Positions 1 through 64,000 of a stretch of 64,000 nucleotides of DNA are shown here, piece by piece (positions within the stretch are counted from its first letter, which is position 1; each line of letters begins with the position of its first letter). Origin of the DNA: Basidiobolus meristosporus CBS 931.73 (taxonomy: Eukaryota > Basidiobolomycota > Basidiobolomycetes > Basidiobolales > Basidiobolaceae); the NCBI GenBank assembly GCA_002104905.1, contig MCFE01000087.1, positions 1-64,000 on the forward strand, written 5' to 3'. The position numbers and the translations under genes were made by a program. Below the pieces are notes generated by a model. The model saw only the letters and a program-made list of their open reading frames with translations. It had not been told where the DNA came from and did not search any database.

Positions 1-2155
1 AACGGATTCCTGGTTCGTGCTACGTGCTATTAGGCAATTTACCACATATGTGGGAGATTCTAAACAAATACCCGGCATTCATTGATAAGACAAATGAATA
101 ATTTGAACATCAGCCTGGCATTACCTCAGTACATCCTCCCAGCAGTATCTGCAATGCATGACCAAATAGCATAATTGCAAGGGACTTTCATTTGGAAGGT
201 GAATGCAAGTAAGCATTAGGATCAACGGATATACGTCACCCCAGGTCACATTCCAGCCAAGAAGAAAGCCACAAGCAGATTGCACATATATAGTGGATGT
301 GTATTGCTTGCGACAATAAGCCGGCTTTTCCTTGAGTAAGAAATCAAAAACTCCGCAACAGATAATGTCAGTTGAAGATTAACCGATAACAAGCAAATAC
401 ACCGGAAGCATGGCCAATAAGGGCTCTTAAGGCTCCATCAACAAACCAAGTTCCTAGCTTGCATAGGACTCGGTAGAAGATCAAAATACCCCAAGTTCCT
501 AGCTTGTGATCAGGATTTCCTAATATGATCCCATGCCACTCAGTCGCAAATCATCACCGAAGATCAATCGAATCAAGATCACTAGCACGGCTTTCCGCCT
601 CTCGAAACACATCATTGGCCTCAATACTTTGTCGGGCAATTAAATCTGAGATTGGCTGCCATTCAACACCGAGAAACTCCCAAATCAAGACTCGGCTCTA
701 CGTTTTTCTCAGTCCAAATGAGCCAAGATTACGTGAACCCTCTTCATTTGGATCGTTCTCCTGCTTCTCGATTGGCATGTTTGCTCGGTGGGAAAATATG
801 GCTTGGTGAGGTCTATTATGTACCGTTCTGTAGCATCAAGATGGTTGGGATGAGACTGAACTTTGTTAAATTAACGATATATGTATTCGTTTGGGCGGTC
901 TGGATGAATTTGAAATTTCTGTTAACATGGAGTAATAGCGCTTGGTTTAGGCCATTGAGCTAGATAATTTTAACCAATGTTGCTAAATATACCATCATGC
1001 CAGAGTACGCTCTCTGAATCTTACTGTGGTTTCAATAGCGGTTGTTGACAACACAAGTCCAAGTTTATACTCGGAAAATTTCAACTGATTGTTTGTTACA
1101 TTACCAATAATATTATAACTGGGCTGAGCACTTTTGAGTTATCATTAGACCTAAGTCAATGATAGTATTGTAAATAGTCTGAGAATGGTAGAAGTGCTAC
1201 AGAGAGCTGAAAATTCTGCTTATATCTACTTGGACATATAGATTCATAGTTTCAGAAAACTAATAATAACAATGCTTTGAAAGGAGTCCCAGTAAGTGAT
1301 TTGCCAATTTTACAGTCATATGGGAAAGTTTAAAAGTTTTACTTACTTTCATGGCTTCATTAACTCAAAGAGGCTTTGAACAGAAATATACATGACTTAC
1401 CAGAGTGAGCCATATAAATACTTGGCTCGCATATTATGTTATTTCTATCAAACTTTCAGTCAGAATTTTCTTGGAATATATCTTACCAAAGTGCCAGGTG
1501 CCCAGATTATGAGAGCTTAATGAGCTGTCCGAAAGCCCCTGAATGTTGCAAGCATGTTTTTGGGACCTTGCTTGTAATCGCTTAAATACTACTTTTATAT
1601 TCAATAAATCATCAAGCAAAAAACCACATACTCAACTTGTTCCCCAATTCACTTCAATATCTGCAAGACTCTCTCAGCAGGCTATGAGCATCAGGCTGTC
1701 ACTGCGATCTTTTTCTTTGCTGAGGAGTTGGATACCTACAATTATCAAACAATCTACTAGTACACTCAATCACTTCCAATATCTCCAAAACTTTCATAAC
1801 ATTCTCTTGACAAATCAGCTATCATTACAACATAGCTGAGGTGACAATTGGAAAAAGGGAGTTTTGCGCTTATAGATTTATTTGTTTGAAGTAGGGTATT
1901 TTCCCCTACGGTTCATGATTTTAGCTTGTAGGATATCAATTTTGTATTCTATCACTACATACTAAGATTGGATTCCAAAGGGACAATAATCAATATATTT
2001 ATCAAAGATATACCAAGAACTAAGTTTTTGCATAAATATGTGTTATTTATCTAAGAAGTAATCAAGCTCATAATGCATGCCATTTGGCCGTGGCTCTCTA
2101 GTTGTAAATATAGTGTCGGGAACCACATAACAAAGGAATATGTACAGGACTTTGA
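1..2155. other. Repeat-derived and intergenic DNA
   Basis: No convincing intact gene is seen. On the minus strand, 778 to 554 reads as a 26-codon ORF, an in-frame TAG, then about 47 more sensible codons ending in TGA. No GT-AG intron removes the stop in frame, so it may be a decayed gene fragment. From about 1437 the sequence matches other copies of LTR family G in this window. Confidence 0.4.
1437..1801 (+). repeat. Solo LTR-like repeat, family G
   Basis: The repeat starts TGTTAT and ends with ATAACA. Its body (a 'caggtgcccagat..atgagag' stretch, then 'aatcatcaagc' and 'cttc.aatatct') recurs at 47692-47996, inverted at 41200-41396, and in part at 14795-14905. The 3' end occurs twice here (about 1650 and 1770), so this copy has an internal duplication or two overlapping fragments. 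No internal coding region is attached. Confidence 0.55.
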
Positions 2156-3736
2156 TTATATTCTAGAGTATCTGTCTTGCTTGCATGCTGCAAAGAATGG
2201 CTTATCAGAAGGAACATATATCCAAAGAACCATCATCATTGTGGACATGGCAATAGCAGCTAGAGGTAAGACAAGAATGCCGAATCCACCAGCAATCTGA
2301 CCAGTTAAAAACGGAAAGAGGGCAGCACCACCTGCGCCTAGTCTAATATTGAAGTATTAGTAAATCAAATGAAATCCATAATGAAGGAATACTTACGCAG
2401 ACATAAATCCAATCGAAGTAGCGTGATACTTCCTAGCAAGTACTCGAGAAGCTAGGGCAATCGTTGTGGGAAACATTGGGCCCAACAAAAAGCCATTGAT
2501 GATGAACACTATCAGGAAAGGACGGTTAAAAACCATTCACACGCAAATCAATCACATAGTTCATACCTGTTGAATTGACGACAGCATCAGCAGAAACCAT
2601 CATAAGGACAAGCCCTCCAATAATAGCCATGGTAAACAAAGTGATCATGAACTTCTCGCCATATCTACCAGACATATAGCCTAGCACAATTCGACCGGCC
2701 GCCAGAGCTGCCCAGTATCCCGACACAACCCGGCCCATGGAAACTTCATCACCATGTCTTCCTTCCGTCAAAAAGGTATAGCCCCAGCCGCCCATAGTAA
2801 CCTCCACGCCAACATAGATCAAGATGTAAGCTGCGCCTACAATAGTCATGCGGTTGAAAATGGCTGCACGGGTAAGCTCAGCATGAGTTTCCTTGATACT
2901 GTCATTCACACCAGGGCCGTTGCTCAGTAGTTGAGCTCCTTCGTCTTCTTCACTTGCAACCACTTCTTCAGCTACCGCCTCAAAGTCAACATGGTAGTAT
3001 CCAACAGTAACACAAATAATATTCACAAGTGCACCCAAAGCCATGAATACATACATGCCCTTCCATGAAATGTCGTGTTGCAGTAAGATGGTGGCAACCA
3101 AGGGACTTAACATGGCGCCAATCCCATAGACGGCTAACAATATTACCCAGAAAAGAAATCATTAATTCAGGAACAAATATAGAAGTATTGTTATGACGCT
3201 GGTTACTTACAGTGCAAGATGTTGAGCATAACGGTTGCAAGGGGTATATTGGCGATATAGACATTCATCGCCGCGGCCAGCAATGCCATCCCGGCACCGG
3301 TGAATACGATGAATCCACACATCAACGGAAACGGAAAGCCAAACATAAGGAAGGAATACGAAAAGAGCATCATACCAGCACCGAGATACAATGTTCTCAA
3401 TTGGCCTAGACGATGAACGATATAACCATTGATACTTGCACTAGAGAAGAATCCCAAAGCACTGCATAAGAAGAGTAAAGAGATTGTCTCGTTTGGAATG
3501 TTGTAGTACTGCTTCATTCGGGGGATAATAGCACCTAAACTACCATCATTCAACCCGGCCACAAGGCTGATGAACAAGGAAGCAAGAATAGGTTTAACGT
3601 GTCCTTTAAGATCTCTAAAGGATTCGGGTGACTTGCCATCCTTTTGAGCATTCACTTCTTCATTGTGTGGCTTCAAAAGTGTAGTATTCTCATTGGGATG
3701 ATCCGTAAAGGAGCCTTCTTGGTTGGGCCCGGTCAT
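2156..3736 (-). CDS. Major facilitator superfamily transporter
   Basis: A four-exon gene encodes about 463 aa: 3736-3211, 3133-2567, 2508-2397 and 2342-2156. All junctions are GT-AG and the phases join cleanly (526+567+112+187 nt). The N-terminus is a hydrophilic cytosolic tail of about 50 aa, followed by many hydrophobic segments arranged as an MFS carrier. An acidic loop near the middle (EEVVASEEDEG) separates the two halves. The overall pattern, with a DGSLGAIIPRM segment in helix 1 and a long central loop, resembles fungal sugar-permease-like MFS proteins of the BSC6/FucP type. It should be a plasma or internal membrane carrier; the substrate cannot be read from sequence. The start is the first ATG of an open N-terminal exon. 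Confidence 0.8.
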
Positions 3737-4972
3737 TGATTAGATATGCAAAAGGAAAATAGGCAGTATATATTGAAGAAACAACAAAAGGACGGATGGG
3801 CTCAAACAACATTTTCAGAACCTGTCAACCTTATATAAGGAACATTTTTAGGATGAATTAAATTGCTCTTCAAACGTTGTACAGGATACAAATTTTCGTA
3901 GAGCCAGCCAGTCAACAGTAGAAGTGGAATCCAGAATAATTTAACTTTGGTTGGATTTGTCAGATGATCGTCCCAAACCGTTAAGCTGATGCGGTTGGAT
4001 CAACCTTTTCCCAAAATACTGGCATTCAATGAACAGTGAAATCGATATCTTTTACTGGATGTGATGGGGGCCTTCTATGCCCCTCTGCCATGCTATATTA
4101 CGACCAAAGAGGTCACACTGCCTGGTTGCTGGTGGGTGTGGTCGGTAGATTTGATACTACCATGTTGGTTAGTGAATGCTAAACCCGTGTAAATTGCACA
4201 ACTCTACTCCTCATTATGACACATTTGACTTATTAATCACCGGTTTCTTTGTGAGCCGACACTCTGTATACGAGTTGCTTTGATCTGGTCAAGTAGAAGG
4301 GGACTCGAGCCGTCTATTGATTGTTTTTCATGAATGTTTGGTATGAAAACAAGGCGCACCAAGCAGATAGTCGCTACAAAAGCAGATGCACAACGGGTTT
4401 CAATACTCTGATACGATGAAGATTATCGCCATTCCCGCCCCTGCCATTAACCCACGCGCCTTTGCTATCTGAAAAGCTCAGTATGTTAGCCAACATGTAA
4501 CATAACCCACATACGCACAGACACACAATTGATTCCAATGTTGCATTGTAAATGTACCATGAAGTTGGCCAACCACATGGTAAACTAAGCAAGAGTTATA
4601 ACGCCAGCTTGAGAATATACACATAACACCTCAAACGATTCTGCGAAATCGTCGAGGAAACACATGCATCTACAACCTCGGTGTCAACGGCAATGAGATA
4701 TTCAGATGCTACGTAAATCTCCCTGGAATTGGTGGATGGGTGAAAATAGCCAAATGCGAGCCGGGAAAGAAGGCGTCGTGTGGTGCATGTGGTGGATAAT
4801 TAACTAAGAATGTTGTGCTGTCTGTCTATGATTCCCATCCCGATACCTTGTAGCCCATCAATAAATCAATTAGATGAAAGTGATAATTGGATCAGAGGCG
4901 TTTTCATTAACAAATTAAGGTTTTCATACTACAGTTTGAAGCAATAATTCATCTATTGTATGGATCTAAAGA
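3737..4972. other. Intergenic region with no gene seen
   Basis: It holds the likely promoter of the MFS gene on the minus strand and the 3' flank of the amidotransferase gene. The ORFs present lack coding character. No repeat shared with the rest of the window was noticed. Confidence 0.5.
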
Positions 4973-5995
4973 CTAACTATCCTCGACAAAGTTGCCCATG
5001 AAGAACTCCACTATTTTGGTGGCAAACCAAATGCTGTCATCAGGGAGTGTGAGTTTTGAGTAAACCGAGCTCGCCATTTCCGGGGTGAACTTTCCTTGCT
5101 GCTCCCGCGAACGGGTTATTTCCTCCACAATACCGGGGGTAAACTCTGGATGTGCCTGCACAGTCAGGATATGATTGGGCTTCAACATGGCCTGAACTTC
5201 GCACAAATCTGAGGAGCATAACACCTCCAAACCCGGTGGGCTATAGGATACAACATCCTCGTGCATTTGCTGCAATTGCTATGAGCAACGTGCCAAAGTT
5301 AAAACACTGGCTGTATTGAAGCGAATGACGGGGAACAGGCTTACCAGAGTATCCTTGTTGGTTTTCAACAACTTCTTTCCGGCGTTGTTGAGCTTTACCT
5401 CGGTGTGTCCAATCTAGGAAGAATAGTTTGAGAACAATTGCGAGGACCACCGTGATTATTATCGGTACATACCTCCCACCCCTTCTTGTTTTTCGCAACG
5501 GTACCGCCAAGAGCACGTGCAATAAGCTGATGCCCGAAACAAACACCAACCACTTTACACTCTGGAACATCCTCAATCAGTTGCTTGATGTACTCGTTAA
5601 AGTGGAAGATCCAGGGTTCGTTGCTAGCAGCAGAGGAGGCTGCGGAGGTTCAATAAAGCATAAATGGTTTGATTGGGATAGAACTGCAACTCTTGCCACT
5701 TACCTGAACCAGTGATGATCACACCGTGGAATGCTTCATGTTCTCTGGGATATTGCATTTGGGTGACATCAAAGCATTCAATCGAAAAATCAATGTTTCT
5801 TTTGGAATGGGCGACCGCCTTTTTCAACATAGCCGGGAATATTTGGGTGTAGTCACCAAATTTCTCGACTACCGGTTGAGATGGAGTGTCTGCTACGAGG
5901 AGAGCGATCTTTAGTGTAGTTGTGTGCTCGGAGATATTAGTAGTAGGCTTGAGCCTCTCCATTTTGGATTCAAGGTTCATCAGGTCAGCTTCCAT
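4973..5995 (-). CDS. Class I glutamine amidotransferase-like protein
   Basis: Four exons (5995-5704, 5639-5473, 5413-5345, 5278-4973) join in frame to about 277 aa. Exon 2 carries the nucleophile elbow VGVCFGHQ with the catalytic Cys, and the last exon carries VQAHPEF with the His/Glu of the triad. These are the hallmarks of a GATase1 domain. The protein has no synthetase domain fused to it, so it belongs to the stand-alone GMP-synthase-like amidotransferase group found in fungi. Members are thought to act on glutamine or gamma-glutamyl substrates, but the acceptor is unknown here. A cytosolic location is likely, as no signal peptide or membrane segment is seen. The first in-frame ATG at 5995 was taken as start. 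Confidence 0.82.
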
Positions 5996-6669
5996 ATTGC
6001 TAGGCTCTTGTAATACTCCAACTTTATTACTGGTGTGTATATATATATACGATTTGAGCAGGAGCTTCCTGTCTCGAGGACGCGCTCTTCGAAATCGCTT
6101 TCGTAATCAGTTATTTGATAGGTATCCTGGATTCAGTTAGATTGCAAAAGGAATTAAACCAATAATCTGCTCAATCTGACGCCTCCTTCTATTATCCGAT
6201 GTGATGTTTGGATACTGTTTACTGACTGATCATCTTCATTCTAGAACGTCAAGATTCAAACTTATATTTCACACCCATTCTGGATGAGAATTCAGACCAA
6301 GAAAACTGGATTCAAATATCAGATTGAAAGTTCAGAACAAAGCCGACGGCTTTGTTTAGGTGGTATTCCGGTTAGTCTCAGGGAGTATTTCGTAAGTGAC
6401 CTTGTGTGGGTATCCTTGACATAATGAGTGTTTGCATTGTTTGGGTTCATCAGAAGTGCAAATAACCCACAAGCCAATAGTGGAGCTTCCTGCTGAGATC
6501 TAAGCCACTCCTCATGAAGTAATCTGGTGAACCGCTACAATATTGGAAATCTATGGATGGCTTAGCTCACTGTGGAGATATAAATTACTCGGCGATCATT
6601 GATCCCCTCAGTGGAAATAAAGATTTCAGTTGTTGCACACCTCTGCCATTCTACAAAGTCCAGTACGTA
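5996..6669. other. Divergent intergenic region
   Basis: This lies between the amidotransferase gene (minus) and the fasciclin gene (plus) and probably holds both promoters. A short AT-alternating run (tatatatata) is at about 6040. The plus-strand reading frame is open upstream to 6553, but the signal peptide favours the ATG at 6670. Confidence 0.45.
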
Positions 6670-7908
6670 ATGAGATCCCTTTTGTTCCTGCAACTAGCTC
6701 TGCTCTCGAGTGCCACCGTCCTTACGTCCCCGCGTTCTGGACGCCCTCGTAGAGGCAACAACTCCGTTTTAGATCTCTTGGCCGAGGACAATCGCTTTTA
6801 TGACTTCATGGATGTTCTATCCAAAGAACGTGGCTTGACTGATGATTTGCAGGACAATAACCAAGAGGTGACCGTTTTTGCTCCGACAAACCAGGCATTC
6901 CAGAAACTGAGGAATACTTATCAAGGCCGTATTCCTCGCGATGAGCTCCGGGACGCCGTCCGCTACCACTTTATCCCCGAATGGTACGAGTACGAAGACC
7001 TGCGCGAAGAGAAGCTTATAGATACTCAGTTGACCCCCCGCGGGTTAGACGGAGAATCCCAAAAGATCCGTGTCGTTCGTAGAGAAGGCCACGTCGTGTT
7101 GAACAATTTGGTTTCAATCAGCGAGGCGGACTTGGAAGCAAGAAATGGGATCGTTCACGCCGTAGATGAAGTCCTACTTCCTCCGCCAAAGGTGACCGAC
7201 TTGATTTATCGCATGGCGAACAAATTCTCCACTTTCAGTGCTGCTTTGCAGAGGACTGGTCTGAACGAAGAGTTTGAGGGAGAAAGTAGCATTACTGCTT
7301 TCGTACCAACCAACGCGGCTTTCCGGAAACTCGGTTGCCGTGCGCTGAACTATCTGTTTAGCGAAGAGGGTGAAAAGGATCTGAGAAGGGTACTTGAATA
7401 TCATTTCTCCCCCGAACTCGTCTATGGTACCGAGATCGAGGAGCAGTCAGGTCATCGTGGCGGAAACAAAAATCGTGGTAGGTGGGGAGATCGTGATGAT
7501 GATGACTACGGTCGTGGCGGAAACAAAAATCGTGGTAGATGGGGAGATCGCGATGATGATGATGACTACGGTCGTGGAAGACGTAGAAGTGGACGTCGGG
7601 GTGACGACTGGGAGGCGAAGCTTAATTTGCAATACCCACGTGGAGGCCAAGGCAGGAGAAGACGTCCAGGCTATGATGATATCACCGAGTTACCATCATT
7701 CTTGCGTGGCGAAAAACTGTATCTCGAAGTGAAGAAAACACCCAGCCGAAGAGTCTTCATCAATGTGAACGACGAGGCACGAGTGATATTCTCCGACATC
7801 CCAGCTGAAAATGGAGTATTCCACGCCATTGATGAAGTATTATTACCAGAAAATCTAGATATTCCTGAGTACGACTGGTTCGATAATGATGACCAGTGCG
7901 ATTTTTGA
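6670..7908 (+). CDS. Secreted fasciclin (FAS1) domain protein
   Basis: A single-exon gene of 412 aa. The ATG at 6670 was chosen because it opens directly on a signal peptide (MRSLLFLQLALLSSATVLTS); an earlier in-frame ATG at 6553 would bury it. The first FAS1 domain covers roughly residues 35-170, with the conserved TVFAPTNQAF box and a closing HAVDEVLLPP. A second FAS1 begins at about 178 (AFVPTNAAF) and closes near 395 (HAIDEVLLP). Between these halves, at about residues 258-337, sits an insertion rich in Arg, Gly and Asp that contains two copies of a GGNKNRGRWGDRDDDDYGR unit. FAS1 proteins mediate cell adhesion or matrix binding. No GPI signal is evident at the acidic C-terminus, so it is probably secreted or wall-associated. 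Confidence 0.85.
   Translation: MRSLLFLQLALLSSATVLTSPRSGRPRRGNNSVLDLLAEDNRFYDFMDVLSKERGLTDDLQDNNQEVTVFAPTNQAFQKLRNTYQGRIPRDELRDAVRYHFIPEWYEYEDLREEKLIDTQLTPRGLDGESQKIRVVRREGHVVLNNLVSISEADLEARNGIVHAVDEVLLPPPKVTDLIYRMANKFSTFSAALQRTGLNEEFEGESSITAFVPTNAAFRKLGCRALNYLFSEEGEKDLRRVLEYHFSPELVYGTEIEEQSGHRGGNKNRGRWGDRDDDDYGRGGNKNRGRWGDRDDDDDYGRGRRRSGRRGDDWEAKLNLQYPRGGQGRRRRPGYDDITELPSFLRGEKLYLEVKKTPSRRVFINVNDEARVIFSDIPAENGVFHAIDEVLLPENLDIPEYDWFDNDDQCDF
7447..7577 (+). repeat. Tandem repeat inside the fasciclin gene
   Basis: Two near-identical units of about 63-66 bp encode the basic/acidic GGNKNRGRWGDR-DDDD-YGR motif. They differ mainly by one extra GAT codon, which indicates slippage. Confidence 0.75.
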
Positions 7909-8316
7909 ATTGTTCTCAATTAATACCAAATTTGACGAACCCCAATTGTCATGAGCGTGCGACAGAATGAAATAAAGGCTGCAGGTATCAACTAACATAC
8001 ACCAGAACTGGAAATGACTAGTTTAGATATTCTCCTCGACCAATGTTAAATACAATATATGGCTCAACCTGCAAAGTGTCTGAAACGGCCACGCTACATG
8101 CCATAATGTGATGTCAGCACGAGATTTATCGTGTACCTCAGAAGCATTCCACACTGATATTTCATACATCATGATTAAAGAGCCATAAAAAATCATGGAA
8201 TTCAATAATTAATATACGAAGATTTCCTATTAACACCCTGCTCATGCTCACTTCTCCAGTGAAGCTAAATATAGAGGATTGCACTTTCGACAATACTTGT
8301 AGCGGCGCTAAAAAGA
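7909..8316. other. Intergenic, no gene seen
   Basis: AT-rich 3' flank of the fasciclin gene. Nothing recognisable. Confidence 0.4.
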
Positions 8317-8387
8317 TGCGCCGTCCGGGAATCGAACCCGGGGCTAAAGCTTGGGAAGCTTCAATTCTACCACTGTACTAACGGCGC
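8317..8387 (-). tRNA. tRNA-Gly (CCC), copy 1
   Basis: The 71-nt gene folds with a perfect 7-bp acceptor stem (GCGCCGT/ACGGCGC), the anticodon loop TTCCCAA and a perfect 5-bp T stem. The discriminator base is A. The anticodon CCC reads GGG. A T5 run follows the 3' end as a Pol III terminator. No LTR or other repeat was noticed next to it, so it could be the ancestral locus of the family in this window. Confidence 0.95.
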
Positions 8388-9346
8388 TCGGCTTGGCAAA
8401 ATCAATTTGGATATTTTGTAATTCCCCAAGCTCTTCGGTTGAAAATAGCTTAGATTCCCATCGACAGGGCCTTTGTACTATTCATTTATTTGAGGCACCA
8501 ACTCCAGTTTTGTAACCACGCATAATTCGTGGATGCATTATTGTAACTCTTCAAATCTTTAGCCAACTTCACGCAACTGTATGTACTCTAGGGTTTGGGC
8601 TAATGCAGGGCTTCCCTCCCGACTAAAAATAAACTTATTGATAACAATGTGTTCAGATTGATTTGAAACAATCATCATCGGGATTCATTGGTTTATTAAC
8701 AGCTAGATCAGCTTATTGGTGATGTGATGTTGGGGACGGTAATTTCCCCATGATTGTTTATGGGAGTTCGAAATTCGCCATTATCTAGAATTATGATCGG
8801 TCATGTAAATAGTCAAGAAAACACCCAATAAACCGATATATTCCTGGGAACTCTAGATCCAATAAATTGTGTACAAATCAAAACCATCAAGGCAAGCTGG
8901 ATGGGAATTTCTCAAGAAAATCAACCAAGTAGATCAAATTGATTAGGTGTTCGAATTCGCTTTTTCAGGACTTCAACTTTTTTTTGTACTTAGCAATTGG
9001 GTGGATACTCCCCTGCTTATTAGGCAGCCCCAAAATTTCGTTTTTTAATGAGTTGGTATTGAAAGGTAAATGAAGTCTTAGGTGAAAATCGGTCACCCAA
9101 AACCGTTGGCTGCATCAAATAGTTAGGTAGGTTACGACTTGTGTTTTTTTTATATAATAGCCGCCCTCATCATCAAGGACTTAGAATTTTTTACCCTCCT
9201 TCTTCTACCTGCATCGGACTTTTCCTTTTTACTGAAATTGTTCTGTAGAAGTCCACCCTACTTGACTTATTTCGCCCATCTTGTTCAACTCCAAATTTGT
9301 TTTGTTGAAGTTCCAAGTCGTCCCCTAGGCTAGTTGGGTTCTCATA
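8388..9346. other. Intergenic region upstream of topoisomerase I
   Basis: No gene is recognised. It contains the presumed TOP1 promoter, with pyrimidine-rich tracts at about 9180-9260. Confidence 0.4.
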
Positions 9347-12204
9347 ATGGTTGATTCCGAAGACGATATCCCTCTTGGTCGTAGAGCTCAAAGGAAGCTT
9401 CAGGTTTCCTCAGATTACGATTCTGATGACGATGTTCCGCTTCAAAAACGCTCCCAAGGCGAAGCTGCTATAAAACAAGAAGGTACCTATATCCTGAATT
9501 TTCCTTCCCAAATGGTCATTTGCTCTAGGATGCGGGTTTACCACAGTTCAATCGATCTTGATGCTAATTGCTAACGCGCTTCTTTTCCGTAGGGAGAGCT
9601 TCTGACAATAAAGGTCAGAATCTTGCCAATGGCACTAACGGTGTGAAGAGAGGTACAGAGGAGGAACAGGTAATACCTTATGTTTTGCTTTGTGATGACT
9701 TTGGGAGATCCAAATTGGGAAATCCCTTTATTTGTCAACCGATTGCTAAGGATACACCACATCCCACCAATGAAATTTCAAGCAGTATTAATACGAACTC
9801 TACTCTATACACCTGCTAATTTCCATTTCTAACCAAACTAGGCTACGCGTAAAAAAATCAAAACCGAAGATTCTTCTGATGACGAGCCTTTGGTAAGCGC
9901 ACGTCATATTTCCTCGCGGTGGCGCGTTTCGAGGTGTGCTAACCGAGTGACGTTTAGGTCAAACGCGTGTCCAAAGCTAAAAGCAAACCTGTCAAGACGG
10001 AGCCGGGTTCCAACACACCCGTTAGAAAGCGTGCCGCCAAGGTTAAGCAGGAGTCTGATGATGAAGACGTACCTTTGGCTAAGAAGTCTGCCACTAAAAA
10101 ATCCGAGCCTCGTGTAAAGAAAGAATCCACGCCATCCACTCCCACTGCTCGCGGAAGAAAGAAGAATGAAACCACCCCCAGTAAAGATAAGGGCAAGGTT
10201 AAAGAAGAAGAGGAGGAGGAGGTATACAAGTGGTGGGAAGCTGAAAATCAGGATAATACTATCAAATGGACCTCTCTGGAGCACAATGGTGTATTGTTCC
10301 CTCCGGACTATGTCTCACACGGAGTAAAGATGAAGTACGACGGCAAACCTATCGAGCTGTTGCCAGAAGCCGAGGAAGTGGCCAGTTTCTTTGCTACCTT
10401 ACTCGGCTCAGATCATGGCAACAATCCAACATTCCAAAAGAACTTCTTTAACGATTGGACTGAGTTGATGAAGAAGGTTTATGAGGAGAAAAAGCTACCA
10501 CCGCCACCCATCAAGGAGTTCGCCAAGTGCGATTTTACTCCTATGTTTGACCACTTCCAAAGAGAGAAAGAGGCCAAAAAGGCAATGACCAAGGAAGAGA
10601 AGGCAGAAATCAAGGCCCAGAAATTGGTCATTGAAGAGAAATACGGTTATGCAATTCTAGATGGTAGAAGAGAGAAGGTTGGCAACTTTAGAATTGAACC
10701 CCCTGGTCTATTCCGTGGACGTGGTGAGCATCCCAAGACGGGATGTTTGAAGCAGCGTGTGCAACCAGAGCAGGTGACCATCAATATCGGCAAGGATGCC
10801 AAAATCCCCGAAGCACCTCCTGGTCACCAATGGGGCAAGATTATTCACGACAACACGGTTACATGGCTTGCAATGTGGAAAGAGAACGTCAACGACAACA
10901 TCAAGTATGTTTTCTTGGCAGCTGGCAGCTCCCTCAAGGGGCAGAGTGATCTAAAGAAGTTCGAGAAGGCCAGAAACCTCAAGAAACTGGTCGGAAAGAT
11001 CAGACGTGATTACATGGAAGAGCTGAAGCACAAAGTGATGGCCACCAGACAGCGCGCCACTGCATTGTACCTTATTGATCGATTGGCACTCAGAGCTGGT
11101 AACGAGAAGGGTGATGATGAAGCCGATACCGTTGGTTGTTGCTCGCTTCGATATGAGCATATTGAGCTAGTCCCCCCTAATACCGTCGTGTTTGACTTCT
11201 TGGGTAAAGATTCTATCAGATACTACAACGAAGTCAATGTCGACGAACAGGTATTCAAGAACTTGAAATTGTTCAAGAAACCGCCCAAGGGAGAGGGTGA
11301 CGATTTATTCGATCGTCTTACTACTCAGTCACTCAACAAGCATTTATCTTCCCTTATGCCTAGTCTTACTGCTAAGGTATTCCGTACCTACAATGCGTCC
11401 TTCACCTTCCAAGATGAGTTGAAAAAGACCCCTGTCGATGGGACCATTGCCGAAAAGTTGTTAGCTTATAACCGCGCCAATCGACAGGTTGCAGTTCTAT
11501 GTAACCATCAACGGAGTGTCAGTAAGGCTCATGGTGCTCAAATGACTAGAATCCAAGACAAGTTACGAGCCCTCAAGTACCAGCGCCGTCGTCACAAGTA
11601 TCAGCTAGCTGCTATGGACCCTAAGCTGAAGAAAAAGCGGCCCGAGCTTTTCGAACCCGAATCGGACCTTGAGGAGGATTGGATTGAGGAGTATGAAAAA
11701 GATATGTTGGAAAAGGAGCGTGAAAAGATCAAAGCGAAGTTTGAAAAGGATAACCAGGCACTGAAGGACAACAAGGAGAAGCCACTACCACAATCTGAAC
11801 TGAAGGAATTACTCTCCAAGGTTGACGAGAAGGCCAAGGAGCTGAAGCAAGAAAAGAAAACTGGGGAAGTTTACGCTATCAAGAAGAATGCTACGGTTGA
11901 AAGACTTGAGACCGCCATCAGTAAACTTACCGAAAGGATTCTGACGACGAAGACCATGATGGTCGACAAGGATGAGAACAAGACTACTGCTCTTGGTACC
12001 TCGAAAATCAACTACATCGACCCTCGTATTTCTGCTGCTTGGTGCAAGAAGTACGATGTGCCTTTGGAGAAGATTTTCAACAAGAGTTTGAGAGAAAAGT
12101 TCAAGTGGGCCATGGACGTTGATGAGGATTGGGTAAGTCTCCATTGGTACGATGTGTTTGAATCATCCGATCTAACCTATTCTTTGTCATTTTAGGAATT
12201 TTAA
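9347..12204 (+). CDS. TOP1: DNA topoisomerase I (type IB)
   Basis: Five exons (9347-9482, 9593-9669, 9842-9892, 9958-12132, 12196-12204) give about 815 aa. The last exon encodes only Glu-Phe-stop, restoring the DEDWEF ending, close to the DEDYEF of animal enzymes. The N-terminal ~190 residues are a charged tail with repeated D-[ED]-D-[VI]-P-L motifs and lysine clusters, as in nuclear TOP1. The core starts at KWWE and contains TRQRATALYLIDRLALRAG, holding catalytic-pocket residues. A basic coiled linker follows, then the C-terminal SKINYIDPRI motif with the nucleophilic Tyr at about residue 774. It relaxes supercoils during transcription and replication in the nucleus. Introns lie only in the tail region and at the extreme 3' end. 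Confidence 0.95.
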
Positions 12205-12540
12205 AATGAACTTCTCGATCATCGGCTCACTCCACCCCGACCCTCCCTCAATTTTCCTTCTATTCCTTTATCTTTGACACCAACAGTTTTTAGAAACAGT
12301 GATTTATTCATCTTCAAGATCTCTACACCTCCGTTAAGTGATTCCCATCTTTTTTTTATACATAGTATTTATATTTGTTGTAGAATAAATCTTCACCACC
12401 TCGTCAACAAGACCCTACCTACGTGGAATGTTCGAAATGCGGCACCTAAATGGTAAAGAAATTCCTCGGCTGAGTAGAATACGTGATCCCATACTTCGAT
12501 TCACGGCGGGGGACGAGGCGAATCACAAGATGTCCACTAA

Positions 12541-13395
12541 TTCCGCCGAAATCATGGGTGATCCCACATGTGATGGGATTTCGCATGGAGTATATGTTGG
12601 CCCCATCCATCCCAACCACTCCTTACAACGCATTTTATTCACAATTTATCTAAAAGCACCTGTGTGAGGATGGTTCCGTGTAGGAAGTCGTCGATTAAGC
12701 ACTAGGCCGTATATAAATTGAAGATTCAAGGATCGAGTTGGGTGCGGTACTCTCACAAACTAGGCCTTCGTGTCTGTTGATGGGGAGGAGCGCAATAACT
12801 TGACCTACAACAAATACAATATGACTACAATCAGAGCAAATAGCCAACCAGATGGGATAAAAGAAAGGGATAATGGCAGTAAATCGAAAGAGTGCACGTG
12901 AACCATAAGGCAAGAGTGTATGTGGCTTTAACACTCAACATTGTGAGTAAGTGTGGGTTGTAGGCTATGGTTGCGAGGGTAGGATCATAAGAGTAACCAT
13001 AATATTGGGAAAGAGAAAAGGAAGATGTGCATGGGGTGAATGGGAAAAAATGCCCAAGAATTACACGAATATAGAGGCGCCGTTAGTACAGTGGTAGAAT
13101 TGAAGCTTCCCAAGCTTTAGCCCCGGGTTCGATTCCCGGACGGCGCATACCTCTGAACCATAATTTTTGAGAAACTCTAGGACCTCATACGGCCAAGATA
13201 AGGCTAGGCGCATGCACCATTAAATCTGTCATCATTTCATACAAGTTAGATCAGACCTCATATGACTAATGGACACGAACTGCCGGAAATCGGAAATCAT
13301 TCAACTAATGATTCACGGACGCATGCACCAACTTCGGCTCTTCGAAAATGATTTTATGCGGTTGATGCATATGATTAAAGAATTAATATTAGCTC
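12541..13395 (+). repeat. Dispersed repeat R1 with embedded tRNA-Gly, copy a
   Basis: This ~850-bp unit recurs inverted at 20490-21325, where the match runs through the tRNA and ~250 bp beyond it. Shorter copies lie at 38953-39583 (plus) and 41885-42250 (minus). Shared landmarks are 'gatcccacatgtgatg', a TATATAAA box and 'ttcgtgtctgttgatgg'. The tRNA sits ~525 bp from the left landmark in copies a, b and c. A 79-codon ORF on the opposite strand is preserved in three copies, but probably only because the copies are young. Confidence 0.8.
13077..13147 (+). tRNA. tRNA-Gly (CCC), copy 2
   Basis: Identical to copy 1. It is embedded in repeat R1. The upstream ~115 bp, including 'ggaagatgtgcatggggtga', is shared with copies 3, 6 and 8. 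A T5 run lies about 18 nt downstream. Confidence 0.95.
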
Positions 13396-13409
13396 TAACA
13401 CTCAACATT

Positions 13410-13530
13410 GTGAGTTTTAGGCTAAGGTTGCGGGGGTAGAGTTACAATAACAAAAATATCGGGAAACAGAAAAGGAAGATGTGCATGGGGTGAATGTGAA
13501 GAAATGCCCAAGAATCACGCGAATATAGAG
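13410..13530 (+). repeat. Duplicated 5' flank of tRNA-Gly
   Basis: About 120 bp directly upstream of tRNA copy 3 repeats the upstream flank of copies 2, 6 and 8 with several differences. The tRNA was therefore duplicated together with its leader, and this copy is an older one. Confidence 0.75.
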
Positions 13531-13601
13531 GCGCCGTTAGTACAGTGGTAGAATTGAAGCTTCCCAAGCTTTAGCCCCGGGTTCGATTCCCGGACGGCGC
13601 A
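13531..13601 (+). tRNA. tRNA-Gly (CCC), copy 3
   Basis: Identical 71-nt gene with discriminator A. A T5 run follows within 15 nt. It lies only ~380 bp after copy 2 on the same strand. Its 3' flank is not shared with the other copies. Confidence 0.95.
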
Positions 13602-13606
13602 AAACC

Positions 13607-15337
13607 CCTTCATTTTTCACATTCTTATTCCTCAATTCTCTGTTACGCATTCCAATTTTGTGAAACTTTAGAGGTTACTGAGAGTGGGATCCTCGGCTTG
13701 AGGTGTCAATAAATCCTAGAAAAGTTATTCATCACATGTATATACCAACACTGTGTATTATATATATGTCTTTCCTGGCATGAGATGGCCATCTCCCTAA
13801 CTTCGATTTAACACCGCTGATCTCAAATCCATTAATTGCCAATATGATAATTGAAAGTTTGTTAATCCTGGTTAACTGTATTTCAACAAATCTAGTTTGC
13901 GTATTCATCCAGGCATCTTCGCACTTGGTTAGAGTTACAGAATTCTTAAGCTAAAGAACGGTTCACCTGAATGTCGAATGAAACGCTTCAGCTATAAACA
14001 CTGGACTCCCTTTGTGCATATATAGGTCTATATTTTCTGCTTACACTGATAGTGATTGTATTCTACATATATGGATCCACTTGCGAATATGAGAAAATAG
14101 GGAACGTTGGTGATTGCGAATTTATTGGTGCTTTTGGTCAAGGATTAAATTACTCAAAACTTTCTAAATCTTCTAAAGCTTGGAATATGCAATGCAGATT
14201 TGGAGTAATTAGAAAAGCATCAAAGTAATATTAGGAGTATCTTGATGAAGGGAAAACGAATGGTACGGCTGCATTGTTGGCATGATGAAGTTGTCTATGT
14301 CTGGAATTCGTCATTGACCAAGATTTGTGCATTTTATTCCACCAATTTTGTCTCAGAATAGGTAACTTGCACTTGACCTTCACTAATTCCAAGAATTAGC
14401 CAATATTTCATAAACGAAGTCTTAAGTAAATAACTCATAGCTTAGCAATAAGCGAAGTAGAATCTTGCGTTACATGAATGGTATAGGTGTAAACTGAATA
14501 TTTACAACAGTAAACTCGCAATGTGTGCCCAATTTTTGCAGTATAAAGGCCACGGTGAAAGTTGTCTGATATATGACAAATTTGGTTGAGTGCATATTTG
14601 TAATCCTTGGTCAGTGATTACCCATACATGTGGATGATTCCACTACAATAATAGTGCAGATTTATCATTGGTAAGGCGGAGAAATTGAAGTTTCCCAAGT
14701 TTAAGGCCACACATGATTGCTGGATGGTAGAAGTTTTGCATTTCCCTATGAAGCATTGTTCCTTACTATGTAAGTGCTTGTTCGATCAAAACCTTGTACA
14801 AGTATATATACTACCTTTACACCCAACAGATCATCAAGTAAGAATAACATAATCTTCTTGCTCCTCAGTCAATCCAGTATCTCCAATACTGCCACAACAG
14901 GCCCAACGTCGCTGTCTGTCCAACATGGAAATGTAATCTAATTGTAGGAAAGAAAGACATGTAGCATGCATGTGAATATAATATAGTGAATTCATTCACT
15001 TTTAGATAGAAGTACATTCTTTAACTCAAGAAGTTTGTAATTGCAAAAAACAATCAAGAGTGAGAGGATCAATGCAGATAATGATAATCATCAGGTTAAC
15101 AGTTCTCATATTGGCAGCAATCCAGTTTGAGAGGTATGGTGTAAGATAAAATATCAGGGACATGACTATTGTATTTCCAAAAATATTACTGTATAAGGAG
15201 CATAATTTCAGATGGGTAAAGATTCTTCTAGTGTTGAAACATGTAGTGAATACGCATTCTAAAAATGAAGCCATGGGTATACAAATCATTACATCCTTGG
15301 AAAATTACCACAGTATTGGTTCAAAAAAGAAATGATT
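13607..15337. other. Intergenic, AT-rich, with degenerate repeats
   Basis: No protein gene is recognised. It contains a tRNA-Gly relic at 14655-14728 and a partial LTR-G-like 3' end at about 14795-14905. The part at 15240-15337 is repeated inverted at 38516-38620 beside tRNA copy 7. Confidence 0.5.
14655..14728 (+). pseudogene. Degenerate tRNA-Gly (CCC) relic
   Basis: The stretch 'attgaagtttcccaagttta' matches the anticodon arm of the intact gene except for C-to-T changes in the stem. Upstream 'atcattggtaag' resembles the D arm, and downstream 'gattgctggatgg' resembles the end of the T arm and the acceptor. The acceptor and T stems no longer pair, so it is unlikely to give a functional tRNA. 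Confidence 0.65.
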
Positions 15338-15408
15338 TGCGCCGTCCGGGAATCGAACCCGGGGCTAAAGCTTGGGAAGCTTCAATTCTACCACTGTACT
15401 AACGGCGC
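15338..15408 (-). tRNA. tRNA-Gly (CCC), copy 4
   Basis: Identical gene on the minus strand, with a T6 run just downstream. The ~105 bp of its 3' flank is repeated beside copy 7 (38516-38620), so tRNA and trailer were copied together. No LTR lies at its 5' side. Confidence 0.95.
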
Positions 15409-15409
15409 C

Positions 15410-16454
15410 TCTGTATTGATTTTTAGTTCTCTGAAATAAACAATTAATATATGGCCAGGTTTGCGCGATGTTCCTTTCAGTGGAGATCATGAATATCACC
15501 AGTCCTATCCTATTGATAAAGATGATTTGAGGTTTGCTTTTCATTGCTAGCTGATTTTGGCTACTTCTACCTAGTAGGCTTTGTTCAATAATACTTGACC
15601 TCAGTTAAATTCCATATCACAGCAGCATTGATGTAAAATTTTCGAGATTTTTAAACGTATGAGCCAGCAAACATCCTAATATTGTACAAAATACTGTATC
15701 AACGCACAAACCAGACTTCTTGTAATCACACGTATTGTTTAATAAAGCTTCATATTTACTGCATGGACAACAGATAGTCATGATCAGAGTATGTACTCAT
15801 TAGAAAGGTTGACAGAGAGAAGGAATGCATTGACGTATTTCTATTCACTAGATGAGGCGAATTACAAACGAGGTTTGTTGAAATCCTGGTGAACATGAAT
15901 GTCGAGTAGCTTTACCAGCTGATGATACTGATATATTTGTATTCAGGAGAACAAAAGGCATTTATATATAGCTATTACTGATAAATCGACGTTCAAATTT
16001 ACTGCTATTTAAAGTTGGGTATTCAATCGTTTGGACGGTGTTTAGAATATGCGAGGAAAATTTGGCAAAGTTAGTATGAAGATGATATAATGAGATATAT
16101 TGGACAAAACAGACCCACTTCTTTTTTCTTGTTGTCAATCTTCCCCTTACCAACCTGGTATGCTAGATCAAGTTGTTACTCGACCTCGATATTTCACACT
16201 AGATTTCCGGAAACCCTAACGAGCATGCTATATGGGACCATTATCCATCCAAATAGGAAATCATGCTAAACCAAAAGGATTGACAAAAGTAGGCTGACAA
16301 ATAGTTGGAAATTGTCTAAAAACATGAAGACTTACTGATCCTGCAACATGATTCCTTCTATTGAAAATTCAGAAGCTCCTCTAAAAAATCAGAGTAATAT
16401 CGGAGAAACTGCATCGAGCTGAGGTTTGCCATCGAGGAAAGAAAAGGAAGACGT
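15410..16454. other. Intergenic region, no gene seen
   Basis: AT-rich DNA without coding character. The last ~130 bp (16325-16454), the 3' flank of tRNA copy 5, is a diverged relative of the spacer end next to tRNA copies 10 and 13 (shared 'gaatttc.agtagaagg'-like stretch). Confidence 0.4.
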
Positions 16455-16525
16455 TGCGCCGTCCGGGAATCGAACCCGGGGCTAAAGCTTGGGAAGCTTC
16501 AATTCTACCACTGTACTAACGGCGC
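16455..16525 (-). tRNA. tRNA-Gly (CCC), copy 5
   Basis: Identical gene with a T4 run downstream. Its 5' end (16525) is followed after 10 nt by LTR family A. Confidence 0.95.
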
Positions 16526-16535
16526 CTCTATATTT

Positions 16536-16857
16536 TGTTATAGAGTAAGGAGTCAGTCGATGTCAAGTGACATCAACGCGTACAAAGACGACTTAGCAGC
16601 CAGGGAAAAGCAAAACAAGACAAATCACCAGACTCACAATAAGGTATAAATACCAATCAAACAATCAAATAAAGGGAGAAGTTTGGTTAGAAGCAGGAAG
16701 AGCGGTAGAAACGAATATTATTTTGAATATATTTCTACTAGTCACCATCCTAAACTCTGAAGAGATATTCTTACACTACTCCATCGAATCTACGAGATAA
16801 CATACACGTTATCTAATTCCGTACTCTTTAAAGGCATTACTCTTCAGGTACGTAACG
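16536..16857 (+). mobile_element. Solo LTR, family A, upstream of tRNA-Gly copy 5
   Basis: This 322-bp unit starts TGTTAT and ends CGTAACG. It is homologous along its length to 40155-40476 and, inverted, to 40804-41088, 46502-46824 and 54908-55234. It contains a TATA-like 'ggtataaat' in the middle. No primer-binding site follows, so it is a solo LTR. It lies 10 nt from the tRNA 5' end. Confidence 0.85.
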
Positions 16858-17601
16858 AATCGATTAACGACCACGATAGACCTTAACCAAAATATGATGA
16901 TTTCAAAACCGAATTTTACAGTGCATTAGGATGTAGCGCCTATATCTTTCAGTTTATGTAAAAGATAGTAGTTCTCACTATACGTAGTATAAATTGGTGC
17001 TCTGAGTGTGGCTCATAAGTAGCTGCAATAAGCAAGGAGCTACACCATTGCTATCTCTGTGTGAAGTTTTGTAGTAGCTTAGATACATAATTCTGGCATT
17101 TTTACACATGTTATAAACTATTTTGAATGGCAAGTTCTCTTCTGCATTAGTTGAAGGTTTAACGATATCCCAATACGGTGTAACAATGGTTGGAGCATGT
17201 TTTAACTGACTTGTAATCCACTTCATATTCACACTGTGGAAATCTAGCTGAGAACAAATCAATAAACCTGCTGGCCATTCATTGGTCGAGCTAAGGGCTA
17301 TGGAAGTTGTGGAGTAGATCATTGTTGATGGCTGATCATAGCCCCCAGAGTACATTGGTGTTACTAAAAGGAGATTTCCAATTTCCAAATAATGGCCGCT
17401 TAGTACCAGAACCCTCTATCACCAGTTTCAAATAGACAGCGTGAGCTAAGACTCATGAACCCAGGGTTTATAAATAGGATTCGGATTAATGTCAAGAAAC
17501 ACACAAAGATTCATAGTGCAAAGAAATATATGTATAACGATGAAAAAATTGACAAAAAACAACACAACAGGGTGTTGACTGGCTGTGGTAGCTTTGTATA
17601 A
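16858..17601. other. Region downstream of glyoxalase II
   Basis: A 136-codon minus-strand ORF (17388-16978) is present. It has no recognised motif, and neither its start context nor its composition is persuasive, so I do not call it a gene. Confidence 0.35.
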
Positions 17602-18791
17602 TTATTGAAAGGAGTTTTTCATCTCTCTCAACGCAGACATGACCTCGACAGGATTGGTAGAGCCTACGTGCTGCTGAATTGCTGGCTCACTGTCAAGTTT
17701 GTTAGAGAAGCTCTCCTCGCAAAGGCTCACTCGTGGATACTTACTGAACTCGCATGAATGGATTGAACATCAACTCCTCGCCAATTGTACTAGGAACTGT
17801 AATGAGGTTGGATTGACACCAGGTTATCTTGTTCTACAAAACGGATCAGAATCGTCGCATCAGCTTTGTTCGTCACTCGACTTACCAGCAGAGCTGCGTT
17901 GTTAGGTTCTATGGAGAGTGCGAACTGGTAAATCAGAAGCAAGGTTAAGATGGATAACAGATAATGGTCTGGATGTGCAAGCTCACTCTAAGATTTGCCC
18001 GTGTGTATTCGTGCCCACAGTACACCTTTGTCTCGGATGGTAGGGTAGCCAAAACATTGCACAATGAATTGTACATATCTTCAGCGGTCCCTTCGAAAAA
18101 CTTCCCACATCCAGCTATATTCGGTCTAGAGTAAGAAGATATTTGGCAAAGATGAACTGGTGGGCTCGGCACTAACCAACGAACAATGTATCGCCTGTAA
18201 ATACTGCCGTCTCGTTTCCATCTTGGATGAAGTATGATACGCTTCCCTTGGTATGCCCGACGGTGAGTAAACCCTTGACTGTTAAAGAGCCCACCTATAG
18301 TAGTACCGGTTAGTTTCGAGTTGAATCTACACATGTACATATATTTAAAAGTTGTATTGACCTGAAATTCTTCGTTACTCTTTACTACATAATTTATTTG
18401 AGGTATACGTGCATCAGCACCATATACCAATAGACCAGGTTTTATGGACAACAGTTCCACATTACCACCTGCATGATCCCTGTTCAAAGTGAAAAGACTT
18501 GTTACAAAACCTGCTATTGAATTTAGGCTGAGCTATTCCCCTTTACCAATGGTGGTGTGTTGTGAACACGCTTTTAATATTAACACCCGCTTGTGCTGCT
18601 GCTTGTAGAACTTTGGAGGGCTCGGCTGGATCTACAGCTATAGCTATTTACAAGAAAGGTCAAGTTGAAATGCAGAACAATAGGTCGAATTAATTGATAA
18701 GGATGGAGCGCGTCTTACCCTCGCCAGTTTTATCATCTATAACCAAATACGAATAGTTGTCTTCTAATACAGGAACAGCGATTACTCTCAT
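17602..18791 (-). CDS. Glyoxalase II (hydroxyacylglutathione hydrolase)
   Basis: Eight small exons (18791-18719, 18643-18547, 18479-18362, 18294-18177, 18114-17987, 17924-17886, 17833-17745, 17689-17602) join in frame to 249 aa, the normal family length. The metallo-beta-lactamase motif THHHWDHAGG spans the exon 2/3 junction. GHTKGS and FTGDTLF supply further metal ligands, and YCGHEYT gives a ligand and glutathione-site residues. The C-terminal NPFMRV and helical tail complete the substrate-binding domain. The enzyme hydrolyses S-lactoylglutathione to D-lactate and glutathione in methylglyoxal detoxification. No mitochondrial presequence is seen, so it is probably cytosolic. Confidence 0.93.
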
Positions 18792-19785
18792 TGTTGCGAC
18801 TAGGTGTGGATACGTTAAAGGATTTTCATTAATTCGTTGACATTTGTGGTGTGTCCAGGAGCGATTTACCTGACTTTGAAGAACGTCTATAATAAACAGG
18901 TAGACAACAATAAATAACAAGCAGGAAATTGAACGCGTTGCAAGCGATAAAAACCAATACGAGAGCTGGATAGTAGTGACTTCAGTTACCCAACGCTGTA
19001 GTATTAATTAGCGCAATCAACTACAAAATCGAGAAAATCATTCAACAATGGCTACGTTCTGGGAGTATATTATGGAAAATGGCGCTCGTAGAATGGGCTT
19101 TTATGGAATTCACGTGATAGATTGATAAAACAATGTAATCAGATTAGACAATTGGGGAGTTTTCGCAGCAAGTCCATATTCAAAAATTCCGAAACTATTG
19201 CAAATTAGTTAGCTTTAAGCTCACAATACGCTAGGGACCCAAACATTCCTTTACTAAAAATCGACATTATCTCCTCGCATCTTTCTATTTGGAGAACATG
19301 ATCACGAAGGTATTATCTTCGTAAACGATCGTTATCTGAGCATTTGTTTTGAGCATGGAAATATGAGCCGATGGGTTTAACCAACGAAAATGCCAAGAAT
19401 TGTTATGCTGGACATGCAGTGCCTTATGACGTGTTGATCAACATGAAGTCTGGAGCCTGGGATATGAAAATGCTACGAGATCCACCACTCAGACATCACA
19501 ATTGTTTGGTAAGCATTTGTGACACGAATTTGAAAGCAGTGAAAACACTTCATAATCAGTCGCACATGTCTATGCCAATACTGCGAATCTCCCTATTCAT
19601 GTGACCGTTACAATTTGCTCATAGCTTGCCCTGATTGGCGAAAGTCACATTTAATATGATGAGTGGTTTTGAGACAAGCCCAGCAGTATAAAGCCACAGC
19701 TCTGACGCCATCACTGTCATTTTAAACCTAGCAAACCTGCCCATACAACCTATTCCCTCTCCTTCCTCACTTGAGCTTCCAACTT
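18792..19785. other. Divergent intergenic region
   Basis: It lies between glyoxalase II (minus) and the RPEL gene (plus) and probably holds both promoters. A 25-codon ORF at 19048-19125 and a 77-codon ORF at 19371-19604 have no recognisable features. Confidence 0.4.
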
Positions 19786-20337
19786 ATGGGTAACTTATCT
19801 TCGGAGGGATGCACCATGTTGCTGATATTAATGGATTATTGCTTGCAGCATCCCCTGATCACCAGAAAAAGCTAGAGCAATTCCTCGCTAATCGCCCCGG
19901 AAGCAAGGAGTTGGTAGACAAGAATATCATTAGAGGTAACAATTCTGACTGAATCCAATCCGGGTTCCCTCGCTCACTACGCCTCATAGACCCGAATGTT
20001 GCACCCACCCTTCAAGCCGCCATGAAGGACCTTGAGCGAGCCAAAATTAATGATCAGTTAGGCCACAAGATCCAAAATAGACCAACGAAGGATGACTTGG
20101 TCCAACATAACATCCTCAAAGGTTTGTATTGATCCATTCCGAGTTGTTGGGTATCACCATCGCTGATACAGTTTCTTAGATTCCAAAGCTGCACCTTCAT
20201 TACAGGCCCAGGAAGTGAGATTGGCCAGAAGCCAGCTACAAGATACACTGGGAGATAAAATCAATCGTCGGCCTTCTGCCAATGAATTGCTGGAGCAACA
20301 CGTTTTGAACGAGGAGGATCTCGAGCGTCTTCAATAA
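19786..20337 (+). CDS. Small protein with three RPEL repeats
   Basis: Four exons (19786-19789, 19849-19935, 19990-20121, 20180-20337) join in frame to 126 aa. It holds three RPEL actin-binding motifs whose Arg-Pro pairs are at about residues 17-18, 61-62 and 105-106. The period is exactly 44 aa, with the form L..[KF]L/I..RP...[ED]LV..[NH]I[IL]. Each repeat lies on its own exon and every intron is phase 1, which points to growth by exon duplication. RPEL motifs bind G-actin, so a role in actin sensing or sequestration is inferred. The tiny first exon (ATG G) is supported by a 59-nt GT-AG intron with a branch-like sequence. An alternative start at 19809 would add an N-terminus instead. Confidence 0.8.
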
Positions 20338-20489
20338 TGATCGACTGTAGTATATATTTCTACCAAATGCACACTTGTTGTTAAATATGTCCCTGGTTTA
20401 TAAATAATAAATGTCAATGCTAGTCCTAAGATTCGATGTGTAAATCATAGAGGGGCATGCCGGGCGCATACAGAAAACATTGGTTCTTT

Positions 20490-21325
20490 AATAATATGCA
20501 TCAACCGCATAAAATCATTTTCGAAGAGCCGAAGTTGGTGCATGCGTCCGTGAATCATTATTTGAATGCTTTCCGATTTCCGGCAGTTCGTGTCCATTAG
20601 TCATATGAGGTCTGATCTAACTTGTATGAAATGATGACAGATTTAATGGTGCATGCGCCTAGCCTTATCTTGGCCGTATGAGGTCCTAGAGTTTCTCAAA
20701 AATTATGGTTCAGAGGTATGCGCCGTCCGGGAATCGAACCCGGGGCTAAAGCTTGGGAAGCTTCAATTCTACCACTGTACTAACGGCGCCTCTATATTCG
20801 TGTAATTCTTGGGCATTTCTTGCCATTCATCCCATGCACATCTTCCTTTTCTCTTTCCCAATATTATGGTTACTCTTATGATCCTACCCTCGCAACCATA
20901 GCCTAAAACCCACACTTACTCACAATGTTGAGTGTTAAAGCCACATACACTCTTGCCTTTTGGTTCACGTGCACTCTTACGATTTCCTGCCTTTAACCCT
21001 TTCTTTTATCCCATCTGGTTGGCTATTTGCTCTGATTGTAGTCATGTTGTATTTGTTGTAGGTCAAGTTATTGCGCTCCTCCCCATCAACAGACACGAAG
21101 GCCTAGTTTGTGAGAGTACCGCACCCAACTCGATCCTTGAATCTTCAATTTATATACGGCCTAGTGCTTAATCGACGACTTCCTACACGGAACCATCCTC
21201 ACATAGGTGCTTTTAGATAAATTGTGAATAAAATGCGTTGTAAGGAATGGTTGGGATGGATGGGGCCAACATATACTCCATGCGAAATCCCATCACATGT
21301 GGGATCACCCATGATTTCGGCGAAA
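20490..21325 (-). repeat. Dispersed repeat R1, copy b (inverted)
   Basis: Reverse complement of 12541-13395, including the embedded tRNA-Gly and both flanks. Differences are few and scattered. The two copies form the arms of an ~8.8-kb inverted repeat. Confidence 0.85.
20719..20789 (-). tRNA. tRNA-Gly (CCC), copy 6
   Basis: Identical gene on the minus strand, within inverted repeat R1b. Both flanks match those of copy 2. Confidence 0.95.
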
Positions 21326-21595
21326 TTTGCTGATATCATGGAGTTATGGATAATATCCGATTTTTGATAAACAGATAGGCGTATGTTTTTCTCAGCATTA
21401 TGATGAAGTAACGCTTTATGGATTAAACTATTATAGGCTTCTCCACAATTTGCTGGCCGGCGTAACTGTTAAAACTGTAGACAACAGCCACTAGCTCTAA
21501 CATTGATATCCATCTGGCCCGATCAAGAATCAGATGGCTATAATAAGGGCAAGCCTCCTTACAAGAGAGGATGATACTATCAATTGGTATTTATT

Positions 21596-22022
21596 TCATT
21601 TTTTTTCTATAATAGTAAACGCCTCAATAGACTCCTTATGTGGCTCCAGACGAAGATACGTAATGTCGGTGCTCAGGTATAATTTATCCTCGCTCTCTCC
21701 ATGTTCGTTGACCGCTTTGAAAGCAAAAAATTCACCTCCAGTATGATCAACCTTAAAGTTATATTTCTTTCCCTCCGAATGCAGTATGGTCTTCTTTCCT
21801 TCCTTGGTGCACAGGAAGCCATCCTTAAACGAAAATACCGACTCCTCAGAGCTAGCGATATCTAATTCTCCATCGCTTTTGTATCCAATGTAATGGCCGT
21901 CGTGGTGGCGAATGAGTCCAGTTTTGGGAAGTGCTACAGATTCGATCAAAAGCAAAAGCTCGATTTAGTCTTTGTAGGAATATACACTATGTGTATGTAC
22001 ACTTACAAGTAGCAGAACTCAT
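21596..22022 (-). CDS. Small protein of unknown function, 117 aa
   Basis: Two exons (22022-22007 and 21933-21596) join at a GT-AG intron to give 117 aa starting MSSATSLPKTG. There is no signal peptide or membrane segment. The sequence alternates short hydrophobic and polar stretches with glycine turns (HDGHYIGYKSDGEL, KDGFLCTKEGKK). This suggests an all-beta fold, perhaps one beta-trefoil-like unit as in fascin or ricin-B folds, but no family signature is certain. The intron placement removes the less likely upstream reading and gives a good ATG. The protein lies alone between repeat R1b and a secreted mucin gene. Confidence 0.6.
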
Positions 22023-22049
22023 CTAATCAGTGGGGGCGAATGGATATCT

Positions 22050-22106
22050 ATCGTCTTGTATAATCTCCTGTTGTTGCTATCTATCGTCTTTTATAATCTC
22101 CTATCT
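22050..22106 (+). repeat. Short direct duplication
   Basis: The stretch 'atctatcgtcttgtataat' is repeated almost at once as 'atctatcgtcttttataat', a spaced tandem duplication with a period of about 30 bp upstream of the 117-aa gene. Confidence 0.7.
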
Positions 22107-22720
22107 TCTCTACTTACGTCAACTTCTGCCCATGACGAAGCATTTGTGATGTAAGTGAGAAATAGATTCTAGTGAAGGGTTAGGGTAAATCATAGCTATG
22201 TGGCTTATGTATTGATATGGGATGACGTAGGGAAACTTGGGCTGGGTAGATGGGGTCTTACTCGAAATATAAAGAGCTGACATTGGGAGATTTGCAATCT
22301 TTCACGTTCAGCTTTTCCCAGATTTCAATTGGAATATAATCTGATACCTATGCTACGCTATATAAATAGGTGGATCAAAGGCGTATCGCTTAGAGTCAGA
22401 AAAAATTCCTCGGCAACTACTATTTTGGGACTCCATGAGTGACTCTCACAACTGCTGGCCAGTTTGCCGCGATCATAGGTTGGATAGCATGGTTTGTTGG
22501 CAATTGTTACCTTCATTTCTGACATACAATATGGATCAATCATAACGGAGGAAACTCGGCTTGACGACATTCCCAAACCGAAAATGGAATTTTATCAACT
22601 GCTTAATTAATCTCTTATTTTAACTCACCACGCCAATGCTATCACATTATCTACCATGATTGGGGTTTCAGCTATATAAGAGAAGAACGGTTGAGGGATG
22701 TTTTTCACAGCATCGTCAGA
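22107..22720. other. Intergenic; promoter region of the mucin gene
   Basis: No gene is seen. A 'tatataag' TATA-like box is at about 22673, some 47 bp before the chosen ATG. Confidence 0.4.
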
Positions 22721-25093
22721 ATGAAAAATTTACACTCAGTTACTTTCTTCTTACTAGTCATAGGAAACACTGCGTTAAGGAGTGCATCTGCTCCATTTCC
22801 AGGTAAGGGAGATTGGCTTTTCCTCCTCAAGAGTTTCGATCATAATCTGTACCTTGCAGGAACTAGCGATGTTGTCAACCCTTTGAGAACTGACTCAACT
22901 CTAAGTCAAACCGATTCATCTGATAAGACCGATACATCGTTTGACTCTACTGATCGCCAAACTTCCGAACCAACTTGGACTTCACGTACCTCAAAATCGG
23001 TCGTTGACTCAACAACCGATGTCCTCACTACCTCGTCCACATCTGAGAGACCTTCTCAAATTTCTACCACAGGCAACGAAACCCCTACCTCGACATCAAC
23101 AACTCAAGACCCAACAGACAAATCTCCCACTCCTTCAGCAACTGAAGAGCCAACCGCTACCACCTCAGATCCACCTACAAGTCGTATGACAACAGACACA
23201 CATTCGGTTTCTTCAGTAGACTCTACTACATCAGCTTCACCCACCAGCCAGGATCCAACAGATATTTCCACTCCCGCGACAACCATAGAGCCGACCTCTA
23301 CCACCTCAGACCCACCCACAACTCAGGTACCAACGGACCCTACTACCTCAGCTTCACCTACCAGTCAAGATCCAACAGATATTTCTACCCCTATCACGAC
23401 CGAAGAGCCGACCCCTACCACCTCAGACCCACCCACAACCCAGATGCCAACGGACCCTACTACCTCAGCCACACCCACTAGTCAAGATCCAACAGATATT
23501 TCCACTCCCGCAACAACCATAGAGCCGACCCCTACCACCTCAGACCCACCCACAACTCAGATGCCAACGGACCCTACTACCTCAGCTTCACCTACCAGTC
23601 AAGATCCAACAGATATTTCTACCCCTATTACGACTGAAGAGCCGACCTCTACCACCTCAGAACCACCCACAACTCAGATGCCAACGGACCCTACTACCCC
23701 GGCCTCGCCCACTAGTCAGGATCCAACAGATATTTCCACTCCCGCAACAACCATAGAGCCGACCCCTACCACCTCAGACCCACCCACAACTCAGATGCCA
23801 ACGGACCCTACTACCTCAGCTTCACCTACCAGTCAAGATCTAACAGATATTTCTACCCCTATTACGACTGAAGAGCCGACCTCTACCACCTCAGAACCAC
23901 CCACAACTCAGATGCCAACGGACCCTACTACCCCGGCCTCGCCCACTAGTCAGGATCCAACAGATATTTCCACTCCCGTAACAACCATAGAGCCGAACCC
24001 CACGACCTCAGGGCCGCCCACCACTCAGGTACCAACGGACCCTACTACCTCAGCTTCACCTACCAGTCAAGATCCAACAGATATTTCTACTCCTATCACG
24101 ACCGGAGAGCCGACCACTACCACCTCAGACCCACCCACAACTCAGATGCCAACGGACCCTACTACCCCGGCCTCGCCCACTAGTCAAGATCCAACAGATA
24201 TTTCCACTCCCGCAACAACCATAGAGCCGAATCCCACTACCTCAGGGCCGCCCACCACTCAGGTACCAACGGACCCTACTACCTCAGCCTCACCCACTAG
24301 CCAAGATCCGACAGATATTTCCACTCCCGCAACAACCATAGAGACGACCCCTAGTACCTCAGATCCACTCACCAGTCGCAGTCCAACAGTAATCTCCACA
24401 CCTTCAGTGACTGAGGAGCCAACTCCAACCACATCAGGCTCACCTACAACTGAGGTACCAACAAATACTCCATCAATTTCATCAATTATATCTATCACCC
24501 CAGATCCATCTATCACTCAGAGTCCTACAGAAATTACTGTTACTCCCTCAACAACACTAGAGCCTACACCCACTACATCGGTACCAACAGATACTTCAGA
24601 TATATCCACAAATCCGTCTACTACACTTGACTCATCTTCAACTCAAGAACCCTCACCAAGCCCCTCTGATACGTCTAAATCTGATATCTCAACAACTGAG
24701 GGCACAGAAACAGTCACATCCAATACTTCGATTTCAACAAACACACAGCCTTCAAGTACAACATCGCTAGAGCCGAGCACCTACTCTGCTTCATATACCA
24801 CGCCAACGTCAGAAACAAGTATAGAAACTAGTAATACTCCCACTAGCACGTTGGTCACCACCGCATTGAGTTCGTTTAGTGGAAGACCTGTGAGCACTCA
24901 ATCCGACGGACAGGTTGTGAATGAGGTTATCGTTACAGCCACCACGACCATTGATGGAGTACAAACGGTTGTATATTCAACCAGTAGAGTGACCGGGCGT
25001 CCATCTTTTCAACTAAATAGCGGCAATACTCACCATCTCTCACAAATCGCATTCACCATTTTTATTGTGGTTTCGATGTACTTTACCATTTAG
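22721..25093 (+). CDS. Ser/Thr/Pro-rich GPI-type cell-wall mucin with 39-aa repeats
   Basis: The ATG at 22721 opens a signal peptide (MKNLHSVTFFLLVIGNTAL). A 57-nt stretch at 22803-22859 has perfect intron borders (CAG/GTAAGG, TTGCAG/G). It is likely a phase-neutral intron, giving about 771 aa; unspliced it would be 790. The middle (about 23230-24360) is ten copies of a 39-aa unit around TSQDPTDISTP and PTTQ[MV]PTDPTT. These alternate between two subtypes (ATTIEP and ITTEEP). The C-terminus holds a conserved module (SDGQVVNEVIVTATTTIDG) and a hydrophobic tail, as expected for GPI attachment. It is predicted to be a heavily O-glycosylated wall or adhesin-like protein. Confidence 0.85.
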   Translation: MKNLHSVTFFLLVIGNTALRSASAPFPGKGDWLFLLKSFDHNLYLAGTSDVVNPLRTDSTLSQTDSSDKTDTSFDSTDRQTSEPTWTSRTSKSVVDSTTDVLTTSSTSERPSQISTTGNETPTSTSTTQDPTDKSPTPSATEEPTATTSDPPTSRMTTDTHSVSSVDSTTSASPTSQDPTDISTPATTIEPTSTTSDPPTTQVPTDPTTSASPTSQDPTDISTPITTEEPTPTTSDPPTTQMPTDPTTSATPTSQDPTDISTPATTIEPTPTTSDPPTTQMPTDPTTSASPTSQDPTDISTPITTEEPTSTTSEPPTTQMPTDPTTPASPTSQDPTDISTPATTIEPTPTTSDPPTTQMPTDPTTSASPTSQDLTDISTPITTEEPTSTTSEPPTTQMPTDPTTPASPTSQDPTDISTPVTTIEPNPTTSGPPTTQVPTDPTTSASPTSQDPTDISTPITTGEPTTTTSDPPTTQMPTDPTTPASPTSQDPTDISTPATTIEPNPTTSGPPTTQVPTDPTTSASPTSQDPTDISTPATTIETTPSTSDPLTSRSPTVISTPSVTEEPTPTTSGSPTTEVPTNTPSISSIISITPDPSITQSPTEITVTPSTTLEPTPTTSVPTDTSDISTNPSTTLDSSSTQEPSPSPSDTSKSDISTTEGTETVTSNTSISTNTQPSSTTSLEPSTYSASYTTPTSETSIETSNTPTSTLVTTALSSFSGRPVSTQSDGQVVNEVIVTATTTIDGVQTVVYSTSRVTGRPSFQLNSGNTHHLSQIAFTIFIVVSMYFTI
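23230..24370 (+). repeat. 117-bp tandem repeat array with 234-bp higher-order period
   Basis: About ten in-frame 117-bp units lie in the mucin gene. Adjacent units differ, but units two apart are nearly identical, so the array expanded as dimers. Confidence 0.85.
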
Positions 25094-26002
25094 CAGCAAC
25101 ATCCAGATTTCAGATCAAGCAATTCATCACTATCCATACTGACTAGCATAAAATGAGCAAAATACAAAATTAGTGAATTCAACCAAATACGACTTGGGCT
25201 TCCCAATTCGGATAATCTCATGTGATAGTGTTAAGCCAGGATGGGAGGAAAAGACGTAAACATCGGAGATACATGGTACCTGAGAAAATACTGGAACAAA
25301 ATCGACACAACTATTTATAGATATTACATAGTTGTAGAATTAGTAGCTATACACACTACAAACCACACCTCACATACTAGAAATCCGCTTGATGGTCATT
25401 GGTTTCCTTGGAGATTATTCATTTATTGCAATTGCTTTTCTCAATGCCCTGTAGATCCCGGCTTATTCTTCATTAGTCGCAACCATCAATAGCAGCGACG
25501 ATATTTGAAATCCCTTCGCCATTCACTTTGTGACAGCCATACAGATTCCAAATCAGAGAGCCAAGCCAATATCCATACTAAGAATGATCCATTCCGCTTT
25601 TGGCTGAAACTATCCAATTTTTGAGAGTTAAACATGGGAGATCCATCGCACAGCCATCAAATCGATGGAAGCAGGGACGGCCATTGGTGGATGAGCCCAC
25701 AATTGTCAAGCCTCGCATGACAAAAAGAAGATTCCAATGCCAGGCTGAGCCGAGATTTGAATTCCGAAAGGGATTTTTTATCTGAGTAATCGGTTGGGAT
25801 AGCTCATTAACCACTATTTAGGTAGTGATTTTGTAGGAATCCTGGTAATAAGTCTCTTTTTTTTGGATAAGGAAATTGGTTCATTCTCTGCGGCATTGCT
25901 TCTTTGAGTGTCTGATCTACGATATACATTGGATGCCATATTTGACTAGCCGGCGGGTATATAAGTGCCTTGCAGTTGTAATCGAAACACTTTCATGACA
26001 TC
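25094..26002. other. Intergenic between the two Ser/Thr-rich genes
   Basis: No supported gene is seen. The short ORFs at 25241-25814 show no features. A 'tatataag' motif at about 25959 lies ~45 bp before the next ATG, matching the layout of the first mucin gene. Confidence 0.4.
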
Positions 26003-28114
26003 ATGAAACATCAATCTTTCATTCTACCGCTTATTGCACTATACTGTCTAGGGTCTTTGACGGCCGTTGATGCCCGTCCACAGTTTCTTCGTAGAGATGT
26101 TAACAGTAAGTTCATACCGATGCTTAGATGGGCATGGTGATATTGATTCTAGATAAGCATAAAGATATTGATTCGTTGTTATCCAGGCACAATTCCTTCT
26201 TTACACGATTCCACCAGCGTTAGCCACACTGTTGCTGACAAAATGGTATCCAGTGTAGAGCCTAAAAGCGTTCATTCCGAGGCAACAATCTCCCCACGTA
26301 AAGCCTCAGTTGAACCTGAAAAGTCATCTGAGGAAGTTATCGCCACAAGCGATAAAACCGAAGGACCAAAGGAGACGCCAACTGTATCCGCTGACAAAAT
26401 AGCCCATTCTACCAATAAAGATGTAGATCACACTTCGGCAGATGAAAAGCACATCGAGAATACAGTGGTATCAAGCAAAGACCACGAGTCCCCATCTTCT
26501 ATCGATAAGGCGGTTGTCCCTACCGAAAAGTCTACTGCTAACAAGGTATCGCCAACTTCAGTCGAGTCAGACTCTCCTATCCATAAATCTACCGTAGCTT
26601 CAGAAAAACCGGAGGATACCACCACTCATGCTGAGAAATCAACCATATCAGCAGCATCCACTGAATCGACCAAACATACCGATAAACCGTCCCCATCGAG
26701 TCAAAAGGAATCCACTGTGATCAACCAATCGTCCACTCCTACCAAGAAGACATCAGAAACGTCAACCACACCTACTAGTCAAGCAACTGCGCAATCCGAA
26801 TCTTCGTCAGAGCAACACAGTACTGAAAGTAAGGAAACAGCTGGTAAGTAGTCACCTCGTACGCATCTTTATAGTCAGTTGATCAAATGTAGCACGCTCG
26901 TTTCACCCATCCAGCCAACCTCCCATCTTGTAATCCCACCTCAACTGTTGTGTTTCGCTTACTGATATACTTCCGAACTCACAGATCATATCTCTGTTGT
27001 ATCTCATTCTTCACCCAAAATCCATCCCTCCTCTCAAGCCCCCATCACCTATCCTTCACACACTCACTCCACGTCCACACCCACATCCACACCCACGTCC
27101 ACACCCACGTCCACACCCACGTCCACACCCTCGTCCACACCCTCGTCCACACCCTCGTCCACACCCTCGTCCACACCCACATCCACCACCAACACCCCAT
27201 CCACAAAACCCTCACCATCAATTGAATCTACCCACACTTCGTCCCCCTCTCATATAACATCAACTGATTCTCATTCATCCGTAGATACTTCTACCAAAAC
27301 CTCACAAACTCAGTCCTCCCAAATCTCCAGTTCGGTACTCCCTAAATCTACCAATTCCACCCCCAGTCTCCGATCATCTACCTCCAACCCTACCAGTAGC
27401 GGTTCGGTGAAACCAACTGCTGGTAAATCCTCATTGCTATTGTTGAATACTTTCAGCCTCACTGGTGCCTGACAACTGACATTTCCCATTTATAGATACA
27501 ACATCCTCCACCGAATCGACTTCTCCCAGTAGTGCTTTATCCGTTTCCACCACCGGTAAGATCTCATCTCTCGCAGTAGTGTTAGAACCCTACCAACACG
27601 TACTCCTCTAGGGAGTTCATCTCTCGCAACCCCAGATCACACTAGTGTTGTTTCAATTGAATCCACCGCTAGTAAGCTCGTTTCTATACTTCATCACATC
27701 GTTGATGTATCACTAAGCCCCATCCCACTCAGAAACGACTTCGTCCACCTCAGTTATCACCAGTAGCAGTTCGGTCGAACCTACTGATGGTAAACTTCAC
27801 ATGACATTATGCCCTCCTAAGCTGAGCAAGAGACTAACCCCAGTTTCACGATAGATACCGATTCTTCCACGTCCCACAGTATTTACTCCTCCACCTTCTC
27901 GTCCGCCGTGCCAGTGACCACCCAGCCGGATGGTCAGGTAGTGAAGAACAAGATTGTGATTGCCACCAGAACCATCGATGGAAGACCCACGGTGGTACTC
28001 GCCACCACCAGAGTTACCGGTCGTCCGGAAATCAACGGAATGCCCCGCGTTCAGTGTAACCCCGGGCTCCTTGGGGTGCTGACACTGGGTCTGTCATTGT
28101 TGGTATTCGGTTGA
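26003..28114 (+). CDS. Ser/Thr-rich GPI-type cell-wall protein, paralogous C-terminus
   Basis: Seven exons (26003-26105, 26187-26843, 26985-27422, 27496-27555, 27612-27671, 27733-27789, 27855-28114) join in frame to 544 aa. All introns are phase 1. Exon 1 encodes a signal peptide (MKHQSFILPLIALYCLGSL). The body is Ser/Thr/Lys/Glu-rich in exon 2 and STPT/STPS-repetitive in exon 3. Exons 4-6 are 57-60 nt mini-exons encoding similar Ser/Thr peptides. The last exon carries the module QPDGQVV...IDG..TVV..T.RVTGRP, shared with the gene just upstream, and a hydrophobic tail typical of GPI signals. It is likely an O-glycosylated wall protein that arose by tandem duplication with its neighbour. Confidence 0.82.
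27060..27190 (+). repeat. 12-bp tandem repeat in exon 3 of the wall protein
   Basis: Roughly ten copies of TCCACACCCACG, with TCG and ACA variants, encode a Ser-Thr-Pro-Thr/Ser chain. The unit is a multiple of 3, so slippage keeps the frame. Confidence 0.85.
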
Positions 28115-28393
28115 TGGAACCACCAACACCTATTCTATCCAACGTCTCGGTGGTGCTTGACGCAAGTCGCCAGCCTGCTACCCACCAAGTAGTCCATTTC
28201 CCTAGATCAACAAGCCAATCATTATATATAAAAAACTTATGAAACTGCTCTACATCATGGGCGTAACATGGAGGTGTGCAACATTAGGTGAATAGAGTTC
28301 ACAGGTGTTTACTACATAAACATGAATAGACTTCTATTTCTATGATAAGGTGGCTGTACAGTGATGAATGAGGTGCAGGGCGGGAGTGGGAAG

Positions 28394-30152
28394 TCAAGGG
28401 CTGCCGTAGAGTATTCCATAAATCGTCTCCATATCTAAGGCGAGCGGGTTCTGGATTCGCTTGGCAAATACATAGTGCTTGTCGACCAGCGTGATCAGCT
28501 CCGGACTTAGGCCATCGCAGTCGTTGCGGGAGGTGATGTTCAGTTGTCGTAGTTTACATGATTTCATGACCTTTTGAAGCAGCGCGTCCTTCAGCTCCGA
28601 GTTGTTTTCGAAATCCAGCTCCTGCAGATTGGTCCCATACCGCGCCAAGCTATCGAGAAGGCCGTTCGTCGTTCTCCAGCCTCGGACGCACAGAGATCTC
28701 AGTAGATTCCCGTGCTCAGCCATGTATGCGATGAGTGGTGTGGTGTCCAGCGGCTGGAGCCAATGCTCAGTTCGAAAAAGGACCAGCTCCTCCAATTGGG
28801 TGCACTCTTCACAGATGACACGTAACGATTGCTCGGTGAATGACGTATCATACAGCTTTATCTTCTTCAATGTGCGGCCCCGTTGTTGAGCAACGGCCAC
28901 GATGGATGTGTCGGTGAACTTGCACGAGCGTATGACCAACTCCTCCAAACGAACACAGTGCCTAGCGATGACATGGCCTAATCGGGGAGGTAGTAGGCTA
29001 TGAGATATGGAAAGCGAGGTCAGCTGCTTGCCACAGCAACTGAAGAAATCATCCCAAATATCAACGCTGCTTGCATCCACCACCGAGATGGAGCAAAGAT
29101 CCAGCGTCTTCAGGTTTGAGTGGGGCGTTCGCGACCACGAGGAGATGATGGTGTCATTTAGATCCACTCGCCACAGACGAAAACTTTCCACCGAGTTGAG
29201 TGATCGCCATAAGGTATCCATCCATTCCTCAGGCACATCGTACAAAATCTCATTGTAGATCAATGAAAAGTGTTTCAGCTGCGAGACAATGCTCTGGTTG
29301 TTCTCGTTGTGGAGCTCCCATAACACGTCATCCTCCGCATACTCACACTCGATATGAAGGTGCTCTAAGCGCTTACAGTAATTCGTCACGACGTGGACAA
29401 AGTGGATGGGGGTGGATCTGGTGAATACTTCCAATCTCTTCAAATTCGGCATTATGCATAACATGGACTTCAACAGTGTCTCGGGTAACTCGAGACCCGC
29501 CAACTCCAACCACTTCAGAGAGGGTATCGGTTGAATATCCTCCGGAAACTCCCAATCGCCTATATTCTTCAGGATTAGTCCCAGCTTCTCAAGATTGTGA
29601 CAGTTGCGAAAGATGGTTTCGAGGTAGCGCAGATCCTCCGCGTCGGAAGAATATATCTCGATATAGCTCAAGATCTTTACGTTGCTACACAGGCTTGAGG
29701 AGGACAAAGCGCTCTTCGATATAGGTATGGCTTGAGGGAACCGAATCGAATGAAGGTTTGGAAGGTGCTGCAGCAAAGTGGACGCATATTTTAGGACGAA
29801 ATACCGGTAGTCTTGCAGGTCCAACACCTGAACTAAGCCTGCCACTAAACTCAACCAATCAGAAAAGATGAACTACGCATACTCTGCTAGGCTCTTCGGA
29901 CTTACGGAATTGGCTTTGGGAAATGGTCTGTTTGAAGAGTCGAAAGCTGTCTTGCGTTTGGAAGACCGGTTCTCTCCAGATAATGCGAATTGCTTCCGAA
30001 TACCAACCGCTACTCACGAGGCAATATTTCAACAGCTCGGAGGTATCCTTACTAGAAAAGGAGAAGATCAACTGCAGGATATCTGGAATCCATGGAGATT
30101 TGTTTATGGTTGCATCGTACGAAAGTAAGGGACGTTGTGGTATTTTATCCAT
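28394..30152 (-). CDS. F-box-like / leucine-rich repeat protein
   Basis: Two exons (30152-29906 and 29844-28394) join across a 61-nt intron with a perfect GTAAGT donor to give 565 aa. The N-terminus (WIPDILQLIFSF...LLKYCLVSSGWYSEAIRIIW) fits an F-box-like motif at residues ~20-65. The rest is a series of irregular LRRs with L..L.L and C..L..L patterns (for example NLKRLEVF, QLEELVLF, LEELVIRSC). Such proteins usually recruit substrates to SCF ubiquitin ligases; the target is unknown. The ATG at 30152 is the first in the open frame. Confidence 0.8.
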
Positions 30153-30503
30153 GAACTTCGACACAAAAATGAAACGAATAAGGGCACAAAGATTATTTTC
30201 TATTAAATAAAGTATATATTAAGTCGGAATATTACAACTATTGACCGAAAGGGAGTAAAAGCTAAACAGGACAAGAAAGAACGTTCGAGGCCAAGAGAAT
30301 GAGATTCAATGCCAGGATAGTACCGTATATAAATATCCCATGGAATATCTGTGACTCCACAAAACAATGGGAATTTATATTCAATTGACTCCCAATAGAT
30401 CAGTGGGGGTGGCCGGAGAGTATGGGGTGCCACGGACAGGGTATGCATGGATAGGGTATGATGGAATACTTTATTACTGATGTTGATCTATCACCCATTT
30501 AAC
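30153..30503. other. Intergenic, no gene seen
   Basis: This short gap lies between two minus-strand genes: 3' flank of the TRIP4-like gene and promoter of the F-box gene. Confidence 0.4.
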
Positions 30504-32257
30504 CTAGGTCTCCTTCGAATAAGCACCTGCAGCTGATGCGTTCTTCGACGCATCCTCATCCAAATGATCAAGTTTCACTCGGCGACGGGAGTCCTTCCTG
30601 AGGTATGGCTTGGTTAGTATGTTGCCGCCCATGGTTCTTCAACCATCATCACTTACTTTCGCGGTAACCCTTCCTCTGACAGCTGATTGCTCGTAGATCG
30701 CTCCTTGCTGGAGATAAATTTGGGCGCGCTGACTCCTTTCAATAAGGGATTTTGTGCGTAATAACCGGAGCCTTTGGAGGATTGCGACTTTCTGGCCTCC
30801 TCCAGCTTGAGTTTCTCCAGTTCTTGAAGGGTTTCCTTCACTCCATCGTCAGGTGCCTCAATGACCGGCCCAGTGACAACCTTCCGACCAAGCAGGTCGA
30901 TGGTGATCGAGTGGGTTCCACGCTTTCTCCGGTCTTCCTCGAATGCTTTGCGCTTTTCTTGCTCTTGGTACAATTTCAGTGCAAGCGCCTTTTCTTGAGG
31001 GGACAACCATTTATCGCTCGGGTCCACTGGCATATTGAAGTCGGCTGCTTGATCGATGACATGACTTCTTCTGGCGCTGGTTCGGTCGTATTCCAGCAGT
31101 TGGTCCTTATGAGCCTGGGCCTTTGCCAGCGCTTCGGCATCCTCCGCATCACTTCGGCTGTGGGTACTGAGCCCAGTTACCTTATCAAGGTAAAGCATGT
31201 TGGATTTCTGCCCAGCTGGTACTTTGCGTCGAAAGTTGCTTTTCGACTTCGCTTTCTTGGCTTTTTTCAGCTCCAACAGAAGTTCAATCTGCTGTTCTTG
31301 TGAGAAAACGGGGGTATTGCAAAACATGCACGGACCAGGGCCCTCTCTAGCGCAAATGATCTTCCCACAGTTCAGGCAGTTGGTTAGTAACGGATGTTTG
31401 GTGGCTAAATGGTCAGCGAGGGATTCGTTAGTTTAACGAGACGCGAGGTTATTCCAAAGCTACTTGGACCCTACCAAGGCAATCACATGGCGCTCTGGTG
31501 GCTGCAGTTTCTTTCATCAATTTGTTGTATTGCTCTTCCCACTCAGCAGTGGTCAACCCTTTCTTTTTTTTCGAGTTCTTCGAATCCTCTTCCTTGAGCG
31601 ATGCAGAAGCCTCGGGGAGAACCTGCCCACTGGAGGCTTTAGAGGGGCCCAGCTTATCGGAAATGAGGAGGGATTGCTCCTTAGCTTTCTTTTTGGACTT
31701 CTTGGTGGTTCTAAAAGGCACAGTTTCAGTATCCCCGCCTACAAAAACCGCTCCGTTGAAAACTCAGCTACCTCCCGGGCATGTAAACCTCGTCTTTGTC
31801 GGATTTCCGATACACGTTGTTCTCATCTTTCCAAAGTTTTGTTTTTGTTGGTTCGTTTGCCTAGTGGGTTTTAGTAAGGAACTTCCTCGCCGCGAGGGCT
31901 AGACGTAGTGGGTGCCTACCTTAAAGGGCTGTGTGTCTTGGTTGGTGGAATTGATGCCACCTTTGCTTGGGAATCGGTTTTCGATGAACTCCTGAATAAA
32001 TGCGGTGGCTTCCTGTGAGACGCCCAGCATTTCCTAACGGGTTCAAAAACAGCCGGTTCCAAGTTTAGTGAATCGCCGATCTGTGGGTGGGCGGATTGGG
32101 CCACCGAAAGGTGCCTTACCTGTAAATGGCCAGCCAACTCGTCGGAAGTTTGAAACGTTAGCAGATATTGTACCATGGGTACGGCGTCCTCCGGGCCGAA
32201 CCCAAGGAAATCCGCGATTCTAGTGCTAGCCCAGTCTTGGAGAGTATTTTGGTTCAT
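30504..32257 (-). CDS. TRIP4/ASC-1-type zinc-finger transcription coactivator
   Basis: Six exons (32257-32120, 32033-31920, 31860-31772, 31710-31475, 31404-30657, 30597-30504) join in frame to 472 aa. The N-terminal ~45 aa form a helical region (WASTRIADFLGF...VQYLLTF) like the CUE-like start of TRIP4. The C2HC5-type zinc finger follows at about residues 190-225: CDCLATKHPLL, CLNCGKIIC, CMFC. A long basic helical region comes after it (ELKKAKKAKSKSNFRRK, then LDKVTGLSTHSRSDAEDAE). TRIP4 is a subunit of the ASC-1/RQT complex that acts in ribosome quality control and transcription. An in-frame upstream extension exists, but the ATG at 32257 aligns better with the family start. Confidence 0.85.
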
Positions 32258-32506
32258 TGTGGGTGTATCTAATAGTGAAGCAGCAGTAACCTTGTCTGGC
32301 TGGATTGAAATCAACCACCCAAAAAATTCCGTAGTTGATCTGATGCAATTCGCTCGAATGTGCAGGAATTGATGGACCGCCGCTGCTTGTCCGATAAACA
32401 TCGAATTGATTTGATGGTTTATTTCATGTTACGACAATTATGTGGGCTTAGTAGGTTGGTCATTTGGGATGCTATCCTGTCTAGTATATGGTTTCCGTGG
32501 TTCCGT

Positions 32507-35322
32507 TTACTCTGAGGGATTCTTGGATTTCAGCCTCTTGAACAGCCATTCAACCATGATTGGAATACTTCCACAGGTACGTAGAACCTTGGTCATCTTT
32601 TCTTCATTGTATACATCCGTGTCTGCTTCCATAGCATTCATCGCTGAGTATCTCTTGACTAATGGCTGCGCCGAGTGCTTCTCAATGTTGATCTCTAACG
32701 TAACAATGCTGTGTGTGAACGGCTCTGCGAAGGAGGCGATGATACTGTATGGAGGATTGGGTGTGGAGATTTCTATTTGCATCAATGGATGGTCTATATC
32801 ATCTGTTATGGAGAGGCGGGTTAAGATAGCTCGGTTGATCGAACGAGAATCGAGTGGTTCACTTACTCTGAATCAAGGCTTCCAGAGTGATCTCTTCGTT
32901 TTCTTGTTCGATGGAATATGAAGAGGCGTTGAAGCAGGATTGGAGTAGGCTGTTGAATACGATGTGGTGTCTCAGAATCTAAAACAAATCGGATAGTTGA
33001 GTTGACGGCGCTCGTGCTGTGTGAAATTCAATCTCACCTGTAGAAAGCCGAATATCTGACTAGGGTTGGTGAAGGGAATTCTACTTATTACCAGCCCCTC
33101 ACTCAACTGGCTAACATAGGAGTATCTTTGACGTAGTTTGCTGTCTTCCATTTGCTTGTAAAGGGATTAGCACCGAATCTGGAACTAGTCGAAAGCCAAA
33201 CTTACCACTCTCCATTTGAACGAAGCATCCAGTGCCTTTTTGATAGTATCACGGGACGCGTTCTCTGGGTTACAGGCCAAGATTGCTTCCTTAATCTAAT
33301 GTGATTGAGTTAGTAATTTTTGGTGGGATGGGATAGAGCCATGCTGCTAACCAAGAGCTCTTGCAAAGATACGGGACTGCCACTTGTGTTGGAATCTAAG
33401 CCCAAGGCAGGAATAACAGGTTGGGGGATTCCAACTACATTGGCAATTTCCCTCAAGAATGCCGGTACAACTGGTACGGGTGGCTCAAGCCAAGCAACAA
33501 AGCGTGCTGGAGCAGGCAGGGTCAGTGGCCCTATGGGTTTTAAAAACTGAGCAGGCATAGGCAACAAGCTTCCAACTGATTCGGTCAAAACGCCATATTC
33601 CCTAATAGAATACATAACATCTTAGTGGACCGATCATATAGACATCAAGTGGGTTGAACAATACCCCGACTCTTCTTCTAGAACTTTGGTTGCGGATTCC
33701 TGATCTGAAAGCAAGTATTGTGCTTTGGTGTTCGGCAAAAATAGCCCCGAAGTGTCAGAGTCCTCCATGCTAAAGCAAGCACGGTGAAACTTCGCAAGCG
33801 TTTGCCGGTTATCTACTACATGGTAAGGCAGTAAGACTCCAATGCTCGATTCACTAGAATGCCGGCTCGTTTATAATACCTTGATCAACCCAACTTTCAA
33901 AATTCGAGAGGTCGACATCTATCAAGGTCTCTTTAGATCCCCAGTATATTAAAGATGGCCCGGGCCAGCCGATATTGGATAGCGGTATGCCATGGCCAAC
34001 CAAGAGTACAGCCTCAATATCATTTGAGCTGCTAGACCTAGAGATAGAGTCACGTCAGATCGGAAGAATCGTGTATGGCTGGTGGGAGAAAAGTACATTT
34101 CTTGAGCAAATATGCTTTTCATGTCTTTGTATATAGAGCTGATGCAGTGCGGGAAGTCCACCTGTGGGCAGTTGTTTGCAAATCGGTCGAGAACGGCCAA
34201 CGCAGACAGGTTTTTCTTGAATCCTTGGATGTTCTTCGTCCTTTGGGGGAAAGAGGTGAGTATGCGTAGAATGGTGCAAATAGAGTAACTAGATGGGTAC
34301 TTGAGGTTATTAGCAAGCAATTGGTCCACCTGAAGAAATATTATTCAGTCTACAGAATAATCTAGGCTTGTGATCACAAACCCGAACCTTTTCATCTTGG
34401 TTGGTCTCCACTGCGTACGAAACCTTGACTTTCAGAATATCTCCGGTGCTGGTAATATCAATCTAAAGCGAGGTTAGTTGGTCAAGCTATATCTCATCAA
34501 GTCGTTTTCTTCTACATACATCAACTACGATAATAGATCCACTCAACGTAGCGGTCGTGATTGTTAGACCGTTTCGGTTGGAAGTCTCCAGGTAGCATTC
34601 CAACCTATTCAACAAAATTTAGCCGAGTATCATAGAATACCGTTACAACAACAACGGTACCCTAAAGAATGGGCTATCTCTCGCAGCTTCTCCACCATAT
34701 ACATCGATTTCACCACTCTGTTGGTGCACGACTGTTTAAGCATACTGGCGCATTCCTTTAGTAAATCCGAGGCACCGCTCAATTGCGCCTTGACAATGGT
34801 TTCCTCCTACAAGCCCAGAGGGGCGCATTAGTTTCGACCGAATATGAGAGATATTTCTTTTCCGAATACTTGCTTTACTTGTTGTAACTAATTTTCGTAA
34901 AGCAGGCTCACCTGCGGCCCCCATACCCTCTATTTCCCCCAACGTAGTGCTCTTGTACTGGCTTAATATGTTCTTTACCGAAGCTAGCAGTTGGGAGAAC
35001 TCGGTTTGTATTTTGCTGATATTGACCGGGCCGTACGGATGCAAACCTACGAGATCAACAGCGAAGATTCTCAATCAGCCAGGATCTTGAAAAGAATCCG
35101 ACGCCAAGCTTGACCAATCTGGCCACCCTTAGTGCGAAATATTTTGAGCATACCGTCGGTGACACACTTGGATTGCGCATACAATAAATCGGCGGGCGTT
35201 TCGGGGCATTCAATGTTTGAGGTGTATTGATTCAGGGTGCATTCTTGCAACATGCCTCGTAAGAGCTTTTTCACCTCTCGCAGTTGCTCACCAACTGTGA
35301 CTGACGGTTGGGAATGGATCAT
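32507..35322 (-). CDS. MED1: Mediator complex subunit 1
   Basis: A minus-strand gene with about 13 exons. Exon 1 is 35322-35115, exon 2 is 35046-34912, exon 3 starts near 34806, and the last exon is 32802-32507. The reconstructed protein is roughly 680-700 aa. The N-terminal half contains the Med1 signature: VEKLREIAHSLG/LECYLET, a Ser/Thr strand, SGSIIVVD-IDIT, and ILKVKVSYAVE. The C-terminal end (IPIMVEWLFKRL) fits the family too. MED1 is a middle-module Mediator subunit linking activators to RNA polymerase II. Most junctions are clean GT-AG and in phase. The exon 2 to exon 3 junction is not: the GTGAGC donor gives the wrong phase, so a GC donor or an unseen mini-exon must be involved. Confidence 0.75.
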
Positions 35323-35962
35323 TCTTGCGGCAGATTGCTCAATCTTGGCTTCTCTATGTTAGTGGGAGACTGGAGGTTTTCGCGACAATTCCCAACACCG
35401 CCAAACATCGTCCAATCGCATTTAATCTCACCAAAGAAAACGATGGAAATCCTATCCCATCCATCCCACCCATCCGCACGTACAAAAGTGGATTCATCGA
35501 TCGACTAGGATCCATTTCACATTTTTCACTCCGCATGCTCTCACCTCCAGCCATGGTTCGATCAGGCTAGCATTGCATTAACCTTTTTTATTACCCAAAT
35601 GGACTCGTATTCGATGACGTTGACGTTGCCGTGGCATGACTTTACGCTTGCGTCTCATGCCGCTGAATCCTGTTTATGGACGTTTCAATGACAAGTGATG
35701 AATAGGTTACAGCAGAGGACTGATGTCATCATTCGAGAGGATTCGTTTCAAAGGGAATTTCGTTTCTGATCAGGATGACTATGAACAAACTAAGCTTATT
35801 CTATTGGTAGAGATGGATTTGTGACTGTTTTGAATGGCAATTGCTGACTGTTAACATTTCTAGGCTACTCATCAGTATCTCTATCGCAGTGCCCATGAAT
35901 TTTGCTACATAAAAGGCGGCCAAGGAGGTTGATCAATAATCATTCATTCCTTCTCTTCACAA
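35323..35962. other. Bidirectional promoter region
   Basis: Head-to-head spacing of about 640 bp between MED1 and the tetraspanin gene. A very basic 26-codon minus-strand ORF (around 35580-35660) resembles no ribosomal protein I can confirm. Confidence 0.4.
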
Positions 35963-36713
35963 ATGGCTCAGGTCAACACCAACGCTTTACGCTTTATTCT
36001 TATGGGACTTAATGTCCTCGGGGCGGTATGTATCTCTCATCGTCCTTGATCTTTGGGAACTGTCTGCTTACGCGTTTCTGTAGATCTCCGGGATCATCTT
36101 TATAGGGATGGGCCTGTACACCTGGACTGAGACAGCCTTTGCCTCAAAGGCCATCGTTATCACCATGATAGCCACAGGTGCATTTGTGTTCGTTCTCTCG
36201 TTCGTCGGAGGCAGCGGCGCATTCTTCGAAAGCCGCAAGACTTTGCTCCTCTACTTTGTACCTCTAGCTGCTCTTGTTACCACCCAAATTGTCTTGGCCA
36301 TCATTGCTTACTCTAACAGACACAATGTCGACAACTACTTGGACAAAGCATGGCAAAAGGCTTATGACAGCCATCCCAGGGCAATCCGTGATATTGAAGA
36401 GGAATACAGCTGTTGTGGTTTCCGGGATGTTATGGACCGTGCCTATCCCAAGAGCAAGAAGGACTCCTGCGTGACCAGCCCCTTCTACGGCTACCATCAA
36501 GCCTGTTATGATGCACTCTCGGCCGCCGTGGTAGATAACCAAGGCTCTCTTGCTAGCACTGGAATCATTCTAGCCGTCATCCAATTGCTTGGATTAATCA
36601 CCGCCTTCCTGCTCATTACCTACCTACCCAATGAGGAAGAGAGAGATGAGGAATTACTTGCTGAACACAGACGCTTGGTAAATAACGGTAGAAACAATTA
36701 TGGTTCTAGCTAA
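35963..36713 (+). CDS. Tetraspanin
   Basis: Two exons (35963-36025 and 36084-36713) give 230 aa. Four hydrophobic segments occur in tetraspanin order: about residues 10-32, 45-65, 75-95 and 180-205. The large extracellular loop lies between TM3 and TM4 and contains the diagnostic CCG motif (EEEYSCCGFRD) and two more cysteines. The C-terminal tail is short, charged and cytosolic. Tetraspanins organise membrane microdomains; in fungi the Pls1 group is needed for polarised penetration structures and spore germination. Orthology to Pls1 is not established here. Confidence 0.88.
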
Positions 36714-37015
36714 ATTGATTGCGATTTTCGCTGAGTTCGTTGATGTAGCTCACTTCTAAAGCAAATTGGGCATTGCTCCAACTTGTTAATACTGTTGTTG
36801 TAGGATATATAAATAAACCAACCAGAAGAATTTATTCGATCGTCCATTTCGAATGATTCGTGACATGTACATCATGCTGACCCTGAAATAACTTGGCGTG
36901 TGAAGTTGTATTTATTCAGGTCATCAATGAATGACATCAATCATATATTCGAAGTGAGATTTACATGCATGAAATAATCGATGTGGAAAATTCATGGTTA
37001 CAGCTCGGTGGTTGT
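36714..37015. other. Intergenic, convergent 3' ends
   Basis: The 3' ends of the tetraspanin and CHMP5 genes meet here. Nothing else is seen. Confidence 0.4.
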
Positions 37016-38207
37016 TCAAGTGGTCTTCATTGGCGCTTCGGGGAGACCTAGCAATAAGACAAGCTTAGGAAAAGACCGAAGCCTTACCACCTAGAAAATA
37101 AACTTACCGTATTCATCCAACTTCACTTCTTGCTTTTTAGTTGGGTCGGTCAGTTCGTTAGTCTCTGGGAATTCAGGTTCAGGTGCGTTTTCTTGAAGAT
37201 AGGATGGGGTTTCTTCTTCGTCCTCCATCAAGAGCTCGTCCCCTAACGCTTCCAATTCTTGCGAACAAAAGTGAGCTTCTATGTCAGGGTCAGTCCATCA
37301 CAAAACCTACCTGCGTCAAGATCCGCCTCATCAAGGTCATCTGGAAGTCCGTATGTACGTCCCAAAGTTTCCTGGACATCGTTGGCTTGCTCCAACAAGT
37401 CAGCCATCTCATCTTGAAGGTCCTGAAAATCACTGTGGTTAACTCCATGGGAACGTATATGTTGGCTTTCATTCGGACTCACCTCGATCTTATCAATGTT
37501 CACTTTCTTGTATTGATTCTTCAACTCTTTGTTGGCAAGTTGCATCGCCTCGACAGTTACTATAGTGTCTCGCAGATTATCCGTCGCAAAGCTAGCCTGC
37601 TCCATATTAAATACATGTTGCTGCATCTGGTCCCGTTGGCCTTCGTACCTAAGCAAAACCAAAGGTTACCGAGTGTCTCGAACGACTCAACGTCCCTTAT
37701 CTCATTTCTTCCGTTCCCACAGCCCCACTCCAAATAAACGTGAAAATAGAAGAGAGAATTACATTTTCTTTTGCTTCAGGACTCTCATCGCTCTGGCTTT
37801 TACAGCGTTCTATTCAAACAAAAGATAAGTCATTTGATATAGATCGCACTGCCACAAAGAGTTGTTTGTACCTTGGCCGGTCCATCCCGCATGGCCTTCA
37901 TCTGATCTCTGTATTTTGCTAGCTCGACATCTAGCGCCTTGATTTTACCATCCATAGAGCCAACCCTAAGATCCGCCTGTACATTCGACGGCAACGTGTC
38001 AATAAAGCGAAATCGAACGCTAAAGATTACGGGGGAAGGAGGAAAGTGCAAACAGAGCCACCAATTCCGCTATTGAGCTGGCACCTTCCACTCCACATGC
38101 CTCCATTCCCACCCCCCACCAAAACCGGGGAAAATACTAACCGTGGTTATGGCCCCAGTTAAGGTTGGCTTTTCCTTTTTTTTGTTTGAACCGAACAAAC
38201 GATGCAT
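37016..38207 (-). CDS. VPS60: ESCRT-III-associated protein Vps60/CHMP5
   Basis: Seven exons (38207-38142, 37976-37872, 37809-37763, 37648-37483, 37422-37311, 37257-37108, 37047-37016) join in frame to 225 aa, the family length. It starts [10 protein letters not shown], as CHMP5 does. It continues with the basic helical core ([31 protein letters not shown]) and ends with an acidic tail ([18 protein letters not shown]) that binds the Vta1/LIP5 partner. The protein is a Snf7-family component of late ESCRT-III on endosomes, regulating Vps4 and membrane scission in multivesicular body formation. Confidence 0.93.
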
Positions 38208-38444
38208 CGTTTCCGTGCTTCTATGGTGCTGTCAGAGGGAATGCAAGTGATAGTAGTGAGGATATCTTATTGCAACTCCCAAATAGTTCGATCCTAGAGA
38301 ATTATCGATCTTTCTACACCTATTGTGATCCAGTATTCCTATATATCGTATCATTTGATCAACATTGCTTGATTATTCAACTAGATAAACAGTGTCAACT
38401 TAACTTACATAGGTAAAAATCCCCAGATAGAACAAAATATAGAG

Positions 38445-38515
38445 GCGCCGTTAGTACAGTGGTAGAATTGAAGCTTCCCAAGCTTTAGCCCCGGGTTCGA
38501 TTCCCGGACGGCGCA
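38445..38515 (+). tRNA. tRNA-Gly (CCC), copy 7
   Basis: Identical gene with a T4/T6 terminator just downstream. Its 3' flank (38516-38620) duplicates that of copy 4. Upstream, 10 nt before the gene, is 'gaaca', which could be a decayed LTR end, but no LTR body is recognisable. Confidence 0.95.
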
Positions 38516-38620
38516 AAACTTTTCTTTTTTATACCAATACTGTGGTAATTTTCCAAGGATGTAATGATTTGTATACCCATAGCTTCATTTTTAGAATGCG
38601 CATTCACTACATGTTTCATG
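38516..38620 (+). repeat. Duplicated 3' flank of tRNA-Gly copies 4 and 7
   Basis: Inverted match to 15233-15337, including 'ccaatactgtggtaatttt' and 'gtatacccatagcttcat'. The match ends near 'cactacatgtttca'. Confidence 0.8.
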
Positions 38621-38952
38621 AGGCCCACTAGAGGACATCTTAGGTAAGCTTGGCAACCAATTTTGATACGTAATATGTTTCATATACGTTGATAGATGTA
38701 CTGACAAACCAATTCTGACAATATGATTATTCCATCTAGAGCCGGACCAAAAATCTGGGTTGGTTCGGAATGTAAGTGCAGAGTGAATTCTACCTACTAA
38801 GAGCAGTATCCATACTACTTGAGTAAAGAACCATTATCAGGAGAGACCGATTGCACAAATCCACATCCAAACCTTACCACGGCTAGCAAAAATCTTGGCT
38901 TGCCATATTTCATGACCATGGATTCTGTCCATACCTCTGGGTCCATCGACAT

Positions 38953-39512
38953 ATTTGGGTGAAGCCCACAAAAATCCCGCCTCCCAAATCATGGGTGATC
39001 CCACATGTGATGGGATTTCGCATGGAGTATATGTTGGCCCCATCCATCCCAACCATTCCTTACAACGCATTTTATTCACAATTTATCTAAAAGCACCTAT
39101 GTGAGGATGGTTCCGTGTAGGAAGTCGTCGATTAAGCACTAGGCCGTATATAAATTGAAGATTCAAGGATCGAGTTGGGTGCGGTACTCTCACAAACTAG
39201 GCCTTCGTGTCTGTTGATGGGGAGGAGCGCAATAACTTGACCTACAACAAATACAACACGACTACAATCAGAGTAAACAGCCAACCAAATGGGATAAAAG
39301 AAAGGGATAACGGCAGGAAATCGAAAGAGTGCACGTGAACCAAAAGGAAAGAGTGTATGTGGCTTTAACACTCAACATTGTGAGTAAGTGTGAGTTTTAG
39401 GCTATGGTTGCGAAGGTAGGATCCTAAGAGTAACCATAATATTGGGAAAGAGAAAAGGAAGATGTGCATGGGGTGAATGGGAAAAAATGCCCAAGAATCA
39501 AGCAATATGGAG
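38953..39512 (+). repeat. Dispersed repeat R1, copy c
   Basis: Same unit as 12541-13076, ending at tRNA copy 8. Its left edge extends further than in copies a and b ('ccatcgacatatttgggtga'), and this extension is shared with copy d at 42200-42250. Confidence 0.8.
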
Positions 39513-39583
39513 GCGCCGTTAGTACAGTGGTAGAATTGAAGCTTCCCAAGCTTTAGCCCCGGGTTCGATTCCCGGACGGCGCA
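39513..39583 (+). tRNA. tRNA-Gly (CCC), copy 8
   Basis: Identical gene. With copy 9 it forms a convergent pair whose first ~50 bp of 3' flank are inverted copies of each other. A T4 terminator is close downstream. Confidence 0.95.
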
Positions 39584-40074
39584 CATTATTTTCTTTTCCC
39601 CGATGGCACTCCGCGTCATAGCTGTACCTTGATACACAAACATCCTTTTTCCCACATTGTCAGCCTTTCCCGTATCAAAGTAGTAAGCCAAGTCAGGTTA
39701 CCTTTCAACTTCGATCATGCTCCGCTCATAACAAATCCACCAACTGTCAGTACGTACTTATGGGCTTGTCATGGCTAGTACAGCCGCTCAACTTGGTAGG
39801 ATTTTATTAGCTCCAGTGTGAATCTGGTCTTAGCTGAGCCATGTCATTCGAAGTGGCACAATGGGGTGTTGAGAATTCAACCGATTGGCAAATAGAAGAA
39901 TGTTGAGAGGTTTCGACGGGACATTAATCAACTCGAGGATTTACTTATCCCCTATCATAAATATCGTTCATTGAAGGTTCTGCATTTACTCCAAATGTTA
40001 CAATATGATGAACGCAGTTTGCTTATGAAGGTACAGCTATGATGCGGAGTGCCATCGGGGAAAAGAAAATAATG

Positions 40075-40145
40075 TGCGCCGTCCGGGAATCGAACCCGGG
40101 GCTAAAGCTTGGGAAGCTTCAATTCTACCACTGTACTAACGGCGC
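40075..40145 (-). tRNA. tRNA-Gly (CCC), copy 9
   Basis: Identical gene on the minus strand with a T4 terminator. The LTR-A element starts 9 nt beyond its 5' end. Confidence 0.95.
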
Positions 40146-40154
40146 CTCTATATT

Positions 40155-41088
40155 TGTTACAGAGTAAGGAGTCAGTCGATGTTAAGTGACATCAACGCAT
40201 ATAAAGACAACTTAGTAGCCAGGGAAAAGCAAAACAAGACAACTCACCAGACTCACAATAAGGTATAAATACCCATCAAACAATCAAATAAAGGGGAAGT
40301 TTGGTTAGAAGTAGGTAGAGCGGTAGAAACAAATATTACTTGGAATTTATTTCTACAAGTCACCATCCTATCCTTTTAGCAGATATTCTTACTCTACCCT
40401 GTCAAATCTACAAGATAACATACATGTTATCTGTTTTTGTACTCTCTAAAGGATGTTACTCTTCAAGTACGTAACAGAATTGGTGCTCACAGCAGGGGTA
40501 GTATTAAACAAAAGTAATCTACCTCTCACAAGAAGAACGGGAGATGATCACGCTACAATGGGAACAAAGATTGGCCATGATTAGCAATTTCTCCAGATAC
40601 CAGACCAAGGATCCTTTTGCTTGGCTACGGGAATGTGAAGTCGGTCAAAAGGCAAATCAATGGGATCTAGTAGAACTTCCAATGATGGCAGGTGCTTATA
40701 TGAAGGATCTGGCAGCTACTTGGTATGAAGAAAACAAAGGACTTTTGACAGATTGGGAAACCTTTCAGCAAAGATTTAAAGAAAAATACATCACAATGGC
40801 AAGAAAAAACGGATAACATGTATGTTATCTTGTAGATTTGACAGGGTAGTGTAAGAATATCTATTAAAAGGCTAGGATGGTGACTTGTAGAAATATATTC
40901 CAAGTAATATTTGTTTCTACTGCTCTTCCTACCTCTGACCAAGCTTCCCCTTTACTTGATTGTTTGATTGGTATTTATACCTTCTTGTGAGTCAGGTGAT
41001 TTGTCTTGTTTTGCTTTTCCCTGGCTACTAAGTTGTCTTTGTATGTGTTGATGTCACTTAACATCCAGCAACCCCTTACACTGTAACC
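40155..41088 (+). mobile_element. LTR-A element with inverted LTRs (fold-back derivative)
   Basis: A plus-oriented LTR (40155-40476, TGTTAC...GTAACA) is followed by a candidate primer-binding site (TTGGTGCTCACAGC) and a 273-bp gag fragment. It is closed by an inverted LTR-A (40804-41088) that lacks its outer ~35 bp at the junction. The 5-bp flanks are atatt and acatt, a near-perfect target duplication. The inverted structure may therefore have inserted as a unit 9 nt upstream of tRNA copy 9. Confidence 0.75.
40544..40816 (+). pseudogene. Retrotransposon Gag fragment (family A)
   Basis: A 90-codon ORF reads PFAWLRECEVGQKANQWD..ELPMMAGAYMKDLAATWY...W..FQQRFKEKYI, the central part of a Ty3/gypsy-type Gag (capsid-like) domain. 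It runs straight into the inverted LTR and has no nucleocapsid or Pol. Confidence 0.75.
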
Positions 41089-41199
41089 ACATTGAATAAA
41101 TATAAGCAAGAAAAAGTTGCTAATCTCATTTATTGAGTTAGGTACAAGAATAATATCAAGTAATATAATGAATATATTTATTGCTCATATCAACCCAAC

Positions 41200-41396
41200 C
41201 TCATGAGAAGTCATTCTGGAAAGTAAAAATGATCTTTGGACTAGGCTAGAGTGATTGCTGTAAATTTTGGGGTCTTCCTAAGCATATTTTACATGTGCTT
41301 TTTGCCAAGACCTAGTAAAGGGGCTTTTGGACAGTTAATCAAGTTCTCATTCTGGGCACCTGGCATTTTGGTGAAAAAATATTCATAACAGCAACA
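41200..41396 (-). repeat. LTR-G-like repeat, partial
   Basis: Read on the minus strand it starts TGTTATGAATATTTTTTCACC-like sequence. It matches 47749 onwards and the copy at 1437. Confidence 0.6.
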
Positions 41397-41399
41397 ATG

Positions 41400-41884
41400 A
41401 AACATAGCTTTGCAATCTCAGTACAATACTGTGAGAGCTAGGGCCCTGCAGTCAATGCACCTATTTCTTGATTTCTTTTCAATGGCATCTTAGATGTAAA
41501 TTGAGACCAAAGACCAACTGGTAATATATGAATGAATAAACACCAGTCTATTTTGCAACAATAGTTGCTAATAGGTAATGAAGGATTTGTATTCATTTCG
41601 GTTAGTGTTATTCAGAATGTTTAGTAATCATAATTGTTCGCACTTTCTCTAGCTTACATCAAAGGTAAGTATACTTAGGGGTTAAGACAGACCAGGGAGC
41701 GGTGGTTCAAATTTGACACCAGTTCCCTTAAAGAAACACTGGACCTCTCTTATGGCTTATTTCCCAAACCCTCTACTTGAATAAAACCATTCTTAGTACC
41801 CACTATCAATATCTACTTGCGCTGGGAACCACAACACATCCTCATCTGTGATTGTGTACTTGCACAAATGAACACCCATTCTCC
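41400..41884. other. Unassigned repeat-rich intergenic DNA
   Basis: No coding signal is seen. A 'ggttcaaatttgacacc' stretch near 41705 resembles a T arm, but no tRNA can be built around it. Confidence 0.35.
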
Positions 41885-42250
41885 CCTTCTCTTATCTCGT
41901 GTGATTGGCTATTTACTCTGATTGTAGTCGTGTTGTATTTGTTGTAGGTCAAGTTATTGCGCTCCTCCCCATCAACAGACACGAAGGCCTAGTTTGTGAG
42001 AGTACCGCACCCAACTCGATCCTTGAATCTTCAATTTATATACGGCCTAGTGCTTAATCGACGACTTCCTACACGGAACCATCCTCACATAGGTGCTTTT
42101 AGATAAATTGTGAATAAAATGCGTTGTAAGGAGTGGTTGGGATGGATGGGGTCAACATATACTCCATGCAAAATCTCATCACATGTGGGATCATCCATAA
42201 TTTGGGAGACGGGATTTTTGTGGGCTTCACCCAAATATGTCGATGGAGCT
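41885..42250 (-). repeat. Dispersed repeat R1, copy d, inserted in a pol gene
   Basis: Partial R1 unit in minus orientation, without a tRNA. At about 42250 it joins an RNase H reading frame ([14 protein letters not shown]), so the repeat lies at a junction inside a retrotransposon pol. Confidence 0.75.
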
Positions 42251-44330
42251 CTCCTTGGTGATCTTGAAAAAGTACTGCCCCAACTGCTACATCTGATGCA
42301 TCCGTTTCCACCGTAAATGGTTTGTTTAGACATGGAGGTTTTAGGACGGAGGCACTGGTGAGGGCTTCCTTCAGTTGACTGAATGCCGTTTGACATAATG
42401 CTCATTACACCGGTCTTTTCTTTGGGTCCAACCCTCTAATAAAGTTGGACAATGGTGCAGATATGCCTGCAAAACCTCTTATGAACTTGCGATAGTAGGA
42501 TGCCCACCCCAGGAACTGTCAAGCTTGTACATTGCTTGTGGTTGGCCACTCTCTAATGACTTGTACTTGGTAAGGTCTAGTTTGATCCCTTCAGCTGACA
42601 CTATACGGCCGACAAATTTTAGGGAGGTCTTCCCAAACCCATATTTCTTCTTTTTTGTATACAGACGGTTTCTCTTCAAGATTTCCAGGATTTGTCTGAC
42701 ATGACCTTTGTGACTTGCCTGGTCTGGGCAACAAATTAAAATATCATTTAGGTATACAATTACATATGAGTCTAGATATGAGTTCAACACCCGGTTCACC
42801 ATTGCCTGGAAAACTGGGGGAGCATTTACCAATCCAAAAGGCAGCGCCTCGAATTCAAAATCTCTATAACATTTGTAACCTCACATTCTGGTGGTGTGGG
42901 AAGGGCGCAGAACACCCAGTTATCATCATAGGTGTTAATTTCCAATGTGACTTTAGCCACTTGGTTGGTTAATTCAATTTGGGCATTAGCCATTTCCACT
43001 TAGAACTGGTCACTTGTTTCTAATAGAATATCATCGAACTTCAAAAACTTTCGATCAATGTAGCTGATACTGGCTCCGCTATCAATCAGAATTCTGGCTG
43101 GTCTTGCTGCCACCGAAGCCTTGATGAGTCTCAACCAGTGTGGGTTCACATGCAGGTGCTCCGTTGTCCTTTTGATCCTAGCAGGATTGCTACTGCTTAA
43201 CTTTGGTGTGTGATAAGGTATAGCTGTCACTGTTGCTATGGCATTATCATTTGGATTGTCTGTTATGCTTGGGTGGTCCTACTTACTTTCTTTGAGGGCC
43301 TCGTACATCTCGTTCATAACTAGTGGAGAATTATGCATCATATCTTCCGCTCTGGGGCAGTCTAGGGTTTTGCTTGGTCTCATTCTATCAGCTCTAAGGG
43401 GTTCTAATAGTTGGGGTTCGAGGGGTTCATAGGCTCTTGGTAGTCGTAGTCCGCCAAGTTCATAGGGCTTGCTACATTTTCACTGTTTGTCTTCAATATA
43501 TTTCTATGGGCCATAGGGTCACTGGGGGCATAATCATCAACAATTCTTTCCTCTCGGGGTCCTGGATATATCTCCCTCTTCTGCTTTTTTGGGCGCAGTC
43601 ATAACTAGGCCATCTATGGCTGCCTCCTTCAGTTTTTTTGTTTCTTAGGACATTCTCTTGAGATGTGTCCTGGCTGGCGACACCGGAAGCATAGGCATTC
43701 CCTCTACATTCTTCACATAAATCTTTGCTTAGTTTGGGCAGGTTTAATTGCGCTGTCTGCAAATCTACCTCCATAGGATCAAGCTGATTATACAGGCTGG
43801 ATGGTGCTGTGGACACTTGAGGTAGCGTGTTGATTCTGTTTGTCTTTGATTGAAAGAGCATCTGATCAACTGTTTCTACCATTCGAACGGCCTCTTCAAA
43901 TGTCAGGGGATCTTGCAGCTTGACTTGTACTTTGGCGCGTGGTTTCAGTCCACATACAACTCGGTCAAGCTTTTCATCCTCCGTCATTGTTGTAATCTGT
44001 AGAACAATGTTCCTGAATTCTGTAACATATGCAGCAACTGACATTGTTTGTTGCGTGACAGCTAATTTATCCCAAGCCAGTTGTAAGTAATTTGATGGCT
44101 TGAATTCTGCACATAACTTTGTTTTGAAACGCTCCCAACCCTTCTGACGGCCTATTGGTTGTTCACATTTCCATTATATGGCTGCATCATCCCGTATAAG
44201 TGATATAGCATAATTGACCTTCGGTACGAGTGTTGATTGCATAGTTTCACCGTAATGGTCTACCACAAATAACCACGCTTAATTGGACTTTGAAAGGTCT
44301 TGATGGATTGGTTTTTGTCAAATACTCTTG
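42085..44330 (-). pseudogene. Degenerate Ty3/gypsy Gag-Pol fragment
   Basis: Reading from high to low coordinates: Gag (about 44300-43493, with stops; WDKLAVTQQTMSVAAYVTEFRNIV then a Cys-rich knuckle), an aspartic protease-like segment with a LIDSGAS motif (43230-43000), reverse transcriptase (42832-42479), and the start of RNase H (42405-42250) cut by R1. The RT active site reads YLNDIL where YxDD is expected, so one catalytic Asp is lost. Frameshifts and stops throughout show it is dead. Confidence 0.8.
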
Positions 44331-44379
44331 TATAAGGTTCTGGGTGTTGAGCAACTGTTGTACAATATCATTCTTGCTC

Positions 44380-44990
44380 ATTGTATTATATGGTTCTCTG
44401 GCAGTCGCTGTGCAGTTGAAACTTCTTGTGATCTTCCTTTTGTATTAGCACTTTGGTTCCTACTTCTGGTTATTGGTCATCTACGTTTTTGTCATATCTT
44501 AATTTCATTTGTTGACCTTGGTCTTTATGCCGTTTTAAAAACCTACTCCCGCTTGTGACCTAACTTCCATTTCTCGTATCCTCCATTCTACTTTATCATC
44601 ATCGTCTTCAGGATTCCACAGATTTGGTTGTGTTGTGGCACCTGGCATCTTTGGCTCTTGTCTTTATACCACATAGAATGGTGAATACGCAACAAGTCAC
44701 ATGGGCTCGTATTCTGCATGCAAAGAGTACCTGCTGAACAAAATCATTTCACTTGTGGTGTATACCTTGAACATAGGTTGCTAGCATTCGGTAAAGCAGC
44801 CCGTTAAAACGTTCATTCACCCCATTTTTTCTAGGATGAATAGCTGAAGTCTTAAATGTTTGATTCCTTGTAGTTTAACGTAGCTTCCCATTACCCCTTC
44901 AATGAAGTTTTGCCAGCACTGGATGGGTCCATTCGTTATAAGTAAAAAAATACCGTTCTCAATGTGTCAGATCGTACATACAAGTGGCGA
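44380..44990 (-). pseudogene. Degenerate Ty3/gypsy integrase C-terminal fragment
   Basis: The minus strand encodes an integrase end: a NGVNERFNGL-like active-site helix near 44820, then NLWNPEDDDDK and KVLIQKEDHKKFQ, with several stops. It belongs to the same group as elements C and D but is a separate piece from the Gag-Pol fragment beside it. Confidence 0.7.
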
Positions 44991-45346
44991 GATGCATAGA
45001 ACGTTAATCTACTGAGACAGACTAAAAATAGCTTTACAAGATGGGTCATTCCCGAAAAAAGGGGTTGATACTGTAAAGACAAAGATTCTTCCTGAGAAAA
45101 ATCAGTTGAAGAAGGGGAGAATGTTGTAATAGTTTGAAAGCTGTCCTGAACGAACTGAAGATCTGGGCATATACAGAGGCGTCAGCACCAAATAACACCT
45201 AAGTATATGCAAATAGATGGCCAGATATGAAACAAAACTGTTTGCATGTATTCGGAAAATGTGTTAAATAGCTGATCGCAGGCCAAAATAAAGGCAGACT
45301 TGGTTACACCAAACAAAGGAACAGGAATAACCCGGATCGCATAGCA
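44990..45346 (+). mobile_element. LTR-F with preceding 3' end of an element (plus orientation)
   Basis: An integrase C-terminal stub (DRLKIALQDGSFP) leads into a polypurine tract (gaagaaggggaga). An LTR follows at 45122-45346 (TGTTGTAA...ATAGCA). It is the inverse of the LTR at 46075-46275. Confidence 0.65.
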
Positions 45347-46050
45347 TTTTCATCTCTCTTCTGTTTTGGACACTCGTAATTTGGTCGTATCTTTCTGCAA
45401 TCATGTAGGTCTCCTTAAATGAGCTAGGATTTTGAAGCTCTACCTCTCTTCTAGTTGCCTTCATAAGTCCACGTGTGTACCGATCAAGTATCTCATCTTC
45501 AGCAATTCCCTCAATATCCAATAGAATACTCTTGAATTGGTTAGCGAAATTATTAATTGTTTCCTTCTGAACTAGCCGTACAAGTTTGTCTCTGGCACGC
45601 TTAGTTGCTGTTACGAGCTTGAATTCGGTCCTCAATTTTTGTTTGAACCAATTCCACTGTTCAACTTCAACTTCATAACCTTCTTGGACTCTCTTCAAGT
45701 GAGACCTCCATGATAACAACGCTTGTCCCCTGAACAGACTTGATGCGTAATCCACCATTTGTGACTTACTAACGTTTGTAAATTTCAGGTGCTTTTCAAC
45801 TTGGAAAATCCAAGAATCCACATTTGATTTTCCTTCAAACGTGTCAGGCTTTACTAACTTTGCGTGATCGGACCCCATACTTCCATATGCCTTCCAGATA
45901 TCTTCTGTTGTAGGCAAGTTCTCTTGCGCACCATATTGCGCCTTTAGCCACTGGTTTCCTTCATTTAATTCTTGCTATTGCTCGCGTAGCAATGCATTGA
46001 TGTCTTTTCCAGAGCTACATCCTTTGGTACTCTTGCTATTGGGAGAACCG
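45264..46050 (-). pseudogene. Retrotransposon Gag fragment (family F)
   Basis: The minus-strand frame from near 46050 encodes a Gag capsid region (KLVKPDTFEGKSNVDSWIFQVEKHL...LEGIAEDEILDRYTRGL). It runs into the inverted LTR-F and loses homology there. It is closely related to the Gag of elements C and D. Confidence 0.75.
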
Positions 46051-46074
46051 CCTTTTGTGTTGCTGCTATCCAAG

Positions 46075-46275
46075 TGTTATGAACTCCGGGTTGTTCCTAT
46101 TCCTTTGTTTGATGTAATCAAGTCTGCCTTTATTTGGCCTGCGATCAACTATTTAACACATTGTTTCATATCTGGCCGTCTATTTGCATATACTTGAGTG
46201 TTATTTGGTGCTGGCGCCTCTGTATATGCCTAGACCTTTAGTTCGCTCAGGTCAGGTTTCAAGCTATTATTACTT
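46075..46275 (-). mobile_element. LTR-F (minus orientation)
   Basis: It starts TGTTATGAACTCC and is preceded on the element-internal side by ggatagcagcaac, resembling the primer-binding site of the related families. Its right edge is blurred where LTR-B begins. Confidence 0.65.
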
Positions 46276-46279
46276 GTAA

Positions 46280-46499
46280 TGTTACGCTCGTAGAGGGAAA
46301 TCCCGGCTAAACAGTAAATCTCTTGGGATTCCGGTGAGAGTAAGAGTTGATCCAGGATGCAAGGGAGAAGATACTTTATTCGTGTACAAGTCTATCTGTA
46401 ATAGTTATTCATGGTGTGCTTTATATGCAGTGTGCTAAATTAAGTTTTAGTGATAAATTAGTAATGGATAGGGTTTCTGGTATACTTTACCCTGTAACA
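46280..46499. mobile_element. LTR-B, copy 1
   Basis: TGTTACGC...GTAACA. It is homologous to 46828-47136 ('ttgatccagg.tgcaag', 'agaagatactttatt') but ~80 bp shorter. The two copies are separated only by LTR-A. Confidence 0.7.
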
Positions 46500-46501
46500 A
46501 G

Positions 46502-46824
46502 TGTTATGTGCTTAAAGAGTAATGTCCTTTAGAGAGTACAAAAATGGATAACGTGTATGTTATCTCGTAGATTCAACGGGGTAGTGTAAGAATATCTCTT
46601 CAAAGGTTAGGGTGGTGACTTGTAGAAATAAATTCCAAGTAATATTTGTTTCTACCGCTCTTCCTGCTTCTAACCAAACTTCTCTCTTTATTTGATTGTT
46701 TGACTTGTATTTATACCTTATTGTGAGTCTGGTGATTTGTCTTGTTTTGCTTTTCTCTGGCTACTAAGTTGTCTTTGTACTCATTGGTGTCACTTAACAT
46801 CAAGTGACTCCTTACTCTGTAACA
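46502..46824 (-). mobile_element. Solo LTR, family A
   Basis: Full-length LTR-A in minus orientation, between the two LTR-B copies. No matching 5-bp target duplication is seen, so recombination may have shaped this junction. Confidence 0.8.
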
Positions 46825-46827
46825 AGT

Positions 46828-47136
46828 TGTCATGCTCATTGAAGAAAATCTTAGTTAAGCAGTGTATCTTTTGGGATTCTGGATAGGGTAGAGTTGATCC
46901 AGGTTGCAAGTAAGAAGATACTTTATTTGTGTACAAACCTGTCTGCAATTGTTATTCATAGTGTGCCTTTTATACTGTGTGTGCTAATTAGGTTTCAGTG
47001 ATAAACTAGTGATAAATTGATGCTAGATAGGGTTTTGGTCAGAGTAACTCTATTTGATTGCCTTATATCCATACAGATGGTTGTCTTTTGCAGGGGGCCT
47101 ACCACTTATCCTAGTGGTATATTTTACCCTGTAACA
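46828..47136. mobile_element. LTR-B, copy 2
   Basis: TGTCATGC...GTAACA, 309 bp. It abuts LTR-C after only 3 nt. Confidence 0.7.
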
Positions 47137-47247
47137 AGATGTTATGATATTCAGGTCTGGTTCTCCCACTTTGCTGGTGTAACAAGACCTGTCTTTATTT
47201 TTACCACAGGATCTGCTTTTAACACAATTCCCAATTGCTTGCATAGA

Positions 47248-48788
47248 CTATTGTCTCAAGTTTGCCCAACAGTGAGCATATAATGAAGCATTATCACATG
47301 GTGACATAACTATATATGTTGTGATCATCTGAATGTTCTGGTTGGGTTTCAGACTGATAACATTTTCCCCTTCTTCAGTTGATTCTTCTCCTAAAGAATC
47401 TTCAACTTTAAAATACCAAATTTTCTTTTCAGGAAATGGTCCCCCTTGAAGGGCTACTTGGTGGACCAATGTTATCTGTATTTGCTCATCAAGGTCTACT
47501 AGCTGATATGTTGAAAACAGCATAACTCTTCTAATTGTGAATGGTCCCATCCAGTATGGTTGAAACTTCTTGTGGTCTTCCTTACGCATTAAGACTCTTG
47601 TTCCTATCTCAAATTCTTGACTGCTTGCATTCTTGTCATTGTTGTAAAATTTTGTAATTCCTCCTAAATACTCACCTAACTTAGTCACTTAGAGCATTAC
47701 CTTCAAATCCTAGAGAATACTGACCAAATTCCTTGTTGGGATTTACTTCAAATATTTTCACCAAAATATCAGGTACCCAGAATATGAGAATTAGAAAAGT
47801 TGTCCAAACAGCCCCAAACTTTGCACAGATGTTCTTGAGACCTTCCTAACCCTATTTTACATGTTTGTTATGCCAAGACCATGTAAAAGTATTAATACTA
47901 CTTTTACATTCAATAAATCATCAAGTGAAAACCACATAATCTACTTGTTCTCCCAATCACTTCCAATATCTCCAAGACTCTTACAACAGTCATAACATAA
48001 GATCATTTGCTGGCCTTGGTTTTCAAGTTGCTTCAGCACTTCTTCCCTCCTATGATCTAGACTTTCCAATTCTCTGATCTTTCATTCTGCTTCATCATCT
48101 TCATCATCAAGGTCCCAAAGATCTGGATGCAATGTGTCACCAGGTATCATGGGTTCCCTCCCATAGACAAGATAAAAGGGCAAGTATCCTGTAGCTATGC
48201 AAGACTGTATTTGACATGCAAATAGTGCTTGCCGTACAAAATCATCCCATTTATGTTGTGCCCCCTGAACATAAATTGTCAACATTTGGCTAAAGAGTCC
48301 ATTGAAGTGTTCATTAACCCCATTTGTTCTGGGGTGAAAGGCAGATGTTTTTAAATGTTTGATCCCCTGTAATTCTATGTAATTCTTCATGATTCCTTCA
48401 ATGAAGTTTTGTCCTCTATCTGTGAGAATTTCCTCAGTGCATCCAAACTGTAAAGTATTATCTTATACAGAAAAATTGCTACTTCTTTTGCGGTAGCTTT
48501 TCTTATTGATTGGGCAATTGGCCACTTTGTTGTGTGGTCAATTGCCATTAATATCCCCTTGTTACCTCTCCTAGTGTTTGTAAGTCTTCCAATGAAGTCT
48601 AAACTCCAGCTACTAAATGCTGGGACTTGGGGTAACAAATGTAGTGATGCAGCCTGCTGCTTCCTGCTTTTTATTAACTGACAGTTAGGGCAGAATTGTA
48701 TGGCCAGTGCAATATTTTCTGCCATATTTGGCCACTGGTTAGCATACACAGACAATACAGAATTTCTTGGTCTTGATATTTTCTGCAC
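47248..48788 (-). pseudogene. Integrase of element C, interrupted
   Basis: The fragments encode a zinc-binding start (CPNCQLIKSRKQ), the catalytic core (WSLDFIGRL...NGVNEHFNGLF) and a C-terminal GPF/Y-like domain (WMGPFTIRRVM). The repeat at 47692-47996 splits core from C-terminus, and stops break the core. Confidence 0.8.
47692..47996 (+). repeat. LTR-G repeat inserted in element C
   Basis: Matches the copy at 1437-1801. It ends with 'cagtcataaca'. The integrase frame resumes on both sides, which makes this a nested insertion. Confidence 0.7.
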
Positions 48789-49100
48789 AATACTTCTTCA
48801 TTAACTTGGAACTTATCAAGCTCTTATAATACTAACTCATTGACTTCTATAGTTGTTCCCTCAGGGAAGGTCTGGTTGCAACAGTACTCCACCTACTGCC
48901 CAAGATAAGGCATTTGTTGTCAAATAAAAGATTCTTGTGAAATCAGTACTTTTCAATACTGGTATGTTCAATAAAGCTTGCTTCAACCCTTGGGATGCTA
49001 CTTTACAGTTTGCTTCTGGAATTATTCTTGCCACTACATCATCACTGAATGTAGGTGTACTCCATGAGACATAAGTTTTCTTTTTAGCTAAGACAGTGTT

Positions 49101-50201
49101 TTATGCTGCTAATTTGACATCTTGGCTCTTTGTTGGTTGGATTAATAACTTGAGTGTCTTTACCAATACTTCAGAGATGTAATTATCACTTGATCCAATG
49201 TCTAAAATAACTTTCACTGGTTGACTACTAATTTCCACCAGCCACTGAATTACTGGCTTTGTTGGTTCTTCTATTTGCCAATTAAACTCTTCTACCATGT
49301 GTAAGATATGTTGTTCTTTTATTGCATTCAACATTTCTGCAGAGTCTTCTACTTCCACTTTGAACAGGTTATCCTTCTTACACTTAGAACATTCATAAAA
49401 TTGATGGCCTTCTTTTTTGCAATTGGAACACAGATTGTGTTTCATGCAATATTCTTTAGTTTTTTTCTTATTTTGATCCAATGTTTTGGCAGATTCTTGT
49501 CCTTCTTTTCTACCTGCTTAGATATTGCCAAACATAATCTGTTTATATCTTTCTGCCATCATATGTGCTTCTCTAAATGTTTGTGGGTCATGAAACTCCA
49601 CTTCTTTTCTTGTTGATTTTTTTAAACCACAAACATAACAATCAAGTATCTCATCCTTAGAGATACTGTCAATATCCAACAGCAGATTTTTGAAGTGGCT
49701 AGTATAACTACTAACTGTTCCTTTTTGGACTAACTTAGCAAGTTTATATCTGGCTTGCTTTGTAGCTGTTATTGGTTTAAACTCTGTTACTGATTCTTGT
49801 TTGAATTCCCTCCATATCTCAATTTCATCTTCATGACCTTCATTAGACCTTCTTAAATACAATCTCCACCACAATAATGCTCTTCGGATCAGACTTGAAG
49901 TGTATTCAACTTTCTGAGACTGACCAACATTTGTGAACTTCATATACTTCTCAACTTGAAATATCCAAGTGTCCACATTTGATTTTCCTTCATAAGTTTC
50001 AGGCTTTGTCAACTTTACCCAATTAGATCCTGGACTTCCATATGCCTTCAAAATATCTTCTTTTGTAAGCAAATCTTCTTGTGCACTATATTGTGCCTTC
50101 AGCCACTGGTTCTCTTCCTTTAATTCTTGTAATTGCTCTCTTAGCAATGCATTTAAGTCTTCACCAGGGATACTACCTTCAGTACTTTTACTAGTACTCA
50201 T
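49101..50201 (-). pseudogene. Gag and protease start of element C
   Basis: A 227-codon Gag ORF (start 50201) holds a coiled N-terminus (LREQLQELKEENQWLKAQY) and a capsid-like core (ETYEGKSNVDTWIFQVEKYM). A stop separates it from a 126-codon ORF with a CX2CX4HX4C knuckle (CSNCKKEGHQFYEC) and an ILDIGSS motif, where DTGS/DSGA is usual in the protease. Confidence 0.8.
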
Positions 50202-50484
50202 CTTCTCTTCTTTTTCCAGAGGATCTACAATGAATTGTTGCTACCAAATGCTATGATATTCAGGTCCGGTTCTCCCACTTTGCTGGTGTAACAAGGTCTG
50301 TTTTTATTTTTAGCGCTGGATCTGCTTTTAACACAATTCCCAACTGCTTGCATAGACTATTGTCTCAAGTTTGCCCAACAGTGAGCATATATTGAAACAT
50401 CATCACACGGTGATATAACTACATATGTTGTGATCATCTGAATGTTCTGTTTGGGTTTCAGACTATTGTAACAAAAATGTAGAG

Positions 50485-50555
50485 GCGCCGTTAGTACAGT
50501 GGTAGAATTGAAGCTTCCCAAGCTTTAGCCCCGGGTTTGATTCCCGGACGGCGCA
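50485..50555 (+). tRNA. tRNA-Gly (CCC), copy 10, T-loop variant
   Basis: Same gene except that the T loop reads TTTGATT instead of TTCGATT. The invariant C56 is changed by a CpG-to-TpG transition. The fold is otherwise intact and a T5 terminator follows, but B-box function should be weakened. LTR-C ends 11 nt upstream. Confidence 0.85.
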
Positions 50556-51121
50556 TCACCTTTTTCATTTAATCAATGGCATTCCTCGAACCGTCACACT
50601 ACCTCCCAAATTTTGGAGCAACTTTAGAATTTCCAGTAGAAGGGAATCCATGCACTTGTACCATTTCAACGCCGGTTTTCCGTACCATCAAAGTGAAGAG
50701 ATTTAAATTTATGAATCATCAATCTTCCGAAAACACACTGGACCAATTGAAATAATAGGTCGAAATGTGTATGTTTGTAATAGAGTAGTAAGTTAAAGAG
50801 CGGAGTGGCCTTGGTATTCCGGTAAACTTAAGGATCAACTGAGCACAAGTTCCATCAGAGCCCTAAAACTAGGAAATATTGTGGAAACCCACAATAATAG
50901 CAGAAATCATTCCAAATCTTGAAGGAGCTATGTAATTGACAAGAAAAATGAAGTTGGTGTATTTTGAGCACAAACGGGTCAATGCTGAGATCACCCAACT
51001 AGGCTTTGATCCACTGGTGATTTTACAGTTTCTCCAAATGTTGTGTTTTGATGGATATGATATACTCTTGGTTGTACGGTATTCATTTTCGGAGTGCCCG
51101 TAAACGGGAGCAAAAGATTGT

Positions 51122-51192
51122 TGCGCCGTCCGGGAATCAAACCCAGGGCTAAAGCTTGGGAAGCTTCAATTCTACCACTGTACTAACGGCGC
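51122..51192 (-). tRNA. tRNA-Gly (CCC), copy 11, two changes
   Basis: Carries the same C56-to-T change as copy 10 and a second C-to-T change in the T stem, which leaves a mismatch (CTGGG with CCCGG). Both are CpG-to-TpG. It is probably a weak or dead gene. LTR-D starts 11 nt beyond its 5' end. Confidence 0.8.
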
Positions 51193-51413
51193 CTCTGTAT
51201 TTGTGTTATGAAATCCAGGCCAGTTCCCCTCCTTCTGTTTGGTGTAACAAGGTCTGTCCTTTATTTTAGCGTAGGATCTACTTTTTATACATTTCTCAAT
51301 CATTTGCATACAACTTGTCTTACTTTAGCCCATCAGTCTTTGATCATCTTTGATGATTTTTGGTGTTGACGCATCTCTATATGCAACAACTTGCTGCCTG
51401 TTCTGGTTGGGAT

Positions 51414-54133
51414 TCAGACTTTCATAACATTTTCCCCTTCTTCAATTGATTCTTCTCCTGAAGAATCCTCGTCTTTATGGTACCAAACCTTCTTTTTGGG
51501 GAATGGTCCGCCTTGCAATGCTATTTTTAGTCTGTCTTGGTGGACTAGCGTTTTCTGAACTTGGCCACTCATATCTACGAGCTGATATGTTGAGAATGGC
51601 ATTATTCTACTTACAACAAATGGGCCCATCTAGTACGGTTGAAACTTCTTGTGGTCCTCCTTTTGTATTAGAACCTTTGTTCCAACTTCCAGCTCTTGGT
51701 CACCTACATTTTTATCGTATCGCAATTTCATTTGTTGACCTTGACTTTCAAGTCTTTTTATCACTTCCTCTTGCTTGTGGCCTAACGCCTCCAATTCTTG
51801 TATTCTCCATTCTGCTTTATTGTATTCATTGTTGAGATTCCAGAGGTTTGGCCGTACTGTGTCACCTGGGATTTTTGGCTCTTGTCCATATACTAAGTAG
51901 AAGGGTGTATACCCTGTAGGTACATGGCATCATATTTGACACGCAAAAAGTGCCTGTTGCACGGATTCATCCTGTTTGTGGCATGCACCTTGGACATAGG
52001 TTGTTAGCATTCTACAAAACAACCCATTAAAACGTTCATTCACCCCATTAGTTCTAGGGTGAAATGCCAATGTTTTTAAGTGTTTAATTCCTTGCATCCT
52101 AACATAGCTTCCCATTACGCCTTCAATAAAGTTTTGCCCTCTTTTGGTAAGTATTTCTTCTGGGCAACCAAACTGTAACAGTATTTCTTCATACAGGAAC
52201 GTAGCTACCTCTTTTGCTGTAGCTCTTCTTATTGCTTTAGCAATTGGCCACTTTGTGGTGTGGTTTATAGCAGTTAGTATCCATTTGTTACCCTTTTTGT
52301 TTCTGGCAACCTTCCAATGAAGTTTAAACTCCACCAACTAAATGCTGGGACTTGTGGTAATGGGTGAAGTTGTGCCTCTTGTTTTCTTCCCGGCGTGGCT
52401 AACTGACAGTTGGGGCAGAACCAAATAACTTTTGCAATATCTTGAGTCATATTTGGCCACCAGGCTTGAGGCTTCAGTTAGTTTAAGACTCCTTGCACTC
52501 CTAAATGGCCATATGCCTGATGATATTTGCAGATTAGATCTGCGCGCAATATATGTGGGCAAAACAGGATTTCTGGGTCTTGTATTTTTCTGTACAAAAC
52601 TTCTTCATTTATGCAAAACTTGTCTGCTTCCTGTCTTACTAATTCTTTAACTTCTGCAGGGATCTCTTCTGGGAAGGTTTGCTCCTGTAGGTATTGAGGT
52701 ATTAGAGTTGGCCAATCCAACACATCTATCATGAGGATTGTGCTTTCTATTATCTGTTCTTGTGTCTCCTCTTCCATCCTGGAGAGTGCATCGGCTACTT
52801 TATTTGAGCTACCTTTTATGTAGGTGATCTCAAAATTGAATTGTTGCAAGTATTCTATCCAACGCAGCATTCTTCTTGATAAGGTTTTTTGTGTATTAAC
52901 AAATCTTAGACTTGCATGATATGTCTGGATAATACACTTTTTTCCTTCTTGGTAGCATCGCCACACTTTCAAACAAACAATTATTGCCAATAACTCTTTT
53001 TCGTGTGTTGGATAATTATGTTCTGCTGCTGAGAGTTTTCTACTTTTGAACGCAATTGGATGCTCCTGTTTGTCCTGATATTGTGACAGTACTCCCCCTA
53101 CGGCCCATAGTGAAGCATCGGTTGTTAAATAGAAGGTTTTTGAATAATCCGGGCTTTTCAACACTGGGGCGTTTACTAATGCAACCTTCAACTGTTGGAA
53201 TGCAACTTCACATATTTTTGACCAAGTGCACATCCTTTCTTGCTTTAGTAAGTCCATCAGTGGCGCTGCTATCTGTGCAAAGCCTGCTATAAACTTTTGG
53301 TAATATGATGCTAACCCTAGAAACAATTGTAGCTTGGTTATCGAGTTTGGGTATGGCCACTCTTCTATTATCTTTACTTACTTATTGTCAACTTTCAGGC
53401 CTTCTGTGGTAATCACATGTCCTAAATATTCAATTTCTTTTGTATTGAACTGACATTTTTCCTTGTTTGCTACTGATTTTTCTCTTTGCAAAATATCAAA
53501 GACAATTCACAGATGGTCTTGATGTTCTGCTAGTGTTTTGCTATATATTAATATATCATCTAGGTATACTAATATAAATTGATCTAGATATTGATGAAAA
53601 ATGCTATTCATCAATGTCATAAAGGTGGCTAGTGCGTTGGTGAGTCCAAAACTCATTACCACAAACTTGTAATGGCTGTAGCATGTGCAAAATGCTGTTT
53701 TCTCAATATCACCTTCTTGAATTCAGATTTGGTAGTAGCCACCTTTCAGATCTATCTTTGAAAACACCCTTGCACCATTCAGGTTGTCAAACAGTTTGTC
53801 AATTTGGGGGAGTGGGCACTTGTTTTTGATTGTTGCTGAATTTAGGGCTTGATAGTCCACACACAAACAAAGAGACCCCTCCTTCTTCTTAACAAACAAT
53901 ACCGGTGCTTCAAACAGCAATTTACTTGGTCTTATATAACCTTTCTCTAACAATTCAGCTAATTGTTTTTTTAATTCTTGTAGCCCCAATGGACTCATCC
54001 AGTAAGGCTGTTTTGACACCAGTGAGCTGTTTTCTAGATAAATCTTGTGATCCACACTTCTTTTTGGTGGTGAGCCTTTGAGTACTCTGAACACATCTTG
54101 GTACTCATCCAAGATACTTTGGATATCCTGCAT
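51414..54133 (-). pseudogene. Pol of element D
   Basis: The protein fragments read in order RT ([29 protein letters not shown], then [12 protein letters not shown]), RNase H (TTDASLWAVGGVLSQY, KVADALSR), integrase zinc region and core (HHTTKWPIAKAIRRATAKEV, TNGVNERFNGLF), and the C-terminal domain (FSTYQLVDMSGQVQKTLVHQ). Several stops and frameshifts disable it. Confidence 0.85.
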
Positions 54134-54142
54134 GTTGTTGGT

Positions 54143-54629
54143 TTACTTGGTGTCTTCATCTAGAATGCTGTATATAAATTCAACATTGCTTTTGTCTACT
54201 TTCCTTGCTGCTTTAGAAAGTTGTGACTTTCTAATTACAAGTACCTCCTCTTCTTTTAGCAGTTCTGTGTTTGGTTTACAGATTACCTGCCACCTCCCTT
54301 CCTTATATACTGCCACTTCTTGCATTTGCCAATTGATGACAGGATTTTGTTTGTACAATTTTAGAATTTTAGGTATTTTTCAACCTGAAAATCCAAGAAT
54401 CCACATTTGACTTCCCATCAAATGTATCAGGCTTAGCTAACTTTACATGACCGGATTCCAAACTTCCATATGCCTTCAGAATATCTTCTTTAGTAGGCAA
54501 CTCTTCCTGTGCACTATACTGTGCTTTTAGCCACTGGTTCTCTTCTTTCAATTCTTGTAATTGCTCTTGCAGCAATGCATTAATGTCTTCACCAGGGCTG
54601 CTTTCTTTAGTACTCTTGCTAGTACTCAT
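54143..54629 (-). pseudogene. Truncated Gag of element D joined to a pre-RT segment
   Basis: It starts MSTSKSTKESSPGEDINALL, as in element C, but breaks off inside the capsid region. The next frame (54358-54143) is the linker just before RT, so most of Gag and the protease are deleted. Confidence 0.75.
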
Positions 54630-54907
54630 TTTCTTGTAGTTTGGAGGATTATTTGTTGTTTTGCTGCTACCAAATGTTATGAAATGCAGGCCAGTTCCTG
54701 TCCTTCTGTTTGGTGTAACAAGGTCTGTCCTTTATTTTAGCGTAGGATCTACTTTTTATACATTTCTGGATCATTTGCACACAACTTGTCTTACTTTAGC
54801 CCATCAGTCTTTGATCATCTTTGATGATTTTTGGTGTTGACGCATCTCTATATGCAACAACTTGCTGCCTGATTCTGGTTGCAATTCAGACTTTCATAAC
54901 AAAAATA

Positions 54908-55234
54908 TGTTACATACTTAAAGAGTAATGTCCTTTAGAGAGTACAAAAAGGGATAATGTGTATGTTATCTTGTAGATTTGATGGGGTAGTGTAAGAATA
55001 TCTCTTTAAAAGGTTAGGGGGGTGACTTTGTAGAAATATATTCAAGCTAATATTTGTTCCTACTACACTCTTCTGCCTATAACCAAAACTCCCTTTTTAT
55101 TTAGTTGTTTGTTTGGTATTTATACCTTATTGTGAGTCTGGTGATTTGTCTTTGATTTGCTTTTCCCTGGCTACTAAGTCATCTTTGTATGCGTTGATAT
55201 CACTTAACATCGAGTGACTCTTTACTCTGTAACA
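54908..55234 (-). mobile_element. Solo LTR, family A, with target-site duplication
   Basis: TGTTACAT...GTAACA, flanked on both sides by the perfect 5-bp repeat AAATA (54903-54907 and 55235-55239). This proves its edges. It lies 10 nt upstream of tRNA copy 12. Confidence 0.9.
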
Positions 55235-55244
55235 AAATACAGAG

Positions 55245-55315
55245 GCGCCGTTAGTACAGTGGTAGAATTGAAGCTTCCCAAGCTTTAGCCCCGGGTTCGA
55301 TTCCCGGACGGCGCA
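55245..55315 (+). tRNA. tRNA-Gly (CCC), copy 12
   Basis: Identical to the consensus, with a T4 terminator. It is the left end of a convergent cassette with copy 13. Confidence 0.95.
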
Positions 55316-55881
55316 ACGATCTTTTGCTCCCGTTTACGGGCACTCCAAATGTTGTGTTTTGATGGATATGATATACTCTTGGTTGTACGGTATTCATTTT
55401 CGGAGAAACTGTAAAATCACCAGTGGATCAAAGCCTAGTTGGGTGATCTCAGCATTGACCCGTTCGTGCTCAAAATACACCAACTTCATTTTTCTTGTCG
55501 ATCACATAGCTCCTTCAAGATTCGGAATGATTTCTGCTATTATTGTGGGTTTCCGCAATATTTCCTAGTTTTAGGGCTCTGATGGAACTTGTGCTCAGTT
55601 GATCCTTAAGTTTACCGGAATACCAAGGCCACTCCGCTCTTTAACCCACTACTCTATTACAAACATACACATTTCGACCTATTATTTCAATTGGTCCAGT
55701 GTGTTTTCGGAAGATTGATGATTCATAAATTTAAATCTCTTCACTTTGATAGTACGGAAAACCGGCATTGAAATGGTACAAGTGCATGGATTCCCTTCTA
55801 CTGGAAATTCTGAAGTTGCTCCAAAATTTGGGAGGTAGTGTGACGGTTTGAGGAATGCCATTGATTAAATGAAAAAGGTGA

Positions 55882-55952
55882 TGCGCCGTCCGGGAATCGA
55901 ACCCGGGGCTAAAGCTTGGGAAGCTTCAATTCTACCACTGTACTAACGGCGC
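55882..55952 (-). tRNA. tRNA-Gly (CCC), copy 13
   Basis: Identical to the consensus on the minus strand, with a T5 terminator. LTR-E starts 11 nt beyond its 5' end. Confidence 0.95.
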
Positions 55953-55963
55953 CTCTGTATTTG

Positions 55964-58356
55964 TGTTGCAAAATTGTTTATTGACGTCAAGTTAGGTGTT
56001 CCAAAATTTTCAAGAGTCAAGAGGGTTGTTCTGGGTTTCTGGGCATCTGTCCTAACGGTACCTTGAGTTGGTTAATAAATACTGTGTTACTTGGCTGAGG
56101 CTTGATCCTAATCTGGCTTGCATGCTAAGCCCTTAACGGGCGATATTGTAACATACCCCCAATCTTGAGAGGATTCTACTTCGTAAGAATCATCCGCAGG
56201 ATACCAGAACTTGGAGGGCAACGGCTGGTTCTGGTCTAAGCACGCTATCTTGAGTTGTTCCTGGTGAACAAGGTCTTTCTTAACTGCTCCTTGTGGAGAG
56301 GCCAGCTGAAAAGTATGAAATGGTCGAGCCTCTTTGATGATGTAAGGTCCTGTCCAAAGTGGGTCGAATTTCTTGCGCTTGTTGTTCTTTAGTAGTACCC
56401 ATATTCCTGCTTTGAGTTGTGCATTGTTGACTTTTTCTTCTTGTCGTTTCTTCATGTTTGTTGCTTGATTTACAAGGTTTCTTGTGGCGTCGAACCTTGC
56501 GTGTCCCAATGCATCCAGTTCGCGTCTTCGAAATTCCTCGTAATCTTCGTTATTGTCTAGCTTCCATAGGTTGGGTGGTAATAAGTCTCCCGGGATCTTT
56601 GGCTCTACTCCGTAGACTAAGTAGAAGGGCGACTTGCCTGTGGCATAGTGATTTCGAATTCTGCAGGCAAATAGAGCTTGGTGGATGAACTCGTCCCATT
56701 TGTGCGTGGCGCCTTGCACGTATGTGGTTGGTATTTTTCCAAATAAGCCGTTAAAACGCTCGTTAGCTCCATTGGTTCTAGGGTGGTATGCGGATGTCTT
56801 GAGATGCTTAACTTTCATTTTTTCCAGATAGGAGTTCAGTACTCTGTCCATGAAATTTGTCCCTCGGTCTGTCAATATTTCTACGGGGCACCCAAATTGC
56901 ATGAAGATTTCGGTGTAAATAAAGTTGGCTACGGTTGTTGCATAGGCATTGGGGAGAGCCTTTGCAATACACCATTTGGTGGTGTGTTCGATTGCCGTAA
57001 GGATCCATCTGTTTCCTCTTTGTGTTGTGGGTAATTCACCAATAAAATCGAGGCTCCAACGCGTAAAAGCTGGGACGGGGTTGAGAGGATGTAACGGTGT
57101 TACAACTTTGTTCAACGGTTTGGCGAGTTGGCATTGCTGACATGTTTGAATCGCTTGTGCAATGTCTTTTCGCATTTGTGGCCACCAAGCTCGTCGTTTG
57201 ATAATGTCATAAGTTCCCTGTGAGCCTAGGTGGCCAAATCCGTTGTGCATCTTATTGATAGTATCGGCTCGAAATACATGCGGAAGGTATGGTACGGGGC
57301 CGATGTTTTCTAGATGTCGATACAGTACTTCATCTTCTCCAAACGAGAACTTGTGGGCTTTGCTTTTTAGGATATCTTGTATCTCCGTAGGTAGGTCAGC
57401 TGGGATGGTACCGGACGACAGGCATTCTGGTAGGTAACTGGGCCAATCGTGCCGTTGGTCAAGGGTGTTAATAGGTTGCAGGTTGTGGTGTCGTGATAAG
57501 GCATCTGCTGTTGTCATGGCTTCAATGAGGGTTTTGGGGTCCCGGTATTCTACTTCGTGTCGCGTCTGAGGTCGGAGTCCTTGGAGGTAGTATTCTTTCT
57601 GCTCGGCGTCTGGCATGTCGGGAATTTCGAGCATTAGCAGACTGAATTGTTGGTTGTATTCTGTTACTGATTTTGTTTGGTTTAATTTGTACAACTTGTC
57701 ACGGGCGTTCTGTACGGAGTTGACAGGTATGAATTGTTTACGTAAGGCCGTGGTGAATTCGTCCCAGGTATTGATACTTGGGAGTATTCTACGACTAATT
57801 CCTTGGTTATGGAGTTTCCACCATAGTGTTGCTTCTTTTCGAAAAAAGGAGGTTGCGTACTGAATTTTGAATAAGTCAGGGTCATTTGAAAAGGCCAGAT
57901 ATTGCTCCATCTCAAAGATCCAAGTTTCGAGTGTCATGGCTTGCTTTGTTCCATCAAAAGTGTTTGGTTTTGCTAATTTCAAGGTGTTTCCTACAACTGG
58001 TCTGTTCACTGGTTGTGTACTAGATGTAGATAGTCGGAATAATTGTTTTTCCATCTGATCAATGTATGCTTCCATATCTTCGACCGATTCAAATTTGGGG
58101 CGGGACATGTCTGTTGTGCTAATTTCAAGGCTTGGGAGGTGTCAAGAAGGTAATGTTTGTCGCTGCTACCAGTATGTTACGGAATTGTTTATTGAGGTCA
58201 AGTCAGGTGTTCCGGGATTCTCAAGAGTCAAGAGGGTTGTTCTGGGCCCCTGTCCTAACGGTACCTTGAGTTGGTTAATAAATACTGTGTTACTTGGCTG
58301 AGGCTTGATCCTAATCTGGCTTGCATGCTAAGCCCTTAATGGGCGATATTGTAACA
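55964..58356 (-). mobile_element. LTR-E non-autonomous Ty3/gypsy element
   Basis: LTRs of 190 bp (55964-56153) and 182 bp (58175-58356) frame one long minus-strand ORF. Minus-strand order is 5' LTR, TACTGGTAGCAGCGAC primer-binding site (fits the 3' end of an initiator tRNA-Met with an A1:U72 pair), the Gag-integrase ORF, then the 3' LTR. The ORF is intact and the LTRs are similar but not identical. It has no RT of its own, so any mobility needs help from a relative. It lies 11 nt upstream of tRNA copy 13. Confidence 0.88.
56108..58108 (-). CDS. Gag-integrase fusion ORF lacking protease, RT and RNase H
   Basis: An uninterrupted 666-aa ORF. Residues ~45-200 are a Gag capsid-like domain (KPNTFDGTKQAMTLETWIFE...YYLQGLRP). 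At residues 201-206 the reading passes through ADALSR, the motif that normally ends RNase H in Ty3/gypsy Pol. It then continues as integrase: zinc finger H288, H293, C323, C326; catalytic D354, D414, E450 with the exact 35-residue DD35E spacing; and a C-terminal GPY-like domain (WTGPYIIKEARPFHTFQL). The whole stretch from nucleocapsid through RNase H is missing, yet the frame is kept. This implies a deletion, perhaps at a short homology around ADALSR, under some constraint or of recent origin. The ORF runs into the 3' LTR. Confidence 0.88.
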   Translation of the reverse strand: MSRPKFESVEDMEAYIDQMEKQLFRLSTSSTQPVNRPVVGNTLKLAKPNTFDGTKQAMTLETWIFEMEQYLAFSNDPDLFKIQYATSFFRKEATLWWKLHNQGISRRILPSINTWDEFTTALRKQFIPVNSVQNARDKLYKLNQTKSVTEYNQQFSLLMLEIPDMPDAEQKEYYLQGLRPQTRHEVEYRDPKTLIEAMTTADALSRHHNLQPINTLDQRHDWPSYLPECLSSGTIPADLPTEIQDILKSKAHKFSFGEDEVLYRHLENIGPVPYLPHVFRADTINKMHNGFGHLGSQGTYDIIKRRAWWPQMRKDIAQAIQTCQQCQLAKPLNKVVTPLHPLNPVPAFTRWSLDFIGELPTTQRGNRWILTAIEHTTKWCIAKALPNAYATTVANFIYTEIFMQFGCPVEILTDRGTNFMDRVLNSYLEKMKVKHLKTSAYHPRTNGANERFNGLFGKIPTTYVQGATHKWDEFIHQALFACRIRNHYATGKSPFYLVYGVEPKIPGDLLPPNLWKLDNNEDYEEFRRRELDALGHARFDATRNLVNQATNMKKRQEEKVNNAQLKAGIWVLLKNNKRKKFDPLWTGPYIIKEARPFHTFQLASPQGAVKKDLVHQEQLKIACLDQNQPLPSKFWYPADDSYEVESSQDWGYVTISPVKGLACKPD

Positions 58357-58364
58357 ATTGCCAC

Positions 58365-58519
58365 CGAGTAAAGAGTCACTCGATGTTAAGTGACATCAAG
58401 ACGACTCAGTAGCCTGGGAAAAGTAAAAGAGACAAATCACCAGACTCACAATAAGGTGTAAATACCAATCAAATAAAGTTCAAGTTTGGTTAGAAGTAGG
58501 AAGAGCGGTAGAAACGATT
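58365..58519 (+). mobile_element. LTR-A fragment
   Basis: Partial LTR-A truncated at both ends, directly beyond LTR-E. It may have been the insertion target of element E or been cut by it. Confidence 0.7.
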
Positions 58520-58757
58520 ATGAGTTGTGCAGCTACTGCTCGCCTTGTATTTCAGATGGCAGGAATCGAACAAGCAATTCGCGAGGTAGTGGTACAGTGT
58601 AAAGATGAAGATTTATTAGGATGGATATCAGGCATTGACAGGCTACGTCGTGAGTATATATATAATATGAATGTTCGTCTGCAAGTATACAAGTGATGTA
58701 TACCCAGGTTGATTGGTTGAGATGCTACAAGAATTACATACTCAGTGGTGAGAGGAA

Positions 58758-61186
58758 TCAGTCGGATCCAAGGTTACTAGCACCCAAAGTGGTGATCACC
58801 TTGATGATATCTTCGGGTGAATCCACATGCCACAAAGCCTGTGTCTTCTTGTTAGCACTACCAATGGTGACTGGGAAGCTTGCCGACTCGGGTAGCTCAG
58901 CTTTCCTCAATGCACGGAACATATCCTCGTCTGTTTTGTCGTCACCCGCACAGAAAACGAAGTCGCAATCGGTGGTCGCTTTGACAAGCCGCTTAACAAT
59001 CTCCCCTTTGTTGATGGATACAGGTCGGACCTCCAGGTTCTTCTTCCCCACCAGGATCTCTACTGGCAATTTCGATACGACCGCGTTTTCAAGGTGGTTT
59101 TGGCATTCTTTAGCTTGGAAGGAGCCATACTCCGGGTCGGCCATTCTATAATGCCATGTCAGAGAGCACAGCTTATGCTCAATGAATGAGCCTTGCGTAC
59201 GCTCAGTGTAATACGTGAAGATCGCCAGCACATCGTTTTTCCAAGAAAGGTCCAAGTCTTCGGTCAGGTTAATCCATTTACTCTTGTTTTCCGGGTCCGG
59301 ATACTTAATGAAGCAACCGTGTTCCGCACTCAATCCAAGGTTGGGGACGCCACCTAGCCATTCATCCAATGCAGCCTGATCACGTCCAGAGATGACCCAG
59401 ACGATATTGTGAGGGTCGCTTGTCAGCTTCCGCAGTCCGTCAAGCATCTCTGGGGACGGGAGAGCAGCGCCAGGCGTCTTACGAATAGCAGTCAAAGTAC
59501 CATCGTAATCGAAGAGAAGGAGTCTCTTCTTGGAGGACTGGTATTGCTTCACCACAAGGTCTACGTTTAGGAATGGTGTAGGTGCGGAATGGTCTCCAGA
59601 GGCGGAGAGAATCCGGAGTTCCTTGATGAAGTTATTGGCCCAGAACTTGGCAGTGTGTGAAGAGACGTGATTATAGAGGAGCAAGTGTTTGATTTGCTTG
59701 TCCTCTGAGGACATTGTGAGTGCCTCGTTGATCGAGTCGGCGACTCCCGCGTAGTCCCATGGATTAACCAAGATCGCGCCGCTGAGAGACCCGGCGGTAC
59801 CGGTGAATTCACTTAGAATAAGAGGGCCATGGTTCTCTTTTTGGCAGATAACATATTCTTGCGAGGTGGTATTCATGCCATCTCTGACCGAGGTGATCAG
59901 GCCAATGTCCGACAGTCTCAGCAGAGCATAGAACTCCTCTCGATCGATATGAGAGTTGAAGTGATGGACAGGCGTGAACTCCAGAGAGCCGTAGGTGCCG
60001 TTGATCCGCGAGATCACCTCGGAGACCTTGGACTCCAGCTTAGGAGATTCCCGTTGAGGTGGTGTGGTGATTTGGATTAGGACCACCTCGTTTCTCCACT
60101 GGGGATATCTTTCCAGGAACTTCTCGAACGCATAAAGCTTCTGTAACACCCCGGTAACCCTGTCCATCTTGTCTCTGCCAATAATAATCTTCTTGTTCTC
60201 GTACATCTCCCGAATGGCCTTCATCTTTTCAATCACCCCGGGAGAGTTTCGGTTGGCCTCTACACTCTTGACGTCTATACCAATAGGGTAGGTTCCCACA
60301 GTAACATAGCCGCCATGGTAGTCGACCCCAGTGGGAGTGGACTCCAGGCCTAGCACTCTTGTACAGCTACTGATGAAATGTCTGGCATAGGAATACGTCT
60401 GGAAACCAATTTGGTTGGCCCCAAGCATGCCCTCCAGAATTTCTTGGCGCTTGGGAGAGCTACGGAAGATCTCCGAACTAGGGAATGGTGAGTGAAGGAA
60501 GAAACCAATGATCGCATCTGGAATTGCTTGGCGGATCATCCTGGGCACAAGGATTAGATGGTAATCATGAATCCAAATAATGTCGCCTGGCTTGTAGATC
60601 TCCTTGACAGTATCGGCGAACTTTTGGTTGACTTTGACATAATTCGCCCAGTCCTGTGCTTCGCGCGTACCGTGGCCTACGGAGTCCCATAAGATATAGT
60701 GAAGTAAGGGCCATAAATCTAGGAAAATCAGTTAGAAATCGGTTCGCTTGCCAGAGACGCTCAACTGCACGTACCGGTTTTGCAGTACCCCTCATAATGG
60801 CCTGCCGCTTCCTTTTCATCCAGGAATACGGGGAGTAGTTTCTCACTCTCCCACAAGAATTTCTTGAGGGTCTGTTGGTGGTTAGGAGACAAGAAATTCG
60901 AGTCCAGTATATCTCCGTTGACGTCCTTTATATCGCCAACACAGCCTACGTGGATGCATTCTTCGGTCTCCTCAAGTGACCGTAAACCAGCATACATGGC
61001 GCTGTGGCCTCTTCTGGGAGCAATTTTCCACTTTGTCTCAGGTGGAGAGGTGGAGAGGACCTTCTCATCCCCGTGTTTGCTCTCCTTCTGGACCTGCCCC
61101 TCGAAACAGCATGCGTGAGGTAGGAAGTGTGTTAGGGTGATAATGCGGCCCTTGGGTTGGTCAGGGAGGGTTTTTTTGGCTGTCAT
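58758..61186 (-). CDS. TPS2: Trehalose-6-phosphate phosphatase, TPS2 type
   Basis: Two exons (61186-60775 and 60718-58758) give 790 aa. The N-terminal ~530 residues are a GT20 (trehalose-phosphate synthase-like) domain with DIIWIHDYHLILVP and VRDGMNTTSQEYV. The usual N-terminal WYGWPG-type loop is absent, so synthase activity is doubtful. The C-terminal HAD phosphatase domain has LLFDYDGTLT, with the nucleophile Asp at about residue 541, plus ISGRDQAALDEWL and FCAGDDKTDEDMF. It should dephosphorylate trehalose-6-phosphate in the Tps complex in the cytosol. The start MTAKKTLPDQPKGR is the first ATG after an AT-rich leader. Confidence 0.9.
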
Positions 61187-61880
61187 TTGGTAAAGTGTAA
61201 GGAGATTAGGGAGGAATAATTAGAGCAGAGACAAGAATAGTAACCAACGTCAGCAGCAGCAATGGTATATATATCGGTAGAGGCAGATGCCCTCGACTTG
61301 CCCAAACTGGATCATTTATCAAGTTAAATTTCTCGGTTTGTTGGAATCCTTTCTAGATTTGGACTAATAATTGTGGCATTTGGATGGGATTCCATTAGCG
61401 CTCATCGAGATTTTGCTCGCGACGTCTTTGAAAGCACGCTCACGTCATTTATCTAAAAGCGCATCAACGCCAACGTCACTTTGAAAAGCCACCCCGGACT
61501 ATCATGCTAATCAGAGCTTATCCAGCATCGATACTGGCATCGAAATGGGCACAAACAAATCCATCTCTTTCCTCAATCGTATCACTTGCAGTTGTACTCC
61601 ACTGCTCTCTGCTACTACACTACCTTGCTAAATAAGTCACACCAATGACATCAGGGAGGTTCGGAGTTTGGGTGTTGATTTTTCATTCTAGCAAGATCTG
61701 GAAGTGATTCCTGACTTACCCAAATTGGCCAGAACTAGCTTATGTCATAGTAATTTATTATCATCATCTTGGAATGATGTAAAGACAACCTTAAAATGTA
61801 GGCTGCTGGGATAAGTGCCATCCTTACATAACCCAACATCATAATTGATCCCCAGAACATTAACCTTGGTTGGGATTTCG
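61187..61880. other. Intergenic; TPS2 promoter
   Basis: No gene is seen. A run of 'tatatatat' at about 61266 lies ~80 bp upstream of the TPS2 start and may be its TATA region. Confidence 0.4.
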
Positions 61881-62224
61881 CTAGTCTTTGGCGCTGGTGA
61901 CTTTTTGTACGGCCTCCTTGATCTCCTGCTTGAAGTCTGAGGCGGTGTTTGAAATGGCGTTCTTGGCCTCGGCAGATCCTTCTTTCAAGTTGTTTCGAAC
62001 CTTCTCGAAAGTCTCGCCTTGTTCTTTTAATGCTTTGTCGTGGGCCTCCTGTGCCTCTCTGGAGTAGGTGGTTAGGGTTTTAGCGGGCCAGGTGGACAAG
62101 GGCTAGTTTAGGAATGGACTGACCTGGCCATGTGTTCCAAGGGGGGTCCGAATATGTAAAGGCCTGAAAGAACACCAACACCGCCCGCCATCAATACTGC
62201 ACCATACCTCCTAAGGAATTCCAT
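61881..62224 (-). CDS. Small membrane-anchored helical protein, 92 aa
   Basis: Two exons (62224-62124 and 62058-61881) join at a GT-AG intron in phase. The N-terminus (MEFLRRYGAVLMAGGVGVLS) has a single hydrophobic segment with basic residues before it. The rest is a charged amphipathic helix (EAQEAHDKALKEQGETFEKV and on), LEA- or apolipoprotein-like, ending SAKD. The layout suggests a mitochondrial inner-membrane or similar single-pass protein, but I do not recognise the family. It lies between TPS2 and BUD6, on the same strand as both. Confidence 0.65.
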
Positions 62225-62643
62225 TTCTTGTCGTTAAGGGAGAGGATACGTGGATTTAGTGTTCGCGAGAATGTGTCTCTTGGAAATGAAGTTTTTGGGG
62301 GAGGGGAGCCTCATAATCCTTAAAAAGATTTCCACCTACTTTGCTCCGCCAGTTGACGTCACATCGCGTGGCCACCTTGGATCACCTAAACCATGCTAAC
62401 ATGGACTCTGGATAATCCGCGCTAAATTGGGTTATGCTGGCTAACAGATTGATTTCAATGACTTTTACTATGGGAAAAACTCCTGTGATCCAATAGGAAT
62501 CCATGAAAATACTGGATTTGATAGTGGGATTAGTCTTATTACTATGAATACGAAAGGGCACGGGATACATGAGGGAAGCAAGTTCACGGTTTACAGCTAT
62601 TTTCAGGGTTTTTACAATTGGATCAATGTGATTCATGATTGGT
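62225..62643. other. Intergenic, no gene seen
   Basis: 3' flank of BUD6 and promoter of the 92-aa gene. Confidence 0.4.
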
Positions 62644-64000
62644 TCACTCGACTTGATCGACGGGTTCGGTAGTAGTAGCATTGGGCTCTGCCTCGACCGG
62701 TGCTGGTGCCTGTGCCTGTGCCGGTGGTGGACTTGGCTGCGAGGAAGAGGCGGATAGTTTTTGCTGCTGTTGCTGACGTAGCATGGCGGTCAAAGTTTCC
62801 CGGTTTCTCTTTTCCCTCATACGCTCCAGCTCTTCAGTGCCACCGGTCTTTCGAAGTTTCTTGGAGCCTACGAAATCATTCAGTTCAGCCTCGAACTCGT
62901 CCACTTTGTTTTCCAGCTCCCAGCGACGCAGTTTTTCCGACTGGGCCATCGCCCGCATACGCCGATCGGAGTTGGGATCGACGCAGGCAATCTCTTGGAA
63001 CACGTTCCCCAGGACATCATGCTTCTCTTCGATCGACGCCACATCGATGGTGATCGGCTTCACGGCGGTTTTGGCCTTCAGCTCCAATATCTTACCCAGC
63101 TGCTCCAACAAAGTCTGGGACTCCTTGTGTTCATCCTCGAGGTCGTTCAGTAGAGCCTGATGCTTCTTCAGGAACTCTTGACAGCTGATGATATGCTTGA
63201 GCTCCTCCTCGAAATTCTTCTTCCATCCAGGAGTCACCTCGTCCACGTAATTCCTTTGTCCAACCAATTCCTCCGCAATGGCTCTGGATTCCTTAAACGC
63301 GAAATCCACCTGGAACTTGCTAGGCTTACCATTCTTGATCACAAGGGCTTTCATGTCGTCGATGATGTCCTGAAGATCGTGCATCCTGTCGTACACTGAG
63401 ATGGCCTTTTGCTCGAGCTTATTGATCCCGGCGTCGATGACTGTGCGGGAGCTCTGTGGGGTTTTCTCCAACTTCTCTTTGAATATCTTGGTGCTGGTGG
63501 CCAGGTTGGTCAGCATGCTGTTGGCCTCCGTTTGGTATTCGCTGTAGAGTTGCTTGACCACGCTGAGTTCGGTTCGCAGGGAACGGATCTCATTCTGAAA
63601 TTGACGCACCTTCTCTTGCGGCAGGGTGGAGCTGTTGGAGACAATGCCGCGGCCATTCCCATTACCTACTACCAAGCGGCTATCGACTGACCCTATGGCA
63701 GCGATCGTGTTGCTTCGATGGAGGCCTCCTTCGGGAATTACCGCGGCAAGGTTTCCCGGTTTACACAGGGACTTCAGTTCCTTCAACTCGTTGGCAACCA
63801 TGGCAAATCCGTCATCCACCTGTTTCTGAAGTGAGTCGACTTTCGATTCGGAAGGGGCTGTTCAAGATAGAGTGAAGACAAGACGTTTAGCGAAGGTTGA
63901 AGAATCCCGACGGCTCCTGCGGTTTACCTGGTAGGTGGAATCTCAAGTGGGACTTGTCCATCAGATCCTGCACATCCTCAAGTTCGTACCACACACGAGC
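62644..64000 (-). CDS. BUD6: Bud6/AIP3 family actin-nucleation cofactor (5' part outside window)
   Basis: The 3' part is visible as two exons: the window edge to 63928, and 63857-62644. The gene continues beyond 64000. The visible ~430 aa are the AIP3 C-terminal region, a long coiled-coil core (VRQFQNEIRSLRTELSVVKQLYSEYQ..., FQVDFAFKESRAIAEEL) with the ending found in Bud6 (KLRRWELENKVDEFEAELNDFV). A Gln run and a Pro/Ala/Thr-rich tail close it. Bud6 binds G-actin and formins and promotes actin cable assembly at polarised growth sites. Confidence 0.88.

Follow-up and report, generated by a model that had tools for sequence, protein, structure and literature searches.

In Basidiobolus meristosporus CBS 931.73, at least seven LTR retrotransposon families integrate at one spot just upstream of Pol III genes, very probably by docking on the initiation machinery; those whose proteins were read are of the Ty3/mdg4 type. 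The evidence starts from a window, namely the whole stretch of 64,000 nt of MCFE01000087.1 that was analysed, in which 13 out of 13 tRNA-Gly(CCC) genes were confirmed, and the LTR-tRNA pattern seen there repeats across the genome.

LTRs and tRNA-Gly genes in the window

The following features of the window bear on the pattern.

16455..16525, minus strand, tRNA-Gly(CCC) copy 5
16536..16856, minus strand, LTR-A, 10 nt upstream of tRNA copy 5
40075..40145, minus strand, tRNA-Gly(CCC) copy 9
40155..40476, minus strand, LTR-A, 9 nt upstream of tRNA copy 9
40805..41087, plus strand, LTR-A copy lacking its first 38 nt, with no tRNA contact
46280..46481, plus strand, partial LTR-G copy, in a stack
46502..46824, plus strand, LTR-A within a G-A-G-C series
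46828..47136, plus strand, LTR-G, 3 nt past A and 2 nt ahead of C (stacked insertions)
47139..47355, plus strand, LTR-C, the outer LTR of a C element
49518..50201, minus strand, gag-like ORF of the C element (Retrotrans_gag, Ty3_capsid)
50248..50473, plus strand, LTR-C, 11 nt upstream of tRNA copy 10
50485..50555, plus strand, tRNA-Gly(CCC) copy 10
51122..51192, minus strand, tRNA-Gly(CCC) copy 11
51204..51429, minus strand, LTR-D, 11 nt upstream of tRNA copy 11
52478..53326, minus strand, D element fragment, RNase H part of RT
54675..54901, minus strand, second LTR-D of the window's D element
54908..55234, plus strand, solo LTR-A, 10 nt upstream of tRNA copy 12 and 6 nt from LTR-D (stacked)
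55245..55315, plus strand, tRNA-Gly(CCC) copy 12
55882..55952, minus strand, tRNA-Gly(CCC) copy 13
55964..56153, minus strand, LTR-E, 11 nt upstream of tRNA copy 13
56108..58108, minus strand, E element ORF with gag and integrase domains
58183..58356, minus strand, second LTR-E, 6 nt from an LTR-A fragment (58363-58473)

Re-measurement from BLAST edges returned the six LTR-tRNA gaps given in an earlier note on this DNA, namely 10, 9 and 10 nt for family A (tRNA genes at 16455, 40075 and 55245) and 11 nt each for C (at 50485), D (at 51122) and E (at 55882). That note had counted four families; A, C, D and E are real, but with F, G and H the number rises to at least seven. The LTR-A at 40155..40476 appears to belong to an A element as its 5' LTR and not to be a solo LTR, because the start of the A primer-binding site adjoins its far side. 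In the E element ORF, the domain scan (E up to 0.001) reported no RT domain.

tRNA copies 10-13 lie within near-identical inverted units (50466-51038 and 55399-55971, 97%), yet a different family occupies the shared position in each (C at copy 10, D at 11, A at 12 and E at 13), so that the junctions do not descend from a single ancestral insertion. Contig C1045, which is homologous to the window, also has the junctions of C, D and E; these thus predate the duplication or haplotype split, and each was counted once. The D element of the window sits between two tRNA genes and appears to touch both. A single insertion touching two tRNA genes was rejected since the letters at its ends (ATTTG versus AAAAT) do not match as a duplication, and the element is probably a product of recombination.

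Junction distances, stacking and duplications across the genome

Within 255.7 kb of examined sequence, 76 LTR edges were found within 100 nt upstream of a tRNA, 74 of them no more than 20 nt away, and none within 100 nt downstream. After correction (measured gap minus unaligned LTR end bases), the distances were 6-16 nt in 74 of 75 junctions, with a mode of 10-11. When junctions of the same family, isotype and orientation were merged if they shared the tRNA 3' flank or the junction letters, 58 conservative events were left, covering the seven families A, C, D, E, F, G and H and ten isotypes, of which tRNA-Gly is one; other tRNAs are therefore also targets, and the position is independent of isotype. 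Of the 58 events, 49 lie at 9-12 nt. By chance, 0.22 of 258 edges would be expected at 6-16 nt upstream if 7000 Pol III genes are assumed, versus 66 of 129 near-complete LTRs observed from -3 to 20 nt upstream of a Pol III gene (five genes having been added by hand), and chance was rejected as the cause of the junctions. For a further 32 of these 129 LTRs no Pol III gene lies within reach; several of them, but not all, are stacked on each other or have one end unread.

These counts are to be read with the sampling in mind. Loci L001-L008 were chosen by tRNA matches and nearly all others by LTR matches, while the genome searches scored 40 of 76 A candidates and 40 of 65 H candidates, so that copy numbers are lower bounds. 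Families F, G and H were discovered as filler between another LTR and a tRNA, so the first copy found of each does not count as independent evidence. Loci C439 and C713 were judged by visual inspection, as were what may be pseudo-tRNAs at C946, C1150 and C791.

Of 74 tRNAs, 18 have at least two LTRs lined up before them, two duplicate pairs included (in an apparent nineteenth case a deletion has split a single C LTR), and of the 19 gaps between neighbouring LTRs 15 measure 0-7 nt. The earlier view that the insertions reflect targeting is thus borne out by seven families, ten isotypes plus 5S genes, a 6-16 nt window, stacking and an empty 3' side. With regard to orientation, given here as coding direction (raw labels follow the query strand, and the coding strand of A and C is the reverse one), A points away from the tRNA in all 27 nearest copies, and D and H use both directions.

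Target duplications of 4 bp were found in 10 of the 15 H copies in which both outer edges were examined, and none in the other five. In the other families 26 of 56 rows match, 21 with 4 bp and five with 5 bp; one D element was entered twice, many of the misses are single LTRs whose far side is internal, and neither the three C rows nor the three E rows gave a match. The duplicated letters vary from site to site. The direct repeat AAATA, claimed to be a perfect duplication, indeed flanks both sides of the solo LTR-A at 54908..55234, but its fifth letter may be chance or a variant, since duplications elsewhere are mostly of 4 bp. Two further ideas were set aside: the LTRs are not mere duplicated tRNA flanks, as H and A have gag-pol, primer sites and duplications, and the tRNA is not a passenger of the element, as it lies outside the target duplication.

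Element lineages and the 5S junctions of family H

Proteins were read from one copy per family, using internal stretches for A, D and H and window fragments for C, D and E. Pfam domains of A gag, A pol and the H polyprotein give gag followed by PR-RT-RH-IN, i.e. the Ty3/mdg4 (Metaviridae-type) order; the D frames look like those of A and H, the Pfam scan of D being limited to the window fragment. Among solved chains, the best match of the A and H proteins is Ty3 (7q5b). The Ty3 integrase carries, after its SH3 domain, a chromodomain (residues 446-511) that contacts TFIIIB, whereas in A and H no Pfam match to a chromo domain was obtained at E up to 1. The alignment to 7q5b ends at chain residue 1444, against which the Ty3 chromodomain numbering was placed with what we take to be the integrase offset within the chain; only 28 residues (H) and 23 residues (A) remain beyond it, leaving no room for the Ty3 chromodomain. 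On this sequence reading, the A and H integrases seem to be without it.

In the RT tree a 100/100 branch separates A from D/H, and their primer sites adjoining the LTR differ. The matches listed in other fungi include relatives in Rhizopus, Mucor, Lichtheimia, Absidia and Calcarisporiella. For the other families the primer tRNA was presumed to be initiator-Met-like, and a pattern search of the examined sequence found no such primer tRNA. The TGTTAY/RTAACA-type LTR ends that the earlier note ascribed to all families hold for A (TGTTAC/GTAACA), D (TGTTAT/ATAACA) and E (TGTTAC/GCAACA), but the C copy at 50248 starts TGCTAT and ends GTAACA. The single integrase specificity deduced from such ends is unsupported, because A and D/H belong to deeply separate lineages that differ in RT tree, primer sites and orientation.

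Family H is a 5.4 kb element with near-identical copies (98-100% identical to the query), of which one open gag-pol frame was read. Once seen as filler at a tRNA, it was examined at 26 other places, and at 20 of these it adjoins such a Pol III gene: 18 tRNAs (including one intron-containing tRNA read by eye and one truncated tRNA-Ile) and two 5S genes. At both 5S genes (C16 and C615) H sits 6 nt before the 5S start; these two junctions are identical in sequence and may stem from a single event. For the copy at C615, the 5' LTR was not found within the short stretch examined, and another H copy (C16:11006-16381) shows no duplication and is not next to a Pol III gene at either end. At a third 5S gene (C1106), an LTR end leaves the same 6 nt and matches the first 26 nt of F; it was not accepted as family F proper, being F-like over those 26 nt only and absent from the F search matches. 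Two further 5S genes share the six letters, preceded by different sequence. Eighteen U6 genes above the cut-off were located in the genome, and none of the seven LTR families was found on the 5' side of the three that were checked (C21, C592 and C237). The C592 and C237 loci are perhaps duplicates.

The 6 nt gap at the three 5S junctions, set against 9-12 nt at tRNAs, suggests that the elements may gauge their site from the Pol III start, with starts placed by deduction. The tRNA and 5S junctions together form the narrow upstream window typical of the Ty3/Tj1 type.

Proposed docking on the Pol III initiation machinery

In the proposed mechanism, the integrase complex would most likely dock on the Pol III initiation machinery, with strand transfer some 6 nt ahead of where transcription starts, which would correspond to 9-12 nt ahead of the mature tRNA. 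Successive insertions at one site would then stack LTRs before the gene, the newest presumably nearest to it. TFIIIB is the leading candidate for the factor contacted, a contact that we infer throughout; the A and H integrases seem to be without the Ty3 domain that forms part of it. The same observation, that the chromodomain tying Ty3 to TFIIIB was not found in A or H, lends some weight to a less likely variant of docking in which the contact is on Pol III itself or on TFIIIC. Ty1 uses Pol III subunits for targeting (PMC10050235); however, Ty1 spreads over approximately 1 kb upstream (PMC5911963), and its broad, periodic window is not that of Basidiobolus, where 74 of 76 edges fall within 20 nt.

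A direct reading of upstream DNA by the integrases, in place of the Pol III machinery, is improbable. The 12 nt immediately preceding targeted tRNAs are rich in A (e.g. 32 of 58 at -6 and at -2), but no position among them is fixed, 5S and tRNA genes differ in their upstream letters, and so do the duplications from site to site. Slightly less credible still is random insertion followed by survival only in a harmless gap just upstream of the tRNA. Insertions within a tRNA gene would be lost, and 57 of the 75 junction rows belong to non-H families with copies down to 82% identity to the query; however, selection is unlikely to yield a window of a few nucleotides with almost nothing farther upstream, the probably young H copies hold the same position, and the 3' side is equally non-coding, yet empty. 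The least credible reading is that segmental duplication multiplied a few LTR-tRNA units from few true insertions: tRNA genes are themselves duplicated, the window's C, D and E junctions recur on C1045, and mutual repeats exist among C102, C502 and a seven-member Leu(CAG) group, but 58 events over ten isotypes are left after merging, duplication letters differ by site and tRNA copies 10-13 bear four families.

Several known systems resemble the Basidiobolus pattern. Ty3 of Saccharomyces cerevisiae, which shares start-site targeting within a few bp and the PR-RT-RH-IN order, performs strand transfer at -6/-2 from the start (PMC8632968), resembling the 6 nt 5S gap, but makes a 5 bp duplication whereas the Basidiobolus families make mostly 4 bp. 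The earlier note held the gaps of 9-11 nt to be shorter than those of Ty3, but a short distance is not new: Tj1 of Schizosaccharomyces japonicus, also Ty3/gypsy, targets both 5S genes and a site 5-11 bp upstream of the mature tRNA (PMC4600332). Tj1 differs in its 5 bp duplication, in 5S sites spanning -3 to +41 where all Basidiobolus 5S junctions seen leave 6 nt, and in that all its reported Pol III insertions run with the target gene (PMC4600332), in contrast to A (opposite) and D/H (both). DGLT-A of dictyostelids likewise inserts upstream of tRNA genes without a chromodomain, but about 15 bp (13-33 bp) away and in an amoebozoan host (PMC5006619). Among fungal Ty3/gypsy elements near tRNAs are Ylt1, Tyl3 and Tyl6, three in one species (Yarrowia), and beta/Tca8 (Candida), which lie approximately 5 bp from the tRNA start and 6-30 bp from the tRNA, respectively, in ascomycete yeasts (PMC5911963).

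It is tentatively proposed, as a reading that falls a little short of an even chance, that two Ty3/mdg4 lineages, deeply separate from each other, find one common position at the Pol III start site without Ty3's chromodomain ruler, either because docking without a chromodomain is ancestral and Ty3 added its own, or because the site was reached twice. If so, the almost invariable direction of A, opposite to that of Tj1, would mean that the A intasome reads the polarity of the initiation complex.

No prior report of such targeting in Basidiobolus was found in the open-access literature searched, PMC11105155 included, a scope that leaves subscription journals mostly outside. Precise Pol III start-site targeting, known from ascomycete yeasts and amoebae, now extends to Basidiobolus, and at least seven families in one early-diverging fungus share one landing spot. 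The 5S and tRNA junctions together predict that Pol III starts about 4 nt before the mature tRNA, and the A and H integrases, seemingly without the Ty3 chromodomain, offer a natural means of finding out which integrase part determines the position.

Positions of LTR edges at tRNA genes

With the LTR edges located by BLAST using queries from the window (A, 327 nt; C and D, 226 nt each; E, 190 nt), the six distances to the mature tRNA 5' end given in the earlier note for the tRNA-Gly(CCC) genes, of which the 64-kb window contains 13, proved right (10, 9 and 10 nt for A; 11 nt each for C, D and E). The tRNA units at 50485-51192 and 55245-55952 are near-copies, inverted relative to each other, and their four tRNA genes bear a different LTR family each at the same place, which speaks directly against the alternative of one ancestral insertion that was later copied. 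The tRNA cluster and several junctions recur on contig C1045 (C plus a number denotes other contigs of the assembly), which may be the other haplotype of this region.

In the assembly (89.0 Mb, 1311 contigs), at least 50 matches were obtained with A, 43 with D, 37 with C and 8 with E, the D and C counts overlapping because the two queries cross-match. Gaps between known LTRs and tRNAs were found to be filled by three further LTRs, namely F (262 nt, 7 assembly matches), G (314 nt, 23 matches) and H (310 nt, at least 41 matches). Families A, C, D and E do lie at tRNAs, but the original number of four was too low.

Of 94 tRNAs called by ARAGORN in 255.7 kb of sequence, 75 have an LTR edge at most 40 nt upstream, and the distance, corrected by subtracting unaligned LTR end bases, is 6-16 nt in 74 of these 75 junctions. 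The peak on which the targeting proposal depended is present beyond the window, with 13 junctions at 9 nt, 21 at 10 nt, 21 at 11 nt and 11 at 12 nt. The outlier (37 nt, on C713) concerns a tRNA-Ile preceded by a truncated self-copy that begins 10 nt from the LTR. In the same sample (255.7 kb, 94 tRNAs), the 100 nt preceding the tRNAs contain 76 LTR edges, against none in the 100 nt following them. When junctions of one family with tRNA flanks or junction letters in common were counted once, 58 events remained (H 18, A 17, D 12, G 7, C 2, E 1, F 1), distributed over ten isotypes (Arg 14, Leu 11, Gly 10, Thr 8, Pro 6, Glu 3, Lys 2, Ile 2, Ser 1, Asp 1), so that tRNAs other than tRNA-Gly are also targets.

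Orientation was scored by the coding strand relative to the tRNA. All 27 of the nearest A copies point away from it, with one more distant copy (C477) pointing the opposite way; by event, D gave 4 same and 8 opposite, and H 11 same and 7 opposite. Duplications of 4 bp were found in 10 of the 15 H copies with both outer edges available, and in the other families 26 of 56 rows match over 4-5 bp, none of the 26 being a C or E row. Stacked LTRs occur at 18 of 74 tRNAs (an apparent 19th case is a split LTR), with gaps of 0-7 nt in 15 of 19, as expected if each later insertion lands at that spot again and duplicates 4 bp.

The D element at 51204-54901 sits between two tRNA genes, with one LTR 11 nt from the first tRNA and only a solo LTR-A between the other LTR and the second. 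Its end duplications do not match, and two tRNA loci may have been brought together here by recombination between LTRs.

Pol III genes seen from the LTR side

Among 129 near-complete LTRs in the examined sequence, and with five Pol III genes added by hand, 66 lie directly at a Pol III gene, another 19 stand in a stack behind an LTR that does, and 12 more belong to such an element as its second LTR; the remaining 32 have no Pol III placement, some being stacked on one another (e.g. G-D-H on C1057, gaps of 6 and 4 nt). Family H is probably young and provides the cleanest test of targeting. At 26 places examined besides the founding copy, its outer edge lies at a tRNA in 18 and at a 5S gene in two. 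Neither was found in six, of which one adjoins an LTR-A, another possibly faces a degenerate tRNA and three were read at one end only; the copy at C16:11006-16381 is a true exception. Reading by eye also revealed LTRs adjoining degenerate or tRNA-like sequences uncalled by ARAGORN in three stretches of the assembly, L029 (C1150), L037 (C946) and L080 (C185), where tRNA-derived repeats are possibly used as targets.

Two H copies, on C16 and C615, stop 6 nt short of the Rfam 5S start and have identical junction letters. These six letters also stand between the C1106 5S gene and an LTR-like end, the last 26 nt of which match the F start at 96%, the remainder having no F match; the letters are also found at the C339 and C1291 5S genes, but other sequence precedes them. 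The sequence thus shows the position, the specificity for a gene class and the use of 5S genes. Transcription of a 5S gene begins at its first base. The Ty3 cuts fall at −6 and −2 relative to the transcription start (PMC8632968). If the Ty3 ruler applies, tRNA transcripts are predicted to start approximately 4 nt before the mature end, which would account for the distance described in the earlier note as shorter than that of Ty3.

Other repeats and genes

Features recorded in addition to the junctions are:
Window 58758-60548, trehalose-phosphate gene, 100% identical to a Basidiobolus meristosporus CBS 931.73 protein
C21:14780-15098, tRNA-Thr(CGT) and U6 on the same strand
C47:164363-164671, tRNA-Thr(CGT) and U6 on the same strand
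C102:160474-160778, tRNA-Thr(CGT) and U6 on the same strand
C102:1072-1376, tRNA-Thr(CGT) and U6 on the same strand

At these four places, the last two perhaps duplicates of each other, U6 lies 110-125 nt downstream of the tRNA; 18 U6 genes score above the cut-off, and tRNA-Thr(CGT) and U6 are possibly linked transcription units. Tandem tRNA arrays have a fixed spacing of 5227 on C964, 5488 on C339 and 4007 on C426, and two 5S matches on C339 are also 5488 apart. A dispersed repeat of 370-870 nt (window 12526-13397, 20469-21340, 38983-39498 and 41876-42247) adjoins tRNA copies 2, 6 and 8, with one further copy amid element remains, and at three places barely exceeds the Rfam gathering score for the A. 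fumigatus sRNA family Afu_182. An 800-aa Ser/Thr/Pro-rich, mucin-like ORF (window 22691-25093) runs across a 117-nt tandem repeat.

Element lineages and proposed mechanism

The H copy on C1258 has a single 1463-aa open frame comprising gag, protease, RT, RNase H and integrase, and the A copy on C805 has two, gag (390 aa) and pol (1060 aa). The best solved-chain match of both is Ty3 (7q5b), with alignments ending at chain residue 1444 and leaving 28 residues in H and 23 in A. Ty3 carries a chromodomain after the SH3 domain, at integrase residues 446-511, that makes contact with TFIIIB and contributes to positioning, whereas in A and H there appears to be no room for one after the integrase SH3 region. 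DGLT-A likewise has none (PMC5006619), so that the absence of a chromodomain is not by itself unique. The integrase C-termini of D and H (L091, L145) have a W-Y...DSSGEE motif in common after the SH3 part, and that of E (window 56108-58108) ends in a related W-Y tail; these tails are a candidate tether peptide that would replace the chromodomain.

An RT tree of 23 rows placed A among animal and other elements and D and H with fungal, plant and chromovirus-type elements, a 100/100 branch parting the two sides. The A primer site (L090:7-40, C805) is complementary to the 3' end of tRNA-Ile(AAT) plus CCA, and differs from that common to C, D, E, F and H, TGGTAGCAGC.

In the simplest mechanism the intasome, like those of Ty3 and Tj1, would dock on the Pol III initiation complex; contact with TFIIIB and measuring from the start site are what we infer for it. 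This kind of system is already known. The present case differs in its host lineage, in how many families take part and in the 4-bp duplications. It also differs in that A and H, as far as sequence comparison indicates, lack the chromodomain, and in that two separate element lineages use one site.
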